Source: Cohnella algarum | Lineage (GTDB): Bacteria > Bacillota > Bacilli > Paenibacillales > Paenibacillaceae | Direction: 5' to 3' | Assembly: GCF_016937515.1 (NCBI RefSeq) | Contig: NZ_JAFHKM010000002.1 | Location: forward strand, 2,909,001 to 2,973,000 | DNA length: 64,000 nt | Shown: piece by piece, positions 1 to 64,000 of the stretch | Layout: each line of letters starts with the position of its first letter | Numbering within the stretch: the stretch's first letter is position 1 | Program-made: the position numbers and the translations under genes | The notes under the pieces: generated by a model | Told to the model about the DNA's origin: nothing | Seen by the model: the letters and a program-made list of their open reading frames with translations, nothing else | Databases searched by the model: none

Positions 1-610
1 CCGCCCAGGAGTTGCCGCGGGCCCAGAAGACGCCCGACATGTGGTTGCCGGCAATGTTGTCCCAGCCGTGGTAATACAGGTTGGTCACCGGGTCCTGCAG
101 GACGTTCTCATGACCGTGATACTGGCGCAGGCCGTCCTCGAAGTATTCCTTGCTGCCGAGCAGCGCGCCGATGCGGAGCAGGAAGAAGCCGGCCATGAAC
201 ATCGTGTCGACCCACGCTTGCTCGGGGAAGTTGTACGTTTCGGAGTTGACGGTGTGCTGAAAAATGCCGTCCCCGAAGCGGGCCGCTTCTCGCGTCAGGT
301 ACTCGGCCATTTCCTTGGCCGTTTCGATATATTTTTCTTCCTTGGTCGCTTCGTAAAGCGCGAGCAAGGAGTGGCCGATCGATACCCCGTTGACCGACAG
401 CTTGGGCAGTCCGTCCTCCATATTTTCGTCGACCCACGCTTTTACTTTTTGCAAGTATTCCTCGTTGCCCGTCGCCTTGTAAGCTTCGCAGACGCCGTAG
501 AACGCGACGCCCCCGGGCCAATCCCAGCTGAAATCCATGCGGAACGTGCGGTCGACCACCCGGTCGATGGCTTGGCGGATCCGATTTTCGTCAAATACGA
601 GTGCAGGCAT
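1..610 (-). CDS. Unsaturated rhamnogalacturonyl hydrolase, GH105 (YesR/YteR type), 3' part outside window
   Basis: Removes the unsaturated galacturonyl residue left at the non-reducing end of rhamnogalacturonan oligosaccharides by lyases; intracellular in this family. About 203 N-terminal residues are visible, and the rest lies left of the window. The (alpha/alpha)6-barrel signature is seen in QAWVDTMFMAGFF (D135 matches the catalytic Asp of YteR), YYHGWDN and FWARGNSWA. I start at the ATG at 610, preceded by GGAGGAG at a 9-base spacing. An in-frame ATG at 631 lacks a good site. It follows the permease gene by 27 bases and is probably the last visible gene of that operon. No signal peptide is seen. 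GH88 is the alternative family. Confidence 0.85.
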   Translation of the reverse strand, partial: MPALVFDENRIRQAIDRVVDRTFRMDFSWDWPGGVAFYGVCEAYKATGNEEYLQKVKAWVDENMEDGLPKLSVNGVSIGHSLLALYEATKEEKYIETAKEMAEYLTREAARFGDGIFQHTVNSETYNFPEQAWVDTMFMAGFFLLRIGALLGSKEYFEDGLRQYHGHENVLQDPVTNLYYHGWDNIAGNHMSGVFWARGNSWA

Positions 611-637
611 AGCTTCCAACTCCTCCAACATGATGTT

Positions 638-1483
638 TTATCCTTTCAAACCGCTTGTCGCGATGCCGTCTACGATATACTTCTGGAAGATGAAGAAAAT
701 GACGAACACCGGGATGAGCGACAGCGACGACATGGCGAACATTCCGCCCCAGTTGTTGAGCGACTCGCCGTCCAGGAACAGCTTGAGCGCCAGCGATACC
801 GGATACAGCTCCGGCTTGTTCAAGTACAGCAGCGGATGGTAGAAGTCTTCCCACGTCCAGTAGAAGGAGAAAATCGCTGCCGTCACGAGGGCGGGCACCG
901 TCAGCGGCAAAATAATCCGGAAAAAGATGCCGTATTTGCTGCAGCCGTCCATTTTGGCGGCTTCGTCGAGGTCGACGGGCACGGTGCGAATGAACTGCAT
1001 GATCAGAAAGATGAAGAACGGGATGCCGAAAAACTGCGGGACGATTATCGGCTTGAACGAAGACAGCCAGCCGAAGTCCGTGAACATGATGTATTGCGGA
1101 ATGATCGTCACGTCTCGCGGCAGCATGAGCGTCATCATCATGCAGGCGAACCAGAAGCCGCGTCCGAAAAATTTGATCCGGGTAAACCCGTAGGCGACGA
1201 GAGCGGAGCTGGCGACGGCCCCGATCGTGGACAGGAAGACGATGATGAACGAGTTTTTGAAAAAGGTGTCGAACGAGTTGCCGGCGAACCCGGCCCAGCC
1301 GGTGACGTAGTTTTTCCATTCGAGCTTGCTCGGAATGAGGCTGTACGCCGTCGTGAATATTTCGTTGTTCGGCTTGAGGGAGCTCGCGAACAGCCACAGG
1401 ATCGGATAGATCATGACGAGCCCCAGGCCGCCGACGAGGACGTGGTACGAGATCCGCTTCCAAAGCTTGGTCGAGTGCGCCAT
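638..1483 (-). CDS. Carbohydrate ABC transporter permease, MalG/YesQ type
   Basis: Inner-membrane permease of a CUT1 sugar importer, 281 residues. About six hydrophobic segments are visible, the first near residues 14-34. The EAA loop reads [16 protein letters not shown] followed by ILPL near residues 173-195; it docks the ATPase. Ribosome site AAAGGAGA precedes the ATG. The upstream permease ends one base before this start, so the two are co-transcribed and likely form a heterodimer. No ATPase gene is near, as usual where a shared MsmX-type ATPase is used. The setting next to a GH105 hydrolase and an acetylesterase suggests rhamnogalacturonan oligosaccharides as substrate (inference). Confidence 0.92.
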
Positions 1484-1484
1484 A

Positions 1485-2384
1485 TCAGTTGTCTCCTTTC
1501 GACTCGTAGTGGACCCAGAACTTGGATGTCTTGAACAGAATGAGCGTCAGGACCGCGATGACGATCAGCATGACCCAGGCCATGGCGGAAGCGTAGCCCA
1601 TCTCGTAAAACTCGAACGCTCTCTTGTACAGGTACAACGAATACAGCAGCGTCGTATCGAGCGGTCCGCCTTCGCCGCGGGAGATGATGTAGGCCGGCGT
1701 AAAGGTCATGAAGGCGGAGATCGTTTGCATGATCAGGTTGAACAGGATGATCGGGCTGAGCATCGGCAGCGTGATTTTGAAAAACTGGCGGAATCTGTTC
1801 GCCCCGTCCACGCTGGCGGCTTCGTAGTAGTCTTTCGGGATGTTTTTGAGCCCGGCAAGGAAGATAAGCATCGAGGAACCGAACTGCCAGACCGACAGCG
1901 CGATGAGCGTCCAGAGCGACGTGCTCGGATTGCCGATCCAGGACGTGCTGCTCTCGATGCCGATCAGGCCGAGCGCCGAATTGATCAGGCCCTGGTCGCC
2001 GAACACCTGCGTCCACAAAATCGAGACGGCGACGCTGCCGCCGATCAGGGACGGCAAGTAGTAGGCCGAACGGTACAGTCCGATGCCGGTTACCGCCTTG
2101 TTCAAAATCATCGCCACGAGCAGCGCGAACGCCAGCCGCAAAGGAACGCTCGCGACGACGTAGTGGAGCGTGACTTTGACCGAATTCCAGTATTTGTCGT
2201 CGTCGGTGAACATCGTTTTGTAGTTGTCCAGGCCGACGAAGTCGGGAGCGGTCAGCAGGTTGTAGTTCGTAAACGAGTAGTAAAGGGAGGAGAACATCGG
2301 GAACACGATAAAAATCAGGAAGCCCAGTATAAACGGGGCGGAAAAAAGATACCCGACCACATGGTCGTTGTGGCGCAGCTTCAT
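1485..2384 (-). CDS. Carbohydrate ABC transporter permease, MalF/YesP type
   Basis: Second permease of the CUT1 importer, 299 residues from the chosen start. Six hydrophobic segments are visible, with the EAA loop [16 protein letters not shown] and ITLPMLSP near residues 180-205. The start at 2384 is chosen because AAGGGAG sits eight bases upstream. An in-frame ATG at 2429 would add 15 residues but lacks a ribosome site. A hairpin terminator separates it from the binding-protein gene, so it probably has its own promoter: CATAAT is present on the minus strand near 2468-2473, and a cre-like box at 2442-2455 lies just downstream of it. The partner permease follows at once. Confidence 0.9.
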
Positions 2385-2441
2385 AACATCAACTCCCTTG
2401 GGCAGTAGTCGCGACGTATGTTGGTTCATAGCCGCCGTCCG

Positions 2442-2455
2442 TGTAAACGCTTATA
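2442..2455. promoter_or_regulatory. cre-like operator upstream of permease genes
   Basis: TGTAAACGCTTATA matches 13 of 14 positions of the CcpA consensus TGWAANCGNTNWCA. It lies 58-71 bases before the permease start and about 13 bases downstream of a possible -10 (CATAAT, minus strand), the usual place for catabolite repression by roadblock or exclusion. A LacI-family operator is the alternative. Confidence 0.55.
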
Positions 2456-2666
2456 TCCATAGGTTCATTATGAAGGCTGAAACGAACGATCAGAAGGCAA
2501 AAAACCGTTCTTTTTGTTTAATTAGCCGACATGAACGGGGCGGGCGAAGGGCGAAAATTTCGGGTACATCCGGCGTTGGCGGGGAGGGCGGGAGGCATGA
2601 GGAAGGAAATTTCAAGCACATCCGGCGTCGGCGGACGGGAGGGAGGCGGTCAACACGACGCCAAAT

Positions 2667-2703
2667 GGAAAAAGACCGCCAGGGATCGCCCTGACAGTCT
2701 TTC
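2667..2703 (-). terminator. Hairpin terminator after the binding-protein gene
   Basis: On the minus strand AAAGAC and CAGGG pair with CCCTG and GTCTTT around a four-base loop, with a small internal bulge, followed by a short T run. It starts about eight bases after the stop of the binding-protein gene. Partial read-through would set a high ratio of binding protein to permease, as is common in ABC operons. Confidence 0.7.
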
Positions 2704-2710
2704 CAAAACC

Positions 2711-4066
2711 TTATTTCGCCAAAATTTTGTTCGCGTCCTCGCGGAATTTTTTCGCGGCTTCTTCCACCGTCAATTGCTTGTACATGATCTTTTCCGCGGT
2801 TTCTTTGAGCAGCTTGTCGACTTCGGTCGCCCCGGCCGGGTTCGGCGGATCCATTTCGCTGCTGTTTTGCTCGGCCCAGGAGACGTATTCGAACACTTTC
2901 GTTTGCTCCGGCGACAGGTCCGGCTTGAGCGCTTCCTGGATGGCGGACGAAACCGGCACGCCGCGCTCGCCCATGATGATTTTGTTCGCTTCGACGTTGT
3001 TCACCCAGAAGTCGATGAACTTGGCCGCTTCTTCCTTCACCTTCGAGTTCTCGGCGATGGAGAAGTACATGCTCGGCTTCAGGTACAGAGCCTTGTTCTC
3101 GTTCCAGCCCGGAACCGGCAAAATTTCGAACGGACGGTTGGCTACCGTGGACGACAGGATATATTGGTTCGACCAGCCCCACGTGCTGACCGCGTTGCCG
3201 AGCTCGAGCTCGCCGTCTTCCGGCGTGCCTTTCTTCTGAGCCAGCTTGTCGAGCGACAAAAGGTAGCCTTTTTGATACCAGTCGTTATATCTCGTGTAGA
3301 AGTCGATGAAGTACTTGTCGTCGTCGTAGCCGAGGCTCTTGCCGTCGGCCGCGTACATGTGCTGGCCTTGGCTTCTCAAATAGAACGGGAAGAAAACGTC
3401 GTGGCGAATGTCCTGCATGAGCAGCTTGCCTTGCGACTTCATCGTTTCCGCGAGCGCGGTCACGTCGTCCCAGGTCCAATCCTGGGAAGGCATGGTGCCG
3501 CCGGCCTTTTCCAGCATCGCTTTGTCGATGACGGACAGCAGCGCGTTGGAGCCGAGGTTGAACGCGTACAGCGTATCGTTAACCTTGCCGCCGGAAATGG
3601 CGCTTTCGGCGATATTCGACGTGTCGATCGTGCCGTTGTCGATGAACGGCTGCAGGTCGGCGATTTGACCTTGCGTGCCGTATTGGGTCAAGTACGAAAT
3701 ATCCATTGAAATGATGTCCGGCAGGTTTTTGGCGGCCGCTTGCGGGGCCAGCTTTTTCCAATAGTCGTCGAAGCTGGCGTATTCCGGTTCGATCGTCACG
3801 TGCGGGTTAAGCTGCTCGTACAGATCGAGAACCTTCAGCGTATAGTCGTGGCGGGATTGTCCGCCCCACCAGGCGACGCGGAGCGTAACCGGCTCCTTGT
3901 CTGCGCCGGAATCGGAAGGAGCCGCGGAGCCGGACGGAGAAGCCGAAGGCGATCCGGAGTCCGAAGCGGACGGGCTGGCCGCGCCGTTGCCGTTATTGCT
4001 GCCTCCGCAAGCGGCCAAAGCGACGACCAGGAAACTGAGCAGCAGCGTCGTTAAAGCTTTTTTCAT
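2711..4066 (-). CDS. Extracellular sugar-binding lipoprotein of ABC importer
   Basis: Captures the oligosaccharide outside the membrane and delivers it to the two permeases. It has 451 residues. The lipoprotein signal peptide has lipobox LAAC with Cys20, followed by a Ser/Pro/Gly-rich linker to about residue 55 and then a family-1 solute-binding fold (from VTLRVAWWGGQSR). The start ATG has GGGGAGGA upstream. It is the first gene of the transport operon and corresponds in position to B. subtilis yesO. The promoter region on its 5' side carries a cre box. Substrate is inferred from neighbours only. Confidence 0.92.
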   Translation of the reverse strand: MKKALTTLLLSFLVVALAACGGSNNGNGAASPSASDSGSPSASPSGSAAPSDSGADKEPVTLRVAWWGGQSRHDYTLKVLDLYEQLNPHVTIEPEYASFDDYWKKLAPQAAAKNLPDIISMDISYLTQYGTQGQIADLQPFIDNGTIDTSNIAESAISGGKVNDTLYAFNLGSNALLSVIDKAMLEKAGGTMPSQDWTWDDVTALAETMKSQGKLLMQDIRHDVFFPFYLRSQGQHMYAADGKSLGYDDDKYFIDFYTRYNDWYQKGYLLSLDKLAQKKGTPEDGELELGNAVSTWGWSNQYILSSTVANRPFEILPVPGWNENKALYLKPSMYFSIAENSKVKEEAAKFIDFWVNNVEANKIIMGERGVPVSSAIQEALKPDLSPEQTKVFEYVSWAEQNSSEMDPPNPAGATEVDKLLKETAEKIMYKQLTVEEAAKKFREDANKILAK

Positions 4067-4104
4067 TGGATGAGTCCTCCCCTTAAAGCTTTTTGTTCTG
4101 CGTT

Positions 4105-4118
4105 TGTAAATGCTTACA
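4105..4118. promoter_or_regulatory. cre-like operator at the binding-protein promoter
   Basis: TGTAAATGCTTACA is a near-perfect palindrome and matches 13 of 14 positions of the CcpA cre consensus. On the minus strand a -10-like GATAAT lies at 4129-4124, so the box would overlap the transcription start. The -35 region is poor, which fits a promoter activated by the AraC-type regulator encoded next door. Confidence 0.6.
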
Positions 4119-4174
4119 TTTCTATTATCCAGACTTCTCGAGGAGAGGGTAAGGCAAAAAACCGATATGTTTGT

Positions 4175-5737
4175 TCAAAAAGCAGAGCTATCCGGCATCT
4201 TCATATACTCGGACGGGGTGCAGCCGATCTGTTTTTTGAACACCTGGCTGAAATATTGCGGATTGTCCCCGAACCCGAGCCGTTCGGCCAGCTCGAATAT
4301 TTTGATGTCGGGCTGCTCCGCGATGAGCTCGGTCGCTTTTTTCATCCGGGCCTTCATGACGTAGTTGGAAAATTTCTCGCCGGTCTCTTTTTTGAACAGT
4401 TTGCCGAGGTAGTCCGCGTTCATGTACAGCATTTCCCCCGCCACGTGGTTGAGCGACAGGTCCGCGTTGCCGAGCTGTTCGCCCACGATGTCGATGACTT
4501 TGCGGACGATGGACGTATGCTTGACGACGTTCTGCTCGTAGTTGCGCCCCGCGATTTCGTTCGCCGCCCGCAGGAGAAAATCCTTGATCGCCTGCAGCGT
4601 GTTCATTTCCGCGAGCTGGGGAATGCGCTGAAAGCTTTCGTTCATGCGCTCCGGGTCGGACAGGCGAACGAGCGCGACGAACTGCTGAATGGCGTAGGAC
4701 TTGGCCACGCCGATATCGAGCTGGGCGCGCCGCAGCGAGTCGAAAAAACCGTCGATCGCCTCCGCCGCCTCTTTGACGTTGCCGGACCTGACCGCTCTTG
4801 CCAGCCGATCCTCGTCGAAGTCGAGCGCATCCGGAGCCGCCGCCTGCGAGGCAAACGTGTCCTTGCTCGTAATGATGCCGCCTTCGCCGAGGTAGAAGCG
4901 GTAATTCAGGCATTGCAGCGTTTCCTGGTACAGGCTGCGGGCCCGGACGATTTCATCCGGACTGCTCAGCGCGATCGTGACGTCCATTTTGTAATATTGC
5001 AAAAACGTGCCGCGAATGTCCTGCAGCCGCAGGTGAATCGCTTCCGCGTCTCCCGAATCCTCCATCAGGATGAGAACGTGGTCGCCGATCGTCGTGCTGA
5101 GCAGGGAGCCCGGCAATAAATCTTCGGCGATGTTTTTGACGGCGAACAAATGCTCGAACTCGAAAGCGCCCTCCAACTGAAACAAAATCAGGCGCACCGG
5201 ACGGTCGAACCCGTACTGGAAAAGCCCGCGGTAATAGTCCCAATCTCGGCTGCCGTACGTTTTGTTCGTGACGAATTCCTTGAGCACCTGTTCCTTGACG
5301 TGGGGCATCACTTTCTGGAGCCGGTGCTTCATGTTTTGCATGAACGCTTCCCGGTCCGCTTCCCGGTCGAGCTCGGCGACGATTTCCCGGAGCGCCTGCG
5401 CGATTTTGTCCTCGTTGGTCGGCTTGACCAGGTAATGCTTGACGCCGTATTGCATCGCCCGGTTCGCATAATCGAATTCGCCGAACCCCGACAAGATGAT
5501 AAACCGGGTGCGGGGATGGGAGGCATGCGTCCGGGCGACGAGCTCGAGGCCGTCGAGCCCGGGCATCCGAATGTCGCTGATGACGATGTCGGGCGAAAGC
5601 TCGGCGATTTTCTCGTAGGCGGCGATTCCGTTCGATGCGGTCCCGGCAAGCTCGGTCCGGTAAGCCGGCCAATCGACCATGCTCGAAATGCCGTCCAGAA
5701 TGATTCGTTCGTCGTCCGCCAGCAGGACTTTGTACAT
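4175..5737 (-). CDS. Two-component response regulator, AraC/YesN type
   Basis: Cytoplasmic DNA-binding regulator of 520 residues. The N-terminal receiver domain has the acidic pair D8/D9, phospho-acceptor D55 in DIVISDIRMPG and the conserved Lys in HYLVKPT near 105. The middle 300 residues are the variable linker region of this family. Two AraC-type helix-turn-helix motifs fill the C-terminus (from about 410; GFGDNPQYFSQVFKKQIGCTPSEY). Its start lies three bases after the kinase stop, so the two are coupled. It most likely activates the binding-protein promoter about 100 bases further on, in response to pectin fragments (inference from context). Confidence 0.93.
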   Translation of the reverse strand: MYKVLLADDERIILDGISSMVDWPAYRTELAGTASNGIAAYEKIAELSPDIVISDIRMPGLDGLELVARTHASHPRTRFIILSGFGEFDYANRAMQYGVKHYLVKPTNEDKIAQALREIVAELDREADREAFMQNMKHRLQKVMPHVKEQVLKEFVTNKTYGSRDWDYYRGLFQYGFDRPVRLILFQLEGAFEFEHLFAVKNIAEDLLPGSLLSTTIGDHVLILMEDSGDAEAIHLRLQDIRGTFLQYYKMDVTIALSSPDEIVRARSLYQETLQCLNYRFYLGEGGIITSKDTFASQAAAPDALDFDEDRLARAVRSGNVKEAAEAIDGFFDSLRRAQLDIGVAKSYAIQQFVALVRLSDPERMNESFQRIPQLAEMNTLQAIKDFLLRAANEIAGRNYEQNVVKHTSIVRKVIDIVGEQLGNADLSLNHVAGEMLYMNADYLGKLFKKETGEKFSNYVMKARMKKATELIAEQPDIKIFELAERLGFGDNPQYFSQVFKKQIGCTPSEYMKMPDSSAF

Positions 5738-5740
5738 CGT

Positions 5741-7489
5741 TTATCCCTCCGTATCGTTCGGTAAGCGGATGATGATCCGGGTGCCGTGGCCGGGCCGGCT
5801 TTCGACCTGGACCCCGTAAGCTTCCCCGAAGCTCAGCTTGATGCGCTCGTCGATATTGATCAAACCGATGCCGTTGCCTTTCGAGGCTAACCGGCCGCTG
5901 CGAAGCCGGGCAAGCGTATCCGCCGGCATGCCCGGACCGTCGTCCTCGACCGTCAGATTCAGGCTGTTCTCCGTCTCGTACGCCCGGATCCAGATGGAGC
6001 AGCCGTCGATGGACGGCTCGAGCGCGTATTGAATGGCGTTCTCGAGCAGCGGCTGCAGCGTGAGCTTCGGGACTTTCAGATGGTGATACCGCTCCGGAAT
6101 TTCCAGGGAAAAGACAAGGCGCTCCCCGAACCGGAACTTCTGGATCGTAATGTAGCTGCGCACGATGGCGATTTCGTCGGCCAGCGTCACGATCGGCTCC
6201 TTTAGGCTGACGGAATTGCGTAGGAGCAGGCCGAGCGCCTCCACCATCTGCGATATTTGCGTCTGCTTGTTCATTTTGGCGATCCAGTTGATCGATTCCA
6301 GCGTGTTGTACAGAAAATGGGGATTGATCTGGGCCTGGAGCGCCTTGAATTCCGTTTCCTTCAGGAGCAGCCGGTTCGAATAGTTTTCGGTAATGAGCGT
6401 GTTGATCCGCTCGATCATGAGCCGGAACGTTCGCTGCAGCAGCCCGATTTCGTCCATCGCTTTCGAAGCGTCGTCGCCGCTCAGCACGTTCGCTTCCGCA
6501 AAATTCCCTTTTTCCGCCAGTTTCATGCGTCCGATCAGCTCGTCGATCGGTCTCGTCAGGCTCCGGGAAAAGCGGATGCCCCACAGGATGACCAGGATGA
6601 AAATGACGCCGAACACGATGACGACAAGCCGTTTGACGAAAATGATCCGCTCGAAAACCTGGTTGTACGGCGTCAAGTTCAGGTACGTCCACCCAGTCGA
6701 GGCCGATCGGCTGTGGGAGACGAACAGCGTTTCGCCGCCCGACGTTTCGGTGAAATAGCCTTTCCTGTCTTCGTTCAGCCGGTCCTCGATGACGGCCGTA
6801 TCGAAGGAGGGCCTGCGCGGATAGACGACGTCGCTGTCCGACAAAATGAGCAGCTCTCCCTCTTCCGCGACCGATTTCCGGACGATGGCGTCGAGGTTGA
6901 CGCGGATGATGAGCGTGCCCAAGTAAAGCAAATCGATGTTCGTCGTCGAAAAAGAACGGATGTCCCGGACCGAAATGAGCGCGGAATCGTTCTCGTCCGG
7001 AAACACCCAGACGTCTCCGCCCCCGGCTTCCCCGGCGAGCTGCATGATGCGGGCTTTTTTGGCGGAGCCGATGGAGTACGTATTGCCCGCCGCATGCTCG
7101 GTTCCGTTCGAATCGATCAGATGAATCGAGAACAAATTCGGCTCCGAGCCGATATACGACAGAAGCCGGTCGATCAAATTAAGGCGCAGGAGGTGGGAAT
7201 CGTAATCCGGCCCGCTCGTGCGCAGCGAGCGCAGCATGTTCTGAAGCTGGACGTCGGCGACCATGTTGTACGAAATCTGCTCGATGCGCTGCAGTTCGCT
7301 TTCGATCGCCGACGACGACAAATTCAGCACCTGCGACGATTTGTCGTAAAGCTGGCGATCGTAGATCGAAAACGCGTACTGCTGTACAAGGGTCGTAAAC
7401 GCGAAGGTGACGATGATGGTCAGGGCGATCAGGATGGAAAGCTTGTTCCGGATTTTCATATGGCGATAGGCGCGAAACCATTTTTCCAT
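5741..7489 (-). CDS. Sensor histidine kinase, YesM/LytS-like HPK7 family
   Basis: Membrane sensor of 582 residues. A transmembrane helix is seen at about 13-33 and another near 290-310, flanking an extracellular sensing domain of about 255 residues. A HAMP region follows, then the His_kinase domain with QINPHFLYN near 388-396, the N box LENAIQYALE near 483 and the G box DDGPGMP near 519. The start ATG has GGGAGCTT upstream. It phosphorylates the adjacent AraC-type regulator. Location beside rhamnogalacturonan genes suggests it senses a pectin-derived sugar or the loaded binding protein. That ligand is inference. Confidence 0.93.
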   Translation of the reverse strand: MEKWFRAYRHMKIRNKLSILIALTIIVTFAFTTLVQQYAFSIYDRQLYDKSSQVLNLSSSAIESELQRIEQISYNMVADVQLQNMLRSLRTSGPDYDSHLLRLNLIDRLLSYIGSEPNLFSIHLIDSNGTEHAAGNTYSIGSAKKARIMQLAGEAGGGDVWVFPDENDSALISVRDIRSFSTTNIDLLYLGTLIIRVNLDAIVRKSVAEEGELLILSDSDVVYPRRPSFDTAVIEDRLNEDRKGYFTETSGGETLFVSHSRSASTGWTYLNLTPYNQVFERIIFVKRLVVIVFGVIFILVILWGIRFSRSLTRPIDELIGRMKLAEKGNFAEANVLSGDDASKAMDEIGLLQRTFRLMIERINTLITENYSNRLLLKETEFKALQAQINPHFLYNTLESINWIAKMNKQTQISQMVEALGLLLRNSVSLKEPIVTLADEIAIVRSYITIQKFRFGERLVFSLEIPERYHHLKVPKLTLQPLLENAIQYALEPSIDGCSIWIRAYETENSLNLTVEDDGPGMPADTLARLRSGRLASKGNGIGLINIDERIKLSFGEAYGVQVESRPGHGTRIIIRLPNDTEG

Positions 7490-7888
7490 AACCCAAGCTC
7501 CCGTCCTATTAAGTAAAGAAAATTATGTCATCAAAGCGGAAACGCTGTCAATGGAAAGCCAAGGAGAGAAAGGAAGGAGGAGGGGCGACGGTATAAGCGG
7601 AGGATAGGAAGCCGGCATTCGCGGACGGGCGGCGGCAGCGTCGTCCTGACGCAAGTGCAGCCGGCAGCTAGGATTTGCGCCGGGAGGCAAGACGAGTACG
7701 AGGCAGGGAGCGCCGGAGAATAAACGAACGTGCGGGCAGGGGGAAGTCGGATGGGCGCCGTTAGCGTCCAAATGGGATGGGACCAAGCGGCCAGGCCCCG
7801 GGGGCTCGGCGGGGAGCCCCGACCCGTTCGTCGGGACCGCACGCCCGGCTCGGAACTCTTGCTAACAAATGAAATCGTCGGGCGGGCA
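7490..7888. other. GC-rich gap between kinase and esterase genes, no gene seen
   Basis: About 400 bases with no convincing reading frame: ORFs here lack ribosome sites and have skewed composition. A G/C hairpin (GGGGCT at 7801-7806 pairing with AGCCCC at 7815-7820) lies downstream of the esterase stop and may end its transcript, although no T run follows. The left part should contain the kinase promoter, which I could not identify. Confidence 0.4.
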
Positions 7889-8998
7889 CTACCGCAAGTA
7901 ACCGGCAAGCGGCCAAAGCTTGAGTGCCCGAATGCCATCGGCGACAAGCCCGGCGACGGCGATTCCGCCCCGTTCCTGGAAATGGGTGTTGTCCTCGACG
8001 CCTCCGGGAAAATTGGCGAATTCGCCGGGCGCCCCCCACATGAACAGATTTTTCGTTTCTTCTTCTCCCAGTTCCTCGAACAACCGCTTGCTCGCGGCAG
8101 CCAGATCGAGGAGCGGCACTCCTTCCTCTTCGGCCAATTCCCGCACCGCGTCCAGGTAAGCCCCGTGCGTATCGCGGAGGGTCCCGTTTTCCTCGAAATA
8201 CCGGCGATGCACGGAGGTGACCAGCACGGGATGGGCGCCGCGCTCGCGGGCCCCGTCGATATATTTTCGCAAATACGACTTGTATGTCGTGGAAGGCTCC
8301 GTGTGCCGCTCCTCGTCGGGCTTCTGATCGTTATGTCCGAATTGGATGAGCAAATAATCGTCGGCCTTGATTTCGTTCAAAATCGCGTCCAGCCGACCTT
8401 CGTCGATGAAGCTTTTGGAGCTGCGGCCGGATTTCGCATGGTTGGCCACGACGACGTCGTGCTTCAGGAAGCTCTGAAGCATCTGTCCCCAGCCGGCGTA
8501 CGGAAACCCGTCCTCCGGCTGATCGGTCACGGTCGAATCGCCGGCCAGGAACATCGTCGCCGCATGCGGGGCGGGCGTAATTTCCAGCGCGTTGACGCGC
8601 GGGGCCGGACCGGAAAAATGCAGCTTGAGCTGCCCGTCCCGGACGCTTGCCGCAACGGTTTCCCGCACGAATTGGCCGGCCGAAACGCTGCGCCGCTGCA
8701 ATAGCAGACGGCCGGGCGAGGCTTTGAGCGTCGTGCACGCCGGAGCGATCCAGTCCCCCATCAGGACGGACAGCGTATAATTGCCGTTCGGAACGTCCAC
8801 GATGAATACGGCGTCCGCGGGAATGACGAGGTCGCGCTTGAGCGGGCCGGGCTCCTTGCGGTCGCGGGCGGCGACGGCGGAGCCGGCGGCAAAGCCGTAC
8901 CCCGAGCCGGAATCGTATACGGTGCGGTCGGTTACTTTTATGTACCCCGATTCGGGTTCGGAGCTGCCGAAATCGAATTTCCAACTCTTTTTATCCAT
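7889..8998 (-). CDS. Rhamnogalacturonan acetylesterase, SGNH/GDSL hydrolase (RhgT/YesT type)
   Basis: Removes acetyl groups from rhamnogalacturonan so that lyases and hydrolases can act. 369 residues. The first 140 form a beta-rich domain seen in two-domain members of this family (begins WKFDFGSSEPESGYI). The SGNH hydrolase follows: GDST with nucleophile S155, GRSS, the GHND block at 221-224, and the catalytic D336/H339 in DNTHF. No signal peptide is seen, so it is probably intracellular. The start ATG at 8998 has GGGAGG 12 bases upstream; an in-frame TTG at 9010 touches the ribosome site and is unlikely. Confidence 0.88.
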   Translation of the reverse strand: MDKKSWKFDFGSSEPESGYIKVTDRTVYDSGSGYGFAAGSAVAARDRKEPGPLKRDLVIPADAVFIVDVPNGNYTLSVLMGDWIAPACTTLKASPGRLLLQRRSVSAGQFVRETVAASVRDGQLKLHFSGPAPRVNALEITPAPHAATMFLAGDSTVTDQPEDGFPYAGWGQMLQSFLKHDVVVANHAKSGRSSKSFIDEGRLDAILNEIKADDYLLIQFGHNDQKPDEERHTEPSTTYKSYLRKYIDGARERGAHPVLVTSVHRRYFEENGTLRDTHGAYLDAVRELAEEEGVPLLDLAAASKRLFEELGEEETKNLFMWGAPGEFANFPGGVEDNTHFQERGGIAVAGLVADGIRALKLWPLAGYLR

Positions 8999-9209
8999 CT
9001 TTAAGGCCAACCTCCCGTCGTTTTATCTAATACTGTCATTATAGGACCTTAGCCTTTCCGGCGGTAGGCAATAATCCGGGCGGAATGTTCAATAAACCGT
9101 CCAACGGGTAAAACTATGGAGAAAGAAAAGCAACGGCGGTTAGTTCGGTCGGGCTTAGGCCAAACTTTGATAAAGTCCGTCAATTGTCGGCAAAGAGTCT
9201 GTACCTGTT

Positions 9210-9226
9210 TGTAAAGCCTGTGTTAA
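9210..9226. promoter_or_regulatory. Possible PhoP boxes upstream of the Pit operon
   Basis: TGTAAA at 9210 and TGTTAA at 9221 have an 11-base period and match the reverse complement of the Bacillus PhoP half-box TT(A/C/T)ACA. TGTAAA recurs at 9242 but out of step. Only two of the usual four boxes are clear, so this is tentative. Confidence 0.25.
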
Positions 9227-9288
9227 GATATGATGTGGATTTGTAAACTAAACGTTAAGGCATCCATCAGTGGAAAGAAGGGCTATCG

Positions 9289-9903
9289 GTGTTTCGGAAA
9301 AAGGATATTTTCTTTAAAACGTTGGAGGAAATGGCCGATCTCATCGTCGAAACGGTTGACCGGTTTGCGGCCGCGGTCGACGGAGATTTGCCGGATACGG
9401 CGGCTTTCGCCAAAGAAATGAAGGAGTACGAGCATCGCGGCGACAATTTCGCCCACCTGATTTTGACCGAATTGAACAAGACGTTCATCACCCCGATCGA
9501 ACGGGAAGACATCATGGCCCTCACGAAAATGCTCGACGACGTGCTCGACGGCATCGAGGCGAGCGCCTCCCGGTTCGACATGTACCAAATTTCGAAGGCC
9601 GACCCCTACATCCGCAAATTCGGCGACTGCCTCCGCCGTTCCGGCCTGGAGATCAAATCCGCCATTTACTTGCTGACCCAGAAGAAGCTGCTGGCCATGC
9701 AGACGCACTGCGTGACGCTGAACGAGCTCGAGAACGAAGGGGACGAACTGATGCGGCAAGGCATCAAAAATTTGTTCGTCAACGTCAAGGACCCGATCGA
9801 ACTGATCAAGCACAAAGAAATTTACGAGCGGCTGGAAGAGACGACCGACGCCTGCGAAGACGTTGCAAACATTCTCCAGTCGATCATTATGCGCAATTCG
9901 TAA
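9289..9903 (+). CDS. DUF47 / PhoU-like accessory protein of Pit phosphate transporter
   Basis: Small cytoplasmic all-helical protein (204 residues) of the DUF47 family, usually paired with Pit permeases and thought to modulate them. Family-typical features include an early conserved segment LVETVDRFAAAV, the acidic stretch EHRGDNFAHLI and the C-terminal ERLEETTDACEDVANIL. The GTG start has GAAGGG seven bases upstream. The Pit permease gene begins 26 bases after its stop, so both form one transcript. Possible Pho boxes lie upstream. Confidence 0.88.
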   Translation: MFRKKDIFFKTLEEMADLIVETVDRFAAAVDGDLPDTAAFAKEMKEYEHRGDNFAHLILTELNKTFITPIEREDIMALTKMLDDVLDGIEASASRFDMYQISKADPYIRKFGDCLRRSGLEIKSAIYLLTQKKLLAMQTHCVTLNELENEGDELMRQGIKNLFVNVKDPIELIKHKEIYERLEETTDACEDVANILQSIIMRNS

Positions 9904-9929
9904 GAGCGCGATAGAAGAGACGTGACAAG

Positions 9930-10928
9930 ATGGATCAGTTAACTATAATTGTCGTTCTAATCGTCGTACTGGCGCTTGCTTTCGATTTCATCAACGGGTT
10001 TCACGACACGGCCAACGCGATCGCCACCAGCGTTTCCACCCGGGCCCTGCGCCCGCGCGTCGCGATTTTGCTGGCGGCCGTCATGAACTTGATCGGCGCG
10101 CTCATGTTTACCGGAGTCGCGAAAACGATCGGCGGATCGATCACGGACCCGTTCAAGCTCGAGCACGGGCTGACCGTCGTCATGGCCACCTTGATCGCCG
10201 CGATCGCTTGGAATTTGATCACATGGTGGTTCGGCATTCCGTCCTCGTCCTCGCACGCGCTGATCGGGTCGCTGGCCGGCGCCGCGATCGCTTCCGAAGG
10301 CTGGAACGGCATCAATTATTCGGGCTTTTCCTCCATCGTGCTGGGCCTGGTCATTTCGCCGGTGATCGCGTTTGCGCTCGGATTTACGATCATGTTCCTG
10401 TTCAAGCGCATCCTGGCTCGGACAAGCCCGCATCAGATCAACAAGGTTTTCCGTTCGGGACAAGTTCTTACCGCCGCCTTCCAGGCGTTTACGCACGGCA
10501 CGAACGACGCGCAAAAAGCGATGGGCATCATCACGATGGCGCTCGTCGTCGGAGGCTTCCAGACGACGCTCGACGTGCCGTTCTGGGTCAAGCTTTCCGC
10601 GGCGCTCGCCATGGCTCTCGGAACGTCGCTCGGCGGCTGGAAAATCATCAAGACGATGGGGACGAAAATTTTCAAAATCGAGCCGATCAACGGCTTCTCC
10701 GCCGACCTCAGCTCGGCCGCCGTCATTTTTTCGTCGACGCTGCTTCATCTTCCGGTCAGCACGACTCATGCGATTACGTCGTCCATTTTGGGCGTCGGCG
10801 CGGCCAAGCGTTTCCGCAGCGTTCGCTGGGATACGGCCGGCCGAATCGTCATGACGTGGATCGTCACGATTCCGATCGCCAGCGTCCTTGCGGCTTGCGT
10901 GTACTGGGTTTTGAGTTTGTTCCATTGA
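9930..10928 (+). CDS. pit: Inorganic phosphate transporter, Pit family
   Basis: Low-affinity phosphate symporter in the cytoplasmic membrane, 332 residues, about ten hydrophobic segments. The duplicated PiT signature is visible: N-terminal FDFINGFHDTANAIATSVSTRA and the second copy in the C-terminal half (HLPVSTTHAITSSILGVG). The FTHGTNDAQKAMGI segment is also typical. It sits directly behind the DUF47 gene, the common pairing in Firmicutes. The length agrees with the short bacterial members. Confidence 0.95.
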   Translation: MDQLTIIVVLIVVLALAFDFINGFHDTANAIATSVSTRALRPRVAILLAAVMNLIGALMFTGVAKTIGGSITDPFKLEHGLTVVMATLIAAIAWNLITWWFGIPSSSSHALIGSLAGAAIASEGWNGINYSGFSSIVLGLVISPVIAFALGFTIMFLFKRILARTSPHQINKVFRSGQVLTAAFQAFTHGTNDAQKAMGIITMALVVGGFQTTLDVPFWVKLSAALAMALGTSLGGWKIIKTMGTKIFKIEPINGFSADLSSAAVIFSSTLLHLPVSTTHAITSSILGVGAAKRFRSVRWDTAGRIVMTWIVTIPIASVLAACVYWVLSLFH

Positions 10929-11084
10929 TCCGCCGTCGGTTCTTTCGCTCGCTTTTCCGGCCAAACATCCATCACCATTTTAGCGGATTCTGGTTACAAT
11001 AGTAGTGAATCCAACTTTTTGCCTGTCTTGATCTTGCCGCCAATCGGCCGCCGCCGGCGACCGTTTGGAGTTGGGAGGTACGTC

Positions 11085-12029
11085 ATGCAGACATCCGTAC
11101 TACAAGCCAAATCGTGCGCCGAATTGTTCGAGGAGTTCAAAAAAGAACGCCCGGACGTCCGGGGAGAGAAGCTTGTCTTCACTGGCGTCGGCGGCAGAGA
11201 CGTGTATAATATTACGGCCCCGTTCCAGGACGACGGAGAATGGGTCATCGCGGGCCGGGTCGAAAGAAGAGACAGCGAGAGGTCGCAGGTGATGTTTTTC
11301 GTCGAGCGGCACGGCCAGTGGCAGCCGCGGCCGAACGCCCCGGTGTTCGCGCTGCAGGATCCTTTCGTCACCTTTATTCGGGGGGAGCTTGTTTTCGGCG
11401 GCGTCGAAGTGTACTTCGACAGCTCCGACGAGCATTACGTCACTTCGTGGCGGACCGTTTTTTACCGCGGGCCCCGGGTGAACGAGCTGGAGCCTTTCGC
11501 CAAAGGGCCGCTGACGATGAAGGATATCCGGCTTGCGGAGATCGGCGACGGACGAATCGGCGTGTTCACCCGCCCGATGCCGGTCGACGATGCCCGGGCG
11601 ATGATCGGGTATACCGAAATCGGAAAGCTCGAAGAGCTGACCGAGCAGGTGTTGGAAACCGCGCCGGTGCTTCCGGATCAGTTTCTGAAAGCGGAATGGG
11701 GCGGCGCGAACGAGACGCACAGGCTCGCGAACGGATGGATCGGCGTTTTGGGCCATATTGCTTGCATGGAAGAAGGAAACATCCGGCATTATTATCCGAT
11801 GACTTTCGCCCTTCATCCGGATACGCGCAAGTATACGCCGATCAAGCTGATCGCTTCGCGGGATATGTTTCCCGACGGCCCGGCGAAACGGGCGGACCTG
11901 GAGGACGTGCTGTTCAGCGGCGGGCTGCATCGCCACGAGGACGGCACGGCCACGCTGTACACCGGCGTCAACGATGCGGAAGCGCACCGGATCGTGATCG
12001 AGGATCCTTTTTTGGAGTACGAGCAATAG
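11085..12029 (+). CDS. DUF1861 family protein, beta-propeller-like, possible glycoside-active enzyme
   Basis: 314 residues, cytoplasmic. It resembles the DUF1861 family (members of the beta-fructosidase/five-bladed propeller superfamily near mannoside phosphorylases), with recurring blade-like motifs such as GVGGRDVYNITAPF, FGGVEVYFD and GWIGVLGHIACMEEGN. Function is not established. The start ATG at 11085 has GGGAGG six bases upstream; longer in-frame starts lack a site. It stands alone, 156 bases after pit, and is closed by a strong 16-bp hairpin. I read a sugar-processing role as likely but unproven. Confidence 0.7.
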   Translation: MQTSVLQAKSCAELFEEFKKERPDVRGEKLVFTGVGGRDVYNITAPFQDDGEWVIAGRVERRDSERSQVMFFVERHGQWQPRPNAPVFALQDPFVTFIRGELVFGGVEVYFDSSDEHYVTSWRTVFYRGPRVNELEPFAKGPLTMKDIRLAEIGDGRIGVFTRPMPVDDARAMIGYTEIGKLEELTEQVLETAPVLPDQFLKAEWGGANETHRLANGWIGVLGHIACMEEGNIRHYYPMTFALHPDTRKYTPIKLIASRDMFPDGPAKRADLEDVLFSGGLHRHEDGTATLYTGVNDAEAHRIVIEDPFLEYEQ

Positions 12030-12045
12030 ATCGCTTTTGAACGCC

Positions 12046-12089
12046 AATAAGCGGCAAAGCCTGGGGATGTTCCGGCTTTGCCGCTTATT
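12046..12089 (+). terminator. Strong hairpin terminator after the DUF1861 gene
   Basis: AATAAGCGGCAAAGCC at 12046 pairs perfectly over 16 bases with its complement ending at 12089, around a 12-base loop. It begins 17 bases after the stop codon. Only a short T run follows. Confidence 0.8.
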
Positions 12090-12097
12090 TGGCGTCT

Positions 12098-12192
12098 GCG
12101 GGACCCGTGCGCAAGCGCCGTCCCCGGCGCTGAAGCGGGCATGGACGCGGGACCCGTGCGCAAGCGCCGTCCCCGGCGCTGCGGGCATGAAC
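12098..12192. repeat. Tandem duplication of a 47-49 bp GC-rich unit
   Basis: Two adjacent copies begin GCGGGACCCGTGCGCAAGCG and end GCGGGCATG(G/A)AC, at 12098-12146 and 12147-12192. The second copy lacks two bases (AA) before the last segment. Non-coding, between a terminator and the convergent gene at 12268-12804. Confidence 0.75.
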
Positions 12193-12267
12193 GCTGCCCG
12201 AGCCGACGCCCGGATCCGGCGGCATGCGAGGTTCGCTGCGGGCGCTCTTTCGCGAAGCGCCGCTTTT

Positions 12268-12804
12268 TTATCGGCGCTTGCGCGGCCGGCCGCCGCCCGT
12301 TCGCCGCACGGCGCTTCTGTATGAGCGCCTGCCGGAGCCTCCGTAGCCGCGCTTGCCGGAGCCGCGGCGCCCCGTTCGCCTGCGCGATCTTTTGCGCGGG
12401 CGGTACTCGATGCCCGGCGACAGGTCCGAGCCGGCGGTTCCGGCCTTGCCTTTGCCGATAAACAGTTTGATAAGCGGAGCCATTTGCTGCATGGTGGCTA
12501 CGAATTTTTGGATTTTTCCCATGTTGGCGAGAATGCCGTCGATACCGCCCAAACGATCGACCAATCCCTTGATGTCGTTCAGGTTGGCGAAGGCGGCGAG
12601 TCCTTTGGCCGGAGCCGCGGCCTGGACGGCGGGGTTGACGACTTCGACCGGACTGAAGGGAACCGGGGGCCCCCCGAAGGGATCGCCGAGTCCGGGAAAC
12701 GCGCCTCCCGCTCCTTGAGGCACTCCCCCGAGCGGCGGGCCTCCGCCGCCCGGACCGGGAGTCAGGCCGCGCAGGGAGGGCGGATTGCTGTTGGCGTTGT
12801 TCAT
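12268..12804 (-). CDS. Gly/Pro-rich basic-tailed protein, YqfQ/VrrA-like
   Basis: 178 residues in three parts: an N-terminal Gly/Pro-rich stretch (1-50), a conserved central segment (about 65-120; DIKGLVDRLGGIDGILANMGKIQ then APLIKLF) typical of YqfQ-like proteins of sporulating Bacilli, and a very basic Arg/Gly/Ser tail (130-178). Function unknown; a spore or envelope role is possible but not shown. The ribosome site is weak (AAAGGGTGTG, about 15 bases upstream), so the start is uncertain. Long GC-rich ORFs on the opposite strand are shadows. Confidence 0.6.
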   Translation of the reverse strand: MNNANSNPPSLRGLTPGPGGGGPPLGGVPQGAGGAFPGLGDPFGGPPVPFSPVEVVNPAVQAAAPAKGLAAFANLNDIKGLVDRLGGIDGILANMGKIQKFVATMQQMAPLIKLFIGKGKAGTAGSDLSPGIEYRPRKRSRRRTGRRGSGKRGYGGSGRRSYRSAVRRTGGGRPRKRR

Positions 12805-13406
12805 ATGGCAGGTGTCACACCCTTTGACGAAAAAGTAGGTTCAAGCATGCGGGCGTTGCCCCGGATCAAGCTCCATATCGGTACGCATGCTACAGGTTAT
12901 GTGCGGAGGGGGCTCCGGGACTGGACGGTAGCCCGTGATCCGGAGAAATTCGTCGTTGGAAAAGGCGGGCGCATCGGGAAGGAGGGCAAAAGACTTGCAG
13001 GGGGAAGCTTCGAAGGCTGGAAGGCTGGAAGGGCGGAAAGGCCGGAAAGGCGGAAAGGCGGAAAGGGGGAAAGGCGGAAAGGCCGGAAAGGCCGGAAAGG
13101 CTGGAAAGGCTGGAAAGGCTGGAAAGGCTGGAAAGGCTGGAAAGGCTGGAAAGGCTGGAAAGGCTGGAAAGGTTGGAAAGGTTGGAAAGGTTGGAAAGCG
13201 CTTGCCAGGCGACAACGCTGAATGAACCGGCTGGTAAAGTTACAAATAAAGGGAAGGGAAATGGAGAAGGGCAAAGAATGAATAATAGGAGCGTGGAAGT
13301 AGTTTATTTCTGTGAAGCGTGAATACGGTGATGCTTGAAGAAGTTTTCGAAACAAAGTAGAATGAAGGAAATCGGGAAGCGATGCCGCGAATTGAGGTGA
13401 TTCGGT
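12805..13406. other. Gene-poor region dominated by a 9-bp minisatellite
   Basis: About 600 bases between divergent genes. Several ORFs run through it on both strands, but they are low-complexity products of the repeat (FPA, KAG or GWK tripeptide runs), so no gene is called. The last 180 bases are AT-richer and should contain the yerC promoter. Confidence 0.6.
13012..13198. repeat. 9-bp minisatellite, unit GGCTGGAAA
   Basis: From 13081 to 13198 there are 13 head-to-tail copies of a 9-base unit (GGCYGGAAA, last copies GGTTGGAAA). Before them lie shorter or degenerate units (GGCGGAAA, GGGGGAAA). One strand is almost pure purine apart from C/T at two positions. The period is a multiple of three, which keeps all six frames open. 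Confidence 0.9.
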
Positions 13407-13769
13407 ATGCAATTGAAAAAACTGAACGACAAGACGATCGACCAATTGTTCGAGGCGGTGCTGACGCTTAAGACCGTGGAAGAATGCTACATCTTTTTCG
13501 ACGATCTGTGTACGGTGAACGAGATTCAATCGTTATCTCAGCGTCTGGAAGTCGCCCGCATGCTGGGTAAAGGAAACACTTACAATAAAATCGAAGCCGA
13601 AACGGGCGCCAGCACGGCGACGATCTCCCGGGTGAAGCGCTGCCTGAACTACGGCAACGACGGTTATAAGCTTACGCTGGAACGGCTTGGCCGGTTCGGA
13701 AACGGAGCGGACGAGGAGAAGGCGGAGGAAAAGGCCGAGGAAAAGGCCGAGGAAAAGGCCGAGGGCTAA
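13407..13769 (+). CDS. yerC: YerC/YecD family TrpR-like DNA-binding regulator
   Basis: 120 residues. The family core occupies 1-100: LFDDLCT-type segment (FFDDLCTVNEIQSLSQRL) and helix-turn-helix TYNKIEAETGASTATISRVKRCL, ending in ...GNDGYKLTLERL. YerC members are TrpR-like repressors whose target is generally unknown. The C-terminal 18 residues are an added acidic repeat (four AEEK-type units) made by 12-base tandem repeats, which is not part of the usual domain. The start ATG has TTGAGGTG upstream. Confidence 0.88.
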   Translation: MQLKKLNDKTIDQLFEAVLTLKTVEECYIFFDDLCTVNEIQSLSQRLEVARMLGKGNTYNKIEAETGASTATISRVKRCLNYGNDGYKLTLERLGRFGNGADEEKAEEKAEEKAEEKAEG

Positions 13770-13811
13770 GGTTGAGGGCAGGTTGAGATTAGGTTAAGGC
13801 TGCGCCCGGCC

Positions 13812-14330
13812 GGAAGCGAGCGGTAAATAGGCCCAAGTAGAGCACGGGGTGCGCTACATGGGGGGAAGCGAGCGGTAAATAGGCCCAAGTAGAGCACGGG
13901 GTGCGCTACATGGGGGGAAGCGAGCGGTATATGGGCTCATGTAGAGCACGGGGTGCGCTACATGGGGGGAAGCGAGCGGTTTATGGGCTCACGTAGAGCA
14001 CGGGGTGCGCTACTTGGGGGAAGCGAGCGGTATATGGGCCCAAGTAGAGCACGGGGTGCGCTACATGGGGGGAAGCGAGCGGTATATGGGCTCATGTAGA
14101 GCACGGGGTGCGCTACATGGGGGGAAGCGAGCGGTATATGGGCTCATGTAGAGCACGGGGTGCGCTACATGGGGGGAAGCGAGCGGTATATGGGCTCACG
14201 TAGAGCACGGGGTGCGCTACATGGGGGGAAGCGAGCGGTATATGGGCTCATGTAGAGCACGGGGTGCGTTACATGGGGGGAAGCGAGCGGTTTATGGGCT
14301 CATGTAGAGCACGGGGTGCGCCAGATGGTT
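13812..14330. repeat. Ten tandem copies of a 52-bp hairpin-containing repeat
   Basis: Copies start at 13812, 13864, 13916, 13968, 14019, 14071, 14123, 14175, 14227 and 14279 (one copy is 51 bp). Each begins GGAAGCGAGCGGT and contains the inverted repeat GTAGAGCAC-GGG-GTGCGCTAC, which extends outward to CATG on both sides in many copies. The variable part is the WWATRGGCYCANG segment before the hairpin. Not CRISPR: there are no unique spacers. Confidence 0.92.
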
Positions 14331-14360
14331 TTATTACGATAGCTTACGGACCTAAAGAAT

Positions 14361-14405
14361 AGGCCGTTCGTTCGGGAGATGTCCCGAATGGACGGTCTGT
14401 TTTTA
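14361..14405 (+). terminator. Terminator-like hairpin directly before a ribosome site
   Basis: GGCCGTTCGTTCGGGA (14362-14377) pairs over 16 bases, allowing G-U, with 14382-14397 around a four-base loop, followed by TTTTT. The ribosome site AAAGGAGG of the next gene starts about six bases later, so the hairpin lies in the leader of that gene rather than only ending an upstream one. Confidence 0.7.
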
Positions 14406-14427
14406 TACAAAAAGGAGGTTGTCAAAA

Positions 14428-15120
14428 ATGAGAGCGATTGAAAAAGAACCGTTCGAACAAGCCTACAACCAAATGATGGAAAGGGAAATCAAAGCCAGCC
14501 GGGGAGAGCGCAAAAGCAGACTTCAAAAGGACCACGGATTTTTGGAAAAGTTGTTTTTGGAAAAAGTGTGGTGGCCGGCTGTAGGGAGTTTGGAATATGT
14601 GCATCCGGAATATGAAATCCGCGACTTCAAGGACGGATCGAGGTTTTGCGATTTTGCCTATCTTCCGCCCAAGGGGAGCAAGATTCTGCTTGAGGCGGAC
14701 GGATTCGGCCCTCATTTGCGCGATGCGAGCAGGTGGAAGTTCGGCGACGATCTGGAAAGGCAAAACCACATCTTGATCGATGGATGGAAGCTGCTGCGGT
14801 TTTCGAAGGACTATATCGTTGAAAAGCCGAAGCAATGTCAGCAGACGTTGCTGCTGGGATTATCGAAATGGACGGGGACCGGCGCTAAAGAAAGCATTGC
14901 GCTTAACGTTTACGAACGAGCGATTTTGCACCTTGCAGCGGAATATCCGAACGAACTAACGCCCGCTTTTATAGCCGATATTCTGCAAATAAATCGTAGG
15001 ACGGCTACCGCTAATCTTCGTTCTTTGGAGGAGAAAGGATTTTTTGTTTCCATTCGCTCGGTGAAGGGACGCAGAATGAGGTACGCTCCATTGGCCTCGG
15101 CACGAAATTTGGGGAGGTAA
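14428..15120 (+). CDS. PD-(D/E)XK-like endonuclease with C-terminal winged helix
   Basis: 230 residues; function unknown. The N-terminal 150 residues resemble DUF559/Vsr-like nucleases: basic ERKSRLQKDHG region, FCDFAYLPPKGSKILLEADG (candidate D..ExD core) and GWKLLRFS at the end of the fold. The C-terminal 75 residues look like a winged helix (TPAFIADILQINRRTATANLRSLEEKG). The ATG at 14428 is nine bases after AAAGGAGG; the in-frame TTG at 14419 touches it. It is AT-richer than its neighbours, which suggests acquisition. Similar proteins are scattered in Paenibacillus; a DNA repair or defence role is a guess. Confidence 0.7.
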   Translation: MRAIEKEPFEQAYNQMMEREIKASRGERKSRLQKDHGFLEKLFLEKVWWPAVGSLEYVHPEYEIRDFKDGSRFCDFAYLPPKGSKILLEADGFGPHLRDASRWKFGDDLERQNHILIDGWKLLRFSKDYIVEKPKQCQQTLLLGLSKWTGTGAKESIALNVYERAILHLAAEYPNELTPAFIADILQINRRTATANLRSLEEKGFFVSIRSVKGRRMRYAPLASARNLGR

Positions 15121-15190
15121 ATATATAGATAAGGGAAAGTGGGCGTTACAAATTCCCATAAACGGAAACGACATCTCGGACATCCTGTCA

Positions 15191-15238
15191 GAAAACGGCC
15201 GGTCCGGCCTTTGCCCCGCGAGGGGAAGGACCGGCCGG
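15191..15238 (-). terminator. Long GC-rich hairpin terminator of the PadR/DUF1700 operon
   Basis: CGGCCGGTCC (15196-15205) pairs with GGACCGGCCG (15228-15237), with an inner CCCC/GGGG pair. Read on the minus strand it follows the DUF1700 stop by 20 bases and ends in TTTTC. It could also serve the plus-strand nuclease gene. Confidence 0.75.
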
Positions 15239-15257
15239 TCGGACCGATCGGGCACGG

Positions 15258-15827
15258 TTACGCTTGAGCCTGCGAGCCGGGCAGCGTGGCCTTGTAGCGG
15301 CTTGACAGGAAGGAGAGGTACTTGTGCAGTCCCTTCCAGCTTGCATAAGCGATGCCGCCGACCAGGCCGGCGATGGGGAGGGCGACGGCCAGACTCCATT
15401 CGGTCGGGACTTGCATGTCCGGGCCGAAGCCGATTTGGATCCAGGTGACGCCGAACGTTCGGATCGCCCCGGCGAGCGCTATGCAGACGGAGCAGAAGCC
15501 GAAGCCGTACGCGATCGTGGCGAGAACCGGAATGACCATGACGCTCAAAAGCCCCGTCGTGCAATAAAAGCCGATCAGCGCCATCATTTCCCTGAACGAT
15601 CGCGCGGCGGAGCGGCCCATCATGTATTCGCTCCGGTAGGCTTTGGCGAGCTTGCGGGGATGTCCGAGCCGGGCCAGAACGACCGCCTCCGGCTGACCGT
15701 TGGCGATGCTTTCGGCGAGGTGGCTTTCGATTTCTTTTACCGCGTCGAGCCGTTCATCCTCCGGCAATTTATCCAAATGGGCATACAGCTGGTCCAGGTA
15801 AACTTTGCTTCTTGGGCTCATATTCAT
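15258..15827 (-). CDS. DUF1700/HAAS-domain membrane protein partner of PadR regulator
   Basis: 189 residues. The N-terminal 80 residues are the helical HAAS signalling domain (YLDQLYAHLDKLPEDERLDAVKEIESH), followed by three or four hydrophobic segments (from about 90 to 175). Such proteins pair with PadR-like repressors in Firmicutes and are thought to relay envelope signals, though the mechanism is not settled. The ATG at 15827 has GGAGGAG seven bases upstream and overlaps the PadR stop as ATGA, so translation is coupled. Confidence 0.85.
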   Translation of the reverse strand: MNMSPRSKVYLDQLYAHLDKLPEDERLDAVKEIESHLAESIANGQPEAVVLARLGHPRKLAKAYRSEYMMGRSAARSFREMMALIGFYCTTGLLSVMVIPVLATIAYGFGFCSVCIALAGAIRTFGVTWIQIGFGPDMQVPTEWSLAVALPIAGLVGGIAYASWKGLHKYLSFLSSRYKATLPGSQAQA

Positions 15828-16168
15828 CCGTTTTCTCCTCCAGAAGCCTGAATTTGCCGGATCGCTCCGCTGATTTTGTCCCATTCCGCCGACATGGCGA
15901 GCAGCAAGGCGGTTCCGGCTTCGGTCAGGCTGTAATATTTTCGCGGGGGTCCGGACTCGGATTCCTTCCAGAACGACCGGATGTAGTCTTCTTTTTGCAA
16001 TCTGCGCAGCAGCGGGTACAACGTGCCCTCCGTTACCGCAAGCGGCTCCCAGCGATCCAGCAGCGTGACCAGCTCGTAGCCGTACCGGGGCTCCTTGTCA
16101 ATCAACTGCAAAATACAAAATTCCAGCAGCCCCCGTCTGACCTGGGAGGTCCACTCCGACATTTCCAT
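15824..16168 (-). CDS. PadR family transcriptional regulator
   Basis: 114 residues with the PadR winged helix (RRGLLEFCILQLIDKEPRYGYEL; TEGTLYPLLRRLQKEDYI; GPPRKYYSLTEAG). Such proteins repress their own operon. The start ATG follows AAGGGG by nine bases. A good sigma-A promoter lies upstream on the minus strand. It overlaps the DUF1700 gene by four bases, and both probably respond to an envelope-related signal (inference). Confidence 0.92.
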   Translation of the reverse strand: MEMSEWTSQVRRGLLEFCILQLIDKEPRYGYELVTLLDRWEPLAVTEGTLYPLLRRLQKEDYIRSFWKESESGPPRKYYSLTEAGTALLLAMSAEWDKISGAIRQIQASGGENG

Positions 16169-16191
16169 ACTCGATCGCCCCTTCTGCTACC

Positions 16192-16220
16192 ATATTACCA
16201 CACAGTATTATGCATAACAA
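16192..16220 (-). promoter_or_regulatory. Sigma-A promoter of the padR operon
   Basis: On the minus strand TTGTTA (16220-16215), 17-base spacer, TAATAT (16197-16192), 24 bases before the padR start. An AT-rich segment ATGCATAATAC in the spacer could be a PadR operator. Confidence 0.65.
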
Positions 16221-16361
16221 GGTACTGGGCGAAACGAGTAAGCCTGATCGCACTGAAACCAGGCTTTACTCGCGATACGATGCGAAAACCTGCAAGGGAG
16301 CAGGCTTTTCCCAAAACTTGGATGCTTGCGGGAGCAAAGATGCGAACATGCAGTTTTTAAT

Positions 16362-16610
16362 CTATTGTTCGTTCTTCTCCGGCATTTCTTCCCCGGAAGC
16401 TTCCCGATTCGCGTACTGGTCTTGATCGCTGCCCCAGACATAGTCGTAGTTGGTCGGGTCCGGCCGGATACCGTCAGGCTGTTCATGCCCGAGCTGCTCC
16501 TGTCCAAACTGCTCCTGTCCAAACTGCTCCTGTCCAAGCTGTTCCTGTTCAAGCTGTTCCCGTCCCGGCCGTTCCGGCAGCCGGTTTGCTTTTCCGCTTT
16601 GTTCGTTCAT
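16362..16610 (-). CDS. Small hydrophilic Gln-rich repeat protein
   Basis: 82 residues, no recognised family. Residues 18-45 are a pentapeptide repeat (EQLGQ, EQFGQ, EQFGQ, EQLGH) encoded by 15-base tandem repeats at about 16490-16560. The rest is charged, with DPTNYDYVWGSDQDQY in the middle. The ATG has AAGGAAGTG upstream on the minus strand, which supports translation. No membrane segment or signal peptide. Function unknown; small repeat proteins of this kind are sometimes spore-associated, but nothing here shows it. Confidence 0.55.
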   Translation of the reverse strand: MNEQSGKANRLPERPGREQLEQEQLGQEQFGQEQFGQEQLGHEQPDGIRPDPTNYDYVWGSDQDQYANREASGEEMPEKNEQ

Positions 16611-17007
16611 GAGCGCACTTCCTTTTTTTGCATTTCAGTATGCGCAAAGGCCCGTCCTTCTAGTCGGCGGCCGCAGAAGCCGGCACCCGGACGATGGCGA
16701 CGGTGCGCCGTTGACGCGGGAGGATGCGAGGGGACGCGGCTTCTGAGCGAAGGGGATATCGCGATAAGCGGGAAAAAGAAGGAACCGGCCGGAGGCGGGC
16801 GGAAGCGCCGGGAGACGGGGCGGAGGCTGGATATGGGGCGTAAGAGTAGAGTTTCGGAAACCGGTCATTCGGCGCGCTCGGAAGCGCTTTGCGGATATGG
16901 AAGGTAAAACGCATACCTTCCTTTTTGCTTCCATTTTTTTGTTGCCGGATTCAAAAACGCTGTGTATGCTAGGAGCAGGCAAGTCGACAGCCCCAAGGGG
17001 GGAACGC
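16611..17007. other. Intergenic region with promoter of the second two-component operon
   Basis: About 400 bases. The first 20 are the leader of the divergent Gln-rich gene. ORFs across the middle have no ribosome site and read as Arg/Pro-rich shadows. The right end holds a candidate promoter for the kinase gene. Confidence 0.5.
16942..16970 (+). promoter_or_regulatory. Candidate sigma-A promoter of kinase/regulator operon
   Basis: TTGCCG at 16942, 17-base spacer, TATGCT at 16965-16970, 38 bases before the kinase ATG. Both elements are moderate matches. Confidence 0.45.
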
Positions 17008-18858
17008 ATGCATTTTTGGCAATCCGTCCGGTTCAAAATCGTATTCGGCTTCTGCGCGATCATCGCGCCGCTCGTCCTGTTTCTCATCTACAACAACGTG
17101 TACGCGATGAGGCTCGTCACCAACCAGATCTCCTCCCACTACAACAAGCTGCTGGACATGAACGTCCGCGAGAACGACCGCATCCTGCAGGAGTACATCT
17201 ACTATTTGACCCGCCTGGATCGTCACTCCGACATCCCGCTGCTGCAAACGCTCAGCATTCTTGACAGCGATTACACGATGGCCAAAATCCGCCTGATGAA
17301 CCAGTTCGCCCTGGACTCCAGCGGGATTTACTACAACATGGACACGATTTTCCTTTACATCAAAAACAACGAGGACCTGTTTTTCGTGACCAGCGACAAC
17401 ACGAATTACCGGGAAAAGCAGGACGCCCTCGTCAAGTGGTCCCGGGAAAATCTCGGCGACATGGCGGCTCCCGAGACGAACCGCTGGCGCACGATCGCGG
17501 TGGAGGGGGAAACCCGCGCCAATTATTTGCTGCACACGCACGAGCTCGGGCTGGACGTGTACTCCGGGGTCATCGTGCAAACCGGCAATTTGCTGCGGGT
17601 GCTGGAAGGCTTCGACGTCGGCCCGGAAGGCGGGGCGTTTCTACTCGACGGGGAAGGCCGCCTGCTGGCCGAAAACGCGTTTCCGCTGCTCGCGGACGCG
17701 GAGTTTCGGAAGGAAATGGCGAGCCGGTCGGGCACCTACGGGAACGTCGAGTACGGAGGCGAGTCGTATTTGGCGCTGTCCAAGCCGTCGGCTTTCGCGG
17801 ACGTGAACTACGTCATCGTGATGAAGGAATCGTATATTTTGCAAAACCTCCCCTTTTTCCAAAAGATGTTGTACTACTGGATTCCGCTCATGGTTGCGCT
17901 GCTGCTGACGTTTTACCTCGTGTTTTTGCAGCGGATCATTTTCAAGCCCCTCGTCGAGCTGCTTCGCGGCATGCGGAAGCTGGGACAGGGGCGCTTCGAC
18001 GTCCGGCTGCCGGCCGGCCGCAACGCCAATACGGAGTTCGCGTTCATGTCGGGAACGTTCAACCAGATGGCGGAGCAGATCGAAAAGCTGAAAATCGACG
18101 TGTACGAGGAGCAGCTTCGCGTCCAGCGCGCGGAATACAAGCATTTGCAGGTGCAGATCAACCCGCATTTTTACATGAACAGCCTGAACATCATTTACAA
18201 CCTCGCCGCCCTCAAGGACTTCAAAACGGTGCAAAAGCTGTCGCTTCACCTGGCGGATTATTTCCGGTTCCTCATGCAAAGCCACCGGAGTCTCGTCCGC
18301 CTGGAGGAGGAAATCAAGCATATCGGACACTACCTGGAAATCCAGAAGCTGCGCTATGTGAACAAGCTGGATTACGAGTTCGATATCGCGCCCGCCCACC
18401 TCGCCTGCCGCCTGTCGCCGCTGATGGTGCAGCCGTTCGTGGAAAACTCGGTCATCCACGGGTTCAACAAGCGCCGCCAGGACGGCACGATGTTCCGCAT
18501 CCGCATCGTCACGGAAGAAGATCCGGCCGAGCCGCAGCGGTACGTGCTGCTCCGGGTGGAGGACAACGGGCCGGGCTTCCCGGAGGGGATGCTGGGCGAG
18601 CTGGAACGGGGCACGTATATGGACGGAGACGGGGAGCAGCATTTGGGGATCTGGAACATTTTGCGCCGTTTCAACATGCTGTACGAGGGCGACGGGGGCA
18701 TCGCGTTTCGCAACGCGGACGGGGGCGGGGCGGTCGTGGAAATCCGCCTGCCGCTGGGACGGAGCCAGACGCCGGGCGGCGAGGAGCCGGAGCCGGGATT
18801 AAAGGAAGGCGCGCAAGGGTCGAAGGAGGAAACGTATGCTGACGTTGTTGGTCGTTGA
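17008..18858 (+). CDS. Sensor histidine kinase, YesM type
   Basis: 616 residues. Transmembrane helix at about 8-30, extracellular sensing domain to about 285, second helix near 288-312, HAMP region, then the His_kinase domain with QINPHFYMNSLN near residue 382, N box FVENSVIHGF near 473 and G box DNGPGFP near 520. The start ATG at 17008 follows GGGGGG by five bases; a longer in-frame start at 16897 would place a non-signal segment before the helix. Its end overlaps the regulator gene by 23 bases. It controls, with that regulator, the sugar transporter that follows. Confidence 0.92.
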   Translation: MHFWQSVRFKIVFGFCAIIAPLVLFLIYNNVYAMRLVTNQISSHYNKLLDMNVRENDRILQEYIYYLTRLDRHSDIPLLQTLSILDSDYTMAKIRLMNQFALDSSGIYYNMDTIFLYIKNNEDLFFVTSDNTNYREKQDALVKWSRENLGDMAAPETNRWRTIAVEGETRANYLLHTHELGLDVYSGVIVQTGNLLRVLEGFDVGPEGGAFLLDGEGRLLAENAFPLLADAEFRKEMASRSGTYGNVEYGGESYLALSKPSAFADVNYVIVMKESYILQNLPFFQKMLYYWIPLMVALLLTFYLVFLQRIIFKPLVELLRGMRKLGQGRFDVRLPAGRNANTEFAFMSGTFNQMAEQIEKLKIDVYEEQLRVQRAEYKHLQVQINPHFYMNSLNIIYNLAALKDFKTVQKLSLHLADYFRFLMQSHRSLVRLEEEIKHIGHYLEIQKLRYVNKLDYEFDIAPAHLACRLSPLMVQPFVENSVIHGFNKRRQDGTMFRIRIVTEEDPAEPQRYVLLRVEDNGPGFPEGMLGELERGTYMDGDGEQHLGIWNILRRFNMLYEGDGGIAFRNADGGGAVVEIRLPLGRSQTPGGEEPEPGLKEGAQGSKEETYADVVGR

Positions 18859-20455
18859 CGACGAAATTTACGCCCTGAAGGGGATTACGCAAGGCATCGA
18901 CTGGTCGGATCTGCCGTTTGCGAGCGTGCTCGAAGCGGAAAGCGTGTCGGAAGCGCTCGAGCACGCGCGGAACGGCCGCGTGGACCTGGTCATCTCCGAC
19001 ATCGAAATGCCGGAGGCGAACGGAATCGAGCTGCTGCGCCGGCTCAAGGAGCTGTCGCCGGAGACGCTGACGATTTTTCTGACCGGACATGCCCGGTTCG
19101 AATACGCGCAGGAAGCGCTGCATTACGGCTGCTTCGATTATTTGCTGAAGCCGGTCGACCACGACGCGCTGAAGGACATCGTCCGCCGGGCGGTGCGGGA
19201 GATCGAGCGGCGCAAGGAGCAGCTCGCGTTCGAGCATATGCTCGATCAGTACCGCCGGCAGTGGGCGCAGCAGCTGCCGATTCTGATCGAGCGGTTCTGG
19301 CAGGAGGTGCTGGCGGGCCGGTTCGCGCTGTCCGAAAGCCGGCTGGAGCGCGAGTTCGCGCGGTACGATATTCCGCTCGGCAAGGGAGGGCGCGTGCTGC
19401 CGGTGCTGCTCAGCATCGAAGGCTGGGACGCGGAGCTGGGCGAGCGCGACGAGAGCATCATGGAATACGCGGTGCGCAAGGCGGCCGAGGAGATCGTGCT
19501 GGAAGGCGGGCCGGGCGTCGTGCTGCAGGACCGCGATTTGAACGTCGCGCTGGCGTATGCGGGCGGCGGGGCTTTGGACCGCAAGGCGCTGCTGGGGCGG
19601 TGCGCGCAGTATGTGGCGGCTTGCAGGCAGTATTTTCACTGCAGGGTGTCGTGTTATGTCGGCGACGCGGAGGCGGTCGCCGGATTGCCCGCGGCGCTGG
19701 AGCGGTTGACGCAGCTGGAGCGGGCCAACGTGGCGGCGCCGCAAAGCGTCATCGACGCGAACGAGGCGGAGGCGGGCGCCGCCGCGATCGGGGGCGGGGG
19801 CGGGGTGCCCCCCGCGCCTTCGTTCACGGAGTGGGGCGTGCTGCTGGACGGAGGGGAGACCGAGGCGCTCGCGCTCGGCATCGAGCAGGCGATGGCCCGC
19901 TACCGGAGCGAAGGGGCGAGCCGGGAGCATCTGGAGCTGTTTTATTACGGGTTCGTCCATATGCTGTACCAGTCCGCCTCGCGCAAGGGGGTGCCGGTTT
20001 CCGACATCGCGACTTCGCAGGAGCTGGGCGAGGGGCTGGCGATCCGGACGCCGGAACTGATGCAGGGCTGGGCGGGGAAGCTGATCCGGAAGGCGGGGCT
20101 CGTCTTCCAGGAGAGGCAGCGCGACCCGTCCGCGGTCATCGCCAAAATCCAGGCGTTCATCCAGGAGCATCTCGACCGGGATTTGAGCCGCGACGACATC
20201 GCGCAGTCGGTGTACCGCAATCCCGCCTATTTGTCGCGGATGTTCCGCAAGGAAACGGGCATGTCGCTGACCGATTACATCGTGCAGATGAAGATGGAAC
20301 GGGCGAAGCGGCTGCTGACGGAGACGAACGACAAAATCAGCAACATCGCGGAAGGGCTCGGGTACGGCCATTTTTCGTATTTTGCCAAGCTGTTCAAAAA
20401 GACGTGCGGCGTGACGCCGCAGGAGTACCGCAAAAAGCACCAGACGGTGCGGTGA
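18836..20455 (+). CDS. Two-component response regulator, AraC/YesN type
   Basis: 539 residues. Receiver domain with acidic pair D8/D9, phospho-acceptor D55 (LVISDIEMPEANG) and the conserved Lys in DYLLKPVDH near 104. A long, Gly/Ala-rich middle region (a Gly-rich run near 320) follows, then the paired AraC helix-turn-helix motifs at about 440-535 (SRDDIAQSVYRNPAYLSRMFRKETG; GYGHFSYFAKLFKKTCGVTPQEY). AAGGAGG precedes the ATG, within the kinase gene. It probably activates the permease operon that starts 123 bases downstream, where two direct repeats are present. Confidence 0.93.
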   Translation: MLTLLVVDDEIYALKGITQGIDWSDLPFASVLEAESVSEALEHARNGRVDLVISDIEMPEANGIELLRRLKELSPETLTIFLTGHARFEYAQEALHYGCFDYLLKPVDHDALKDIVRRAVREIERRKEQLAFEHMLDQYRRQWAQQLPILIERFWQEVLAGRFALSESRLEREFARYDIPLGKGGRVLPVLLSIEGWDAELGERDESIMEYAVRKAAEEIVLEGGPGVVLQDRDLNVALAYAGGGALDRKALLGRCAQYVAACRQYFHCRVSCYVGDAEAVAGLPAALERLTQLERANVAAPQSVIDANEAEAGAAAIGGGGGVPPAPSFTEWGVLLDGGETEALALGIEQAMARYRSEGASREHLELFYYGFVHMLYQSASRKGVPVSDIATSQELGEGLAIRTPELMQGWAGKLIRKAGLVFQERQRDPSAVIAKIQAFIQEHLDRDLSRDDIAQSVYRNPAYLSRMFRKETGMSLTDYIVQMKMERAKRLLTETNDKISNIAEGLGYGHFSYFAKLFKKTCGVTPQEYRKKHQTVR

Positions 20456-20481
20456 GCGAGTCCGATCCATTTTTCCCAAAT

Positions 20482-20545
20482 GTCACCAAAGTGCTATGTC
20501 GGTCACCCCAGTAGATAGATGGCGGCGAAGGCGTCCCGTTACAAT
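20482..20545 (+). promoter_or_regulatory. Putative activated promoter with direct repeats before the permease operon
   Basis: GTCACC occurs at 20482-20487 and 20502-20507, 20 bases apart, as expected for AraC-type dimers on one face of the helix. A -10-like TACAAT lies at 20540-20545, with no good -35 box 17 bases before it, which fits an activator-dependent promoter. The transcript start would be about 27 bases before the permease ATG. Confidence 0.4.
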
Positions 20546-20578
20546 GAAGTCACGCAAAACGTCTGACGAAGGATTGTG

Positions 20579-21571
20579 ATGGAGATGGCGCAAGCCGCGC
20601 AAGCGACCGTTCCCCGGCGAAAGACAGGCCGGGCGGAGAAGCCGCTGAACCAAAGCTACTGGAAAAAATACGGGGTTTTCTATTTCATGATGGCCCCCGC
20701 GCTGATCGTGCTGCTCGTCAACAACTATTTGCCGATGATCGGCGGGCTGATCGCGTTCAAAAACATGTCGTACTCGTCGCCGAGCTTTTTCACCAACTTT
20801 CTGGAGAGCCCGTGGGTCGGCTTTCAAAATTTCGAATACCTGTTCAATACGACGGACGCCTGGATCATTACCCGGAACACGCTCGCGTACAACGCGGTTT
20901 TCATTTTCCTGAACCTCGTGATCGGCGTGGGGCTTGCGCTCATGTTCAACGCGATGCGCAACCGCCGGGCGGCGAAGGCGTATCAGACGGCGATGTTCCT
21001 GCCTTATTTTCTGTCCTGGATCATTCTCGCGTATCTCGTGTATGCGTTTCTGAACCCGGAAATCGGGATCGTCAACCGGGTCGTGCTTCCGTGGTTCGGC
21101 GCGGAGGCGGTCGACTGGTACTCCGATCCGAAATGGTGGCCGGTCGTGCTGCCGCTCGTCAACACGTGGAAGGGCATCGGCTACTACGCGGTCATTTACC
21201 TTGCCGCCATCGTCGGCATCGACAACGAGTATTACGAGGCGGCGCATATGGACGGCGCCAGCAAAGCCCGGCAAATCTGGAGCATTACGCTGCCCTTGAT
21301 CAAGCCGGTCATCATCACGATGACGCTGCTGCAGATCGGGCGGATTTTTTACGCGGACTTCGGCTTGTTCTTCCAGGTGACGCGCAACGCCGGAGCGCTC
21401 TACGACAAAACGCTCGTCATCGACACCTACGTGTACCAAGGCTTTCTCGTTACGGGGGATATCGGCATGTCCTCGGCCGCAGGGATGTACCAGGCCGTCG
21501 TCGGCTTCGTGCTTGTGCTGGCATCCAACCTGATCGTTAGGCGCATCAGCAAAGACGACGCTCTGTTCTGA
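20579..21571 (+). CDS. ABC sugar transporter permease, LplB type
   Basis: 330 residues, six hydrophobic segments. EAA loop YYEAAHMDGASKARQIW followed by ITLPLIKP near 215-240. This is the CUT1 subgroup paired with long LplA-like binding proteins, as found in many Paenibacillus operons, also without an ATPase gene. The start at 20579 follows GAAGGA by five bases; GTG at 20576 and ATG at 20585 are alternatives. The second permease starts 20 bases after its stop. Confidence 0.92.
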   Translation: MEMAQAAQATVPRRKTGRAEKPLNQSYWKKYGVFYFMMAPALIVLLVNNYLPMIGGLIAFKNMSYSSPSFFTNFLESPWVGFQNFEYLFNTTDAWIITRNTLAYNAVFIFLNLVIGVGLALMFNAMRNRRAAKAYQTAMFLPYFLSWIILAYLVYAFLNPEIGIVNRVVLPWFGAEAVDWYSDPKWWPVVLPLVNTWKGIGYYAVIYLAAIVGIDNEYYEAAHMDGASKARQIWSITLPLIKPVIITMTLLQIGRIFYADFGLFFQVTRNAGALYDKTLVIDTYVYQGFLVTGDIGMSSAAGMYQAVVGFVLVLASNLIVRRISKDDALF

Positions 21572-21591
21572 CCACCGAAGGAGGGAATCCC

Positions 21592-22527
21592 ATGGCTACG
21601 GCCGCAACCGCAACCCGTACGAAAAAGCTCCGCCCGAACGAAATTTCGCGCGGCTCCAATATCGTCATCAATCTGTTCTTCCTGTTCTACACGGCGCTGT
21701 GCATTTTGCCGCTGCTGCTCGTCGTCGCCGTGTCCTTTTCGGACGAGCGGGCGGTGACCGTCAACGGCTACAAGCTGTGGCCGGAGCAGTTCAGCCTCGC
21801 CGCTTACGACTTTTTGCTGAGCGACTGGTGGGCGATCGCCGAATCGTACGGCGTTTCGATCATCGTCACGGTCGTCGGCACGGTCGTCGCGCTTACGATC
21901 ATGACGATGTACGCGTACCCGATATCGCGGCGGGACTTCAAGCATCGCAACATTTTTTCGTTCATCATGTTTTTCACGATTTTGTTCAACAGCGGGCTCG
22001 TTCCGTTCTATCTCGTCTACAAGCAGGGGCTGCAGCTGCAGGATACGCTCGCGGTGCTGATGATTCCGCTGTTCGTGCAAGGATTTTTCGTCATCCTGAT
22101 CCGGACGTTTTTCACGAATTCGATCCCTCCGGCGCTGGTCGAATCGGCCAAAATCGACGGGGCCGGCGAGTTCCGGACGTTCGTGCAAATCATCATTCCC
22201 TTGTCGCTTCCGGTGCTCGCCTCGGTCGGCCTGCTGTGCACGCTCAACTACTGGAACGACTGGTTTCTGAGCCTCTTGTTCATTTCGTCCGACGGTCCGA
22301 TGAGCATCCAGTTCCGCATGTACCGGACCTTGCTGGACATTCAATATTTAAGCTCCAACGCGCAGGCCTACTCGGCCATCATGCAGGCGAACCCGAATTT
22401 CCGGATGCCGAGCGAAACGGCGCGGATGGCGATGGCCGTCGTGGGCATCGGCCCGATCATCTTCATCTATCCGTTCTTCCAGCGCTATTTCATCCAGGGG
22501 CTGACCGTAGGAGCGGTGAAAGGGTAA
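21592..22527 (+). CDS. ABC sugar transporter permease, LplC/YtcP type
   Basis: 311 residues, six hydrophobic segments. EAA loop in LVESAKIDGAGEFRTF with IIIPLSLPVL near residues 181-207. It pairs with the preceding permease. GAAGGAGGG precedes the ATG. The final segment FFQRYFIQGLTVGAVKG is the usual C-terminus of this subgroup. The binding-protein gene starts 116 bases downstream. Confidence 0.93.
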   Translation: MATAATATRTKKLRPNEISRGSNIVINLFFLFYTALCILPLLLVVAVSFSDERAVTVNGYKLWPEQFSLAAYDFLLSDWWAIAESYGVSIIVTVVGTVVALTIMTMYAYPISRRDFKHRNIFSFIMFFTILFNSGLVPFYLVYKQGLQLQDTLAVLMIPLFVQGFFVILIRTFFTNSIPPALVESAKIDGAGEFRTFVQIIIPLSLPVLASVGLLCTLNYWNDWFLSLLFISSDGPMSIQFRMYRTLLDIQYLSSNAQAYSAIMQANPNFRMPSETARMAMAVVGIGPIIFIYPFFQRYFIQGLTVGAVKG

Positions 22528-22643
22528 AAAGATCCGAACAGGCAAATGGCACAGTCGGCTGCGGCAAGACGATCCGATCGGCTTCAACCGGTTACCGGCC
22601 GGTTAGGCATAGATTATCCATTTAAAAAAGGGAGGCAATACCG

Positions 22644-24251
22644 ATGCTCAACAAGAGCAGAAAGCCGCGCAAGTCATTTTTGATGCTGACGGCGCTGATG
22701 GTCGCGCTCGTCGCCGTGCTGGCGGCATGCGGCGGAAACAACGGAAACGGCAGCAACAGCTCGCCGTCCGCAAGCCCTTCGGGAAGCGCATCTCCGTCCG
22801 CAAGCCCGTCCGAAAGCGCTTCGGCGGCGCCCAGCGATGCCGCGTCCGACCTGAAGGAGTACGAGCTGACGCTGTTCCTGCCCGGCACGCCGCCCAAGGA
22901 CGAGCAGAAGGTAGAGGCGGAAATCAACAAGCATTTGAAGGAAAAAATCAACGCGACGCTGGACATCAACTTCATCGACTGGGGCCAATGGGACAATAAA
23001 ATGAACATGGCGATCGCAAGCCGCGATCCGATGGACATTATTTTCACCGCGCAGTGGAACGGCCACTCGGCCAACGTCGCCAAGGGCGCCTTCCTGCCGC
23101 TGAACGATCCGAACGGCAAGCACGGCAATCTGCTCGAGCAGTACGGACAGGATATTTTGTCGTCGCTGCCGGAAGCGTTCCTCAAAGGCGCGAAAATCGA
23201 CGGCTTCAATTACGGCGTGCCGGCGAACAAGGAGCTGGCGGAGCAGGGCGGCATCGTGTACCGGACCGATATCGCCGAAGAGCTCGGCCTGACCGAGCAA
23301 ATCCAGGCGGTCAAAACGATCGCCGACCTCGAACCGATTCTCGCGACCGTCAAAGAGAAGAAGCCCGACATGATCCCGATTTTCATGCGCGACGGCGAGA
23401 ACTTCAACGCGCACTATTTTGCCAAGTACGATTATTTGGGCGATTCGACGATCGACGGAGTCATCCTGAAGGACGGAACGGAAACGAAGGTCATGGCCCG
23501 CTACGAGCATCCGCGCTATATGGAAACGCTGAACATTACCCGCGACTTTTTCAAAAAAGGGTACATCAACAGCGACGCGGCCACGACGCAGCTCGGCGTA
23601 AACGACGCAATGAAAAAAGGCGACGTCTTCATGGTCGTCTCCCCGCTCAAGCCGGGCAAGGACGCGGAGCTGGCGAACGCCACCGGCCTGGCCGGCAAAC
23701 TCGGCCAAGTCGCAATGACGGAGCGGACGGTCGCCACCAGCGACACGGCCGGCTCGATGCTCGGCATCTCCTCGACGTCCGGCGATCCGGCCCGCGCGAT
23801 GATGCTGATCAACCTGCTGCACTCCGACAAGTACCTGAACAACCTGATCAACTTCGGCATCGAAGGCGACCACTACTCTCGCAGCGGCGAAATCATCACG
23901 CCGACGGACAATACGGCGAACTACAGCATCGGCGCGGCGTGGATGCTCGGCAGCCAGTTCCTGAACTACGTCTGGAACACGGAAGCGCCGGACAAATGGG
24001 AGCAGTTCAAGCAGTTCAACACGGACGCGCACAACTCGCCGGGCCTCGGCTTCACGTTCAACGCCGAGCCGGTCAAATCGCAGGTGTCCGCGATGAACAA
24101 CACCCGCAAGCAGTACGACCCGGGCCTCGACACCGGCTCGATCGACCCGTCGAAGGCGGAGGAGTACTACAACAAGCTGAAGGCGAACGGCCTCGACAAG
24201 GTCATCGCCGAGAAGCAGACGCAGCTGGACGCGTTTCTTGCGGGGAATTAA
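22644..24251 (+). CDS. Extracellular sugar-binding lipoprotein, LplA type
   Basis: 535 residues. Lipoprotein signal with lipobox LAAC and Cys29 after a basic N-terminus, then a Ser/Pro/Ala-rich linker to about 70 and a solute-binding domain of the long LplA-like subgroup (YELTLFLPGTPPKDEQKVEAEI onward). GGGAGG precedes the ATG. It is the last gene of the operon and is followed by a strong terminator. The substrate cannot be read from context since no hydrolase gene is adjacent. Confidence 0.93.
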   Translation: MLNKSRKPRKSFLMLTALMVALVAVLAACGGNNGNGSNSSPSASPSGSASPSASPSESASAAPSDAASDLKEYELTLFLPGTPPKDEQKVEAEINKHLKEKINATLDINFIDWGQWDNKMNMAIASRDPMDIIFTAQWNGHSANVAKGAFLPLNDPNGKHGNLLEQYGQDILSSLPEAFLKGAKIDGFNYGVPANKELAEQGGIVYRTDIAEELGLTEQIQAVKTIADLEPILATVKEKKPDMIPIFMRDGENFNAHYFAKYDYLGDSTIDGVILKDGTETKVMARYEHPRYMETLNITRDFFKKGYINSDAATTQLGVNDAMKKGDVFMVVSPLKPGKDAELANATGLAGKLGQVAMTERTVATSDTAGSMLGISSTSGDPARAMMLINLLHSDKYLNNLINFGIEGDHYSRSGEIITPTDNTANYSIGAAWMLGSQFLNYVWNTEAPDKWEQFKQFNTDAHNSPGLGFTFNAEPVKSQVSAMNNTRKQYDPGLDTGSIDPSKAEEYYNKLKANGLDKVIAEKQTQLDAFLAGN

Positions 24252-24269
24252 GGGATAGATTGGGTTGGA

Positions 24270-24301
24270 GCCGCCGGGCGATTTTGGCCCGGCGGTTTTT
24301 C
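24270..24301 (+). terminator. Rho-independent terminator of the lplBCA-like operon
   Basis: CCGCCGGGC (24271-24279) pairs with GCCCGGCGG (24287-24295) around ATTTTG-type loop sequence, followed by TTTTT. It starts 19 bases after the stop codon. Confidence 0.92.
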
Positions 24302-24385
24302 TGTTCAGGTATGAAATCCAAGCCCCGGATGATGTCGACGGAAAATTGGATGGTATTCACCCCGGTCTATGATCCGTTCTTGTTG

Positions 24386-24394
24386 TGGTATAAT
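24386..24394 (+). promoter_or_regulatory. Extended -10 promoter of the Rpn-type nuclease gene
   Basis: TGGTATAAT is a perfect extended -10 element (TGN plus TATAAT) 47 bases before the start codon. The -35 region is weak, which extended -10 promoters tolerate. Confidence 0.6.
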
Positions 24395-24440
24395 GGAAAT
24401 AGGAAAGTTCGTTCGTAAATCGTGAAGCCATGGGGTTGAG

Positions 24441-25286
24441 ATGATGACCGAACTGTTGGAGCCGACTGTAGATTTTGTATTCAAACAAATCTTCGGAAGC
24501 GAAGAGAATAAAGACGACGTTCTGCTCAACTTTCTGAATGAAGCGTTGCGAGAAACCGAACCGAAGCCGTTTGTCAGCCTTGTGTTGCTAAATCCGCAAA
24601 TGGACAAAAATGCTCTAACCGACAAGCAAGCTATTTTGGATGTCCGCGCTCAGAATGAAGACGGCAAGCAAGTAAATCTGGAAATCCAGGTCACCAATAA
24701 ATACGATATGCCGAAGCGCAGTTTGTACTATTCGGCAAAGATGTATGAGGAGCAGCTTGCGGAAGGGCAGTTTTATAAAAGTTTAAAGAAGGTTATTTCC
24801 ATTAATATCTTGACCTATAACCAGATTCCTAATGAACGGTTTCATAATATCTATCACCTGCGGGAAGACCATACCGGCGAGTTGTTGCTGGACGATATCG
24901 AAATTCATTTCATGGAATTGTCGAAGCTAAGGCTTACACCGCACAAGATGGATGATCGGTTGGTGAATTGGCTGCTTTTCATTAACGGTGCGCCTAAAGA
25001 TCGATGGGAGGAATTGGCGATGGATACGCCGGGTTTGAAAAAAGCGATGACAACGCTGGAATTTTTAAGCCAGAACAAGGAAACGCGAATGCTTTACGAA
25101 ATGCGAAAAAAGGCGCTTCTCGATGAGCAGTCCGCACTGGATTATGCTCAATCACGGGGAAGAGCGGAAGAGAAGGCGGAAGTGGCCAAGAAGATGCTTC
25201 ATGAAGGCTTGTCCGTTTCGCTCATTTCCAAAGTAACCGGACTGTCCGAAATAGAGATCGAAGCGCTGAGCAAGCAGATCCATTAA
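24441..25286 (+). CDS. Rpn/PD-(D/E)XK family nuclease (transposase-like, PDDEXK_2)
   Basis: 281 residues. Family opening LLEPTVDFVFKQIFGSEENKDDVLLNFLN is followed by the nuclease core ILDVRAQNEDGKQVNLEIQV (Asp, then ExQ), residues about 62-85. The C-terminal part ends in a helix region (EEKAEVAKKMLHEGLSVSLISKVTGLSEIEIEAL), typical of this family. Members such as E. coli RpnA are recombination-promoting DNA nucleases. Paenibacillus genomes carry many copies. ATGATG start preceded by GGGGTTGAG. It is AT-richer than the genes around it. Stand-alone gene with its own promoter and terminator. Confidence 0.85.
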   Translation: MMTELLEPTVDFVFKQIFGSEENKDDVLLNFLNEALRETEPKPFVSLVLLNPQMDKNALTDKQAILDVRAQNEDGKQVNLEIQVTNKYDMPKRSLYYSAKMYEEQLAEGQFYKSLKKVISINILTYNQIPNERFHNIYHLREDHTGELLLDDIEIHFMELSKLRLTPHKMDDRLVNWLLFINGAPKDRWEELAMDTPGLKKAMTTLEFLSQNKETRMLYEMRKKALLDEQSALDYAQSRGRAEEKAEVAKKMLHEGLSVSLISKVTGLSEIEIEALSKQIH

Positions 25287-25310
25287 AGACCAATTTAATT
25301 GCTCGATAGT

Positions 25311-25346
25311 AAGATTCGGGGCTTCTGCTCCGGTCTTATTTTTTTG
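25311..25346 (+). terminator. Terminator after the Rpn-type gene
   Basis: CGGGGC pairs with GCTCCG around TTCT, extended by AAGA/TCTT, followed by a run of seven T broken by one A. It lies 25 bases after the stop. Confidence 0.8.
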
Positions 25347-25371
25347 CAACGGGTAACCCGGCTGCCGTTCG

Positions 25372-25400
25372 TTGACATTGAGTTAACGTTTCGATAGCAT
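25372..25400 (+). promoter_or_regulatory. Sigma-A promoter of the CbiX-like gene
   Basis: TTGACA at 25372-25377 (perfect -35), 17-base spacer, TAGCAT at 25395-25400. The start codon follows 57 bases later. Confidence 0.7.
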
Positions 25401-25457
25401 GAATAGGAAGGTTTGCAAAATGACCGGCGAAGAGTTACCGGAAAGAGGTGCGCGCCC

Positions 25458-26303
25458 GTGAAGCCCGGAATATTGGTCATCAGCCACGGTTCCCGCGAGA
25501 AGGAATGGGTCGAACGCGTGGATCGGACGGTCGAGGAAGCGCGGAGCGTCTTGCAGCGGCGGCTGGCGGGGGCCGGAGCGGCAGCGTTGAACGGGGAAGG
25601 TACGAGGGAGAAGCCCGAAGCCGTCGAGGTCGTCGGCGCGTACCTGGAGCTGGTCGAGGGGCGGCTGATCCAGGACGGGGTCGACCGGCTGGAGGAAGCG
25701 GGCGCGACGCATGTGCTGGCCGTGCCGCTTTTTCTGTCGTCCGGGAGCACGCATGTCGACGAGATCGGCTGGGCGCTCGGCGCTTATCCGGAGCCGCGAA
25801 GAGAGACGGATCTGGAGCGCATGCGGGTCGGCGCGAAGCTAACGTACGGGAGGCCGCTCGCGAACGACGCGGAGGTGGCCGAGGCGCTGGCGGATTTGGC
25901 GGCGCGCGTCTCGGAGAGCCCGGCGGAGGAGAGCCTGCTCCTGATCGGCCACGGCAGCGAGGAGCCGTGGTTCCGCGAGGCGTGGGAGCGGGATTTGAGC
26001 GGGCTGGCCGTGCGGATTGCGGAGCGCGTCGGCTTTGCCGATGCCGCGGCGGCGATGCTGCGGCCGGATCAGGCGGCCGAGCAGGTCGGGCGGTTGCGCG
26101 AGCGGCGGCCGGGGGCGCGGGTCGTGGCGGTTCCGGCTTTCGTGAGCGAGGGGTATTTTACGGCGCAGGTCATTCCCGCGAGACTGGCGGGGCTCGATTG
26201 CCGTTACGTTCCGGGATCGATTATCCCGCATCCGCGCATTACGGACTGGATCGTGCGGCAGGCGATGGAATGGCTCGACGGGCTGGAAGCAAATAGAGGA
26301 TAA
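25458..26303 (+). CDS. Sirohydrochlorin chelatase, CbiX/SirB-like
   Basis: 281 residues holding two related CbiX halves: N-terminal GILVISHGSREKEWVERV and second LLLIGHGSEEPWF near 155. The His of each SHGSR/GHGS motif belongs to the metal-binding site. The family inserts Co2+ or Fe2+ into sirohydrochlorin for cobalamin or siroheme synthesis; which metal cannot be told. The GTG start at 25458 follows AAAGAGGTG by eight bases. An upstream in-frame start at 25413 is less likely. No other tetrapyrrole gene is adjacent. Confidence 0.8.
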   Translation: MKPGILVISHGSREKEWVERVDRTVEEARSVLQRRLAGAGAAALNGEGTREKPEAVEVVGAYLELVEGRLIQDGVDRLEEAGATHVLAVPLFLSSGSTHVDEIGWALGAYPEPRRETDLERMRVGAKLTYGRPLANDAEVAEALADLAARVSESPAEESLLLIGHGSEEPWFREAWERDLSGLAVRIAERVGFADAAAAMLRPDQAAEQVGRLRERRPGARVVAVPAFVSEGYFTAQVIPARLAGLDCRYVPGSIIPHPRITDWIVRQAMEWLDGLEANRG

Positions 26304-26345
26304 AATGGAACCAATCAAGAGGCGGACGCAAAGAGGGGGAGCAAG

Positions 26346-27263
26346 TTGACGTATAAAAGAGCCCGGTTAATCTACAACCCGACATCCGGCAGGGAGGAAA
26401 TGAGGCGCCGGCTTCCTTTTATTTTGCAGCGGCTGGAGCAGGGCGGAATCGAGACGTCGTGCCACGCGACGGAGAACCGGGGGGACGCCACGGAAGCCGC
26501 TTCGGAAGCGGTGGAGCGCGGCTTCGATATCGTCATCTCGGCCGGCGGGGACGGCACGCTGAACGAAGTGGTGAACGGCTTGTGCCGCCACGACAAAAGG
26601 CCCCCGCTCGGCATTTTGCCGATGGGGACGAGCAACGATTTCGCCCGGTCGCATCAAATTCCGAAGCGCTGGGAGGACGCCGTCGACATCATCGTGCAGG
26701 GACATACGCGTCCGGTCGATATCGGCCTGGCGGACGGGAATTATTTTATCAATATCGCGGGCGGGGGCTTTTTGACGGAAATTTCGTACGAGGTGCCCAG
26801 CAAGCTGAAAACGATGATCGGCCATATGGCTTACTATATCAAGGGCTTCGAGAGCGTGACCCGGTTCCGCCCGACGCGGCTTCGGATCAAGGCCGAGGGC
26901 GTCGAGGATATGGAAGGCGATTTTATGCTTTTTTTGATCGCGAACAGCCACACGGTGGCGGGGTTCGACAAGCTGGCGCCCCAGGCGGCGACGGACGACG
27001 GGCTTTTCGACGTGATCGTGATGAAAAAATGCAACCTCGCGGAGATGATTCGCATCGCCACGCTGGCCGTGCGGGGGGAGCATATTTCGGATTCGCACAT
27101 CGTTCATTTTCAAACGAGCAACATCCAGGTGGAGTCGGAGGACCGCGTCCAGCTCAACCTCGACGGCGAACTCGGCGGCGAGCTGCCCTGCTCGTTCACG
27201 CTGCTGCCGTCCCATTTGACGCTGCTGGCGAACGAAAGAACGGAAACGGCGGAACAGGGGTAA
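26346..27263 (+). CDS. dagK: Diacylglycerol/lipid kinase, DagK/YegS family
   Basis: 305 residues, cytoplasmic, membrane-associated. Phosphorylates diacylglycerol and returns it to phospholipid synthesis. It opens with RLIYNPTSGREE, has the nucleotide-binding GGDGTLNEVVNGL near residue 67, and LGILPMGTSNDFARS near 90, all hallmarks of the family. The TTG start at 26346 follows AGAGGGGGA by five bases. In Bacilli dagK commonly precedes the 23S rRNA uracil methyltransferase gene, as it does here. Confidence 0.92.
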   Translation: MTYKRARLIYNPTSGREEMRRRLPFILQRLEQGGIETSCHATENRGDATEAASEAVERGFDIVISAGGDGTLNEVVNGLCRHDKRPPLGILPMGTSNDFARSHQIPKRWEDAVDIIVQGHTRPVDIGLADGNYFINIAGGGFLTEISYEVPSKLKTMIGHMAYYIKGFESVTRFRPTRLRIKAEGVEDMEGDFMLFLIANSHTVAGFDKLAPQAATDDGLFDVIVMKKCNLAEMIRIATLAVRGEHISDSHIVHFQTSNIQVESEDRVQLNLDGELGGELPCSFTLLPSHLTLLANERTETAEQG

Positions 27264-27467
27264 CAAGGGCAAAAAGGGCAAGGCGCCCGCGCTTCTCGGG
27301 ATTCAGGGACGCGGCGCGATGGCGGTCGTACGCCGCCTTTGGTGCGGCGGCGAGGGTTGTTGCAGCGGGGGTTGCGGGAATAATGGTTCCTGGGGGACTT
27401 TCGGGCGGGTACATAGGCAAGAGTTTTTTTGACGAAAAGGGCTAAAGGAACGGAGCGTAATCAGACC

Positions 27468-29168
27468 ATGCGCCAGTCGAACAAAAAGCGGGCGGGGCGC
27501 CCGCAGCCGCGTCCGGCCGGCCGGCCGGCGGAAGTTAAAAAGCCCGACAAGGTCGGGGGAGCCGGCATGCCGGGGGGCGCGAAGCCGTCGAACAAGGCGA
27601 GGAATGGCGGCGTGCCGGTGAGTGTCGGCCAAGCGATCGAAGCCGAGGTCGTCGGCTTGACGCACGAGGGAGAAGGGGTAGTCCGCGTGGAGGGCTACGC
27701 CCTTTTTGTTCGCGGGGCGCTGCCCGGCGACCGGGTGAAGGCCGACGTCGTCAGCGTCGGCAAATCGTTCGGCCGCGCGCGGATGACCGCGCTGGCCGCG
27801 CCGAGCGCCGATCGGGTCGGCGCTCCGTGCGCGATTTTTGAGGCATGCGGCGGCTGCCAGCTGCAGCATTGGGACTACGCGGCGCAGCTGCGCTGGAAGC
27901 GGCAGCACGTCGCGGACAATTTGGCGCGCATCGGCAAGCTGCCGGTCGCGCCGCTGGAGGCGGGCGGTGGGGAGGATGCCGCCCGCGGCGGGGTTGGCGC
28001 CGACGCAACGCGGAGCGGCGCGGGTTCGGCGGCCGCCGGCGAAGGCGGGGCCGGGGCCGGACACAGAGACGGCTCGGGTTCGCCGAATGCGCAACCGGCT
28101 GCAAATGCTGCCGCTTCGCATGCTTCCGGCCGCCCGCCGATCGTCGTGCATCCCGTGCTCGGCATGCCCGATCCTTGGCGCTACCGCAACAAGGCGCAGG
28201 TGCCGATCGGAAGCCATGAGGGCGGGCTGATCGGGGGCTTTTACGAGCAGGGGAGCCATCAGGTCGTCGACATGGACGTCTGCCTGATCCAGCAGGAGCC
28301 GAACGAAGACACCGTTCGCCGGGTGAAGGAAATCGCCCGTTCGCTCGGCTACCGCGCCTACGACCGGGAAACCGGGCGCGGACTGCTGCGCCATATCGTC
28401 GTCCGCCATGCGGAAGCGACAGGACAGCGGATGGTCGTCCTGATCACGAACGGCCGGGATCTCCCGTACAAGGCCGAGTTCGTGGGACTTGTTCGCGAGC
28501 AGGTCCCGGGCGTGACGAGCATTTGCCAGAACGTCAACACGGAGCGGAGTTCCCTTGTTTTCGGGGAAGAAACGGTCGTGCTGTGGGGAGAAGAGGTCAT
28601 TTACGACCGGATCGGCGACATCGAGTTCGCGATTTCCGCGCGTTCTTTTTTCCAAGTCAATCCGCTGCAAACGGAAAAGCTGTACCGAACCGCCGTCGAA
28701 TACGCCGCGCTGACCGGCGAGGAAACCGTCGTCGACGCCTACTGCGGCATCGGGACGATTACGCTTTTTCTCGCTCGGCATGCCCGCCGCGTCTATGGGG
28801 TCGAGATCGTCCCGGAAGCGATCGAGGACGCCCGGCGCAACGCTTCGCTTAACGACATCGCGAATGTCGACTTCGCCGTCGGCGCCGCCGAAGCCGTGCT
28901 CCCGCGCTGGCAGGCCGAAGGAATCGCCCCGGACGTCATCGTCGTCGACCCTCCGCGCAAAGGCTGCGACCCTGCGCTTCTCGACACGATTTTGCAGCTT
29001 CGCCCGGAGCGAGTCGTGTACGTATCGTGCAACCCGAGCACCCTCGCGCGCGACTTGAGGGTGTTGGAGGACGGGGGCTACCGGACGGTCGAGGTGCAGC
29101 CTGTGGATATGTTTCCGCATACGGTGCATGTGGAGTGCGTAATAGGAATGCAACGAATCGATACGTAG
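27468..29168 (+). CDS. rlmCD: 23S rRNA (uracil-5-)-methyltransferase, RlmD/RlmCD (RumA/TrmA family)
   Basis: Methylates uracil C5 in 23S rRNA. About 566 residues: basic N-terminal extension (1-45), TRAM domain (about 48-105), an iron-sulfur motif CX5CGGC near 120-129 with the fourth Cys near 272 (VDMDVC), SAM-binding VVDAYCGIGTITLFL near 424, and the catalytic Cys in VSCNPSTLARDL near 520. An Ala/Gly/Ser-rich insert at about 164-220 interrupts the region after the cluster, making the protein longer than the usual 450-480. ATG at 27468 with GGAG upstream is chosen; a TTG at 27429 is possible. Genes of this family are known ICE insertion sites. Confidence 0.92.
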   Translation: MRQSNKKRAGRPQPRPAGRPAEVKKPDKVGGAGMPGGAKPSNKARNGGVPVSVGQAIEAEVVGLTHEGEGVVRVEGYALFVRGALPGDRVKADVVSVGKSFGRARMTALAAPSADRVGAPCAIFEACGGCQLQHWDYAAQLRWKRQHVADNLARIGKLPVAPLEAGGGEDAARGGVGADATRSGAGSAAAGEGGAGAGHRDGSGSPNAQPAANAAASHASGRPPIVVHPVLGMPDPWRYRNKAQVPIGSHEGGLIGGFYEQGSHQVVDMDVCLIQQEPNEDTVRRVKEIARSLGYRAYDRETGRGLLRHIVVRHAEATGQRMVVLITNGRDLPYKAEFVGLVREQVPGVTSICQNVNTERSSLVFGEETVVLWGEEVIYDRIGDIEFAISARSFFQVNPLQTEKLYRTAVEYAALTGEETVVDAYCGIGTITLFLARHARRVYGVEIVPEAIEDARRNASLNDIANVDFAVGAAEAVLPRWQAEGIAPDVIVVDPPRKGCDPALLDTILQLRPERVVYVSCNPSTLARDLRVLEDGGYRTVEVQPVDMFPHTVHVECVIGMQRIDT

Positions 29169-29446
29169 AAATCCTTTGTTTTCAACACTTTGCGCGTTTT
29201 ATGACTTTCACGGCAGACGGCAGCGACTTCAAAAATAAGGTGCTCAAAGACAAAATTGAGGTTTCCGTCGTTTTGGACATGGATTTAGACGTCGTATGCG
29301 TAGATATGTTGAATTCATAGGAACAGACGCTTGATTAGCGTCGCCATTTGGGTTCTAGCCCATTATTGTACATTTGTATTCCTTAACAATAGGCAACCGC
29401 ATAGGATAAAAGGTAAATCATGAATCCTGAGAAGAGAGGAATGAAT
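29169..29446. other. AT-rich gap after rlmCD, possible left border of the mobile element
   Basis: About 280 bases. Base composition drops sharply right after the methyltransferase stop. I see no transposon ends or clear att repeat from inside this window. A CATAGGATA at 29400-29408 resembles the -10 of mother-cell sporulation promoters (CATANNNTA) and lies before the cupin gene, but no matching -35 was found. Confidence 0.4.
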
Positions 29447-29998
29447 ATGTACCTGAATACAGGCTCTCACAGTCCGTGGCATAATCCTATGCATAACAAG
29501 TGGAATAACAATTATTGGGGCTATAATTGGAACCCGCATTACTACAACTGGCTCATTAGCAACCGTTATCCATATTACAGATACCCTAAATTAATGGATT
29601 ACGGATCAAAACCATTTGTAGTGAATATTGACCAAGCCGCTAAACAAAACAATACGTTCCGCACCGCTTTATGGACAGGGAAACATTTTCAAGTGACTTT
29701 GATGAGCATTAACGTTGGCGATGACATCGGTTTAGAAGTCCATCCAACTACCGATCAATTCATACGTATTGAAGAAGGCCAAGGACTTGTTCAAATGGGT
29801 GATAGCAAAGATAAATTAGATTTTCAAGAAATGGCCTATGATGACTATGCCATCATGATACCTGCTGGAAAATGGCACAATGTAACCAATACAGGAAATA
29901 CACCGCTTAAAATTTACGTCATTTATGCGCCGCCCGAGCATCCATTTGGTACAGTTCATGAAACAAAAGCAATTGCAATGTCTGCTGAAGAACACTAA
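29447..29998 (+). CDS. Cupin-domain protein with Tyr/Asn/Trp-rich N-terminus
   Basis: 183 residues from the chosen start. Residues 1-50 are rich in Asn, Tyr, Trp and His (NNNYWGYNWNPHYYNW), as in some spore coat proteins. The cupin barrel follows: LEVHPTTDQFIRIEEGQG near 98-115 and the second motif MIPAGKWHNVTNTGNTPLKIYVIYAPPEH near 140-170, giving the metal-binding His/Glu set. Enzymatic activity cannot be inferred. AGAGAGGA precedes this ATG by six bases; an in-frame ATG at 29420 is possible. Base composition is much lower in GC than the genes to the left. Closed by a terminator. Confidence 0.78.
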   Translation: MYLNTGSHSPWHNPMHNKWNNNYWGYNWNPHYYNWLISNRYPYYRYPKLMDYGSKPFVVNIDQAAKQNNTFRTALWTGKHFQVTLMSINVGDDIGLEVHPTTDQFIRIEEGQGLVQMGDSKDKLDFQEMAYDDYAIMIPAGKWHNVTNTGNTPLKIYVIYAPPEHPFGTVHETKAIAMSAEEH

Positions 29999-30084
29999 CA
30001 CTGCGGCTCCTAACAATTTACCGAATGGCTTCGCATTTCCAAACACTAAGGCAAGCTACTTATACGATATGGATTTGAATATTC

Positions 30085-30119
30085 AAGAGGACGCCCTTTA
30101 TGCGGCGTTCTCTTTTATT
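30085..30119 (+). terminator. Terminator of the cupin gene
   Basis: AGAGGACGCC pairs with GGCGTTCTCT around CTTTATGC, followed by TTTTATT. It lies about 90 bases after the stop codon. Confidence 0.85.
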
Positions 30120-30130
30120 ATAGATACTTT

Positions 30131-30175
30131 AAAAAAGCCGGTTGCCCTGAAATATCAGAGCAAACCGGCTTTTTG
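30131..30175. terminator. Second, bidirectional terminator directly before parA
   Basis: AAAAAAGCCGGTT (30131-30143) pairs with AACCGGCTTTTT (30163-30174), with an inner GCCCTGA/TCAGAGC stem. T runs occur on both strands. The parA ribosome site begins about eight bases later, so no promoter fits between. Confidence 0.85.
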
Positions 30176-30195
30176 CGTGAAAGGAGAAGTGTAGA

Positions 30196-31023
30196 ATGAC
30201 CAAGGTGATCGCCCTCGCCAATCAGAAAGGCGGCGTGGGCAAGACCACAACGGCGGTCAACCTGGGGATCGGTCTGGCAGCCGATGGGAAAAAGGTTTTG
30301 CTGGTCGATGCCGACGCGCAAGGCAACCTGACGGATTCGTTAGGGTTCCACGAACCGGATAATCTGCCGGTATCTTTGGCCACATTGCTGGCGAAAACGA
30401 TGCTGGAAGAATCCTATGAAGCGCGGGAAGGTATTTTGCATCACCATGAAGGCGTTGACCTGATGCCAGGCAATATTGAATTGTCCGCTGTTGAGGTATC
30501 GCTCGTCAACACGATGAGCAGAGAAACGATTTTGCGTTCGTACATCGACTCTGTTAAAGCCGACTACGATTACGTGCTGATCGACTGCATGCCGAGTTTG
30601 GGCATGTTGACCATTAATGCGCTTGCCGCTGCGGACAGCGTCATCATTCCCGTACAGGCGCATTATTTACCGGCCAAAGGAATGACCCAACTGTTGCAGA
30701 CGATTGCCCGTGTGCGCAGGCAGATCAATCCGAAGTTGCTTTTGGACGGCGTGCTGCTCACGATGGTAGACAGTCGGACTAAATTTGCCAAAGACATTTC
30801 CTTTATTCTTCGGCGCGACTACGGCGACAAGCTTCGCGTGTTCAACACCGAAATTCCCTTATCCGTTCGCGCGGCGGAAACAAGCGCCAAGGGGAAAAGC
30901 ATTTACGTCCATGATCCGGATGGGAAAGCTGCGGAGGCTTATGCCGCCTTTACGAAGGAGGTGCAGAGTATTGGCAGCGAAAGACGACATGCGCGCCAGC
31001 ATCAAACTGACCACAGTCGCTGA
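30196..31023 (+). CDS. parA: ParA/Soj family partition ATPase
   Basis: 275 residues. Deviant Walker A QKGGVGKTTT at 10-19, Walker A' LLVDADAQGNLTDSLG near 36 and Walker B DYVLIDCMPSLGML near 115-128. It forms ATP-dependent filaments or gradients on DNA with ParB to keep the excised circular element in the population. ATG preceded by GAAAGGAGAAG. The C-terminal 17 residues (ERRHARQHQTDHSR) overlap the ParB gene by 53 bases and look like read-over rather than domain. First clear gene of the ICE. Confidence 0.93.
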   Translation: MTKVIALANQKGGVGKTTTAVNLGIGLAADGKKVLLVDADAQGNLTDSLGFHEPDNLPVSLATLLAKTMLEESYEAREGILHHHEGVDLMPGNIELSAVEVSLVNTMSRETILRSYIDSVKADYDYVLIDCMPSLGMLTINALAAADSVIIPVQAHYLPAKGMTQLLQTIARVRRQINPKLLLDGVLLTMVDSRTKFAKDISFILRRDYGDKLRVFNTEIPLSVRAAETSAKGKSIYVHDPDGKAAEAYAAFTKEVQSIGSERRHARQHQTDHSR

Positions 31024-31918
31024 TTTATTCTCGACGGAGGAGAGCCGCGCCGATCAGCAGCGGGAAAAGGTGACGGAAATACCATTATCGGAAATCAGCG
31101 ATTTTCCCAGCCATCCGTTCAAGGTGAAGGCGGACGAAGTGATGCTGGAAATGGCGGACAGCGTGAAGCAATACGGAGTACTTGTTCCCGGACTAGTACG
31201 TCCGAAGGCAGGTGGCGGCTACGAGATGGTAGCCGGGCATCGTCGTAAAAAAGCGAGCGAATTGGCAGGCAGAGTAACGATGCCCTGCATCGTCCGCGAA
31301 CTGGACGACGATCAGGCGACGATCATTATGGTGGACAGCAACCTGCAACGGGAAAATATTGCGCCAAGCGAGAAAGCATTCGCCTATAAGATGAAGTTGG
31401 AGGCGATGAAAAGACAGGCGGGCAGACCGAGTAAAGAAAATTCTACCCAAGTTGGGCAGGATTTACGAGGCAAATATTCAGTTGAAATTTTGGCAGATCA
31501 GGCAGGCGAAAGCCGCAATCAAATCCAGCGTTATATCCGCCTTACCGAACTGACCCCCACCATTCTCGAAATGGTAGACGATAAACGGATCGCCTTCAAT
31601 CCGGCCGTAGAACTTTCATACTTGGCCGAAGAAGAACAGAATGCCCTGTACGAAACGATGCAGTCCGAAGACTGCACGCCTTCGCTGGCGCAGGCGCAGC
31701 GCATGAAAAAACTGAGCCAGGACGGGCGGCTTAACGTGGATGTCATCTTCTCGATTCTCACAGAGGAGAAGCCGAACCAGAAAGAAAAGATGACCATTCG
31801 GCGCGAGCGGGTCGACCGTTTCTTCCCGAGGGACTTTACCGAAAAGCAAAAGGAAGATCTGATCGTACAATTGTTGGAAAGCTGGTATAAAAAACGGCAA
31901 CGGGAACAGGAACGTTAA
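30971..31918 (+). CDS. parB: ParB/Spo0J-like partition protein
   Basis: 315 residues. N-terminal ParB nuclease-like domain: IPLSEISDFPSHPFKV, then GVLVPGLVRP, the CTP-binding AGHRRKKASELAG near 96-108 and ENIAPSEKAFAYKMKLEAM. The helix-turn-helix region follows (ILADQAGESRNQIQRYIRLTEL, about 185). The TTG start at 30971 lies eight bases after AAGGAGGTG. It overlaps parA. A centromere site was not recognised. An acidic/basic C-terminal region replaces the usual dimerisation end. Confidence 0.92.
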   Translation: MAAKDDMRASIKLTTVADLFSTEESRADQQREKVTEIPLSEISDFPSHPFKVKADEVMLEMADSVKQYGVLVPGLVRPKAGGGYEMVAGHRRKKASELAGRVTMPCIVRELDDDQATIIMVDSNLQRENIAPSEKAFAYKMKLEAMKRQAGRPSKENSTQVGQDLRGKYSVEILADQAGESRNQIQRYIRLTELTPTILEMVDDKRIAFNPAVELSYLAEEEQNALYETMQSEDCTPSLAQAQRMKKLSQDGRLNVDVIFSILTEEKPNQKEKMTIRRERVDRFFPRDFTEKQKEDLIVQLLESWYKKRQREQER

Positions 31919-31938
31919 CCTGTATCCTGTTCGGCAGG

Positions 31939-31967
31939 CACTCTCCCTTAGGACGGAGAGCTTTTTT
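31939..31967 (+). terminator. Terminator between parB and the following small gene
   Basis: CTCTCC (31941-31946) pairs with GGAGAG (31955-31960) and is followed by CTTTTTT. The ribosome site of the next gene begins about 14 bases later, so downstream expression needs read-through or a promoter I do not see. Confidence 0.7.
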
Positions 31968-31992
31968 ATGCCCATTTTTGGGGAGGCGATTC

Positions 31993-32205
31993 ATGATGTA
32001 TTTCACGAAAGGGAGGCGTCGTCAATATGAGCGCCTGATGCAAGAAAAGCCGGGTTTCAACCGCGTTGAAGTTTTGGAGGATGAGACCGAGCAGCCGCGC
32101 ACGCGAAACAAGAAATCTCGTGAAGCCGGCCAATCAAAACGAAACCGGAGAACGCAGGAAGATTGCAACTTTCCAGGAAGTGAGGACGGACGATGGAAGA
32201 AATGA
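31993..32205 (+). CDS. Small basic protein of unknown function, ICE-associated
   Basis: 70 residues, strongly charged: MMYFTKGRRRQYERLMQEKPG at the start, then an Arg/Lys/Glu-rich tail. No membrane segment. ATGATG start with GGGAGGCG six bases upstream. Its end overlaps the next gene by 13 bases, so the two are co-translated. I do not recognise a named family; location between partition and pilus genes suggests a role in element maintenance or regulation, which is not shown. Confidence 0.6.
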   Translation: MMYFTKGRRRQYERLMQEKPGFNRVEVLEDETEQPRTRNKKSREAGQSKRNRRTQEDCNFPGSEDGRWKK

Positions 32206-32801
32206 AGCGAATGGTGGACAACTACGAAGTCGATCAGGCCATCTCCATCGGGAAAGTGGAAGTGCTGCTTGGCATAGACGAAACCAATGCCGAACGTCCG
32301 TACATGGTTTGTACCTGCACCCGAAACCATTCGTTGGGTGTCGAGCAATTTTACGCGATTGCGGCCGGCGCGGATTATCTTGAAGCCATGCATGACTTTA
32401 TTTCCCGCGTGCAATGGGAACTGGAGGATCTCAAAGAAGAAAGGGCCAGCGTCAAGGTCCCCCTATCTCCCCTTACGCAAGCACAATGCCATTCGATTCG
32501 CGAAGACATGCGCATTGACAACCAGGTTGTCGTCATCCGGCCGGAACGGTTGCGACCCGAATATCGCACCGCTGTTAACCAGCTTGTGCTGGCGCTAAGC
32601 GGTTTTGGCACCTCTGCCTATTCCCGAGGTCGCGCCGTCTACGTGATCAATCTGTATACCGGAGAGGAGGCTCGCTGGAATCGGGAGGATTTTATGGGTC
32701 TGATAAAACCGGAGCACATGCCCGCATGGGCGCAAGAGAAACTGGAGCAGCATCAGGCTGTAACCAGGCAAAAGTCTAAGCGCCGCGACGAGGCCCGGTA
32801 A
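32193..32801 (+). CDS. Hypothetical ICE protein, 202 residues
   Basis: Soluble mixed alpha/beta protein without signal peptide or membrane segment. Two halves are visible: residues 10-90 (ISIGKVEVLLGIDETNAERPYMVCTC, then a helix with EAMHDFISRVQWELEDL) and 95-170 (QVVVIRPERLRPEYRTAVNQLVLAL, RAVYVINLYTGEEARWNREDF). The tail is Gln/Lys/Arg-rich. No family recognised. GAGGACGG precedes the ATG. It is followed 40 bases later by the SAF-domain gene and is probably the head of the pilus operon together with the preceding small gene. Confidence 0.7.
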   Translation: MEEMKRMVDNYEVDQAISIGKVEVLLGIDETNAERPYMVCTCTRNHSLGVEQFYAIAAGADYLEAMHDFISRVQWELEDLKEERASVKVPLSPLTQAQCHSIREDMRIDNQVVVIRPERLRPEYRTAVNQLVLALSGFGTSAYSRGRAVYVINLYTGEEARWNREDFMGLIKPEHMPAWAQEKLEQHQAVTRQKSKRRDEAR

Positions 32802-32841
32802 GAGATGCAATTCCATATATAGGAGAAAGGAGACGTGAGCG

Positions 32842-33963
32842 ATGTCGTGGATGTATCGGCACCGCAAGACGCTTATTATCGCCGCAGTCGCCATAAGCGT
32901 TTGTTTGCTTGCGGCCGCGGCCGTTTATTCTCTGATCAAGCAATCAGAGCAAGAGCAGAAACAGCAACAGATGAAGGAACAATATGAAAGGCAAATCAGG
33001 GAACTGAAAACGATAGAGGAACAATCTCGCAGAAGTGTTTGGACTGTGGCGCGCACCATTCCTGCCGGTGACAAGGTGAAGGCGGAAGACCTCAAGTCTG
33101 TCCCGATGCCTGCGAATTTGGTGCCGCAAGGGATGATTACCGATCAGAACGCGGTCATCGGCAAAAGCGCCAAAATCGAATTACAGCCAGGCACGCCGTT
33201 GATGCCTTCCATGCTGTACGAGGGCGCGCCAATCCCGAAGGATTTGCGGGTGCAGGAGTTTCAAGTCATTCAGCTTCCCTCCAATCTGCAAAAGGGACAG
33301 TACATCGACGTGCGAATCAACTTCCCGACTGGCGAGGATTTTGTCTTGCTGGCGAAGAAGAAGGCGCGGGAGTTGTCCGGCAATGTCATCTGGCTGGAAA
33401 TGAACGAGCTGGATCTATTACGGACTTCAAGCGCGATCATCGATGCCTACTTGCAAGGCGCGCGGCTGTATGCCCTGCCCTACATCGAGCCGGGCTTGCA
33501 GGAATCGGCAGTAGTCAATTATCCCGCCAATCCGAAGGTGCTCGACTTGATGGATCATGATCCGAACCTGCTCGAAAAAGCGACAACCGAGCTTGCCCGC
33601 CAACTGCGAACGACACTGGATGACAATCTGAAGGCGATGAGCGAGTCGGACAAACTGCGCGTAACGAGCGGAAGCGTAACGGTGCAGCAGCAATTGCAAA
33701 ACGAACGGATTGTCACGCAGCAAGGCAATGCCATGCATGAGGCGACCCCATCGCCGCCACCGGCAGGCGCAACGGCTACGGTCGATCACGAACCGCCAGC
33801 TGCGCAGCCGCTGCCCACCTCTTCCGTTCCGACAACGATGAGTGAGAATCGACCGGAAACGCCAGAGGAGCCTACATCAACTGTTTCAACAGATCCGGCG
33901 CCAGCTTCGTCGTCTGGAGAGCCTGCAAAAGTGGATAAATTGGAGCAAATTTTTAATCAGTGA
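32842..33963 (+). CDS. SAF-domain membrane protein, CpaB/RcpC-like pilus assembly
   Basis: 373 residues. N-terminal transmembrane helix at about 11-31, a coiled-coil region rich in Gln/Glu/Lys (33-65), then the SAF domain (VWTVARTIPAGDKVKAEDLKSVPMP, about 68-130), followed by a CpaB-like region (IQLPSNLQKGQYIDVRINFPTGEDFVLL). A Pro/Ser/Thr-rich tail runs from about 300. CpaB/RcpC proteins belong to Tad/Flp pilus systems. Here there is no outer membrane, so it presumably acts at the membrane/cell-wall side. First gene of the Tad-like module; GAAAGGAGACG upstream of the ATG. Confidence 0.82.
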   Translation: MSWMYRHRKTLIIAAVAISVCLLAAAAVYSLIKQSEQEQKQQQMKEQYERQIRELKTIEEQSRRSVWTVARTIPAGDKVKAEDLKSVPMPANLVPQGMITDQNAVIGKSAKIELQPGTPLMPSMLYEGAPIPKDLRVQEFQVIQLPSNLQKGQYIDVRINFPTGEDFVLLAKKKARELSGNVIWLEMNELDLLRTSSAIIDAYLQGARLYALPYIEPGLQESAVVNYPANPKVLDLMDHDPNLLEKATTELARQLRTTLDDNLKAMSESDKLRVTSGSVTVQQQLQNERIVTQQGNAMHEATPSPPPAGATATVDHEPPAAQPLPTSSVPTTMSENRPETPEEPTSTVSTDPAPASSSGEPAKVDKLEQIFNQ

Positions 33964-33974
33964 AGGAGGCCGTC

Positions 33975-34682
33975 ATGAAAAAGGTCGTATTTTTCGGCGC
34001 GCCGGACAAAAGCCACCTGCTCCTTGTGCTTGGCAAGCTGCTCACGGCGATGGAGAGAAAGGTGCTGATCGTGGATTCCACCCTTGCCCAGTCCATGCAA
34101 GGCTATTTGCCGCGAGTGGATTTTGGCTGTTCGTTGCGGGAGTTTGAAGGCATCGATGTGGCGACCGGGCACATCACGCCAGCTCAATTGGAACGTTCTA
34201 TGTTTCAAGCCGGTGGCGAAACGGCATACGATGTCATGCTGCTCGACACCGATCACACCGAATTTGTGAAAGGACGAGAGTTGCCGGGCTACGACAAGCG
34301 GGTGTGGTGCAGCAATTGGAGCCGGCTCGGCATGCATAAAAACGCGGAGCTGATACAGCGGCTGTGCCTTCACGAAGCGGAAGGCCTGCCGCTTTCGTTT
34401 TACAAACTGATAGCCCCTACCCTGCCAACCGCTATACCCGAGTCGTATATCGATTCGCTGCTGCCGCAGCAGGCTGTTCGCTGGGAGGACACCGTGTTCC
34501 GCTTTCCGCTGGACGAACGGGATATGTCGGTCGAACTGGACAACCAGCATCATGGCCGTATCGACATCAGGCGGCTGACTGGAACTTATCGCCGGACCGT
34601 GCTGGACATGCTGCAACAGTTGTTTGATTGCGATGCCAAAACAGCCCGGCGTGCATGGGCGCGTGCGCGAAAGCGTGCGTGA
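33975..34682 (+). CDS. Degenerate MinD/TadZ-like P-loop protein
   Basis: 235 residues, cytoplasmic. It has the order of a SIMIBI-class ATPase: VVFFGAPDKSHLLLVLGKLL in place of Walker A (no GKT), VLIVDST near 36-42 and YDVMLLDTD near 85-93. The normal catalytic lysines are lacking, so it probably does not hydrolyse ATP but may scaffold. The start ATG at 33975 follows AAGGAGG by five bases and lies 12 bases after the SAF gene stop. It is the first of two TadZ-like proteins in tandem. Confidence 0.65.
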   Translation: MKKVVFFGAPDKSHLLLVLGKLLTAMERKVLIVDSTLAQSMQGYLPRVDFGCSLREFEGIDVATGHITPAQLERSMFQAGGETAYDVMLLDTDHTEFVKGRELPGYDKRVWCSNWSRLGMHKNAELIQRLCLHEAEGLPLSFYKLIAPTLPTAIPESYIDSLLPQQAVRWEDTVFRFPLDERDMSVELDNQHHGRIDIRRLTGTYRRTVLDMLQQLFDCDAKTARRAWARARKRA

Positions 34683-34715
34683 ATCCGGTAAAGTCGCATG
34701 AAAGGAGATGAAGGA

Positions 34716-35561
34716 ATGGGTTTTACCGTGGTGTTTTGGAGTCCGGTTTCGGGACAGGCCGGTACGACGAGCAACCTGATCGCCGCCGCGGCGCTGCTCG
34801 GACTCGAATATTCCTCGCGCCTTTTGTTGCTTGGGCATTTGCAAAGCGAATACGCGGCCATCGAACGCAGCTTTTACCCGAGACGGACCTGGATGAGCAA
34901 AGCGGACGCCCCGCCTGACGCGGGTATCGATGCGCTGCTCAGGCTCTTGCAGAACCGCAAGCTGGAACCGAACAGGTTGCGGGATTACACGCTGCCGCTG
35001 CTCGCCGACCGGCTCGACATCCTTCCGGGATCGAACAAGCCGGATGCATCGTTTGTTTCAGCCGCTCAGGAATGGCTTGCGCCTCTTTTGGAACTGGCAA
35101 GGCGCGCTTACGATCTGGTATTGCTGGACGGCGGAAGCGGCAGTTTGTCGGCGTGGACACAGGCGCTGCTGCGTCAGGCGGATTTGCTGGTCGTCTGTCT
35201 GCCGCAAAACTCACTCAAACTGGAGCAAGTTTTTCCGGCTCTGGAGGCGCAGCTTCAGTCCAACCGGAAGCATTTGCTTGTATTCGGACAATACGATCCT
35301 CGCTCCGCTTTGACCGTTAAGAATATCAAGCGCCAGTTCCATCGGCGGGAGCCTGCGTACCCGATTGTCCATAATACGGGCTGGCTGGATGCGACCCAAC
35401 AAGGAGAAGCCGTCCGTTTTCTATTTCGCAACCGACAGGTGCCGCGCGGTCATGAAAACTCACTGTTTATGCAGCAAGTGCGGACATTGGCGCAGGCGCT
35501 CATCAACAACGCCGGACTGAACAAGCCTCTTTTCGGCGGGAAGGAGGACGATGACCGATGA
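34716..35561 (+). CDS. TadZ/CpaE-like atypical ATPase
   Basis: 281 residues. Begins TVVFWSPVSGQAGTTSNLIAAAALL, a deviant Walker A without the signature lysine, as in TadZ/CpaE pole-localising proteins. It continues with LDILPGSNKPD near 115 and YDLVLLDGGSGSLSAW near 140 (Walker B-like). TadZ proteins position the pilus machine. The ATG at 34716 lies eight bases after AAGGAG; an in-frame ATG at 34698 is less likely. It overlaps the CpaF-like gene by four bases. Confidence 0.75.
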   Translation: MGFTVVFWSPVSGQAGTTSNLIAAAALLGLEYSSRLLLLGHLQSEYAAIERSFYPRRTWMSKADAPPDAGIDALLRLLQNRKLEPNRLRDYTLPLLADRLDILPGSNKPDASFVSAAQEWLAPLLELARRAYDLVLLDGGSGSLSAWTQALLRQADLLVVCLPQNSLKLEQVFPALEAQLQSNRKHLLVFGQYDPRSALTVKNIKRQFHRREPAYPIVHNTGWLDATQQGEAVRFLFRNRQVPRGHENSLFMQQVRTLAQALINNAGLNKPLFGGKEDDDR

Positions 35562-37429
35562 TGTTCGCGCTGAACGGCTTGCTTCTGGCGGGCATCCTCA
35601 TCGCGATTGGCGTCTTGCTCTATTTACGCATGAGCCGCCGCTTGCCGGAGCAGCCGGACGAAAAACCGGCCTACACGCTGGAAGCGATGACCACGTTTGT
35701 GAAAGAGGCGCTGCACGAGATGACGAGCAGCAGCCTGATCGACTTCGGCTTGTCGGAAGAAGAATACCGCCGTCGCAAAAACAAGCGCGCAGAACTCAAG
35801 AAAGCGCTGCGGGGCTGCACGTCCGGAGATTTGCGGGACAAGGCGTATGTGAAGCAGGTCATCGCCGATTTGCTCGAACAGCGCTACAATCTGGACGACA
35901 ATAACCTGAATCGGCTTCTGCCGTTTGATGACCCGCAGGCGCTCTCACCGCAAGATCAGTTTGACATCCTGCTCTATCTGTTTAAGAAACAACATCGGTT
36001 GAGAGCACTGGACGAACTGATTCAAAAATACGAATTGGATCGCCCCAAACGGAGTATGGAAGACGAAGAAACCGAGTCATATCGGATTACCGCCGACGAA
36101 ATCCGCGACATTTACAAGCGGGAAGCGCGCAAGCTGTCTGCCGAGGACAAAATGCAGATCGTTGTGCAGCGGATCTATCAGCAATACAAAGGATTCAGCG
36201 TCATCGACGAAATCCGCGACATGAAAATCGACGGCGTATCGGGCGGCGTCTCCGGCATCCCGCCCTCGATGTGGGAAGGCGAGTGGAGCCTGGAGGAAGA
36301 AGCGCTGCTGCGCGAGGTGCCAAGGTCGCATGACAGCGTGTGGCTGTTTTATAAAGGGAAATCCATTCATTTGAGCTTCCTGTCCTTCGGCTCGGAGCAA
36401 GAACTGAGGCGCGTGTGCCAGAACGTGTACAAACATAATTTTCCCGGCCAATTGTCCGAGGCGAACGGCTTTAAGGTGAACGAAATGGCCGACGGCTCCC
36501 GCGTCGTCGTGCTGCGCCCCCGGTTCAGCGAATCGTGGGCTTTTTTTGTGCGCAAATTCGATGTGCAAAACGCCGCGCTGGAACAATTGATTCAGGACGA
36601 CAATGCGGAGTTGCCCATCGGGCTGATCCGATATCTGGTCATGGGCGAGCGCATTACGGCCATCACCGGTGCGCAGGGCAGCGGCAAAACGACGCTCTTG
36701 ATGGCGATGGTGCGCTACATTCCGGCCATCTTGCCGATTCGGGTGCAGGAAATGAGCTTTGAGCTTCAGCTTCGGAAAATATACCGGGATCGCAACATTT
36801 TAAGCCTGCGGGAAACGGAAACGATCTCCGGGCAGGACGGGCTGGACATTCAGAAAAAAACGGACGGCTCGGTCAATATTTTGGGAGAAGTGGCGACCGA
36901 CCCGGTTGCCGCCTGGATGGTGCAGATGGCGCAGGTCGCTTCGCTGTTCACCTTGTTTACGCATCATGCCAAAACATTCCGCGATCTCGTCTATTCGCTG
37001 CGCAACTCGCTGCTGAAGACAGGGGTGTTTACGAACGAAAAAGTGGCCGAGCAGCAGGTCGTCAGCGTCATCAACTTCGACATTCACCTCAGGCGGGACG
37101 CGGACGGACATCGCTACATTGAACGAATTACCGAATGCGTCCCGGTGGAGCAGGAAGAGGGCTACCCGGAGACGTTCCGCCACAAAACGACGACCGAGGA
37201 GAAAATGACGGCGTTCATGGAGACGATGCTGGAATATTTCCGCCGATCGACGGACCGACCGCTTTACGTCGCGCGGAACGTCATCGAATACCGGGACGGA
37301 CGCTATGTCGCCGTTCATCCGTTGTCCGAGCGAAGCCGCAAGGAAATCGCTGCATGCCTCGCCGGGCCGGACCAGGCGGCGTTCGAGGCGTTTTTGGCGG
37401 TTCACTGGGGGGATAGCGATGAGGCTTGA
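35558..37429 (+). CDS. CpaF/TadA-like secretion ATPase with N-terminal membrane anchor
   Basis: 623 residues. Residues 5-24 are a transmembrane helix, unusual for this normally soluble family. A long helical region follows to about 200, the N-terminal ATPase subdomain covers about 215-350, and Walker A ITGAQGSGKTTLL is near 368-380. The Walker B region reads NILGEVATDPVAAWM near 446, keeping the GE pair but not the usual R. The canonical HDGS/H-box is replaced by SLFTLFTHHAKT. It should power pilus assembly or DNA transfer. AAGGAGG precedes ATGATG. It overlaps the previous and next genes. Confidence 0.83.
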   Translation: MMFALNGLLLAGILIAIGVLLYLRMSRRLPEQPDEKPAYTLEAMTTFVKEALHEMTSSSLIDFGLSEEEYRRRKNKRAELKKALRGCTSGDLRDKAYVKQVIADLLEQRYNLDDNNLNRLLPFDDPQALSPQDQFDILLYLFKKQHRLRALDELIQKYELDRPKRSMEDEETESYRITADEIRDIYKREARKLSAEDKMQIVVQRIYQQYKGFSVIDEIRDMKIDGVSGGVSGIPPSMWEGEWSLEEEALLREVPRSHDSVWLFYKGKSIHLSFLSFGSEQELRRVCQNVYKHNFPGQLSEANGFKVNEMADGSRVVVLRPRFSESWAFFVRKFDVQNAALEQLIQDDNAELPIGLIRYLVMGERITAITGAQGSGKTTLLMAMVRYIPAILPIRVQEMSFELQLRKIYRDRNILSLRETETISGQDGLDIQKKTDGSVNILGEVATDPVAAWMVQMAQVASLFTLFTHHAKTFRDLVYSLRNSLLKTGVFTNEKVAEQQVVSVINFDIHLRRDADGHRYIERITECVPVEQEEGYPETFRHKTTTEEKMTAFMETMLEYFRRSTDRPLYVARNVIEYRDGRYVAVHPLSERSRKEIAACLAGPDQAAFEAFLAVHWGDSDEA

Positions 37430-39488
37430 ATGGCTGTCCCTGTTGCTGGGCGCCGCGACGGTATTGTTTCTCGCGATGGTGGCGGCGTTTCAATGGGTAT
37501 CCCGTCACGGTTCGGACGTGGAGGCCGTTCGGCAGTATGAAGCGCTGCGCAAACCGGGCAAAGCCCGCAAGAAGCAAGCGCTGCACAGCGTGTTGCAGCA
37601 GTTGTATCGACTATGCGAACGCGTACCGATTCTACGCGCTTATTTGTACCAACTTCGCAAACGAATGACCATTCTCCAGCTTGGCGACGAATGGAAGCTG
37701 CGGCTGGAGACGATGAAGACGGCGCTCCTCATATGGGGCGTGCTGCTCGCGGCGGCTGTTCCGCTGGCGCTCGGCGTGCGCGACCCGGCCGCGCTCGGCA
37801 TGATTGGCATCGGCTTCTGGGTTGGCCACGGGATCTTTTCGGACAACCTGGTCCATCGGCTGGAGACGCGACTGCTTCGGCAACTCCGGCATTTTTTCTC
37901 GGATGTGCGTCATCATTATCATCGTCATGGCATGGTGGAAGAAGCCATTTATGAAGCGGCGGACGGCGCGCCGTATGAGATGGCGCTGCACGGACACGAA
38001 ATATACGAAGTGCTCACGGCAAGCGACGCCGAGCAGCGGCTGGCGCAGTATATCGAGAGCGCGCCGAACCGCTATTTGCAGGGCTTGGCCGGGCTGTCGC
38101 ATCTGGTGAAGGAATACGGCGACAAACGAACCGCAGCCGGTTCCGTGTACTTGAAGGCGCTCGGGAAGCTCGCGACAGAACTGAATCTGGAACTGCTGCG
38201 CCGCGAGCGCCTCAGTTTCCTGTTGCAAGGACTGACCGCCATCGCGCTGTTGCCACTGCTGTTTACCCGGCCGATCGAAGCTTGGGCCAGCCATTACTTT
38301 CCGGCCATGGACGCCTTTTATGCGAGCACGACCGGCTGGATCGTGAAAATCGGCCTGATGGCGGTCGTATGGCTGTCCTACGTTCTGCTGCGGAACATTC
38401 AGGAGCTGGACGTGAGTCCAAAACCAACCGGCCGAAAAAGATGGGAGAAACGGGTTTACGAATGGCCGTGGATGCGCTGGCTTGTGCATCGTTTCGGTCC
38501 CGCCCCCGGTTCCCGTGAAGCTGACCGCATGGTCAAGCTGCTTAAAGACACCGCGTCGCCGCTTCGGCTGGAATGGCTCTATGTGCAGCGCATCGTGGCG
38601 GGGGGCATGGCTTTTCTGGCTGTGCTCGGGATGTTTATGGCGCTTCATGCCGCAAGCCGGCATCAAATCTTGTATGCGCCGGTAAAGCAGGGCATCCTGT
38701 TCGGCCAACTTTCGCCGGAAGAGGAAGCCAAGGCGCGCGAGGCGGCGGCGCTCGATCGCCGCATCATCGATCGCGTAAAGGAGGTGAAGCATCGCACCGA
38801 AGAAACGGTGATGGCCCTGCTCCGCAGCGAATCGCCAGCAACAAACAAGGACGATCAGCTTCGCGCCGCGGCTCGGCGCATTATGGGCAAGCTCACGAAG
38901 CTGGACAATCAGTATGTGAAGTGGTGGGAAGCGCTCCTCGCCGCTCTCGCGGGATGGGGCGGCTACGCCATGCCGGTCGGCGTTCGGATGTTCCAGCGGC
39001 GCATGCGGCAGATGGAGATGAAGCATGAAGTGGACCAACTGCATGCCGTCATCGCCATGCTGGCGGATCTGGACCGGATGTCGGTCGAGCATCTGCTCAT
39101 CTGGATGGAACAGTTTGCCCGCGTGTTCAAGGAACCGCTGCAAACGTGCTTGCTCCATTTCGAACAGGGCGCGGATCAGGCGCTGGCGCAGCTGAAAGAG
39201 GATGCGCCGTTTGTGCCGTTCGTCCGCACGGTCGAAAAGCTGGAACTGGCGGCGCAAAGTTTGCCGATTCGGGAAGCGTTCGACGACCTGGAGTCGGAAC
39301 AGACTTATGCGCAGGAGCAGCGCAAACAGGAGTACGAGCAATTGATCGAGCAAAAGGCAGGCTGGGGAAAATGGATCGGGTTTGCGCCGATGATGGCCCT
39401 CATTTTCGGCTATCTGGTCATTCCGCTCGTCATCGTCAGCTTGCACCAGATGTCCGTTTACTACGAACAGCTTCAGCGCATTCAGTAA
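37419..39488 (+). CDS. Large TadB/TadC-like membrane platform protein
   Basis: 689 residues with about seven or eight hydrophobic segments: residues 5-25, two near 105-145, 270-290, 305-325, 390-410, 505-525 and 645-665. The two halves each end in paired helices, which suggests a fused TadB plus TadC equivalent (type II secretion F fold). The link is inference, since no short motif proves it. The ATG follows GGGGGGAT and overlaps the ATPase gene by 11 bases, the usual TadA-TadB-TadC order. A terminator follows. Confidence 0.7.
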   Translation: MRLEWLSLLLGAATVLFLAMVAAFQWVSRHGSDVEAVRQYEALRKPGKARKKQALHSVLQQLYRLCERVPILRAYLYQLRKRMTILQLGDEWKLRLETMKTALLIWGVLLAAAVPLALGVRDPAALGMIGIGFWVGHGIFSDNLVHRLETRLLRQLRHFFSDVRHHYHRHGMVEEAIYEAADGAPYEMALHGHEIYEVLTASDAEQRLAQYIESAPNRYLQGLAGLSHLVKEYGDKRTAAGSVYLKALGKLATELNLELLRRERLSFLLQGLTAIALLPLLFTRPIEAWASHYFPAMDAFYASTTGWIVKIGLMAVVWLSYVLLRNIQELDVSPKPTGRKRWEKRVYEWPWMRWLVHRFGPAPGSREADRMVKLLKDTASPLRLEWLYVQRIVAGGMAFLAVLGMFMALHAASRHQILYAPVKQGILFGQLSPEEEAKAREAAALDRRIIDRVKEVKHRTEETVMALLRSESPATNKDDQLRAAARRIMGKLTKLDNQYVKWWEALLAALAGWGGYAMPVGVRMFQRRMRQMEMKHEVDQLHAVIAMLADLDRMSVEHLLIWMEQFARVFKEPLQTCLLHFEQGADQALAQLKEDAPFVPFVRTVEKLELAAQSLPIREAFDDLESEQTYAQEQRKQEYEQLIEQKAGWGKWIGFAPMMALIFGYLVIPLVIVSLHQMSVYYEQLQRIQ

Positions 39489-39501
39489 GCGGACAGGTTG
39501 C

Positions 39502-39531
39502 GGCGCTTTCCAAACGGGAAGCGTCTTTTTT
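39502..39531 (+). terminator. Terminator between the TadB/C-like gene and the pilin-like gene
   Basis: GCGCTTTCC pairs with GGGAAGCGT around AAAC, followed by CTTTTTTATTT. It sits 14 bases after the stop codon and 34 bases before the next start. Confidence 0.8.
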
Positions 39532-39564
39532 ATTTCGAATTTCATTTGAAGGAGAGATCGGTTC

Positions 39565-40044
39565 ATGTCCAACGCGCAAAAAGCACTCGTGATGGCGGCA
39601 GGCATTTTTCTTGCCATCGCGCTCATTACCCTTGCCGTCGTATTGTTTATTTCCGCACAAGACTCCACCAAGGCGGCGCAAAGCAATTTCAGCAATATCC
39701 AGACGGAGCTGTCGCAAACGGCGTTTACGGTGTACGACAACACGACGTTGTCGGGCAGTCAGGTGGTCAACGCGCTGCGCAAGTTCAGCGATAAAGAAGA
39801 GTTCGGCATCCAGATTATCACCGGGAAAAATCCGGCGGGTCAGTGGTATGGCAAGGTGATCAACACGGGTGTTCCGATCGACAGCGTGACCTACGGCTCA
39901 GTGGTTGGTGAAGCGCCGGGGCAACTGAGCCATGCGCTCGATGAAGCGAATATCAACTACGTCAATCCGAGCGGCAAATTTCGGGCGCAACTGGTGCATG
40001 ACAGCAGCAACGTCATTCGCGGCATTGTGTTTCGGCAGCAGTAA
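39565..40044 (+). CDS. Pilin-like small membrane protein
   Basis: 159 residues. A short polar N-terminus (MSNAQKA) is followed by one hydrophobic helix at about 8-31 and a soluble domain rich in Ser/Asn/Gly (SNFSNIQTEL to the end). The lollipop shape is that of type IV/Flp-type pilins, but there is no clear prepilin cleavage motif and no prepilin peptidase gene in view. AAGGAGAG precedes the ATG. The gene is bracketed by terminators on both sides, as expected for a product made in a different amount from its neighbours. Confidence 0.65.
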   Translation: MSNAQKALVMAAGIFLAIALITLAVVLFISAQDSTKAAQSNFSNIQTELSQTAFTVYDNTTLSGSQVVNALRKFSDKEEFGIQIITGKNPAGQWYGKVINTGVPIDSVTYGSVVGEAPGQLSHALDEANINYVNPSGKFRAQLVHDSSNVIRGIVFRQQ

Positions 40045-40071
40045 GCGTCCTTACAGACATCACACGCTGAT

Positions 40072-40109
40072 GGGGCGTCCTTTCGGGTATAGACGGACGC
40101 CCAGTTTTT
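40072..40109 (+). terminator. Terminator after the pilin-like gene
   Basis: GGGCGTCC (40073-40080) pairs with GGACGCCC (40095-40102) around a 14-base loop, followed by AGTTTTTC. It ends 16 bases before the next start codon, and that gene's AAGGAGG follows directly. Confidence 0.8.
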
Positions 40110-40124
40110 CCAAGGAGGAAGCCG

Positions 40125-40514
40125 ATGGAACATGCCCCCAGAACGATGCTGGAAATGAGCGTGGCCTGTCTTCTCTTTCTGATGGCCGTAACAAGCGGAC
40201 TGCTACTCTTTCAAACCGGGGCCGCGCTGAACGCCACCGCCTATGTGTCGGGAAAGTCGCTGGATCGCAACATGCAGATGACGGTTTCACCGCTTTCCGG
40301 CGACGGCACCGTATCCGGCGCAGAGGTAGCGCAATCCATTGCCCGGCTGGAGACGGGAGACGCGGAAATTGTGGTGGACGGCGTTCGATACGTGCCGCCG
40401 CTCGATCGGGACCAGTTCGTCCCCGCCGGCATTCGCCTGAATGCCCGGTATACGGCAGTCGCCCAGCGAGATGCGTCCGGACAACTGGTGCGTCTCATTT
40501 TCGCTTTACGCTAA
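40125..40514 (+). CDS. Minor pilin-like protein, 129 residues
   Basis: One hydrophobic helix at about 9-32 (LEMSVACLLFLMAVTSGLLLF) after a short N-terminus with a Glu near the helix start, as in pilins and TadE-like proteins. A beta-rich soluble part follows (MQMTVSPLSGDGTVSGAEVAQS; GVRYVPPLDRDQFVPAG). CAAGGAGGAAG precedes the ATG. The next gene starts 10 bases after its stop. Presumed pseudopilin of the Tad-like machine; not a named family to me. Confidence 0.65.
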   Translation: MEHAPRTMLEMSVACLLFLMAVTSGLLLFQTGAALNATAYVSGKSLDRNMQMTVSPLSGDGTVSGAEVAQSIARLETGDAEIVVDGVRYVPPLDRDQFVPAGIRLNARYTAVAQRDASGQLVRLIFALR

Positions 40515-40524
40515 GGAGAATGCC

Positions 40525-41073
40525 ATGAACAGTATCTCGAAAGTTTTCGCGGCGCTCATTGCCGTTCTTTTGCTCTACCTCTACCCCATTTCCGCAGCCT
40601 TCGACCAGCAGGACGATATTTCGGAACTGGTCGTCCTGAAAGCGACGACAACGTTTGTGGATGCAGTGCGGGACAAGGGCTTTGTGTCGCCGAGCATGTA
40701 TACGGACTTTATGGAGGCGATTGCGGCAACAGGCAACTCCTTCGATGTGCAGATGGAACACGGCAGCAAAAAGTACGTTCCGGTCTACGACGACCCGACA
40801 AGGCCGGAGACGTTTCGCGGCAGCTACGAAGTGCACTACGACATGTTTTACAACGCGCAAATTTTGCCTGTTCTGTTCCCGATCAGCGCGGCCGCCAAAG
40901 ATGATCCGACGCGACGCTATAAGCTGCACGTTGGCGATACGTTTGCGGTTACGGTCAAAAATACGAACCGGACTCCCGGCACCATCCTATTCGATTTTCT
41001 AAACCAGGCCATCAGTCCGAACGAAAAAATCTTCATTCCTTACGGCGGGGTGGTGCGCAATGAAATGGATTGA
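40525..41073 (+). CDS. Membrane-anchored protein of the Tad-like module, 182 residues
   Basis: N-terminal hydrophobic segment at about 6-23, which could be an anchor or an uncleaved signal, then an extracytoplasmic domain. Recognisable features are FDQQDDISELVVLKATTTFVDAVRDKGF and the beta-rich C-terminal half (YEVHYDMFYNAQILPVLFP; GDTFAVTVKNTNRTPG). It ends NEMD and overlaps the next gene by 14 bases. AAGGAGAA precedes the ATG. Function unknown. The position suggests a pilus-tip or assembly component. Confidence 0.65.
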   Translation: MNSISKVFAALIAVLLLYLYPISAAFDQQDDISELVVLKATTTFVDAVRDKGFVSPSMYTDFMEAIAATGNSFDVQMEHGSKKYVPVYDDPTRPETFRGSYEVHYDMFYNAQILPVLFPISAAAKDDPTRRYKLHVGDTFAVTVKNTNRTPGTILFDFLNQAISPNEKIFIPYGGVVRNEMD

Positions 41074-42043
41074 ATGGGCCATTGTCGGGGCGCTCATTTT
41101 CCTGCCGTTTGCGACCGTGAACCGGATTGAAGTCGAAACGCAGCGGAAGGCGCTATTGACCGAGCTGCGCTATAACGCCGCGCTGGATGCCGCGGTGGAT
41201 GACGCAGCGCGGATGTTGACCGTCAATGCGAATCAGCAGCGGGAGACGCAATACGAATCGGCCAAGCGGGTAGTGCTGAACAAGGACGAAGCGATTGCCG
41301 CTTTTTATCGGACGCTGTACGCAAGCTTCGGCATTGCCGACGATCCCGTTGCCCAAGGCGTACTGGGTCGGTATATCCCGGCTATTGCGGTGATTGGTTA
41401 CGACGGTTTCTACGTCTATGCCGAGGAGGAGTGGACGGGAGCCGACGGGAACACGGAACGGAAACCGGTTTGGGGAGCGAAGAAGCCGTATGCCTACGCC
41501 GATTCATCGGGCAACAGCCTTTCGTTCACGCTGGACGATTTCGTCCTCGCTTACGATGCGGACAGCCGGAGCTGGCACGAAGGCTTGCGGGCCGACGTTA
41601 GGCATCAGACGAACATTGCGCTATTAAAGGATGCGGAGCGATTTGAGCAGGTGCGCCGGAGCACCATCGTCCGCGCAATTGAAGACGAACTCGCCTACCG
41701 GATCAACAAACACAACGAATCGGTTTCCCGATACGGCTTTTCTTACACCTTCACGCTGCCGACCATTTCGCAGGAGGAATGGCACAATACCGTGGATGAC
41801 GTCGGGGTGCTTGCCTTTATCCAAGGCATTCCGATGGGAGGCAAGTTTTACAACAACTATGCGCTCGGCGGAAGCCGCGTGCTCAAAAAGCCGGAGATTG
41901 TCGGAGCCAGGAAAGGAAGCATGAAAGTGTATTATCGCAGCACATGCGACTTTACTTATCCGGTGGAAGAGACGTTTTCCAGCGAAAAAGCGGCCGCGCA
42001 AAAAGGCTATATGCCGCTGGGCTGTCCTGACTCGCCATCTTAA
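41060..42043 (+). CDS. Membrane-anchored protein of the Tad-like module, 327 residues
   Basis: One N-terminal hydrophobic segment at about 5-21 (WIEWAIVGALIFLPFATV), then a long extracytoplasmic part. The start (VNRIEVETQRKALLTELRYNAALDAAVDDAARML) is a long amphipathic helix, as in minor pilins or TadE/F-like proteins. The rest is mixed, with aromatic repeats (YDGFYVYAEEEWTGADG). It has the same N-terminal layout as the preceding protein, and they overlap. No family recognised. Last gene before a new promoter. Confidence 0.65.
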   Translation: MKWIEWAIVGALIFLPFATVNRIEVETQRKALLTELRYNAALDAAVDDAARMLTVNANQQRETQYESAKRVVLNKDEAIAAFYRTLYASFGIADDPVAQGVLGRYIPAIAVIGYDGFYVYAEEEWTGADGNTERKPVWGAKKPYAYADSSGNSLSFTLDDFVLAYDADSRSWHEGLRADVRHQTNIALLKDAERFEQVRRSTIVRAIEDELAYRINKHNESVSRYGFSYTFTLPTISQEEWHNTVDDVGVLAFIQGIPMGGKFYNNYALGGSRVLKKPEIVGARKGSMKVYYRSTCDFTYPVEETFSSEKAAAQKGYMPLGCPDSPS

Positions 42044-42067
42044 CGAGACGGCGGTGATTTCGGAAAG

Positions 42068-42096
42068 TGGACACGCCGCAAAATCGGCTCTATGAT
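42068..42096 (+). promoter_or_regulatory. Sigma-A promoter of the surface-protein genes
   Basis: TGGACA (42068-42073), 17-base spacer, TATGAT (42091-42096). Each box differs from consensus at one position. The GTG start of the stalk-domain gene follows 60 bases later. Confidence 0.65.
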
Positions 42097-42156
42097 AAAA
42101 ATAATCGTTGAAACTTTCCAATTACATTGTGATCTTTTTCGAGAGGAGTGTAACGC

Positions 42157-43263
42157 GTGAGGAAATGGGTATTGTCAGGGCTAGTTGCAGCGATGATGTG
42201 TAGCTTGTTCGGGACGGCGGTAAGCGCGTCGAGCAACCTGCCGTCCTACGTCGACGTCGTCATGGACGGACAAAAAATCTGGTTTCCCGATGCGCAGGCG
42301 TTTGTCGATGAGAACAATCGGACACTCGTGCCGGTTCGATTCATCGCGGAAAAGATGGGCGCGAAAGTAGGCTGGGAACCTGAAACGATGACCGTACCGA
42401 TTGAGCGGGACGACCTGCATATTGTGCTTACGATCGGCGAAAGCAAGACGCTCGTCAATGGTAAAGAAGTGGCCTTCGATTCGAAGGCGATCACCAGCGG
42501 CGGCCGGACGTTTGTCCCGCTGCGTTTTGTCAGCGAAGCGCTGGGGGCGGAAGTGAATTGGGATAGCCCGACATCGACCGTATTTATTTCCACACAAGAA
42601 GATGCCAATGCAAAGTACGATGAATGGGGCCGCCTGATTCGCACAACCAATTTGCCGACGAACGCGAAAGACTATCCGTATATTCTGGCCGATGTGCCGA
42701 ACGAGATGTATGAAATGGCCTATCCCCATTCTCACCCTACGAATAGTAAGGTTTCATCCGTTTTATACTCGACCATACCAGAATTCAACAAGAAAAATGT
42801 GGATATGTGGATGAAATGGTTAAAAACGTTCGGCGCGTTGTGGCTGAACGTGGATTACAAAACGATCGATGATACATGGGCGCAAGCGGTATTTGCCACG
42901 AAAGTGCAAAGCTCCAATGCGGAATTGAAATATATCCGGCGGTATGTGGAGTGGGTGAAAGAAAACAAGATTCAGATCGAAGGATACCTTGATCCCGAGC
43001 CTTCCATGATCTATCGGAACGGATTCGGCGATAATTATATCCGATCCAAATTCAGGATTAAATTTGTTTCGTTTAAGGAAAGTAAAGACTTGCTCTATGA
43101 TGAAAGGTTCCCTAACCAACAATCTTTGGAAAAAGGAATTTGGTATGAAGGCTACACCGATATCTCGATGTCCACGAATGTGGGAGGCGATTGGGGGCCA
43201 ACGTTGAAAGTAAGTCCGAGCGCTAGTTTATTCTACAACCATACGATTAAAAGGATGGAGTAG
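42157..43263 (+). CDS. Exported protein with copper amine oxidase-like N-terminal (stalk) domains
   Basis: 368 residues. Cleavable signal peptide 1-24 (ends SVSA-type AVSASS), then a stalk domain at about 30-145 with the two repeated cores NRTLVPVRFIAEKMGAKVGW and GRTFVPLRFVSEALGAEVNW. Such domains attach proteins to cell-surface polymers in Paenibacillus and relatives. The C-terminal 210 residues are not recognised. The GTG start follows GAGAGGAG. It lies four bases before the 1272-residue surface protein gene, so the two probably act together outside the cell, perhaps in contact with the mating pilus or the recipient (inference). Confidence 0.82.
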   Translation: MRKWVLSGLVAAMMCSLFGTAVSASSNLPSYVDVVMDGQKIWFPDAQAFVDENNRTLVPVRFIAEKMGAKVGWEPETMTVPIERDDLHIVLTIGESKTLVNGKEVAFDSKAITSGGRTFVPLRFVSEALGAEVNWDSPTSTVFISTQEDANAKYDEWGRLIRTTNLPTNAKDYPYILADVPNEMYEMAYPHSHPTNSKVSSVLYSTIPEFNKKNVDMWMKWLKTFGALWLNVDYKTIDDTWAQAVFATKVQSSNAELKYIRRYVEWVKENKIQIEGYLDPEPSMIYRNGFGDNYIRSKFRIKFVSFKESKDLLYDERFPNQQSLEKGIWYEGYTDISMSTNVGGDWGPTLKVSPSASLFYNHTIKRME

Positions 43264-43267
43264 AGAT

Positions 43268-46200
43268 ATGAACAAATTGCATAAACGATTCTTGAGCATG
43301 CTGCTGGCATGCTTATTTTTGTTTTTCTCCATTCCAACCTCTGTTTTCGCGGGACCTCCCGATGTCAGAACTGAAAATGGCACCATCAAATTTAAGATCA
43401 CCAGTACGGCTGCAACATCGTCCATTAAATACAGAACCGTGGGTTGGACGGTGCGCCGTGACCAATTATGTACGAATTCGACGCCCAAGCAGTGCGGCGA
43501 TCCGAGAAGCGGCCAACACGCTTCTTTTTTGGACCAGCAAGTACGGCAAGTCGGCCAAGAACCGAATCCGCCCATCCCCGGCCAGCCTGTCACGACCTAT
43601 TACGAAGTCAGCGAGGCGCTCGTCACGGAAGGCATGTGGAAAGCGGGCATGGGCGACATCAAAGACAACGACGACTTATATTTGCATGCCATCATGGTGT
43701 CTATCGACGGAAACGGCAACGTGCGCAAAGGGCCATTTTATACGTTAGATGAGATCAAAAGGGCTGAACCTTGGGCGCATCCGGACGACTTGGACGATTA
43801 TTTCGGCATTCATGTACCCTATCGAAGCGCGGAATTTCCCGTTGATGTCATTGCGAAAACCGTGAACGGAAAAGTCATAGAGCAACCGCAAGTTACGTTT
43901 CTAAAGGGCAAGTACAAAGTTGGGGAAACGATCGATCATGAATTTCCCGAAACGATCGAGGACAACGGAAAAACGTATAAAATCGTTCGCTCCTATTTAT
44001 CGCCCAAGCAGGACCCGGCGCAGAAAGACTGGTTGCAGGAAAATCCCGAAACGAATCCGAAAGTGCGAACGAGAAGCTTTACGGTACATCTGGGCGGAAC
44101 GGACGCGGTTGCCGAATACGCAGAGAACAATCCGGTGAAGGCCATCTATCAAAAAGAAGACGGCACCAAACTCAAAGAAGTGGACAAAGGCGTTTTCGCA
44201 ACCGGCGAGGAAGCGAACCATACGTTTGAAGGACAAATCACTTTCGGCGGTCAGACGTATGAAATCATCCGCTCTTACATTACGAACAATAACAAACCCG
44301 ACGAGAAGTTGTTCGTTCTGGAAAAAGGCGACCCGAAGCTCAAAGAGCGCTCCATTCTGGTGGGATCGGGCGGCTCCAACTTTATCGGCATTTACAAAAT
44401 TCCCTCCTCGGTAACGGTCGCTTCCCGGATTGAAGCGCCGGAAACGGTCGACCAAAACGTGACCGAAGTGGACGGGGATTTTGTTTTTGAAGTCAAGTCG
44501 CTAAAGAATTTGAAGTCATACGAAATTACGGATATTCGAAATGCCAGGCTCGTTCAAACGGGCGACAAAACCGGAAACCTCTCCGGCACGTCAACGAGTA
44601 AAACGATTCCGATCAAAATCCCGTTCACGTCCGGAGACAAAGTGAGCGTGCAAATCACCGTCGTCGTGAAGGATGTGGACGGCAATACGGGGGATTCGAC
44701 ATCGGACCATTCGGTGCGTAAAGGCGACGGGGGCGGAGAACCTCAACCGGGCGATTCCCAGCAGGCCGAAGCGATGGAGCCGAACGTTTCTGCCGTCATT
44801 CAGGCGGATGCGCGCGGCTCAGAAATATTTGATGTATTGCAAGGCATTCCGACTTCGGAAAGTCTGTATGTGAACGCCTCGGCCAAATCGTACCTGTATC
44901 GCAACACGTTCACGGAAACGACCGGTACGAAGCAATACCCGATTTCCGTTAGCCGGACGTATACGTTGCGATGGACGGAATACGTACCCGGCCCGCCCGA
45001 TGCGAACGGGAATTCGACGACCATTCCGGTCCCGCGTTCCGACACACAGACGGTCACCAAAAACTATTCCATTGAACGAAAGTACAGCTACTGGACGATT
45101 CAAAATCTCGAAGTGTACGGTATTCAGAAGGCGACGGTGTCCAATTATGCGCTTCCTTCGGGAACGGTCACGATTATGCCGAACGGCTACACAGCCCCAA
45201 CCGTTTCCGCCGCGCATGATCCGTCACTTAGTGCGCATATCATCGATCCGGTCTATACGAATGTGACGCTTCCCGGACAAACGATTTCCGGCGGTTCCAG
45301 CCGGCCTTCCGTACCGAACGAGGACTGGAAGACAACTGCAGAAAGCGCCATCGGCAAGATCAAGGTGAAAAACGACTCGTTCGTTTTTAACGGAAATACA
45401 ATCATGGACAACCGGACCGTTGAGGAAAAAGCGCCGACGCCGGGGGCGATACCGTCCCCGCCGATGATTTGGCAAGATGTGCTGTACGGCAAAGGTTACC
45501 TCATTGACGCTTCCAAAACGAACAAAGTCAATCAGCCGAGTACCGGCACCATATCGTATTCCCTGATTAAAGGCATCGGTGGCGGAGCAAACAAAACGTT
45601 TTCCATTGTCGGTATCAACCCGGTAACCGTGCATACGCCGGTGGTGAACTACGCCTCGGTGTCGGACGATCAGGCCCACAACCAGAAAACGCAGCCGACT
45701 GCCGGGCGGTCGGCGCTCATTCTGGACCGGCCCTTCACCGTGACGATTCCGACAAGCGGCCCGCACAAGGATATCAAGGGTTACGGCAACCGGGATTATG
45801 CCAAGTATGTGAGGGACAAGCAGGTACGCTTTCCGTTCGATGTGTACAAAGCGGATCGCACAACGCTCGTCCCCAAGGAAACGTGGGTATCCATCCCGGT
45901 CGGCCAGATGCAGACAACCTTCTATTTACCCGTTTGGGTGGACGAGGGCCATTATGACGTGTTATTCCGAACGTTTGCCGAGAATAGTCCGGCCTCCTTT
46001 ACGTCCCAGATGAATGCCAATCTGGACTTGTCCAACCATGTGGCTACGCAGGTGGTTCCAGTGGAAGTGATCGGACGTCTCTATGATTTCCGCATCACCG
46101 ACATTGCCGATTTTGCCTGGGAATCGGTGTTCCGCACCCAAAAGGGCAGCGCGACGCCGACAGGAAACGCCTACTGGGTCGGCACGAAAGGCATTGACGG

Positions 46201-47086
46201 CGCACCGCGCGGCAATACCCCTCCTTACGTGCTGCCGGTACGGCAAGGCAGTCACCCGGAGAGCGGCAAGAAAAATGTTGCGGTCAAAACGGGTTACCAT
46301 GTCAAATTCGAAGTCATGACGAAAGGCAACATGTTCGGCTCGGGCGACGGCATCCTCATTACACCGACGTTTTATTTTGTGGACAGCAAGGGGAAGAACA
46401 GGCAGGAAGTCGATCTCTACTATCATTCAGGCAGTCAGCGGTTTATTCGTATTGGCTCCAGCGACGATGTGGAGAAACGGTATGTGACGCTCGACGCTCG
46501 CCTGCGCAATGTGCCGAAGCAGGAGTTGACCGGCACCGCCGCAACGCTTTGGTCGCTGAACGGTTCGCCCGGAGCGAGGCAGACGTTTATCGATCAATAT
46601 GTAAAGGATGCGCAGAAGCCGACCTATGTGGGCGGCTACGATATCATGCTGCTGCCGCCTCAGCTTCGGACGTTTGTCGGAAGCACGCAGGTGCCCTCCG
46701 GCATCGATGCGGCCCGCGCCAACGCTTCGGTGCAAAAGTGGTTTGGCGATTACAGCGTGCCCGCCGCGCCGTATGTGGTGCCCAAAGGTTTCAATCTGGC
46801 GGAATACGGTCGCACGCACCGGCTGGATGACAATGCGCCTATCTTCCTGAAGGATGGGTATATCATCGTCAATTTTAATCTGGAAACGATCCGTAACAAG
46901 GACTTGAACCATCCTCATTTGCAGTATATATACGGGCCGCTGAACAACCAATGGCAGATGGAAGGATTTCAGCGCAGCTTCACCGATCCATATGGCGTGA
47001 CATTTCAGTTAAAAGACGGCGACATTGTGTTTTACCATGCGAATTTATCCTCCTATGACGATTATGGTACAGGGGGAACCCATTAG
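43268..47086 (+). CDS. Large secreted surface protein (DUF5704-like) of the ICE
   Basis: 1272 residues. Signal peptide 1-28 (LLACLFLFFSIPTSVFA). Two MucBP-like repeats at about 195-275 and 290-375 (each with KAIYQKEDGT or DVIAKTVNGK, a GxxxNHTFE or GETIDHEF turn and YEIIRSY or YKIVRSY). A long beta-rich region follows to the end with no transmembrane segment, LPXTG motif or other sorting signal, so it may be released or held by a partner. Similarity to DUF5704 is from memory. GGAG lies before the ATG. Role probably in cell-cell contact during conjugation; adhesin is the simplest guess. Confidence 0.75.
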   Translation: MNKLHKRFLSMLLACLFLFFSIPTSVFAGPPDVRTENGTIKFKITSTAATSSIKYRTVGWTVRRDQLCTNSTPKQCGDPRSGQHASFLDQQVRQVGQEPNPPIPGQPVTTYYEVSEALVTEGMWKAGMGDIKDNDDLYLHAIMVSIDGNGNVRKGPFYTLDEIKRAEPWAHPDDLDDYFGIHVPYRSAEFPVDVIAKTVNGKVIEQPQVTFLKGKYKVGETIDHEFPETIEDNGKTYKIVRSYLSPKQDPAQKDWLQENPETNPKVRTRSFTVHLGGTDAVAEYAENNPVKAIYQKEDGTKLKEVDKGVFATGEEANHTFEGQITFGGQTYEIIRSYITNNNKPDEKLFVLEKGDPKLKERSILVGSGGSNFIGIYKIPSSVTVASRIEAPETVDQNVTEVDGDFVFEVKSLKNLKSYEITDIRNARLVQTGDKTGNLSGTSTSKTIPIKIPFTSGDKVSVQITVVVKDVDGNTGDSTSDHSVRKGDGGGEPQPGDSQQAEAMEPNVSAVIQADARGSEIFDVLQGIPTSESLYVNASAKSYLYRNTFTETTGTKQYPISVSRTYTLRWTEYVPGPPDANGNSTTIPVPRSDTQTVTKNYSIERKYSYWTIQNLEVYGIQKATVSNYALPSGTVTIMPNGYTAPTVSAAHDPSLSAHIIDPVYTNVTLPGQTISGGSSRPSVPNEDWKTTAESAIGKIKVKNDSFVFNGNTIMDNRTVEEKAPTPGAIPSPPMIWQDVLYGKGYLIDASKTNKVNQPSTGTISYSLIKGIGGGANKTFSIVGINPVTVHTPVVNYASVSDDQAHNQKTQPTAGRSALILDRPFTVTIPTSGPHKDIKGYGNRDYAKYVRDKQVRFPFDVYKADRTTLVPKETWVSIPVGQMQTTFYLPVWVDEGHYDVLFRTFAENSPASFTSQMNANLDLSNHVATQVVPVEVIGRLYDFRITDIADFAWESVFRTQKGSATPTGNAYWVGTKGIDGAPRGNTPPYVLPVRQGSHPESGKKNVAVKTGYHVKFEVMTKGNMFGSGDGILITPTFYFVDSKGKNRQEVDLYYHSGSQRFIRIGSSDDVEKRYVTLDARLRNVPKQELTGTAATLWSLNGSPGARQTFIDQYVKDAQKPTYVGGYDIMLLPPQLRTFVGSTQVPSGIDAARANASVQKWFGDYSVPAAPYVVPKGFNLAEYGRTHRLDDNAPIFLKDGYIIVNFNLETIRNKDLNHPHLQYIYGPLNNQWQMEGFQRSFTDPYGVTFQLKDGDIVFYHANLSSYDDYGTGGTH

Positions 47087-47116
47087 TGTACTTCTACCAG
47101 CCGGGAGGAAGAGAAC

Positions 47117-47593
47117 ATGCTGGAAAGATTGCAAATGGCCGTGTCGGAGGATGCGGCCTATTTCTATTCCGCTTCAACGGACAAGGATACAGCACGTGGA
47201 TGCATCGGTCATCTGCGCGGCTATTTCGGCAGCAGCGGCGAGACGTTCTGGTCAACCTGGTTCGAACACTCGCCTTCGCTAAAAACCCCTACATTCCGAG
47301 CGGAACTGGATGAGGTTGTGCAGACATTGACAGAGCAGGGACTGCTCCAAAGCCGCAACCAGATGCACCGTTTTTGCCTGTCGCATCCGGAGGCACGTTT
47401 ATCGGGGGCTTGGCATTCCGGGGTATACGGTTTTTGTTTTCAAACAGAGCAACATCGGTACTACCTTCGTTGTTTCCCGCACGCTGGAGACTACAATTTC
47501 TATCTGTATTGCTACGTCCAGCCGGATCGTTTGACTGAACGGTTGTCGCGCACCCCCCTTTCGAAGGAAACACCGGAGAAGTCGGAACGTTAG
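47117..47593 (+). CDS. Conserved Tn1549-type ICE protein, function unknown
   Basis: 158 residues, soluble. Conserved-looking features: ERLQMAVSEDAAYFYSAS, CIGHLRGYFGSSGETFWSTWF, a helix with AELDEVVQTLTEQGLLQSR, and YYLRCFPHAGDYNFYLYCY. I recall near-identical layouts beside the methyltransferase/helicase gene of Clostridiales Tn1549-like elements, but no function is known. GGGAGGAAGAG precedes the ATG. Located 30 bases after the surface protein and 21 bases before a small winged-helix gene. Confidence 0.72.
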   Translation: MLERLQMAVSEDAAYFYSASTDKDTARGCIGHLRGYFGSSGETFWSTWFEHSPSLKTPTFRAELDEVVQTLTEQGLLQSRNQMHRFCLSHPEARLSGAWHSGVYGFCFQTEQHRYYLRCFPHAGDYNFYLYCYVQPDRLTERLSRTPLSKETPEKSER

Positions 47594-47614
47594 CGTCTAC
47601 TGAGGAGGGAGCCT

Positions 47615-47881
47615 ATGAGTGATCTAATCCGTTATAAACTGCTGGCCAAAGCGAAAGTTTCTCCTGCCGCAAAGCTATTGTATAGCTATCTGATGGACTA
47701 TGCAGGCGGACGGCAAGGTTCCGTCTTTTTGTCCAACAAGAAGCTGGCCTTGGAGGTGGGAGTTTCTCCATCCACAGTCCGCCGAAATCTGCATCTGTTG
47801 CAGCACATCGGATTCCTTCGGATTTCGGCCCGTTATTCCGAGGAAGGCATTCGCCTGACCAATCATATTACGCTTCTGTAA
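47615..47881 (+). CDS. Small winged-helix DNA-binding protein
   Basis: 88 residues. A single winged-helix: KLLAKAKVSPAAKLLYSYLMDYA, then the recognition segment NKKLALEVGVSPSTVRRNLHLLQHIGFLRI and a short wing ending in IRLTNHITLL. This is the layout of the replication-initiator/primase-associated HTH found in many plasmids and ICEs. GGAGGGAG precedes the ATG. It is followed 13 bases later by the 2423-residue gene and may regulate it. That role is inference. Confidence 0.8.
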   Translation: MSDLIRYKLLAKAKVSPAAKLLYSYLMDYAGGRQGSVFLSNKKLALEVGVSPSTVRRNLHLLQHIGFLRISARYSEEGIRLTNHITLL

Positions 47882-47894
47882 GGGAGGTGCTCTC

Positions 47895-50800
47895 ATGACT
47901 GCCAAGTTGCAGCGCATCGTTGAGCTAGCTGCCAGCACGGCTCGCACGGTGACGAACCAGCCTGAGCGCTGGGCGGATTTTTTGCGGACGGCAGCCTGGA
48001 ACTATAAATATCCGTTTCAGGATCAATTGTTGATCTACGCCCAACGTCCTGATGCGACGGCTTGTGCGCCGATTGAGGTATGGAACAAACGGCTGGATCG
48101 TTGGGTGAAACGCGGTGCCAAAGGGATCGCCCTGATCGAAGATCGAGGAAACCACTTGGGCCTGCGTCATGTGTTTGATGTATCGGATACCCGGAGCAGA
48201 CGCCAACCAGAGTTATCGCTATGGCGCTTGCAGGATAGCGATACGGCTCATGTTATCGAAACGCTGGAAAATGCATTCGGCGCGTCGGATGAGACGGAAT
48301 CGCATGCGGATCTGCCCGTTGTTCTCCTTGCCGCCGCGCGGAATGCGGTGGATGATAACAGCGCCGATTATATGGCCCAGTTGATCAAAGAGCGGGAGCA
48401 CAGTTTGCTGGAGGACCTGGACATTTCGCATGTAGAGCTGTTGTTCAAGCAAGCTGCCGAAAAGGCCGTCGCTTACATGGCGATGACCCGTTGCGGACTC
48501 GATCCCGCACAATATGTCAGTATCGAGGATTTGTCCGGCATCGGATATTTCAACACGCTTCCTGCATTGTCCCATTTGGGCGCAGCAATCAGCGATGTGT
48601 CCGAGATGATGCTGCGGGAAGTGGAATCGACCGTCCGGGCGCTGCGCCGGGATGCACAGCGAATGAATGTAGAGCGTTCGTCTCGCACCCTTGCAAGACC
48701 CGATTCCTTGCCGCACAATGAAGCTACTCGACAAGAAAGGAAGGATGAACATGGAACTGACCTATACGCCGCAAGGGGATTATCTATTGCCCAATCTGAC
48801 GCTGAGCGAAGCGGAGACGACGATCGGGAAGTACGGGATGATGCGCAAGACGTTTCTGAAAACCGAGCGGAAGGGCATGTACGCCCATCTGATGTTGTCG
48901 GAGCAGTTGAACCAGCATCTGGCGGACATCGATCGGACAGCGAGGGAACAGATCGAGAGGACGATACAGGAATTGCTCACGTCTCACCCGGCTCCGGACA
49001 AGTCGAGCGATCCGCTAGCTTGGACGGGACACATGAACAACCTGAAGCTGCAGGCGGAGGAACTGATTCTCACGGAACTGATTTATCATTAAAATGGTTT
49101 GATCGGGAAACGGAGGACCGCAGTCTTCCGTTTTTTCACGACAAAGCGATTATCAACGATATGCTCCGAGCCGCGCCGCTGCGGGAAAGCAAGACGGAAA
49201 TTGCTGCGTTTTTCCATGCTCATGAAGACGAACGCGATCGCGTGTTGTACGTGCGCAGCTTGTTTCCGGCCGGCATCACCGAACTAACGCTTGATGGAGG
49301 CGTAAAAGCCGGGTTTGAACCGTATCGCAATGTTTTACATTTGTGGACAGGTGCGGCTGACGAACGAACGGCGCAAAGTTTCTACGATTGGGGTGTCATC
49401 TCCGGGCATATCAACAGCATGCTGCTGTTGAACGAATTTAACTTATCGCAAAGGGCAGAACCCTCCATCCAGCAACAGACGCTGTGGATGGAGCAAGCGG
49501 AGGACGAAAAAGCCTCCGCTTTTTTAATTCCGCAAGCGGTCATTGATGCCATTTTGCAAAACGGCAGCGGTTTTGAGAATGGCAAATATCGCATTGCGCT
49601 GCATTTCCAGCAGTCGCTGTCTGCGCAGGAGAACGCCGATTTCCTGAAACGGGAATACGGGACAGGTGGTCGTCTTCCCGCGCTGACTGGTACGGATATT
49701 CATATGAATTACGACAGCAAAGGCATTACGCTCACCCGCGGCTCCATCATGAACCCGGATACGCAGGTGGTGCTGCCATGGATGAAAGTACAAAAGCGTA
49801 TCGGCGAACTGCTGGCAGCGGGGCGTTACTTGAATCAGCGGGAAGCCGAGCGGTTGCCCGCTTTTGCAGAGGAACAGGAGGAAAAGCGTAGACAGCAGGA
49901 ATTGGCCAGGAACGATTTGCCTCAGCCGGGTACATCGTCGGGGCTTTCCGGGCCAGACGCACGAACGGAACCGGAACAAACGCCGGTGAATCGGGAACGG
50001 GCGCGCTACGGTTTTGACACTGGCAGTATGGTTTGGATTGGTGCGGACGAATATGAAATTGTGCAACTGGCGCAGCGAACGGTGGTGCTGCAGGACCGGC
50101 AGTTCCCGCTCTTCATCAAAGAGGTAAATCGCCGGGATTTTGAGCGAATGCTGCGCGAAAACCCGCTGAACGATCATCTGATTATCGGAGAGCAGGAGTC
50201 GGAATGGACTGACGAAACGGCATGGGAACTGACGGAAGATGCGGTTTTACCGGAAGAGCCGGTGACGGAGAGGCCAGAAACCGTATCGCAGCCCGACACT
50301 TTCCTTTCCCCTGATCCTGAGGCCGGCCGCACCGCGCCAACCCGTCCGTCTGTCCCGGCGGTCAACTACCGGATTACGGATGATGAACTGGGGCATGGCG
50401 GCGCAAAAACGAAGTTCAAATGGAACATGGAAGCGATTCGGCTGCTGAACAAGCTGGAGCAGGAGCAGCGGCAAGCGACAGCGGACGAGCAGGCGGTGCT
50501 CGCTCGCTATGTTGGATGGGGCGGTCTCCCGCAGGCATTTGACGAAGCGAACACGCAATGGGCAGCCGAATATGCGGAACTGAAAGATGTGCTGGAGCCG
50601 GATGAATATGCATCCGCTCGCGCGTCAACGCTGAATGCCCATTATACGTCAGTGACCGTCATCAAAGCGATGTACGAATGTCTGGAATCGATGGGGTTTC
50701 GCAGCGGCAATATTTTAGAGCCGTCCTGCGGCATCGGTAATTTCTTCGGTCTGGTGCCGGAGTCGTTCCAAGGCTCGCGGCTGTTTGGCGTGGAACTGGA

Positions 50801-53800
50801 CAGCATTACCGGCCGCATCGCCAAGCAGCTATATCCGCAGGCATCGATTGCCGTCAGTGGCTATGAACAGACGAACTTGCCGGACAGCTTCTTTGATCTC
50901 GCCATAGGGAACGTGCCGTTCGGCGGCTATGGCGTGGCGGATAAGCGTTACGACAAGCATAAGTTTTTGATCCACGATTACTTTTTCGCCAAGACGCTGG
51001 ATAAAGTGCGTCCGGGCGGCATTATCGCCTTTATTACGTCCAAAGGAACGATGGACAAACAAAACCCTGCGGTACGCAAATATATTGCGGAACGCGCCGC
51101 ATTGCTCGGAGCGGTGCGCCTGCCGAGTAATGCGTTTCTGGCCAATGCCGGAACCGAAGTAACCGCTGACATTATCTTTTTACAGAAACGGGATCGCATG
51201 GTCGCCGTCAGCGAGCAAACCGAACCATGGCTATCTTTATCCGAAACGGCAGACGGTGTGCCGGTGAACAGCTATTTCGCCGCCCATCCCGATATGGTGT
51301 TGGGCACTATGGTTTTTGACGACCGAATGTACGGTAACCGTCAGGAAACGTCTTGCAAGCCATTTCCGGATGCCAACTTGGATGAACTGCTTCGCGAAGC
51401 GTTGTCCAATATTCATGCCGAATGGGTGGAACTGGAACGGGAAGACCAGCCGGAGGAGGAAGAGCCCTCCCTCCCTGCCGATCCGTCTGTCCGCAATTTC
51501 AGCTTTGCGCTGGTTGACGGGCATATCTACTATCGGGAGAACAGCCGGATGCGCCGCGTAGACACGTCGGCTACGGCAGCAGGTCGCATCAAGGGAATGA
51601 TTCAGCTAAGGGACACCGTGCGCGAGTTGATCGAATACCAAACCGAAGACTACAGCGATGAGATGATTGGGCAGCAGCAGCGTAAGCTAAATGCGCAGTA
51701 CGATCGGTTTACGGCACAATACGGCCTAATCAACAGCCGCGCCAACAATCTTGCTTTTTCGGATGACAGTTCTTACTTTCTTCTTTGCTCGCTTGAAATC
51801 ATTGACGAGGAAGGACGGCTGGTACGCAAGGCGGATATGTTCACCAAACGCACCATCCGTCAGCGCATCCATGTAGAACAGGTGGATACCGCTTCGGAGG
51901 CGCTTGCGGTTTCCATCGGCGCAAAAGCTCGTGTCGATCTGCCTTATATGGCGGAGCTAACCGGCATGACGGAAGATCAGCTGATTAAGGAGCTGCGCGG
52001 CGTCATCTTTCCTAATCCTAAACACCTGAACGAGGAAGGAAAGCCGATCTATGAAACCGCGGATGCGTACCTGTCCGGCAATGTGCGTGAGAAGCTGCGC
52101 GTGGCCAGACAGTTTGCCGCATACGATGCCGAACGTTACGGCGAAAACGTCAAAGCGCTTGAAGCGGTACAGCCGAAAGACCTGGACGCTTCCGAAATCG
52201 ACGTTCGCCTGGGCGCAACTTGGCTGCCGCCAGAGGACATTCGGCAATTTCTGTTTGAACTGGTGGACACGCCGCCGATGTACCAGACCTACATCAACGT
52301 CATGTATTCCGAATATACGGCGGCCTGGAACGTCAAAGGCAAAAGCGATGACCGCAGCAACAATATTAAGGCGAACGTCACGTACGGCACAAACCGCGTT
52401 AATGCGTACAAAATTTTGGAAGATACGCTTAATCTGCGGGACGTGCGTGTATTTGATACTGTGTATGAGGACGGCGTGGAAAAGCGTGTGCTGAACAAGC
52501 AGGAGACTGCCATCGCCCAGCAAAAGCAAGAGATGATAAAAGAAGCGTTTCGCGATTGGATATGGCGAGATCCGCAGCGGCGCGAACGGTTGACAAGGCT
52601 GTACAATGACCGGTTTAACGCCATCCGTCCCCGCGAATACGACGGCAGTCATATTCGATTCACCGGGATGAACCCGGAAATCCGGCTTCGCCGGCATCAA
52701 GTCAATGCGGTTGCCCGTGCATTGTACGGCGGCAACTCCCTCTTCGCCCACTGCGTCGGCGCGGGCAAAACATTCGCCATGACCGCCGCAGCGATGGAGA
52801 GCAAGCATCTAGGGTTGTGCAACAAAAGCATGCTGGTCGTTCCGAACCATCTGACTGAACAGTGGGCGGCGGAGTTTTTGCAGCTTTATCCGTCCGCGAA
52901 TATTTTAGTGGCGACCAAAAAGGACTTTGAAACGAAAAACCGCAAAACGTTTTGCGCGCGGATCGCCACCGGTGATTATGACGCGATCATTATCGGCCAT
53001 TCGCAGTTCGAAAAAATACCGATTTCTATGGAACGTCAGCGGCAGCAGCTGTATGAGCAGATTTCGGAAATTACAAGCGGCATCCGGGAACTCAAGGAAG
53101 CCAGAGGCGAGCGCTATGCGATCAAGCAGCTTGAAAAAACGAAAAAGACGCTGCAAACCAAGCTGGAGAAGCTGAACGACACCAGCCGCAAGGATGATGT
53201 CGTGACCTTCGAGGAACTGGGCGTAGACCGTCTATTCGTGGACGAAGCCGACTCGTACAAAAACCTGTTTCTTTATACGAAAATGCGCAATGTGGCCGGA
53301 CTGTCGCAAACCGAAGCACAAAAGTCGTCGGACATGTTTGCCAAATGCCGCTATCTGGACGAACTGACCGGAGGCCGGGGCATCATCTTTGCGACGGGGA
53401 CGCCGATCTCCAACTCCATCACTGAGATGTATACGATGCAACGCTATTTGCAATACGAGCGGCTCAAGCGGCAGGGATTGCAGCATTTTGACGCTTGGGC
53501 TTCGACATTTGGCGAAACCGTCACCGCGATCGAGCTTGCGCCGGAAGGAACGGGCTATCGGGCGAAAACCCGGTTTGCCCGTTTTTACAATTTGCCGGAA
53601 CTGATGAATATGTTCAAAGAAGTGGCCGATATCCAGACGGCTGACATGCTCCAGCTTCCTGTGCCGAAAGCCCACTTCCATAATGTGGCCGTGCCGCCGA
53701 GCGACTTTCAGCGCGACATGGTTGCGGATCTTGCCCGCCGCGCCGAACGGGTGCGGGCGAAGGAAGTGGAGCCGCATGAGGACAATATGCTGACGATCAC

Positions 53801-55166
53801 CAATGACGGACGCAAACTGGCGCTCGATCAGCGGCTGGCTAATCCCCTGCTTCCCGACGATGAAGGCAGCAAAGTCAGCGCCTGCGCGGACAATGTCTTC
53901 CGGTATTGGGAGGAACATCAGGAGACGCGGTTGACCCAGTTGGTGTTTTGCGATTTGTCCATTCCGAAACAGGATGGTACCTTCAATGTGTACGACGAGC
54001 TGCGGCGCAAGCTGATGGAGAAAGGTGTCCCGGCTGACGAAATCGCCTTTATTCACGACGCTAATACCGAGATCAAGAAAAAGGAATTGTTCGCCAAAGT
54101 ACGCAGCGGACAGGTTCGGATACTGCTTGGATCGACATTCAAAATGGGCGCGGGAACGAATGTACAAACGAAGCTGATTGCCCTTCACGACCTCGACTGC
54201 CCTTGGCGTCCGCGCGACCTGGAGCAGCGCAGCGGGCGCATTATCCGGCAAGGCAATCAGAACAGCGAGGTGCATATTTTTCGCTATGTGACGGAGAACA
54301 CGTTCGACGCGTATTTGTACCAGACACTCGAAAACAAGCAGCGCTTCATTTCGCAGATCATGACCAGCAAATCGCCTGTCCGTTCCGCCGAGGATATTGA
54401 CGAGACGGCTCTCTCCTATGCCGAGGTGAAGGCGCTGGCGACCGGCAACCCGTACATCAAAGAGAAAATGGACCTGGACATTCAGGTATCCAAATTGAAG
54501 CTGCTCAAAGCCAACCACTTGAGCCAGCGCTATGCGCTGGAGGACCGGCTGCTCAAAGTGCTGCCGCAGCAAATCAAGTCCACGGAGGAACGAATTGCCG
54601 GCTATGAACAGGACGTTGCTTTGTATACACGTTCTCTGGCATCCGAGGCGGATGGGGCAGATAAATTCCCCGGCATGACGGTCAAGGATTACACCTATTC
54701 GGAGAGGGCGGCGGCGGGCGCGGCTTTGCTCGACGCATGCAAGGGCATGACGTCGCCCGATCCGCAAGCAGCGGGAAGCTATCTTGGCTTTTCCTTGTGG
54801 CTGTCCTTTGACAGCTTCCATAAGGAGTACAAGGTCACGCTGCGCGGCGCCCTGGGTCATACGGTGACGCTCGGAGCGGATGCAGGCGGCAACATAAGCC
54901 GCATCAACAATGCCTTGTCCGACTTGCCTGTAAAGCTGGAGCATGCCCGTGAGCAGCTTGCCACCTTGCGGCAGCAAATGGAAACGGCGAAGGAACAAAT
55001 CGCGGCTCCATTTGAGAAGGAGCAGGAACTGCAAACGAAAGCGGCGCGGCTTGCGGAATTGAATGCGCTGCTCAACATGGACAAACGGGAAAACGAAGCC
55101 GTGGACAGCGTGCCTGACGATGAACCGGAAGCGCCGGAACGGCGGGTGGTGGGCCGTGAGCGATAA
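47895..55166 (+). CDS. Giant ArdC-like / N6-adenine methyltransferase / SNF2 helicase polyprotein
   Basis: 2423 residues. ArdC-like N-terminus (1-120; WADFLRTAAWNYKYPFQDQLLIYAQRP). Low-complexity acidic linker at about 285-400, overlapping tnpV. Further linker to about 830. N6-adenine methyltransferase with ILEPSCGIGNFFG near 936 and IGNVPFGGYG near 1001. SNF2-type helicase: Walker A HCVGAGKTFA near 1618, VDEADSYKN near 1781, ATGTPISNS near 1832, QRSGRIIRQGNQ near 2110. A coiled-coil region ends the protein. Such giant proteins are hallmarks of Tn1549-type ICEs and may protect transferred DNA from restriction or remodel it. GGGAGGTG precedes the ATG. Confidence 0.9.
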   Translation: MTAKLQRIVELAASTARTVTNQPERWADFLRTAAWNYKYPFQDQLLIYAQRPDATACAPIEVWNKRLDRWVKRGAKGIALIEDRGNHLGLRHVFDVSDTRSRRQPELSLWRLQDSDTAHVIETLENAFGASDETESHADLPVVLLAAARNAVDDNSADYMAQLIKEREHSLLEDLDISHVELLFKQAAEKAVAYMAMTRCGLDPAQYVSIEDLSGIGYFNTLPALSHLGAAISDVSEMMLREVESTVRALRRDAQRMNVERSSRTLARPDSLPHNEATRQERKDEHGTDLYAARGLSIAQSDAERSGDDDREVRDDAQDVSENRAEGHVRPSDVVGAVEPASGGHRSDSEGTDREDDTGIAHVSPGSGQVERSASLDGTHEQPEAAGGGTDSHGTDLSLKWFDRETEDRSLPFFHDKAIINDMLRAAPLRESKTEIAAFFHAHEDERDRVLYVRSLFPAGITELTLDGGVKAGFEPYRNVLHLWTGAADERTAQSFYDWGVISGHINSMLLLNEFNLSQRAEPSIQQQTLWMEQAEDEKASAFLIPQAVIDAILQNGSGFENGKYRIALHFQQSLSAQENADFLKREYGTGGRLPALTGTDIHMNYDSKGITLTRGSIMNPDTQVVLPWMKVQKRIGELLAAGRYLNQREAERLPAFAEEQEEKRRQQELARNDLPQPGTSSGLSGPDARTEPEQTPVNRERARYGFDTGSMVWIGADEYEIVQLAQRTVVLQDRQFPLFIKEVNRRDFERMLRENPLNDHLIIGEQESEWTDETAWELTEDAVLPEEPVTERPETVSQPDTFLSPDPEAGRTAPTRPSVPAVNYRITDDELGHGGAKTKFKWNMEAIRLLNKLEQEQRQATADEQAVLARYVGWGGLPQAFDEANTQWAAEYAELKDVLEPDEYASARASTLNAHYTSVTVIKAMYECLESMGFRSGNILEPSCGIGNFFGLVPESFQGSRLFGVELDSITGRIAKQLYPQASIAVSGYEQTNLPDSFFDLAIGNVPFGGYGVADKRYDKHKFLIHDYFFAKTLDKVRPGGIIAFITSKGTMDKQNPAVRKYIAERAALLGAVRLPSNAFLANAGTEVTADIIFLQKRDRMVAVSEQTEPWLSLSETADGVPVNSYFAAHPDMVLGTMVFDDRMYGNRQETSCKPFPDANLDELLREALSNIHAEWVELEREDQPEEEEPSLPADPSVRNFSFALVDGHIYYRENSRMRRVDTSATAAGRIKGMIQLRDTVRELIEYQTEDYSDEMIGQQQRKLNAQYDRFTAQYGLINSRANNLAFSDDSSYFLLCSLEIIDEEGRLVRKADMFTKRTIRQRIHVEQVDTASEALAVSIGAKARVDLPYMAELTGMTEDQLIKELRGVIFPNPKHLNEEGKPIYETADAYLSGNVREKLRVARQFAAYDAERYGENVKALEAVQPKDLDASEIDVRLGATWLPPEDIRQFLFELVDTPPMYQTYINVMYSEYTAAWNVKGKSDDRSNNIKANVTYGTNRVNAYKILEDTLNLRDVRVFDTVYEDGVEKRVLNKQETAIAQQKQEMIKEAFRDWIWRDPQRRERLTRLYNDRFNAIRPREYDGSHIRFTGMNPEIRLRRHQVNAVARALYGGNSLFAHCVGAGKTFAMTAAAMESKHLGLCNKSMLVVPNHLTEQWAAEFLQLYPSANILVATKKDFETKNRKTFCARIATGDYDAIIIGHSQFEKIPISMERQRQQLYEQISEITSGIRELKEARGERYAIKQLEKTKKTLQTKLEKLNDTSRKDDVVTFEELGVDRLFVDEADSYKNLFLYTKMRNVAGLSQTEAQKSSDMFAKCRYLDELTGGRGIIFATGTPISNSITEMYTMQRYLQYERLKRQGLQHFDAWASTFGETVTAIELAPEGTGYRAKTRFARFYNLPELMNMFKEVADIQTADMLQLPVPKAHFHNVAVPPSDFQRDMVADLARRAERVRAKEVEPHEDNMLTITNDGRKLALDQRLANPLLPDDEGSKVSACADNVFRYWEEHQETRLTQLVFCDLSIPKQDGTFNVYDELRRKLMEKGVPADEIAFIHDANTEIKKKELFAKVRSGQVRILLGSTFKMGAGTNVQTKLIALHDLDCPWRPRDLEQRSGRIIRQGNQNSEVHIFRYVTENTFDAYLYQTLENKQRFISQIMTSKSPVRSAEDIDETALSYAEVKALATGNPYIKEKMDLDIQVSKLKLLKANHLSQRYALEDRLLKVLPQQIKSTEERIAGYEQDVALYTRSLASEADGADKFPGMTVKDYTYSERAAAGAALLDACKGMTSPDPQAAGSYLGFSLWLSFDSFHKEYKVTLRGALGHTVTLGADAGGNISRINNALSDLPVKLEHAREQLATLRQQMETAKEQIAAPFEKEQELQTKAARLAELNALLNMDKRENEAVDSVPDDEPEAPERRVVGRER
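48751..49092 (+). CDS. tnpV: TnpV family protein, nested in the +1 frame of the giant gene
   Basis: 113 residues. It reads as a TnpV protein: MELTYTPQGDYLLPNLTL, then GKYGMMRKTFLKTERKGMYAHLML, DIDRTAREQIERTI and the end QAEELILTELIYH. AAAGGAAGG lies six bases before this ATG, so it can be translated. The frame differs from the surrounding 2423-residue ORF, which stays open throughout and reads low-complexity acidic sequence there (residues about 286-400). TnpV proteins occur in Clostridiales mobile elements; their function is unknown. An in-frame ATG at 48745 touches the ribosome site. Confidence 0.72.
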   Translation: MELTYTPQGDYLLPNLTLSEAETTIGKYGMMRKTFLKTERKGMYAHLMLSEQLNQHLADIDRTAREQIERTIQELLTSHPAPDKSSDPLAWTGHMNNLKLQAEELILTELIYH

Positions 55167-55296
55167 CGGTCTGACACCGTCGTTCCTACCCCTGAAAGGG
55201 AACTTCTTGCTGACCATTACGGAAAAGAACATGGTATCGGTGCGAGCATTTCACAGATCGAAGATATGCCCGTCCGTTAAAGGTAAAATCACATGA
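55158..55296 (+). CDS. Possible very small ORF after the giant gene
   Basis: A GTG at 55158 opens a 45-residue frame (begins VSDNGLTPSFLPLKGNFLLT) that overlaps the stop of the giant gene by nine bases. A GGTGG lies upstream. Residues 5-25 are mildly hydrophobic. The frame and spacing fit a coupled small gene, but there is no family support, so it may be fortuitous. Confidence 0.3.
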
Positions 55297-55347
55297 TGAA
55301 TTGGACTCCAGCTTCGGGGTCCTTTTCTTATTTCCGGAGGAATGAAC

Positions 55348-55632
55348 ATGTTGTATGCCATCCCAAGCGGCGGATGCTTTTGTCCGATTTTGCCGCCTTT
55401 TGGTTACGGAACCGGCTTGATCGAGGAGGGAGAAACCGTGCCATCGTTGGAGTTGATATCCAAAGAGAAAAACGGATTTGGCGACACGTATTATTACATC
55501 CGCGACTCAAACGGGGTGACCAGTCAAGTTCATGAAGGCGATTTAGACGCATTCATGAAAAAGAAAGGCGTTACGAAGTTGAAGGAAGGCAGAGCTTATA
55601 CGTACCCCAAAAAGAGGGGTAAGGCACGATGA
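55348..55632 (+). CDS. Small hypothetical ICE protein
   Basis: 94 residues. Begins MLYAIPSGGCFCPILPPFGYGTG, then a basic C-terminal domain with SLELISKEKNGFGDTYYYIRDSNG and DLDAFMKKKGVTKLKEG. There is no certain family. CCGGAGG lies seven bases before the ATG at 55348; an ATG at 55342 touches it. It ends in an ATGA overlap with an 18-codon frame, which in turn ends in an ATGA overlap with the DUF3991 gene. Confidence 0.6.
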   Translation: MLYAIPSGGCFCPILPPFGYGTGLIEEGETVPSLELISKEKNGFGDTYYYIRDSNGVTSQVHEGDLDAFMKKKGVTKLKEGRAYTYPKKRGKAR

Positions 55633-55685
55633 ACAATATACCCATCGGACGCTGTCTGGATTTCCAAATGGAGCTGCGGCAATGA
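55629..55685 (+). CDS. 18-codon coupling ORF between two ICE genes
   Basis: ATG at 55629 overlaps the upstream stop as ATGA, and TGA at 55683-55685 overlaps the downstream ATG at 55682 in the same way. The peptide begins MNNIPIGRCLDF. GGTAAGG lies upstream. Its length and the two four-base overlaps suggest that it carries ribosomes from one gene to the next rather than making a working protein. No homology is known to me. Confidence 0.4.
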   Translation: MNNIPIGRCLDFQMELRQ

Positions 55686-56631
55686 GCTACGTAAACAAGG
55701 AACAGATCGAACGCGCCAAAAGACTGGATTTGCTCACGTATTTGCAAATGTACGAGCCTGCGGAACTGGTACGCTGCTCCCGCAATGTCTACACCACCCG
55801 AACACATGACAGCTTGAAAATTTCCAACGGCAAATGGTACTGGTGGTCAAGGGGGATTGGCGGGCGCTCGGCGCTGGATTACCTGATCAAAGTGCGCGGC
55901 ATGCCTTTTCTCGATGCGGTGCTGCAAATGGAAGGCGTTCATCCCGGCAACATGCTTATGGTTTCGCAATCGTGCCAACAACGCACATCTACGGCGCGGT
56001 TGGAGCTTCCAGAACCGTATGAAAACTCTCATCGCGTCATGGCTTATTTGAGCAAACGGGCATCCACCGCTCGGTGATCGACTACTGTCTGGAAACGGGA
56101 AGGTTGTATGAAAGCCGCCGCTACCACAACGCGGTATTCGTCGGTTTTGACCAAGATGGGACGCCGCGCTATGCGGCGATACGCGGTACGACAAGCACCC
56201 GTTATATGGGAGAAGTTGCCGGCAGCGACAAGCGGTATTCATTTTCCATTCCGGCCTCGGAAAACAGTACGGAACTGCATCTGTTTGAGAGCGCCATTGA
56301 TCTCTTATCCTACTGTACGCTGAAACATCTCGCCGGCCGGGATTGGCGGCAGGCGCATAAGCTGTCGCTGGCCGGAATATACAGGCCCAGGACAAATGGG
56401 GAGGACTCTACTCCCCCGTCTGCCCTAACGCATTACTTGCAGTGCTTTCCCCAAGTAAATCGACTTGTTCTGCACCTGGATAATGATGAGCCGGGGCGAT
56501 TGGCGGCAGCCACGATACAGAGGCTCCTCTCCCCCGCCCTTCTCATATCCGATGAGCCGCCTAAGTTCGGAAAGGATGTAAACAACGAATTGATGGAATT
56601 CCGAAGAAGACGCGGTGAACCATCCCGATAG
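55682..56631 (+). pseudogene. DUF3991/Toprim primase-like gene, broken by a -1 frameshift
   Basis: Two frames together make the usual Tn1549-type DUF3991-Toprim protein of about 315 residues. The first (55682-56077) carries DUF3991: IERAKRLDLLTYLQMYEPAELV, SLKISNGKWYWWSRGIGGRSALDYLIK. The second (open from 56074) carries the Toprim part: LHLFESAIDLLSYCTL and LVLHLDNDEPGRLAA. One G is missing from the run at 56058-56060; restoring it gives KRGIHRSVIDYC, the expected junction. Natural decay, phase variation and a sequencing error are all possible. The family may act in primer synthesis or DNA processing during transfer. Confidence 0.8.
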
Positions 56632-56635
56632 CGGT

Positions 56636-56664
56636 AGACGCTGAACGGTTGGTGTCTTTTTTTA
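56636..56664 (+). terminator. Terminator before the toxin-antitoxin pair
   Basis: AGACGC pairs with GTGTCT (allowing G-U) around an 11-base loop and is followed by seven T. It lies five bases after the Toprim-frame stop. Confidence 0.6.
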
Positions 56665-56731
56665 TGGGTTACGGAAAATTTTCGCAGCATGTGGATAAGA
56701 TGTGAATAGATTGAGGATAAGCGCAACTGCA

Positions 56732-56760
56732 TTGATTGTATAGCATGTAATAGGTATAAT
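56732..56760 (+). promoter_or_regulatory. Sigma-A promoter of the toxin-antitoxin operon
   Basis: TTGATT (56732-56737), exact 17-base spacer, TATAAT (56755-56760), 35 bases before the antitoxin ATG. The surrounding AT-rich stretch contains several short TGTATA/TAATA motifs that could be antitoxin operators. Confidence 0.8.
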
Positions 56761-56794
56761 AAAATCAATATACAGCTATCAAGGAGTGACCAAG

Positions 56795-57085
56795 ATGATT
56801 ATCAAGCCTTCCGCCAGTATCCGGCAAAACTATAATGAAATCGCCGATCTATGCAAATCGTCCGGGGAACCGGTGTATCTGACCAAGAACGGTGAAGGCG
56901 ATCTCGTCGTGATGGACATTGAGACGTTTTCCCGTCGCGAGAAGATGTTAAAGCTGCGCGAAGAACTGCTCGCTGTGCAAGAGGATCGTTTGGCGGGCCG
57001 TGTTGGTGTGACGCCGGATGAACTGGACGCTTACCTGGAGGGCATTATAGACGAGGTTCAGCATGGAAAAGATGCCCCGTTATAA
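56795..57085 (+). CDS. Antitoxin, Phd/YefM family
   Basis: 96 residues. N-terminal Phd/YefM fold: IIKPSASIRQNYNEIADLCKSSGEPVYLTKNGEGDLVVMDIETF. The C-terminal half is acidic and helical (RLAGRVGVTPDELDAYLEGIIDEVQ), the toxin-binding part. It represses its own promoter and neutralises the toxin encoded next. The ATG at 56795 follows AAGGAG by eight bases; a GTG at 56786 overlaps that site. It overlaps the toxin gene by 23 bases. The pair stabilises the element in the host. Confidence 0.9.
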   Translation: MIIKPSASIRQNYNEIADLCKSSGEPVYLTKNGEGDLVVMDIETFSRREKMLKLREELLAVQEDRLAGRVGVTPDELDAYLEGIIDEVQHGKDAPL

Positions 57086-57380
57086 GATCATCGTTTCCGA
57101 TCGCGCCCGCCAAATGCTGGCGGTTCATGTGCGATTCCTTGCGGAAAAAAATCCGGATGCGGCGCGAAAAACGAAAAACGAATTGCTGCAAGCGATACGT
57201 TCCTTGGCGAAAATGCCGGAACGCTATCCTTTTCTGGAAGCTGAATTTATTCCGTCAAACAAGTATCACAAGATGTTCGTGGAAAAATGGTATCTGGTGT
57301 TGTATCAGATTCAGGATGAAATCGTGTATGTCGATTTCATTGTAGACTGCCGCCAGGATTACCGCTGGTTGGTGCGATAA
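57063..57380 (+). CDS. Toxin, RelE/ParE family
   Basis: 105 residues. RelE/ParE fold: YKIIVSDRARQMLAVHVRFLAEKNPDAARKTKNELLQAI, then SLAKMPERYPFLEAEF, and the strand series YLVLYQIQDEIVYVDFIVDCRQDYRWLV at the end. Family members are mRNA interferases (RelE) or gyrase inhibitors (ParE); the sequence does not settle which. It overlaps the antitoxin and is followed by a hairpin terminator. The last segment (DCRQDYRWL) is of a RelE kind common in Firmicutes. Confidence 0.9.
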   Translation: MEKMPRYKIIVSDRARQMLAVHVRFLAEKNPDAARKTKNELLQAIRSLAKMPERYPFLEAEFIPSNKYHKMFVEKWYLVLYQIQDEIVYVDFIVDCRQDYRWLVR

Positions 57381-57395
57381 CAAAAAAGTTCTGAG

Positions 57396-57425
57396 GAAGA
57401 CGCTGAGCGAATCGGCGTCTTTTTG
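57396..57425 (+). terminator. Terminator of the toxin-antitoxin operon
   Basis: AAGACGC (57397-57403) pairs with GCGTCTT (57415-57421) and is followed by TTTT. It isolates the pair from the mobilisation genes. Confidence 0.8.
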
Positions 57426-57456
57426 TGTTTTTGGGGTCCTCTCTTTTTCCCGGCAG

Positions 57457-57548
57457 GTGCTTGAAGGCGACGCGAGACGGATGTCTCGTGTTGCAGCAAG
57501 CACTGAATTTGGTCTCCCAAATTCGGCTTGTTAGGGGCAGGCCCCTAA
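57457..57548. other. Candidate origin of transfer (oriT)
   Basis: Non-coding stretch just upstream of mobC and the relaxase gene with four inverted repeats. GTGCTTG/CAAGCAC (57457-57503) encloses CGAGAC/GTCTCG. GAATTTGG/CCAAATTC (57505-57524) has a three-base loop. TTAGGGGC/GCCCCTAA (57531-57548) has a two-base loop and is followed by TACCCCAC, a likely nick-side sequence. This arrangement is typical of oriT regions recognised by MobC and relaxase. The nick position is not determined. Confidence 0.65.
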
Positions 57549-57679
57549 TACCCCACATCTAAACAACACGCTGTTTTTCAAGAATAAAGGTTGCAACAAT
57601 GAACGGTATTTTTCAGAGACGGCAGAAGCCATTTAGCATTTTTATTAAGACCATTCTTTTGAAGAAAGAAGCGAAAGCG

Positions 57680-58039
57680 ATGAGAAAACGAGGGATTCGC
57701 ATTCAGGTATGGGTGAACAATGAAGAAGACGCAAGACTCCAAACCAATGCGAAAAAATCCGGACTTTCACGGGAAGGTTATCTCCGTTCCTTGATCAATG
57801 GCTATATCCCGAAGGCGCTGCCGCCACCGGATTATTACGCGATGATGCGCCAGCTTCACGCCATTGGCAACAATCTTAATCAACTGGCGGCGAAAGCACA
57901 TGCGACAGGCCATCTGGATCGGGCCACTTTTCAGCGGGAGGCCGATCAGTTGCGCCGCGCCGTCCAACAGATTCAACAGGCCGTGACTGCGCCGGAACGA
58001 AGAACCGAGCAAGCGACTCCAAATGTGCATCCGCCGTAA
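57680..58039 (+). CDS. mobC: Relaxosome accessory protein MobC
   Basis: 119 residues. Starts RKRGIRIQVWVNNEEDARLQTNAKKSGLSREGYLR, a ribbon-helix-helix DNA-binding core, with the MobC helix NNLNQLAAKAHATGHLDRATFQREADQLRR after it. It binds oriT and helps the relaxase melt it. The ATG at 57680 is the usual family start, although its ribosome site is weak (AAGAAGCG). An in-frame ATG at 57599 with AAAGG upstream would add 27 residues. The relaxase gene starts 15 bases after its stop. Confidence 0.88.
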   Translation: MRKRGIRIQVWVNNEEDARLQTNAKKSGLSREGYLRSLINGYIPKALPPPDYYAMMRQLHAIGNNLNQLAAKAHATGHLDRATFQREADQLRRAVQQIQQAVTAPERRTEQATPNVHPP

Positions 58040-58053
58040 AGGGGGCGTCACAT

Positions 58054-59478
58054 ATGGCGACGACGGCAATATGGGATGTCACCGACCGATTGAAGCGCGT
58101 GATTGATTACGCCACCAATCCCGACAAAACAGCGCAAGATCGCGCCGAGAAGAATGAAGGCTTGCGGCAGGTGCTGGAATATGCAAAAGCGGATGTCAAA
58201 ACGGAAAGGCAGCTTTATGTGAGCGGCATCAATTGCGACCCGCTCACCGCATACGAGCAAATGCAGCGCACCAAGCGTCAATTTCAAAAGATGGATGGCA
58301 TCGTCGCGTTTCACGGATACCAAGCGTTTGCACCCGGCGAAACGACGCCGGAAATGGCGCACACCATCGGCGTCAAGCTGGCACAGGAGCTATGGGGAGA
58401 TCGCTTTGAAGTCGTCGTATCGACACATTTGGACAAAGAGCATTTGCACAATCACTTTGTGCTGAACTCCGTCTCCTTTATCGACGGTAAAAGGTACTAC
58501 GACAACAAAGCTTCCTACGCCCTTCTGCGGAGAACATCCGACCGGTTATGCCGGGAACATGCATTGTCAGTAATTGAGCAGCCCGAGCCGGGCAAGGCCA
58601 AACACTACGGAGAATGGAAAGCAGATCAGGAAGGAAAGCCGACTTGGCGAGGATTGATTCGAACCGATGTAGATCAGGCGATTGCGGCATCGATGACATG
58701 GACCCAGTTTATCGCCGCGTTGCAGAAGCAAGGCTATGAAGTGAAAACGACCGTGAAGCATATGGCGGTGCGTCCACCCGGTAAAGAACGTTTCGTTCGT
58801 TTGCGCAGCTTGGGAGACGACTATACTGAAGATGCTCTGAAAAAGCGGATTTTGCGAAACCGCATTCCCCGTAAATCACAGCCTTTGCCAATGCCGCGAC
58901 GCAGGCGCGCCGTTTGCAAAGGAACGCTTCGATCCGGCAGGAAGTTCAGCGGCTTGCAAGCATTGTACCTGCGCTATTTATATGAGATGGGCATACTGCC
59001 TCATTTTCGCGCGTCCGTGAGAAGGACGCCTTTTTTATTGCGGGAAGACTTGCGGCATTTGGCGGTTATTACCGCGCAGACCAAGCTGCTCTGTCAGCAC
59101 CGTATTTCCAGCAAGGATCAGCTTTTGGACTATGTATCTGTCACCCGGCAAGAGATGCGCTTGCTTTACGGCGAGCGCAAAGCGCTGTACAACCGCCTCC
59201 GCCGCTGCAAGGAGAAAAGCCAGATCGTCGCTTACAAGGAGCAAATAGCCGTACTATCCAAGCGGCTTGCCACGCTCAGAAAGGAGGTGAAGCTGTGTGC
59301 GGGCATCCTTGCCCGATCCGGTGAAATGATGACTAAACTACATGGCGACAAGCAAAATCAACCATTACGAAGGGAGGATTCCATCCATGAGCAGTGGAGC
59401 CGAGGCGGCCGATCAGGTCGTCAACATGAGTCTGCGGGGCATCGAGGTAATGGCCAAGATTTCCGGCGAAGGCGCTAA
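58054..59478 (+). CDS. Relaxase, MobA/VirD2 family
   Basis: 474 residues. Nicks oriT and carries the strand into the recipient. The N-terminal domain holds a possible catalytic Tyr (Y55 region, RQLYVSGINC), TKRQFQKMDGIVAFHGYQAF and the metal site STHLDKEHLHNHFVLNSV near 128-145. The C-terminal half is basic and helical. The last 30 residues (from about 445) overlap the next gene by 92 bases and read as low-complexity Arg/Gly/His. AAAGGGGG precedes the ATG. The gene order mobC-relaxase-pcfB matches Tn1549-type elements. Confidence 0.92.
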   Translation: MATTAIWDVTDRLKRVIDYATNPDKTAQDRAEKNEGLRQVLEYAKADVKTERQLYVSGINCDPLTAYEQMQRTKRQFQKMDGIVAFHGYQAFAPGETTPEMAHTIGVKLAQELWGDRFEVVVSTHLDKEHLHNHFVLNSVSFIDGKRYYDNKASYALLRRTSDRLCREHALSVIEQPEPGKAKHYGEWKADQEGKPTWRGLIRTDVDQAIAASMTWTQFIAALQKQGYEVKTTVKHMAVRPPGKERFVRLRSLGDDYTEDALKKRILRNRIPRKSQPLPMPRRRRAVCKGTLRSGRKFSGLQALYLRYLYEMGILPHFRASVRRTPFLLREDLRHLAVITAQTKLLCQHRISSKDQLLDYVSVTRQEMRLLYGERKALYNRLRRCKEKSQIVAYKEQIAVLSKRLATLRKEVKLCAGILARSGEMMTKLHGDKQNQPLRREDSIHEQWSRGGRSGRQHESAGHRGNGQDFRRRR

Positions 59479-60283
59479 GCATTTGGCCGTATATTTGTTT
59501 GCCGCCTTGCAGGGGCAGAAACGAACGAAAGGCAGCACTCGTTTGGAAAGCTTGCTTCGCAGCGGCAAGGAACTGAAAGTGTTTGCCGTTAAAAATGAGG
59601 ACTTGCCTACGTTCTGCAAGGAAGCCAAACGATACGGAGTCCTGTACTGCGCCTTGCGAGACAAAAAGAATGTCGATGGATTGTGCGACGTGATGGTGCG
59701 GGCCGAGGACGCATCCAAAATTAACCGCATTGTCGAGCGCTTCAAACTGGCGACCGTGGATACGGCCAGCATTAAAAGCGAAATTGAAAAATCCCGCGCC
59801 GGAAAACAGCCCGTTCAACATGCGTCCGAGCAAGGTCATGAGCAAGCATTGGACCAAACTCAGCAGCGGACGGCGGAGCAAGAAATCGCGGCCAAGGGAA
59901 CGACTCCGGAAAAGAGCGCCGACGATTTTTTGGACGAATTGATGCAAGGGAACAAATCACAGCAGCCAACGTTCCCGGCGCACGACCAACCAAACCCCAC
60001 AATGGCGACGACGGAGCCGCCCCATCCGTCCGAGCCTACCTCCGGGCGCAGCGAAGCATCCGCAAGGGGTACGATTGAACAGAAAGCCGAGACCGTGCAG
60101 CGGCGGCCATCGATCCGTGAACTGCTGCGCGAGATTCGGGAAGAAAATAGGAGAGCGGAGAAAGAGCGGCGTCAGTTGGTCAAGGAACCGTCGCTGACCC
60201 AACGAAGCGAGCGAAATGCCGGTAAAGCGAAGACGGGGAAAACCAAATCCAACGAATCTCGAAAGCGAGGGAAAGCCAAATGA
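59387..60283 (+). CDS. PcfB family (DUF3801) conjugation protein
   Basis: 298 residues. The conserved PcfB core occupies about 1-130: ADQVVNMSLRGIEVMAKISGEGAKHLAVYLFAAL, SLLRSGKELKVFAVKNEDLPTFCKEAKRYGVLYCALRDKK, DVMVRAEDASKINRIVERF. The remainder is disordered, charged and Gln/Glu/Pro-rich, with a basic end. In pCF10 PcfB helps recruit relaxase and coupling protein. The ATG at 59387 follows GGGAGGATT; it lies within the relaxase gene. It ends in a four-base overlap with the next gene. Confidence 0.88.
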   Translation: MSSGAEAADQVVNMSLRGIEVMAKISGEGAKHLAVYLFAALQGQKRTKGSTRLESLLRSGKELKVFAVKNEDLPTFCKEAKRYGVLYCALRDKKNVDGLCDVMVRAEDASKINRIVERFKLATVDTASIKSEIEKSRAGKQPVQHASEQGHEQALDQTQQRTAEQEIAAKGTTPEKSADDFLDELMQGNKSQQPTFPAHDQPNPTMATTEPPHPSEPTSGRSEASARGTIEQKAETVQRRPSIRELLREIREENRRAEKERRQLVKEPSLTQRSERNAGKAKTGKTKSNESRKRGKAK

Positions 60284-61185
60284 ACAATCTGGACGATTTA
60301 TTCCGTCAGGATGCAGCCAGTCGATCATCCACGAATCCGTCCGAACAACCGTTTGACAAGGAAGCCTGGGCACAAAAAAAGCAGGAACTTAGGCAATGGA
60401 CTTATGAGACGATTGATGCCGCGACATCCTCCATTGCGCAAAGCGGCGATGAGTTTCAGTGTTATCTGGATGTGCAGAGCCGTTTCGATCGCTACAGCGT
60501 ATCCAATGCGCTTCTGATTCTCGCGCAGCGGCCGGAGGCGACCCGCATCGCCGATTTTGATACATGGAAAGAACAAGGCGTATTTATTCGTCGCAAGGAA
60601 ACCGGCTTTTACATTTTGGAGCCGGGTGAGGAGTACCGGAGGGAAGACGGCAGCACCGGCATTAGCTATAACCCCAAAAAGATGTTCGACATCGCACAAA
60701 CGACGGCCAGCCAAAAGAGGGAACAGCCGACTTACCCGGACGACCGGATGCGTATCAAAGCGCTGGTGGATCGCGCCCCCGTCCCGATCGTCATTAACGA
60801 TGCGCTGCTGCCGGAAATGCATGCAATATACCAGCCGGACACGAGAATTATTGTCATCCGCCGCGGCCTGGATGCCGGGGATATTTTCCGGTCGCTCGCG
60901 CAGGAGCTGGCGCATGCGGAACTGGATCGCGGCGATGGCCGTTACAGCCGTTCCGATTCTACGTTCCATGCATATTGCGCCTCCTATATGCTGTGCAAAC
61001 AGTTCGGCGTAGACACGTCTTCTTTTCGTTTTCATCGAGTGCCGGAGAAGCTGAAGGACATCGAGCCGCAGCAAATTCGCACCGAACTGATGGTGATGAA
61101 GGATGCCGCGCATGACATGGCCCGCAGGATGAACCGGATGCTGGCGCAGCAGCGGCAACAACAGCGGCCGGAACCGGCAAGGTAA
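60280..61185 (+). CDS. ArdC-like antirestriction / ImmA-type metallopeptidase-like protein
   Basis: 301 residues. N-terminal ArdC-like region: YLDVQSRFDRYSVSNALLILAQRPEATRIADFDTWKEQG. The C-terminal half has the metallopeptidase helix QELAHAELDR near 208-217, in which the first His of HExxH is replaced by Gln, so catalysis may be lost or altered. ArdC proteins bind single-stranded DNA and protect incoming DNA from restriction. Starts within the PcfB stop (ATGA). Gln/Arg-rich tail. The same order, PcfB then ArdC-like then VirD4, is found in Tn1549-type ICEs. Confidence 0.83.
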   Translation: MNNLDDLFRQDAASRSSTNPSEQPFDKEAWAQKKQELRQWTYETIDAATSSIAQSGDEFQCYLDVQSRFDRYSVSNALLILAQRPEATRIADFDTWKEQGVFIRRKETGFYILEPGEEYRREDGSTGISYNPKKMFDIAQTTASQKREQPTYPDDRMRIKALVDRAPVPIVINDALLPEMHAIYQPDTRIIVIRRGLDAGDIFRSLAQELAHAELDRGDGRYSRSDSTFHAYCASYMLCKQFGVDTSSFRFHRVPEKLKDIEPQQIRTELMVMKDAAHDMARRMNRMLAQQRQQQRPEPAR

Positions 61186-61224
61186 GCGCCGTCAAGTTCT
61201 ATTTTGCTCAGGGAGGGAGCGCCT

Positions 61225-61416
61225 GTGAAGGAAGAAGAACGGATTCTCTGTTTGGATCATTATGAGCATGGCATCGTGGTGCATGCGCTGAATGCGCTGC
61301 GTAACGATTTGATCGGTGAGAAGCGCCCCACCGATGCCGTCGATGAATTGTTGCTCAAAACGATTGATGCCCCCATTCAAAAAAATAAGCGCCGGAGCCA
61401 CCATGAGGCGCGTTGA
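61225..61416 (+). CDS. Small conserved Tn1549-type ICE protein
   Basis: 63 residues. EEERILCLDHYEHGIVVHALNALRNDLIGEKRPTDAVDELLLKTIDAP is a compact helical core that I recall just before virD4 in related elements; function unknown. The GTG start at 61225 follows GGGAGGGAG; an in-frame TTG at 61204 lies before that site. It overlaps the coupling-protein gene by 13 bases. Confidence 0.72.
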   Translation: MKEEERILCLDHYEHGIVVHALNALRNDLIGEKRPTDAVDELLLKTIDAPIQKNKRRSHHEAR

Positions 61417-63171
61417 AACCGCAAGGAGTAACCTGATACTCTTTGCGGTTTTTTTCATTCCCGTCCTGTGGGCGGCGATGCTGACCGCCCTGCACTTTCC
61501 GGGGGGCTGCCGGCGATGGTGGAGCATCTCAGCGCGGCGATCAACCACCCGTTCGACATTCAGTGGGTAGACGATACGCCCCGCTGTCTGCTCTTTTTTA
61601 CGCTAGCTTATGGACTCGGCGTCGGCGTTTATCTGGCTTCTCCTCGAAACTACCGGCGTAGGGAGGAGCACGGCAGCGCCCGTTGGGGCCAGGCGAAAAG
61701 CATTTGCGCCAAATATCGAAGCAAGCAGCAGGAACAAAACAAAATTTTAACCAAGCAGGTTTGCATCGGACTCGACGGCCGCAAGCATCGCCGGAATGTG
61801 AATGTGCTTGTCGTAGGCGGTTCCGGCTCCGGCAAAACAAGGTTTTATGCCAAACCGAACGTGATGCAGGCGCACACGTCGTTCGTCGTTCTCGACCCGA
61901 AAGGCGAAATCTTGCGCGATACCGGCCATCTGCTCAAGGCCAAAGGGTATGACATCAAGGTGCTCGACCTGATCAATCCGCACCGCTCCCACGGCTACAA
62001 CCCTTTCGCCTATTTAAACGACGACAAGGATGTGCTGAAGCTGGTCACCAACCTGATTCGCAATACAACGCCGAAGGGCAGCAATACGAACGACCCGTTC
62101 TGGGAACGGTCCGAAACGGCGCTGCTGGAGGCACTCATGTTGTATTTGCTTTATGAAGCGCCGCCGGAGGAACAGAATTTTCCGATGGTGATGGAGATGA
62201 TTGCCGCCGCCGAAGTGCGGGAAGAAGACGAAACCTACCAGAGTCCGCTGGACGAGTTGTTTGAACGGCTGGCCATGCGCGACCCGGAGCATTTGGCGGT
62301 CAAACAGTACAACATCTTCAAGCTGGCGGCGGGGAAAACAGCCAAATCGATATTGATCGGCCTCGGCGTTCGGCTGGAGAAGTTCAACTTGCATTCGATC
62401 GCCGGGATGAGCCTGGTCGATGAAATGGATTTAGCTGTCATGGGAGAAAAGAAGATGGCGTTGTTTGCCGTTATTCCCGACAACGACAGCAGCTTCAACT
62501 TCATCGTCGGGATGCTCTACACCCAGCTTTTCCAATGCCTGATGTACGAGGCCGACTACCGTCATGGCGGACGCTTGCCGGTGCACGTGCATTTTGTGAT
62601 GGACGAATTTGCCAACGTCGCCTTGCCCGATGAATTCGACAAGCTGCTCTCCACCATGCGCAGCCGCGAGATTTCGGTCTCCATCATCCTGCAAAATCTG
62701 GCGCAGCTCAAAGCTTTGTATAAGGAGTCGTGGGAATCGATCGTCGGGAACTGCGACGTGTTTTTGTACCTGGGCGGCAATGAACAATCCACCCACAAAT
62801 ACGTCTCGGAGCTGCTGGGCAAGGAAACGATCGACACGAACACGTACGGCCAAAGCAAGGGACGCAGCGGCAGCTATTCGATCAACTATCAGTTGTCCGG
62901 TCGCGATTTGCTGACGCCCGATGAGGTGCGTCTTCTCGATAACCGCCATGCTTTACTCTTTATTCGCGGCGAGCGTCCTGTTCAGGACGACAAGTACGAT
63001 TTGCTCAGGCATCCCCATGTCGAGCTCACGACGGATGGCAGCGGTCTCCCCTACCAGCATGGCGGCACGGAGCACGCTTTGGATTGGCGAAAGGTGTTGC
63101 TTCACGAAAACGGAGAGTACGAGCTTCTGTCGGAAGAAGACATGGAGTCGCTATTTTTACGAAGGGAATGA
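61404..63171 (+). CDS. virD4: Type IV coupling protein VirD4/TraG, with apparent N-terminal frameshift
   Basis: Hexameric ATPase that passes the relaxase-DNA complex to the transfer channel. The catalytic frame (open from 61468) has a membrane helix (LLFFTLAYGLGVGVYLA), Walker A VVGGSGSGKTRF, Walker B HFVMDEFANV and NLIRNTTPKGSNTNDPFWE. The expected first helix (LILFAVFFIPVLWAAMLTAL) is in another frame, starting at the ATG at 61404. The two join if one G is added to the six-G run at 61501-61506, giving HFPGGLPAMVEHL. Without that, the protein would begin near 61516 and lack helix one. Sequence error or true mutation cannot be told apart here. Confidence 0.85.
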
Positions 63172-63476
63172 TGAAGTTGAAAATCAAAAGGAAACGGCTG
63201 CTGGCGCTGTACATCATGCTGGTCTTAACGGGAACCGTGTTCGTCTCCACCGCTTATGCCGAGGGCGACCCGATGACGACGGTCAATAATTTGTCCACCT
63301 TCATATTCGGCTTAATCCGGGCCATCGGCATGATCATACTCGGCTTCGGCATTGTCCAGATCGGATTGTCGCTCAAGTCTCATGACCCTTCCCAGCGGGC
63401 GAACGGGTTCCTGACGCTCGCCGGCGGGATTATCATCACCTTCACGAAGGAAATTCTTACCCTGATTGCCGGTTAA
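63171..63476 (+). CDS. VirB2/Maff2-like small membrane protein
   Basis: 101 residues. Signal-like N-terminus (LLALYIMLVLTGTVFVSTAYAEG, possible cleavage after AYA), then two hydrophobic helices joined by a short polar loop (FIFGLIRAIGMIILGFGIVQIGL, LKSHDPSQRANG, FLTLAGGIIITFTKEILTLIAG). This is the form of VirB2 pilins and Maff2-like proteins of Tn1549-type ICEs, a channel or pilus subunit. ATGATG lies in the virD4 stop; the second ATG, at 63171, is taken. A hairpin follows the gene. Confidence 0.8.
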   Translation: MKLKIKRKRLLALYIMLVLTGTVFVSTAYAEGDPMTTVNNLSTFIFGLIRAIGMIILGFGIVQIGLSLKSHDPSQRANGFLTLAGGIIITFTKEILTLIAG

Positions 63477-63493
63477 ACAGGAGTCGCAAATGA

Positions 63494-63523
63494 GGGGAAC
63501 GGACGGTTTGTCTGTTCCCCGTT
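63494..63523 (+). terminator. Hairpin between the VirB2-like and VirB6-like genes
   Basis: GGGGAACGGAC (63494-63504) pairs over 11 bases with GTCTGTTCCCC (63510-63520), one G-U, loop GGTTT, followed by only GTTT. It is probably a partial terminator or mRNA-stabilising stem that favours the pilin-like message over the downstream one. Confidence 0.6.
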
Positions 63524-63542
63524 TACAGAAAGGGGTGAGAAT

Positions 63543-64000
63543 ATGGCCAAAAACAGTTGGATTATTGACAATCTCGAACATGCGCTCGATACGTGGAACG
63601 AGAAAATGAACGAAATCTGGCAACTCGTTACCGAGTCGCCGGCCGACTTCAAAGGCGGCGGCGTTTGGCGCGTCATTACCGACATTCATGGCGCGTTGCA
63701 GGCGACGGGACTGGCGCTCCTGGTCTTGTTTTTTGTGATTGGCGTGGTGAAGACGACCGGCAGTTTTGCCGAAATGAAAAAGCCGGAGATGGCCGTCAAG
63801 CTGTTTATCCGGTTCGTCCTGGCCAAAGCGGTCGTCACCTACGGGCTGGAGCTCATGATGGCGCTGTTTACCATTGTTCAGGGAATCATCTCGACGATGA
63901 TGGGGCGTTCCGGGTTCGGAAAGACGGAGGCTATGACCTTGCCGAACACCATTGCAAAAGCGATTGAAGACGTCGGCTTTTGGCAAAGCATACCGCTGTG
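63543..64000 (+). CDS. VirB6/TrbL-like conjugation channel protein, 3' part outside window
   Basis: First 152 residues of a larger protein. A polar N-terminus (NLEHALDTWNEKMNEIWQLV) is followed by hydrophobic segments at about 51-70 (ALQATGLALLVLFFVIGVV) and 92-118 (FVLAKAVVTYGLELMMALFTIVQGI). This is the beginning of the VirB6-like multi-helix protein found after the Maff2-like gene in Tn1549-type ICEs. GGGTGAGAAT precedes the ATG. The window ends inside it. Confidence 0.82.
   Translation, partial: MAKNSWIIDNLEHALDTWNEKMNEIWQLVTESPADFKGGGVWRVITDIHGALQATGLALLVLFFVIGVVKTTGSFAEMKKPEMAVKLFIRFVLAKAVVTYGLELMMALFTIVQGIISTMMGRSGFGKTEAMTLPNTIAKAIEDVGFWQSIPL

Follow-up and report, generated by a model that had tools for sequence, protein, structure and literature searches.

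What is a complete Tad-like pilus-assembly block doing beside the transfer genes of a conjugative element in a Gram-positive bacterium, and does it belong to that element? The first capture of a recipient by Gram-positive donors is poorly known and is generally put down to surface adhesins rather than pili. Here, we establish the gene content and order of such a block, its distribution, its tree, and its links to transfer genes, starting from a 64-kb stretch of Cohnella algarum DNA (the window, whose coordinates are used throughout). Within it, the Tad-like block and the transfer genes all lie on the plus strand; the block is 5' of the transfer genes, which form a CD1110/CD1115-type (Tn1549-like) system extending beyond the window end. 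The block encodes an SAF/CpaB-like protein, two degenerate ParA/TadZ-like proteins, a CpaF-family ATPase, a fused platform-like membrane protein, four small single-helix proteins, a wall-type protein, and a DUF5704 surface protein. A sequence-only reading of the window had described a Tad/Flp-like module built into a Tn1549-type integrative and conjugative element (ICE); every gene that it named was found, co-oriented and in the place it gave, with the ParA, ParB, SAF, CpaF, relaxase, MobC/NikA, DUF3801, and T4SS-DNA_transf assignments firm.

Gene content of the Tad-like block

The module is preceded by genes for a ParA-family ATPase (30196..31023; PF13614, E 2e-59) and ParB (31001..31918; PF02195, E 3e-17, and HTH_ParB), the start of the latter not being fixed, as a longer open reading frame runs from 30785. 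Comparison of the genes upstream of saf placed this pair in the slot of a larger ParA-like front-end protein in FA elements, plasmids, and chromosomal Paenibacillus loci; in other loci a larger receiver- or kinase-ParA protein lies upstream of the module. A 202-aa protein (32193..32801), found in FATA-type loci and matched in 22 of 80 loci, had no Pfam match.

The first module gene encodes an SAF-domain CpaB/RcpC-like membrane protein (32842..33963), in which the SAF domain that marks RcpC/CpaB in Tad systems was recovered over cut-off (PF08666, E 1e-12), the CpaB model TIGR03177 remained below its own (E 8e-14, 51.5 bits, cut-off 71), and a profile also matched FlgA (E 0.002). Two degenerate ParA-type proteins follow, the first of ParA/MinD type (33960..34682; MinD chains, E 4e-4) and the second of ParA type (34698..35561; ParA chain, E 1e-3; TIGR03371, E 4e-5, below cut-off); profile matches for both were weak and to ParA/MinD chains only. 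The CpaF/TadA-family ATPase expected of a Tad system is clearly present (35558..37429; 623 aa; Walker A motif GAQGSGKT): a profile built from 17 relatives matched three distinct PDB sequences at E <= 1e-5, all of them CpaF (best 4e-16). A CpaF query found no match over 44% of its length in a phage collection.

The 689-aa platform-like membrane protein (37419..39488) apparently joins two TadB/C-like halves in one chain. Its model (pLDDT 79.7) has a two-fold repeat of a long helix, four short helices, and a long helix, and its first half gave a weak HH match (55% probability) to one T2SSF-like protein. No Pfam family was common to more than one of 28 relatives, and searches of the PDB returned neither a sequence match nor a significant fold match of the model. 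A TadB/C-like identity, for which operon place, the weak HH match, and the modeled helix pattern speak, is thus not established. Of the proposed correspondence to CpaB, TadZ, TadA, and TadB, TadA stands by sequence, CpaB at the domain level, and the two TadZ-like proteins weakly; a match to TadB was not obtained.

All four small proteins carry a single hydrophobic helix at the N terminus. Alignments characterized all four: s1 (39565..40044), the candidate main filament subunit; s2 (40125..40514), with an SG-A-x-V motif resembling that of s1; s3 (40525..41073); and s4 (41060..42043; 327 aa). The s1 model (pLDDT 86.1) combines a 50-residue helix with an alpha/beta head and had no PDB fold match. 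The missing PDB matches for s1 and the platform demonstrate neither a new fold nor absent kinship. No prepilin peptidase motif was seen in the s1 alignment, and the Flp pilin signature (a peptidase cleavage site with Glu/Tyr at +5/+6) was not seen by eye in the alignments of s1 to s4. Peptidase_A24, the mark of TadV, is absent from the module, the single match in the genome lying 2.5 Mb away (C2:361194).

The block ends with two exported proteins. One is secreted and carries a stalk-type Cu_amine_oxidN1 domain (42157..43263; PF07833, E 1e-34), its place being filled by an SLH protein in the OF4 plasmid and one chromosomal locus. The other is a large DUF5704 protein (43268..47086; PF18964, E 6e-78), a candidate surface adhesin and a family of which no mention was found in the literature searched.

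The adjoining transfer system

Downstream lie a 2423-aa methyltransferase plus SNF2-type helicase (47895..55166; Pfam and PADLOC matches), a DUF3991/Toprim protein, a MobC/NikA-like relaxosome protein (57599..58039; PF21983, PF05713), a MobA/VirD2-type relaxase (58054..59478; PF03432, E 5e-39), a PcfB-like DUF3801 protein (59342..60283; PF12687, E 4e-29), an ArdC-like protein (60280..61185; PF08401, E 2e-4, just under cut-off), and a VirD4-like coupling protein of the CD1115 family (61468..63171; NF045973, 548 bits, cut-off 250). The DUF3991/Toprim match is placed, as a correction, at 56074..56631 (PF13154, PF13155). Two further assignments fell below cut-off: a VirB2/TrbC-like small protein (63168..63476; PF04956, E 3e-4) and a VirB6-like protein (63543..64000, extending to 64382 outside the window; TrbL_2, E 0.0015). 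Past the window are PrgI (65397-65777; PF12666) and a CD1110-family VirB4 (65770-68094; NF045971, 1049 bits, cut-off 325), so that the VirB4, VirD4, MOBP-like relaxase, and PrgI of a Tn1549-type (FATA, CD1110/CD1115) system are all present.

After VirB4 comes a stretch of ~32 kb absent from a relative's element, then an NlpC/P60 gene and a large serine recombinase (~122.1-124.3 kb). The possibility that the type IV secretion system (T4SS) of this genome ends early, just behind VirB4, was considered and rejected, homology to relatives' elements resuming at ~100.4 kb. An 11-base repeat, AAACCGGCTTT, was likewise rejected as an attachment site; it sits in a hairpin and inside genes.

Chromosomal and conjugative settings

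The core of the module is constant: among the best 80 of at least 518 relatives, the order tadZ2-cpaF-tadBC held in all 80 loci and saf was present in 78. Its settings are not. Sampling 148 genomes of the host family gave 95 loci, 78 of them divergent (<70% CpaF identity). A coupling-protein gene, as detected with PF12696, a model that misses Tcp-like (FA) coupling proteins, was at most 75 kb away in only 2 of these 78. Across the 48 genomes from which the fetched loci came, linkage was 2/42 below 70% identity versus 19/21 at or above it, the latter counted as at most 75 kb from a coupling protein or an FA-type VirB4; the subclade of the window is tightly tied to transfer genes. In Paenibacillus and Clostridia, the block occupies recurring chromosomal places. 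The module of the window does lie within a conjugative element and is kept there in full, as had been proposed; that it belongs to the ICE is not supported, as the block as a whole occurs mostly outside ICEs, an outcome that the earlier reading had named as refuting its proposal. Because its relatives are mostly in ordinary chromosomal places, it seems to be a general surface machine borrowed by mobile elements, not an ICE invention, and because most host-family loci are not near transfer genes, mating is not its basic job. No description of the module in Paenibacillus ICEs was found in the literature searched.

Nor is the module always paired with a Tn1549-type relaxase; three kinds of transfer system adjoin it. 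The window copy adjoins a FATA-type system, the genome holds another full copy at a distance of 0.47 Mb beside a different, Tcp-like T4SS, and large plasmids carry the module with a third type. It was present in 15 of 16 fetched plasmids, 14 of these 15 having a TraG/VirD4-type coupling protein over cut-off. VirB4 was weak or absent in several plasmids in an AAA_10 search, with no AAA_10 match in W03, W07, W08, and W16. The idea that the Tad module replaces the VirB4 channel was dropped for the Lysinibacillus plasmid because an annotated cluster of PrgI, a DUF87 ATPase, a type IV secretion protein, and an M23 hydrolase is found there.

Records named Cohnella and Paenibacillus share a stretch of 21,797 bp at 100% identity, which indicates that spread of the module between named genera is very recent. 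In the CpaF tree, conjugative context changes at least seven times and a single conjugative clade was rejected (p-AU 3.4e-6). FA-type copies as one clade were not rejected (p-AU 0.087), and thus the direction of T4SS exchange is not firm, despite a branch with 100% SH-aLRT that puts one FA-type copy outside the rest.

Possible functions of the module

The module may be a general, peptidase-lacking Tad-like adhesion filament that conjugative elements have taken up repeatedly and that possibly aids mating contact; on the sequence comparisons above, we put this at about an even chance. Such a surface filament, or short pseudopilus, of Bacillota would be built by the CpaF ATPase and fused platform pushing single-helix subunits out of the membrane, with s1 as the main and s2 to s4 as minor subunits; the SAF and two TadZ-like proteins would position the machine, and the wall-type and DUF5704 proteins would form its outer, adhesive part. 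From this gene set we infer that a filament forms, with s1 predominating, and that cells adhere by it to one another or to surfaces. Conjugative elements would have acquired the module more than once and swapped the transfer system beside it; given this repeated uptake and exchange, the module on elements most likely works next to the T4SS. There, DNA movement would be left to the T4SS, and the filament, perhaps a mating-pair adhesin, would bring the donor to the recipient or hold the two in contact. Several observations count against a filament or mating role: most host-family loci are not near transfer genes, s1 and the platform have no fold match, Flp-type motif and peptidase gene are missing, recruitment could serve host adhesion alone, and one test of the plasmid pBsph, as described in PMC4363355, gave no transfer.

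A tenable if lesser prospect is that the filament is host-benefit cargo, aiding adhesion, biofilm formation, or colonization as a fitness trait carried on elements with no part in transfer. The module indeed stands alone in most host-family genomes sampled, and DUF5704 occurs in 6 of the 80 fetched loci that have no conjugative label; the complete module nevertheless adjoins transfer genes, or lies ~10-40 kb from them, in several unrelated elements, and persists while the transfer system changes. Improbable, by comparison, is that the module forms no adhesive filament but a pseudopilus for the secretion of DUF5704 or other surface proteins, since DUF5704 proteins have an ordinary hydrophobic N terminus and many complete modules lack them, even though many loci have DUF5704 (33 of 80) and the wall protein after the module. 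To our knowledge, Gram-positive T4SSs are said to have no VirB11, and the CpaF-like ATPase, a member of the VirB11/PilT superfamily always near transfer genes in the subclade of the window, could substitute for it and power the T4SS itself. This we consider highly improbable: a platform and subunits of its own accompany the ATPase in each of the 80 best-matching loci (of at least 518 relatives), most loci have no T4SS gene nearby, and the nearest PDB family of the ATPase is CpaF. Moreover, a VirB11-like ATPase is reported on pAW63 in PMC9673590, and the absence of VirB11 from Gram-positives is therefore, on that account, not absolute.

A bolder form of the adhesion-filament reading seems rather unlikely: the chromosomal, peptidase-free filament, tipped with DUF5704, would serve conjugative elements of monoderms as a mating pilus that is active and perhaps retractile, recruited repeatedly and retained while the DNA-transfer machine behind it is swapped. 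If true, this would parallel in Gram-positives the pilus-aided mating of diderms. The module travels repeatedly with three sorts of transfer system although it is chromosomal in most carriers, and it offers a concrete, deletable candidate for recipient capture.

Relation to known systems

The module shares with Tad/Flp (type IVc) pili a CpaF-family ATPase, an SAF/CpaB-like protein, ParA-type accessory proteins, and single-helix subunits in one operon, but lacks the Flp pilin motif and a prepilin peptidase gene, has one fused platform chain instead of separate TadB and TadC, and adds a DUF5704 surface protein. Similar in description are the Gram-positive tad-like loci of Imam et al. 2011 (PMC3244431), reported there to hold tadA, tadC, tadZ, and rcpC homologues with no apparent prepilin signal but, unlike the module, also tadV; set side by side by description, kinship is a lead only. 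MinD-like, CpaF-like, and TadB/TadC-like genes by a VirB4/TraG-type system and relaxase on Sulfobacillus pL15/pY0017 and the Kr1 island, reported as T4SS plus T2SS homologues in PMC6803676, are by description the same gene kinds on a monoderm mobile element, although that account of them names no DUF5704. According to PMC4363355 and PMC13239906, pBsph-type Lysinibacillus plasmids carry a pilus assembly ATPase and T4SS genes, and the latter calls the pBsph-like p1593 conjugative. The L. sphaericus plasmid NZ_CP014857, which we infer from species, size, and replicon to be pBsph-like, carries the same module, with a T4SS of another type ~90 kb away. IncI plasmid R64 has a type IV pilus beside its T4SS that is described in PMC12102498 as needed for liquid mating, a likeness drawn from function and gene neighborhood, the R64 host being a diderm and its pilus type IVb. 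The fused platform and missing prepilin peptidase also bear on the origin of Tad systems, the former because TadB and TadC are derived in PMC6668835 from fission of one archaeal platform protein.

Distribution of the module

Across the best 80 loci retained from a scan of at least 518 relatives, which is a biased set, the genes tadZ2, cpaF and tadBC occurred in the same order in all 80. The accompanying genes, in counts that include several cut contigs, were found less uniformly: saf in 78 of these loci, s1 in 67, s2 in 43, s3 in 72, s4 in 71, and DUF5704 in 33. In the 48 genomes behind 49 of the 80 loci, a coupling protein or an FA-type (Tcp-like) VirB4 lay within 75 kb of 19 of the 21 loci with at least 70% CpaF identity, versus 2 of the 42 loci below 70%. 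Among 148 genomes drawn evenly from the family, 22 had any match to the coupling-protein model PF12696, and 95 loci were located in 79 genomes. PF12696 linkage within 75 kb was seen here for 8 of 17 loci at or above 70% and for 2 of 78 below it (Fisher P = 7e-6), both fractions being lower bounds because PF12696 misses the Tcp-like coupling protein and contigs are broken; the source genome's own second copy was itself scored as unlinked. The sequence-only reading had taken the block for a module built into a Tn1549-type ICE; these counts do not support its belonging to the ICE, as most family loci lie elsewhere.

Many divergent Paenibacillus loci shared their flanking core genes, and directly 5' of these loci lay a gene joining a Ser/Thr kinase to a ParA-like part. 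By sequence look, fpg was named 5' of the module in 12 loci and a HAD-type or SpoIVB-like neighbor in 23 of 25 Clostridia loci. DUF5704 was present in six nonconjugative loci as well. The best reading is that the module encodes a putative Tad-like filament for adhesion in general, which conjugative elements would have enlisted. In two earlier reports, the pilus assembly ATPase of pBsph was already proposed as a possible player in conjugal transfer (PMC4363355), and Sulfobacillus plasmids were reported to carry CpaF-TadB/C-like genes together with a T4SS (PMC6803676), so the Tad-like/T4SS pairing itself is not new. As far as literature searches show, its breadth, the chromosomal majority, and the changing T4SS beside the module are.

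One module, unlike transfer systems

In the window (G000:C2:2909001-2973000, within a 6.2-Mb genome), all main genes from 30.2 kb onward lie on the + strand, and the previously described co-oriented run of Tad-like and Tn1549-type genes was borne out in part, the named genes being present. ParA, ParB, and a 202-aa protein without assignment form its front end; the module follows (SAF/CpaB-like, two TadZ-like, CpaF, a 689-aa platform-like protein, and four small single-helix proteins), then a Cu_amine_oxidN1 protein and DUF5704. The transfer region, also on the + strand, encodes a 2423-aa methyltransferase-helicase, DUF3991/Toprim, a Phd/ParE pair, MobC, relaxase, DUF3801, an ArdC-like protein, and VirD4, in that order; beyond the window end, a VirB6-like protein and PrgI are followed by a CD1110-family VirB4. 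The 2423-aa protein (47895-55166), a methyltransferase and SNF2-type helicase in one, matched the PADLOC families DrmD, BrxHI, and MTase weakly (best E, 1e-14), and the Phd/YefM antitoxin and ParE toxin pair (56786-57380) sits between DUF3991 and MobC.

In window coordinates, homology to one relative (G005) spans ~30.17-68.09 kb, breaks off, and restarts at 102.5 kb, while that to another (G100) restarts at 100.4 kb, indicating that ~32 kb of other genes lie behind VirB4. This stretch (~68.1-100.4 kb; loci L003 and L004) contains transposases and putative FabH-like, SulP-like, ArsR-like, thioredoxin-, and rhodanese-like genes, named by sequence look, and portions of it recur at other places in relatives' elements. 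Farther on, an NlpC/P60 gene has its 3' end near 105.6 kb, and at 122.1-124.3 kb lies a large serine recombinase.

A complete second module was found in the same genome (C2:2473223-2487405), with protein identities to the first of 51-89% (CpaF, 77%; s1, 89%). Encoded 5' of it were Replic_Relax (PF13814; E, 1e-16), a VirB4 that scored best in NCBIfam against TcpF (189 bits, far under the cutoff of 1100), and an M23 hydrolase, together with a candidate coupling protein that matched FtsK/TrwB weakly and a protein of 527 aa containing a ParA domain. Since these neighbors differ from the window's T4SS, copies of one module in a single genome are accompanied by two unlike transfer systems.

The CpaF tree (97 rows; quick IQ-TREE with SH-aLRT support only; conjugative labels from flanking genes) placed the 22 rows with the window's Tn1549-like system (FATA) and a Cohnella herbarum plasmid in a clade nested within a group with FA-type outer rows, on branches of 100%. 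Clostridia formed a single clade, and plasmid rows fell in at least five separate places, some on long branches that leave their positions unsure. The conjugative label switches at least seven times, and constraining all conjugative rows to one clade was rejected (p-AU, 3.4e-6). The T4SS type beside the module has been exchanged; the direction is not firm, because a single clade of FA-type rows was not rejected on this tree (p-AU, 0.087). A 21,797-bp stretch at 100% identity between the C. herbarum plasmid (L009:9989-31785) and a Paenibacillus mellifer contig (L039:1-21797) reflects either a very recent cross-genus transfer or one contaminated assembly.

Plasmid carriers

A tblastn search of CpaF against 72,556 plasmid records returned 26, of which 16 were fetched. 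The module was on 15 (the pHD02 copy is cut by the record end), and the sixteenth, from Alkaliphilus, carried a canonical Tad locus instead. Coupling protein scored above the Pfam cutoff on 14 of the 16 (the exceptions being pHD02 and the Alkaliphilus plasmid), Replic_Relax on 11, and AAA_10 on 7. PLSDB labels all 26 records "non-mobilizable," which argues against transfer through known relaxase models. Directly 3' of DUF5704, several plasmids encode GGDEF proteins (e.g., L011:30927-31931 and L022:24873-25982), hinting at cyclic di-GMP control of the filament.

Module proteins and their exchanged front end

The CpaF assignment is firm. The platform model (pLDDT, 79.7) has a long helix, four short helices, and a long helix, twice (residues 123-293 and 502-688), the order expected of tandem TadB/C-type units, and that of s1, the candidate main filament subunit (pLDDT, 86), has a 50-residue helix and an alpha/beta head; a PDB fold search gave no significant match for either. 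The ParA-like gene 5' of saf is exchanged according to context (L078, L011, L022, L005, and window 30196-32801): a kinase-ParA fusion in chromosomal Paenibacillus, a receiver-like ParA fusion on plasmids and FA elements, and ParA/ParB plus the 202-aa protein in FATA elements. In Paenibacillus sp. ACRRX, a second Tad-type locus lies directly 3' of the module (L061:16448-21445) and looks canonical, with separate TadB and TadC and a peptidase-like protein.
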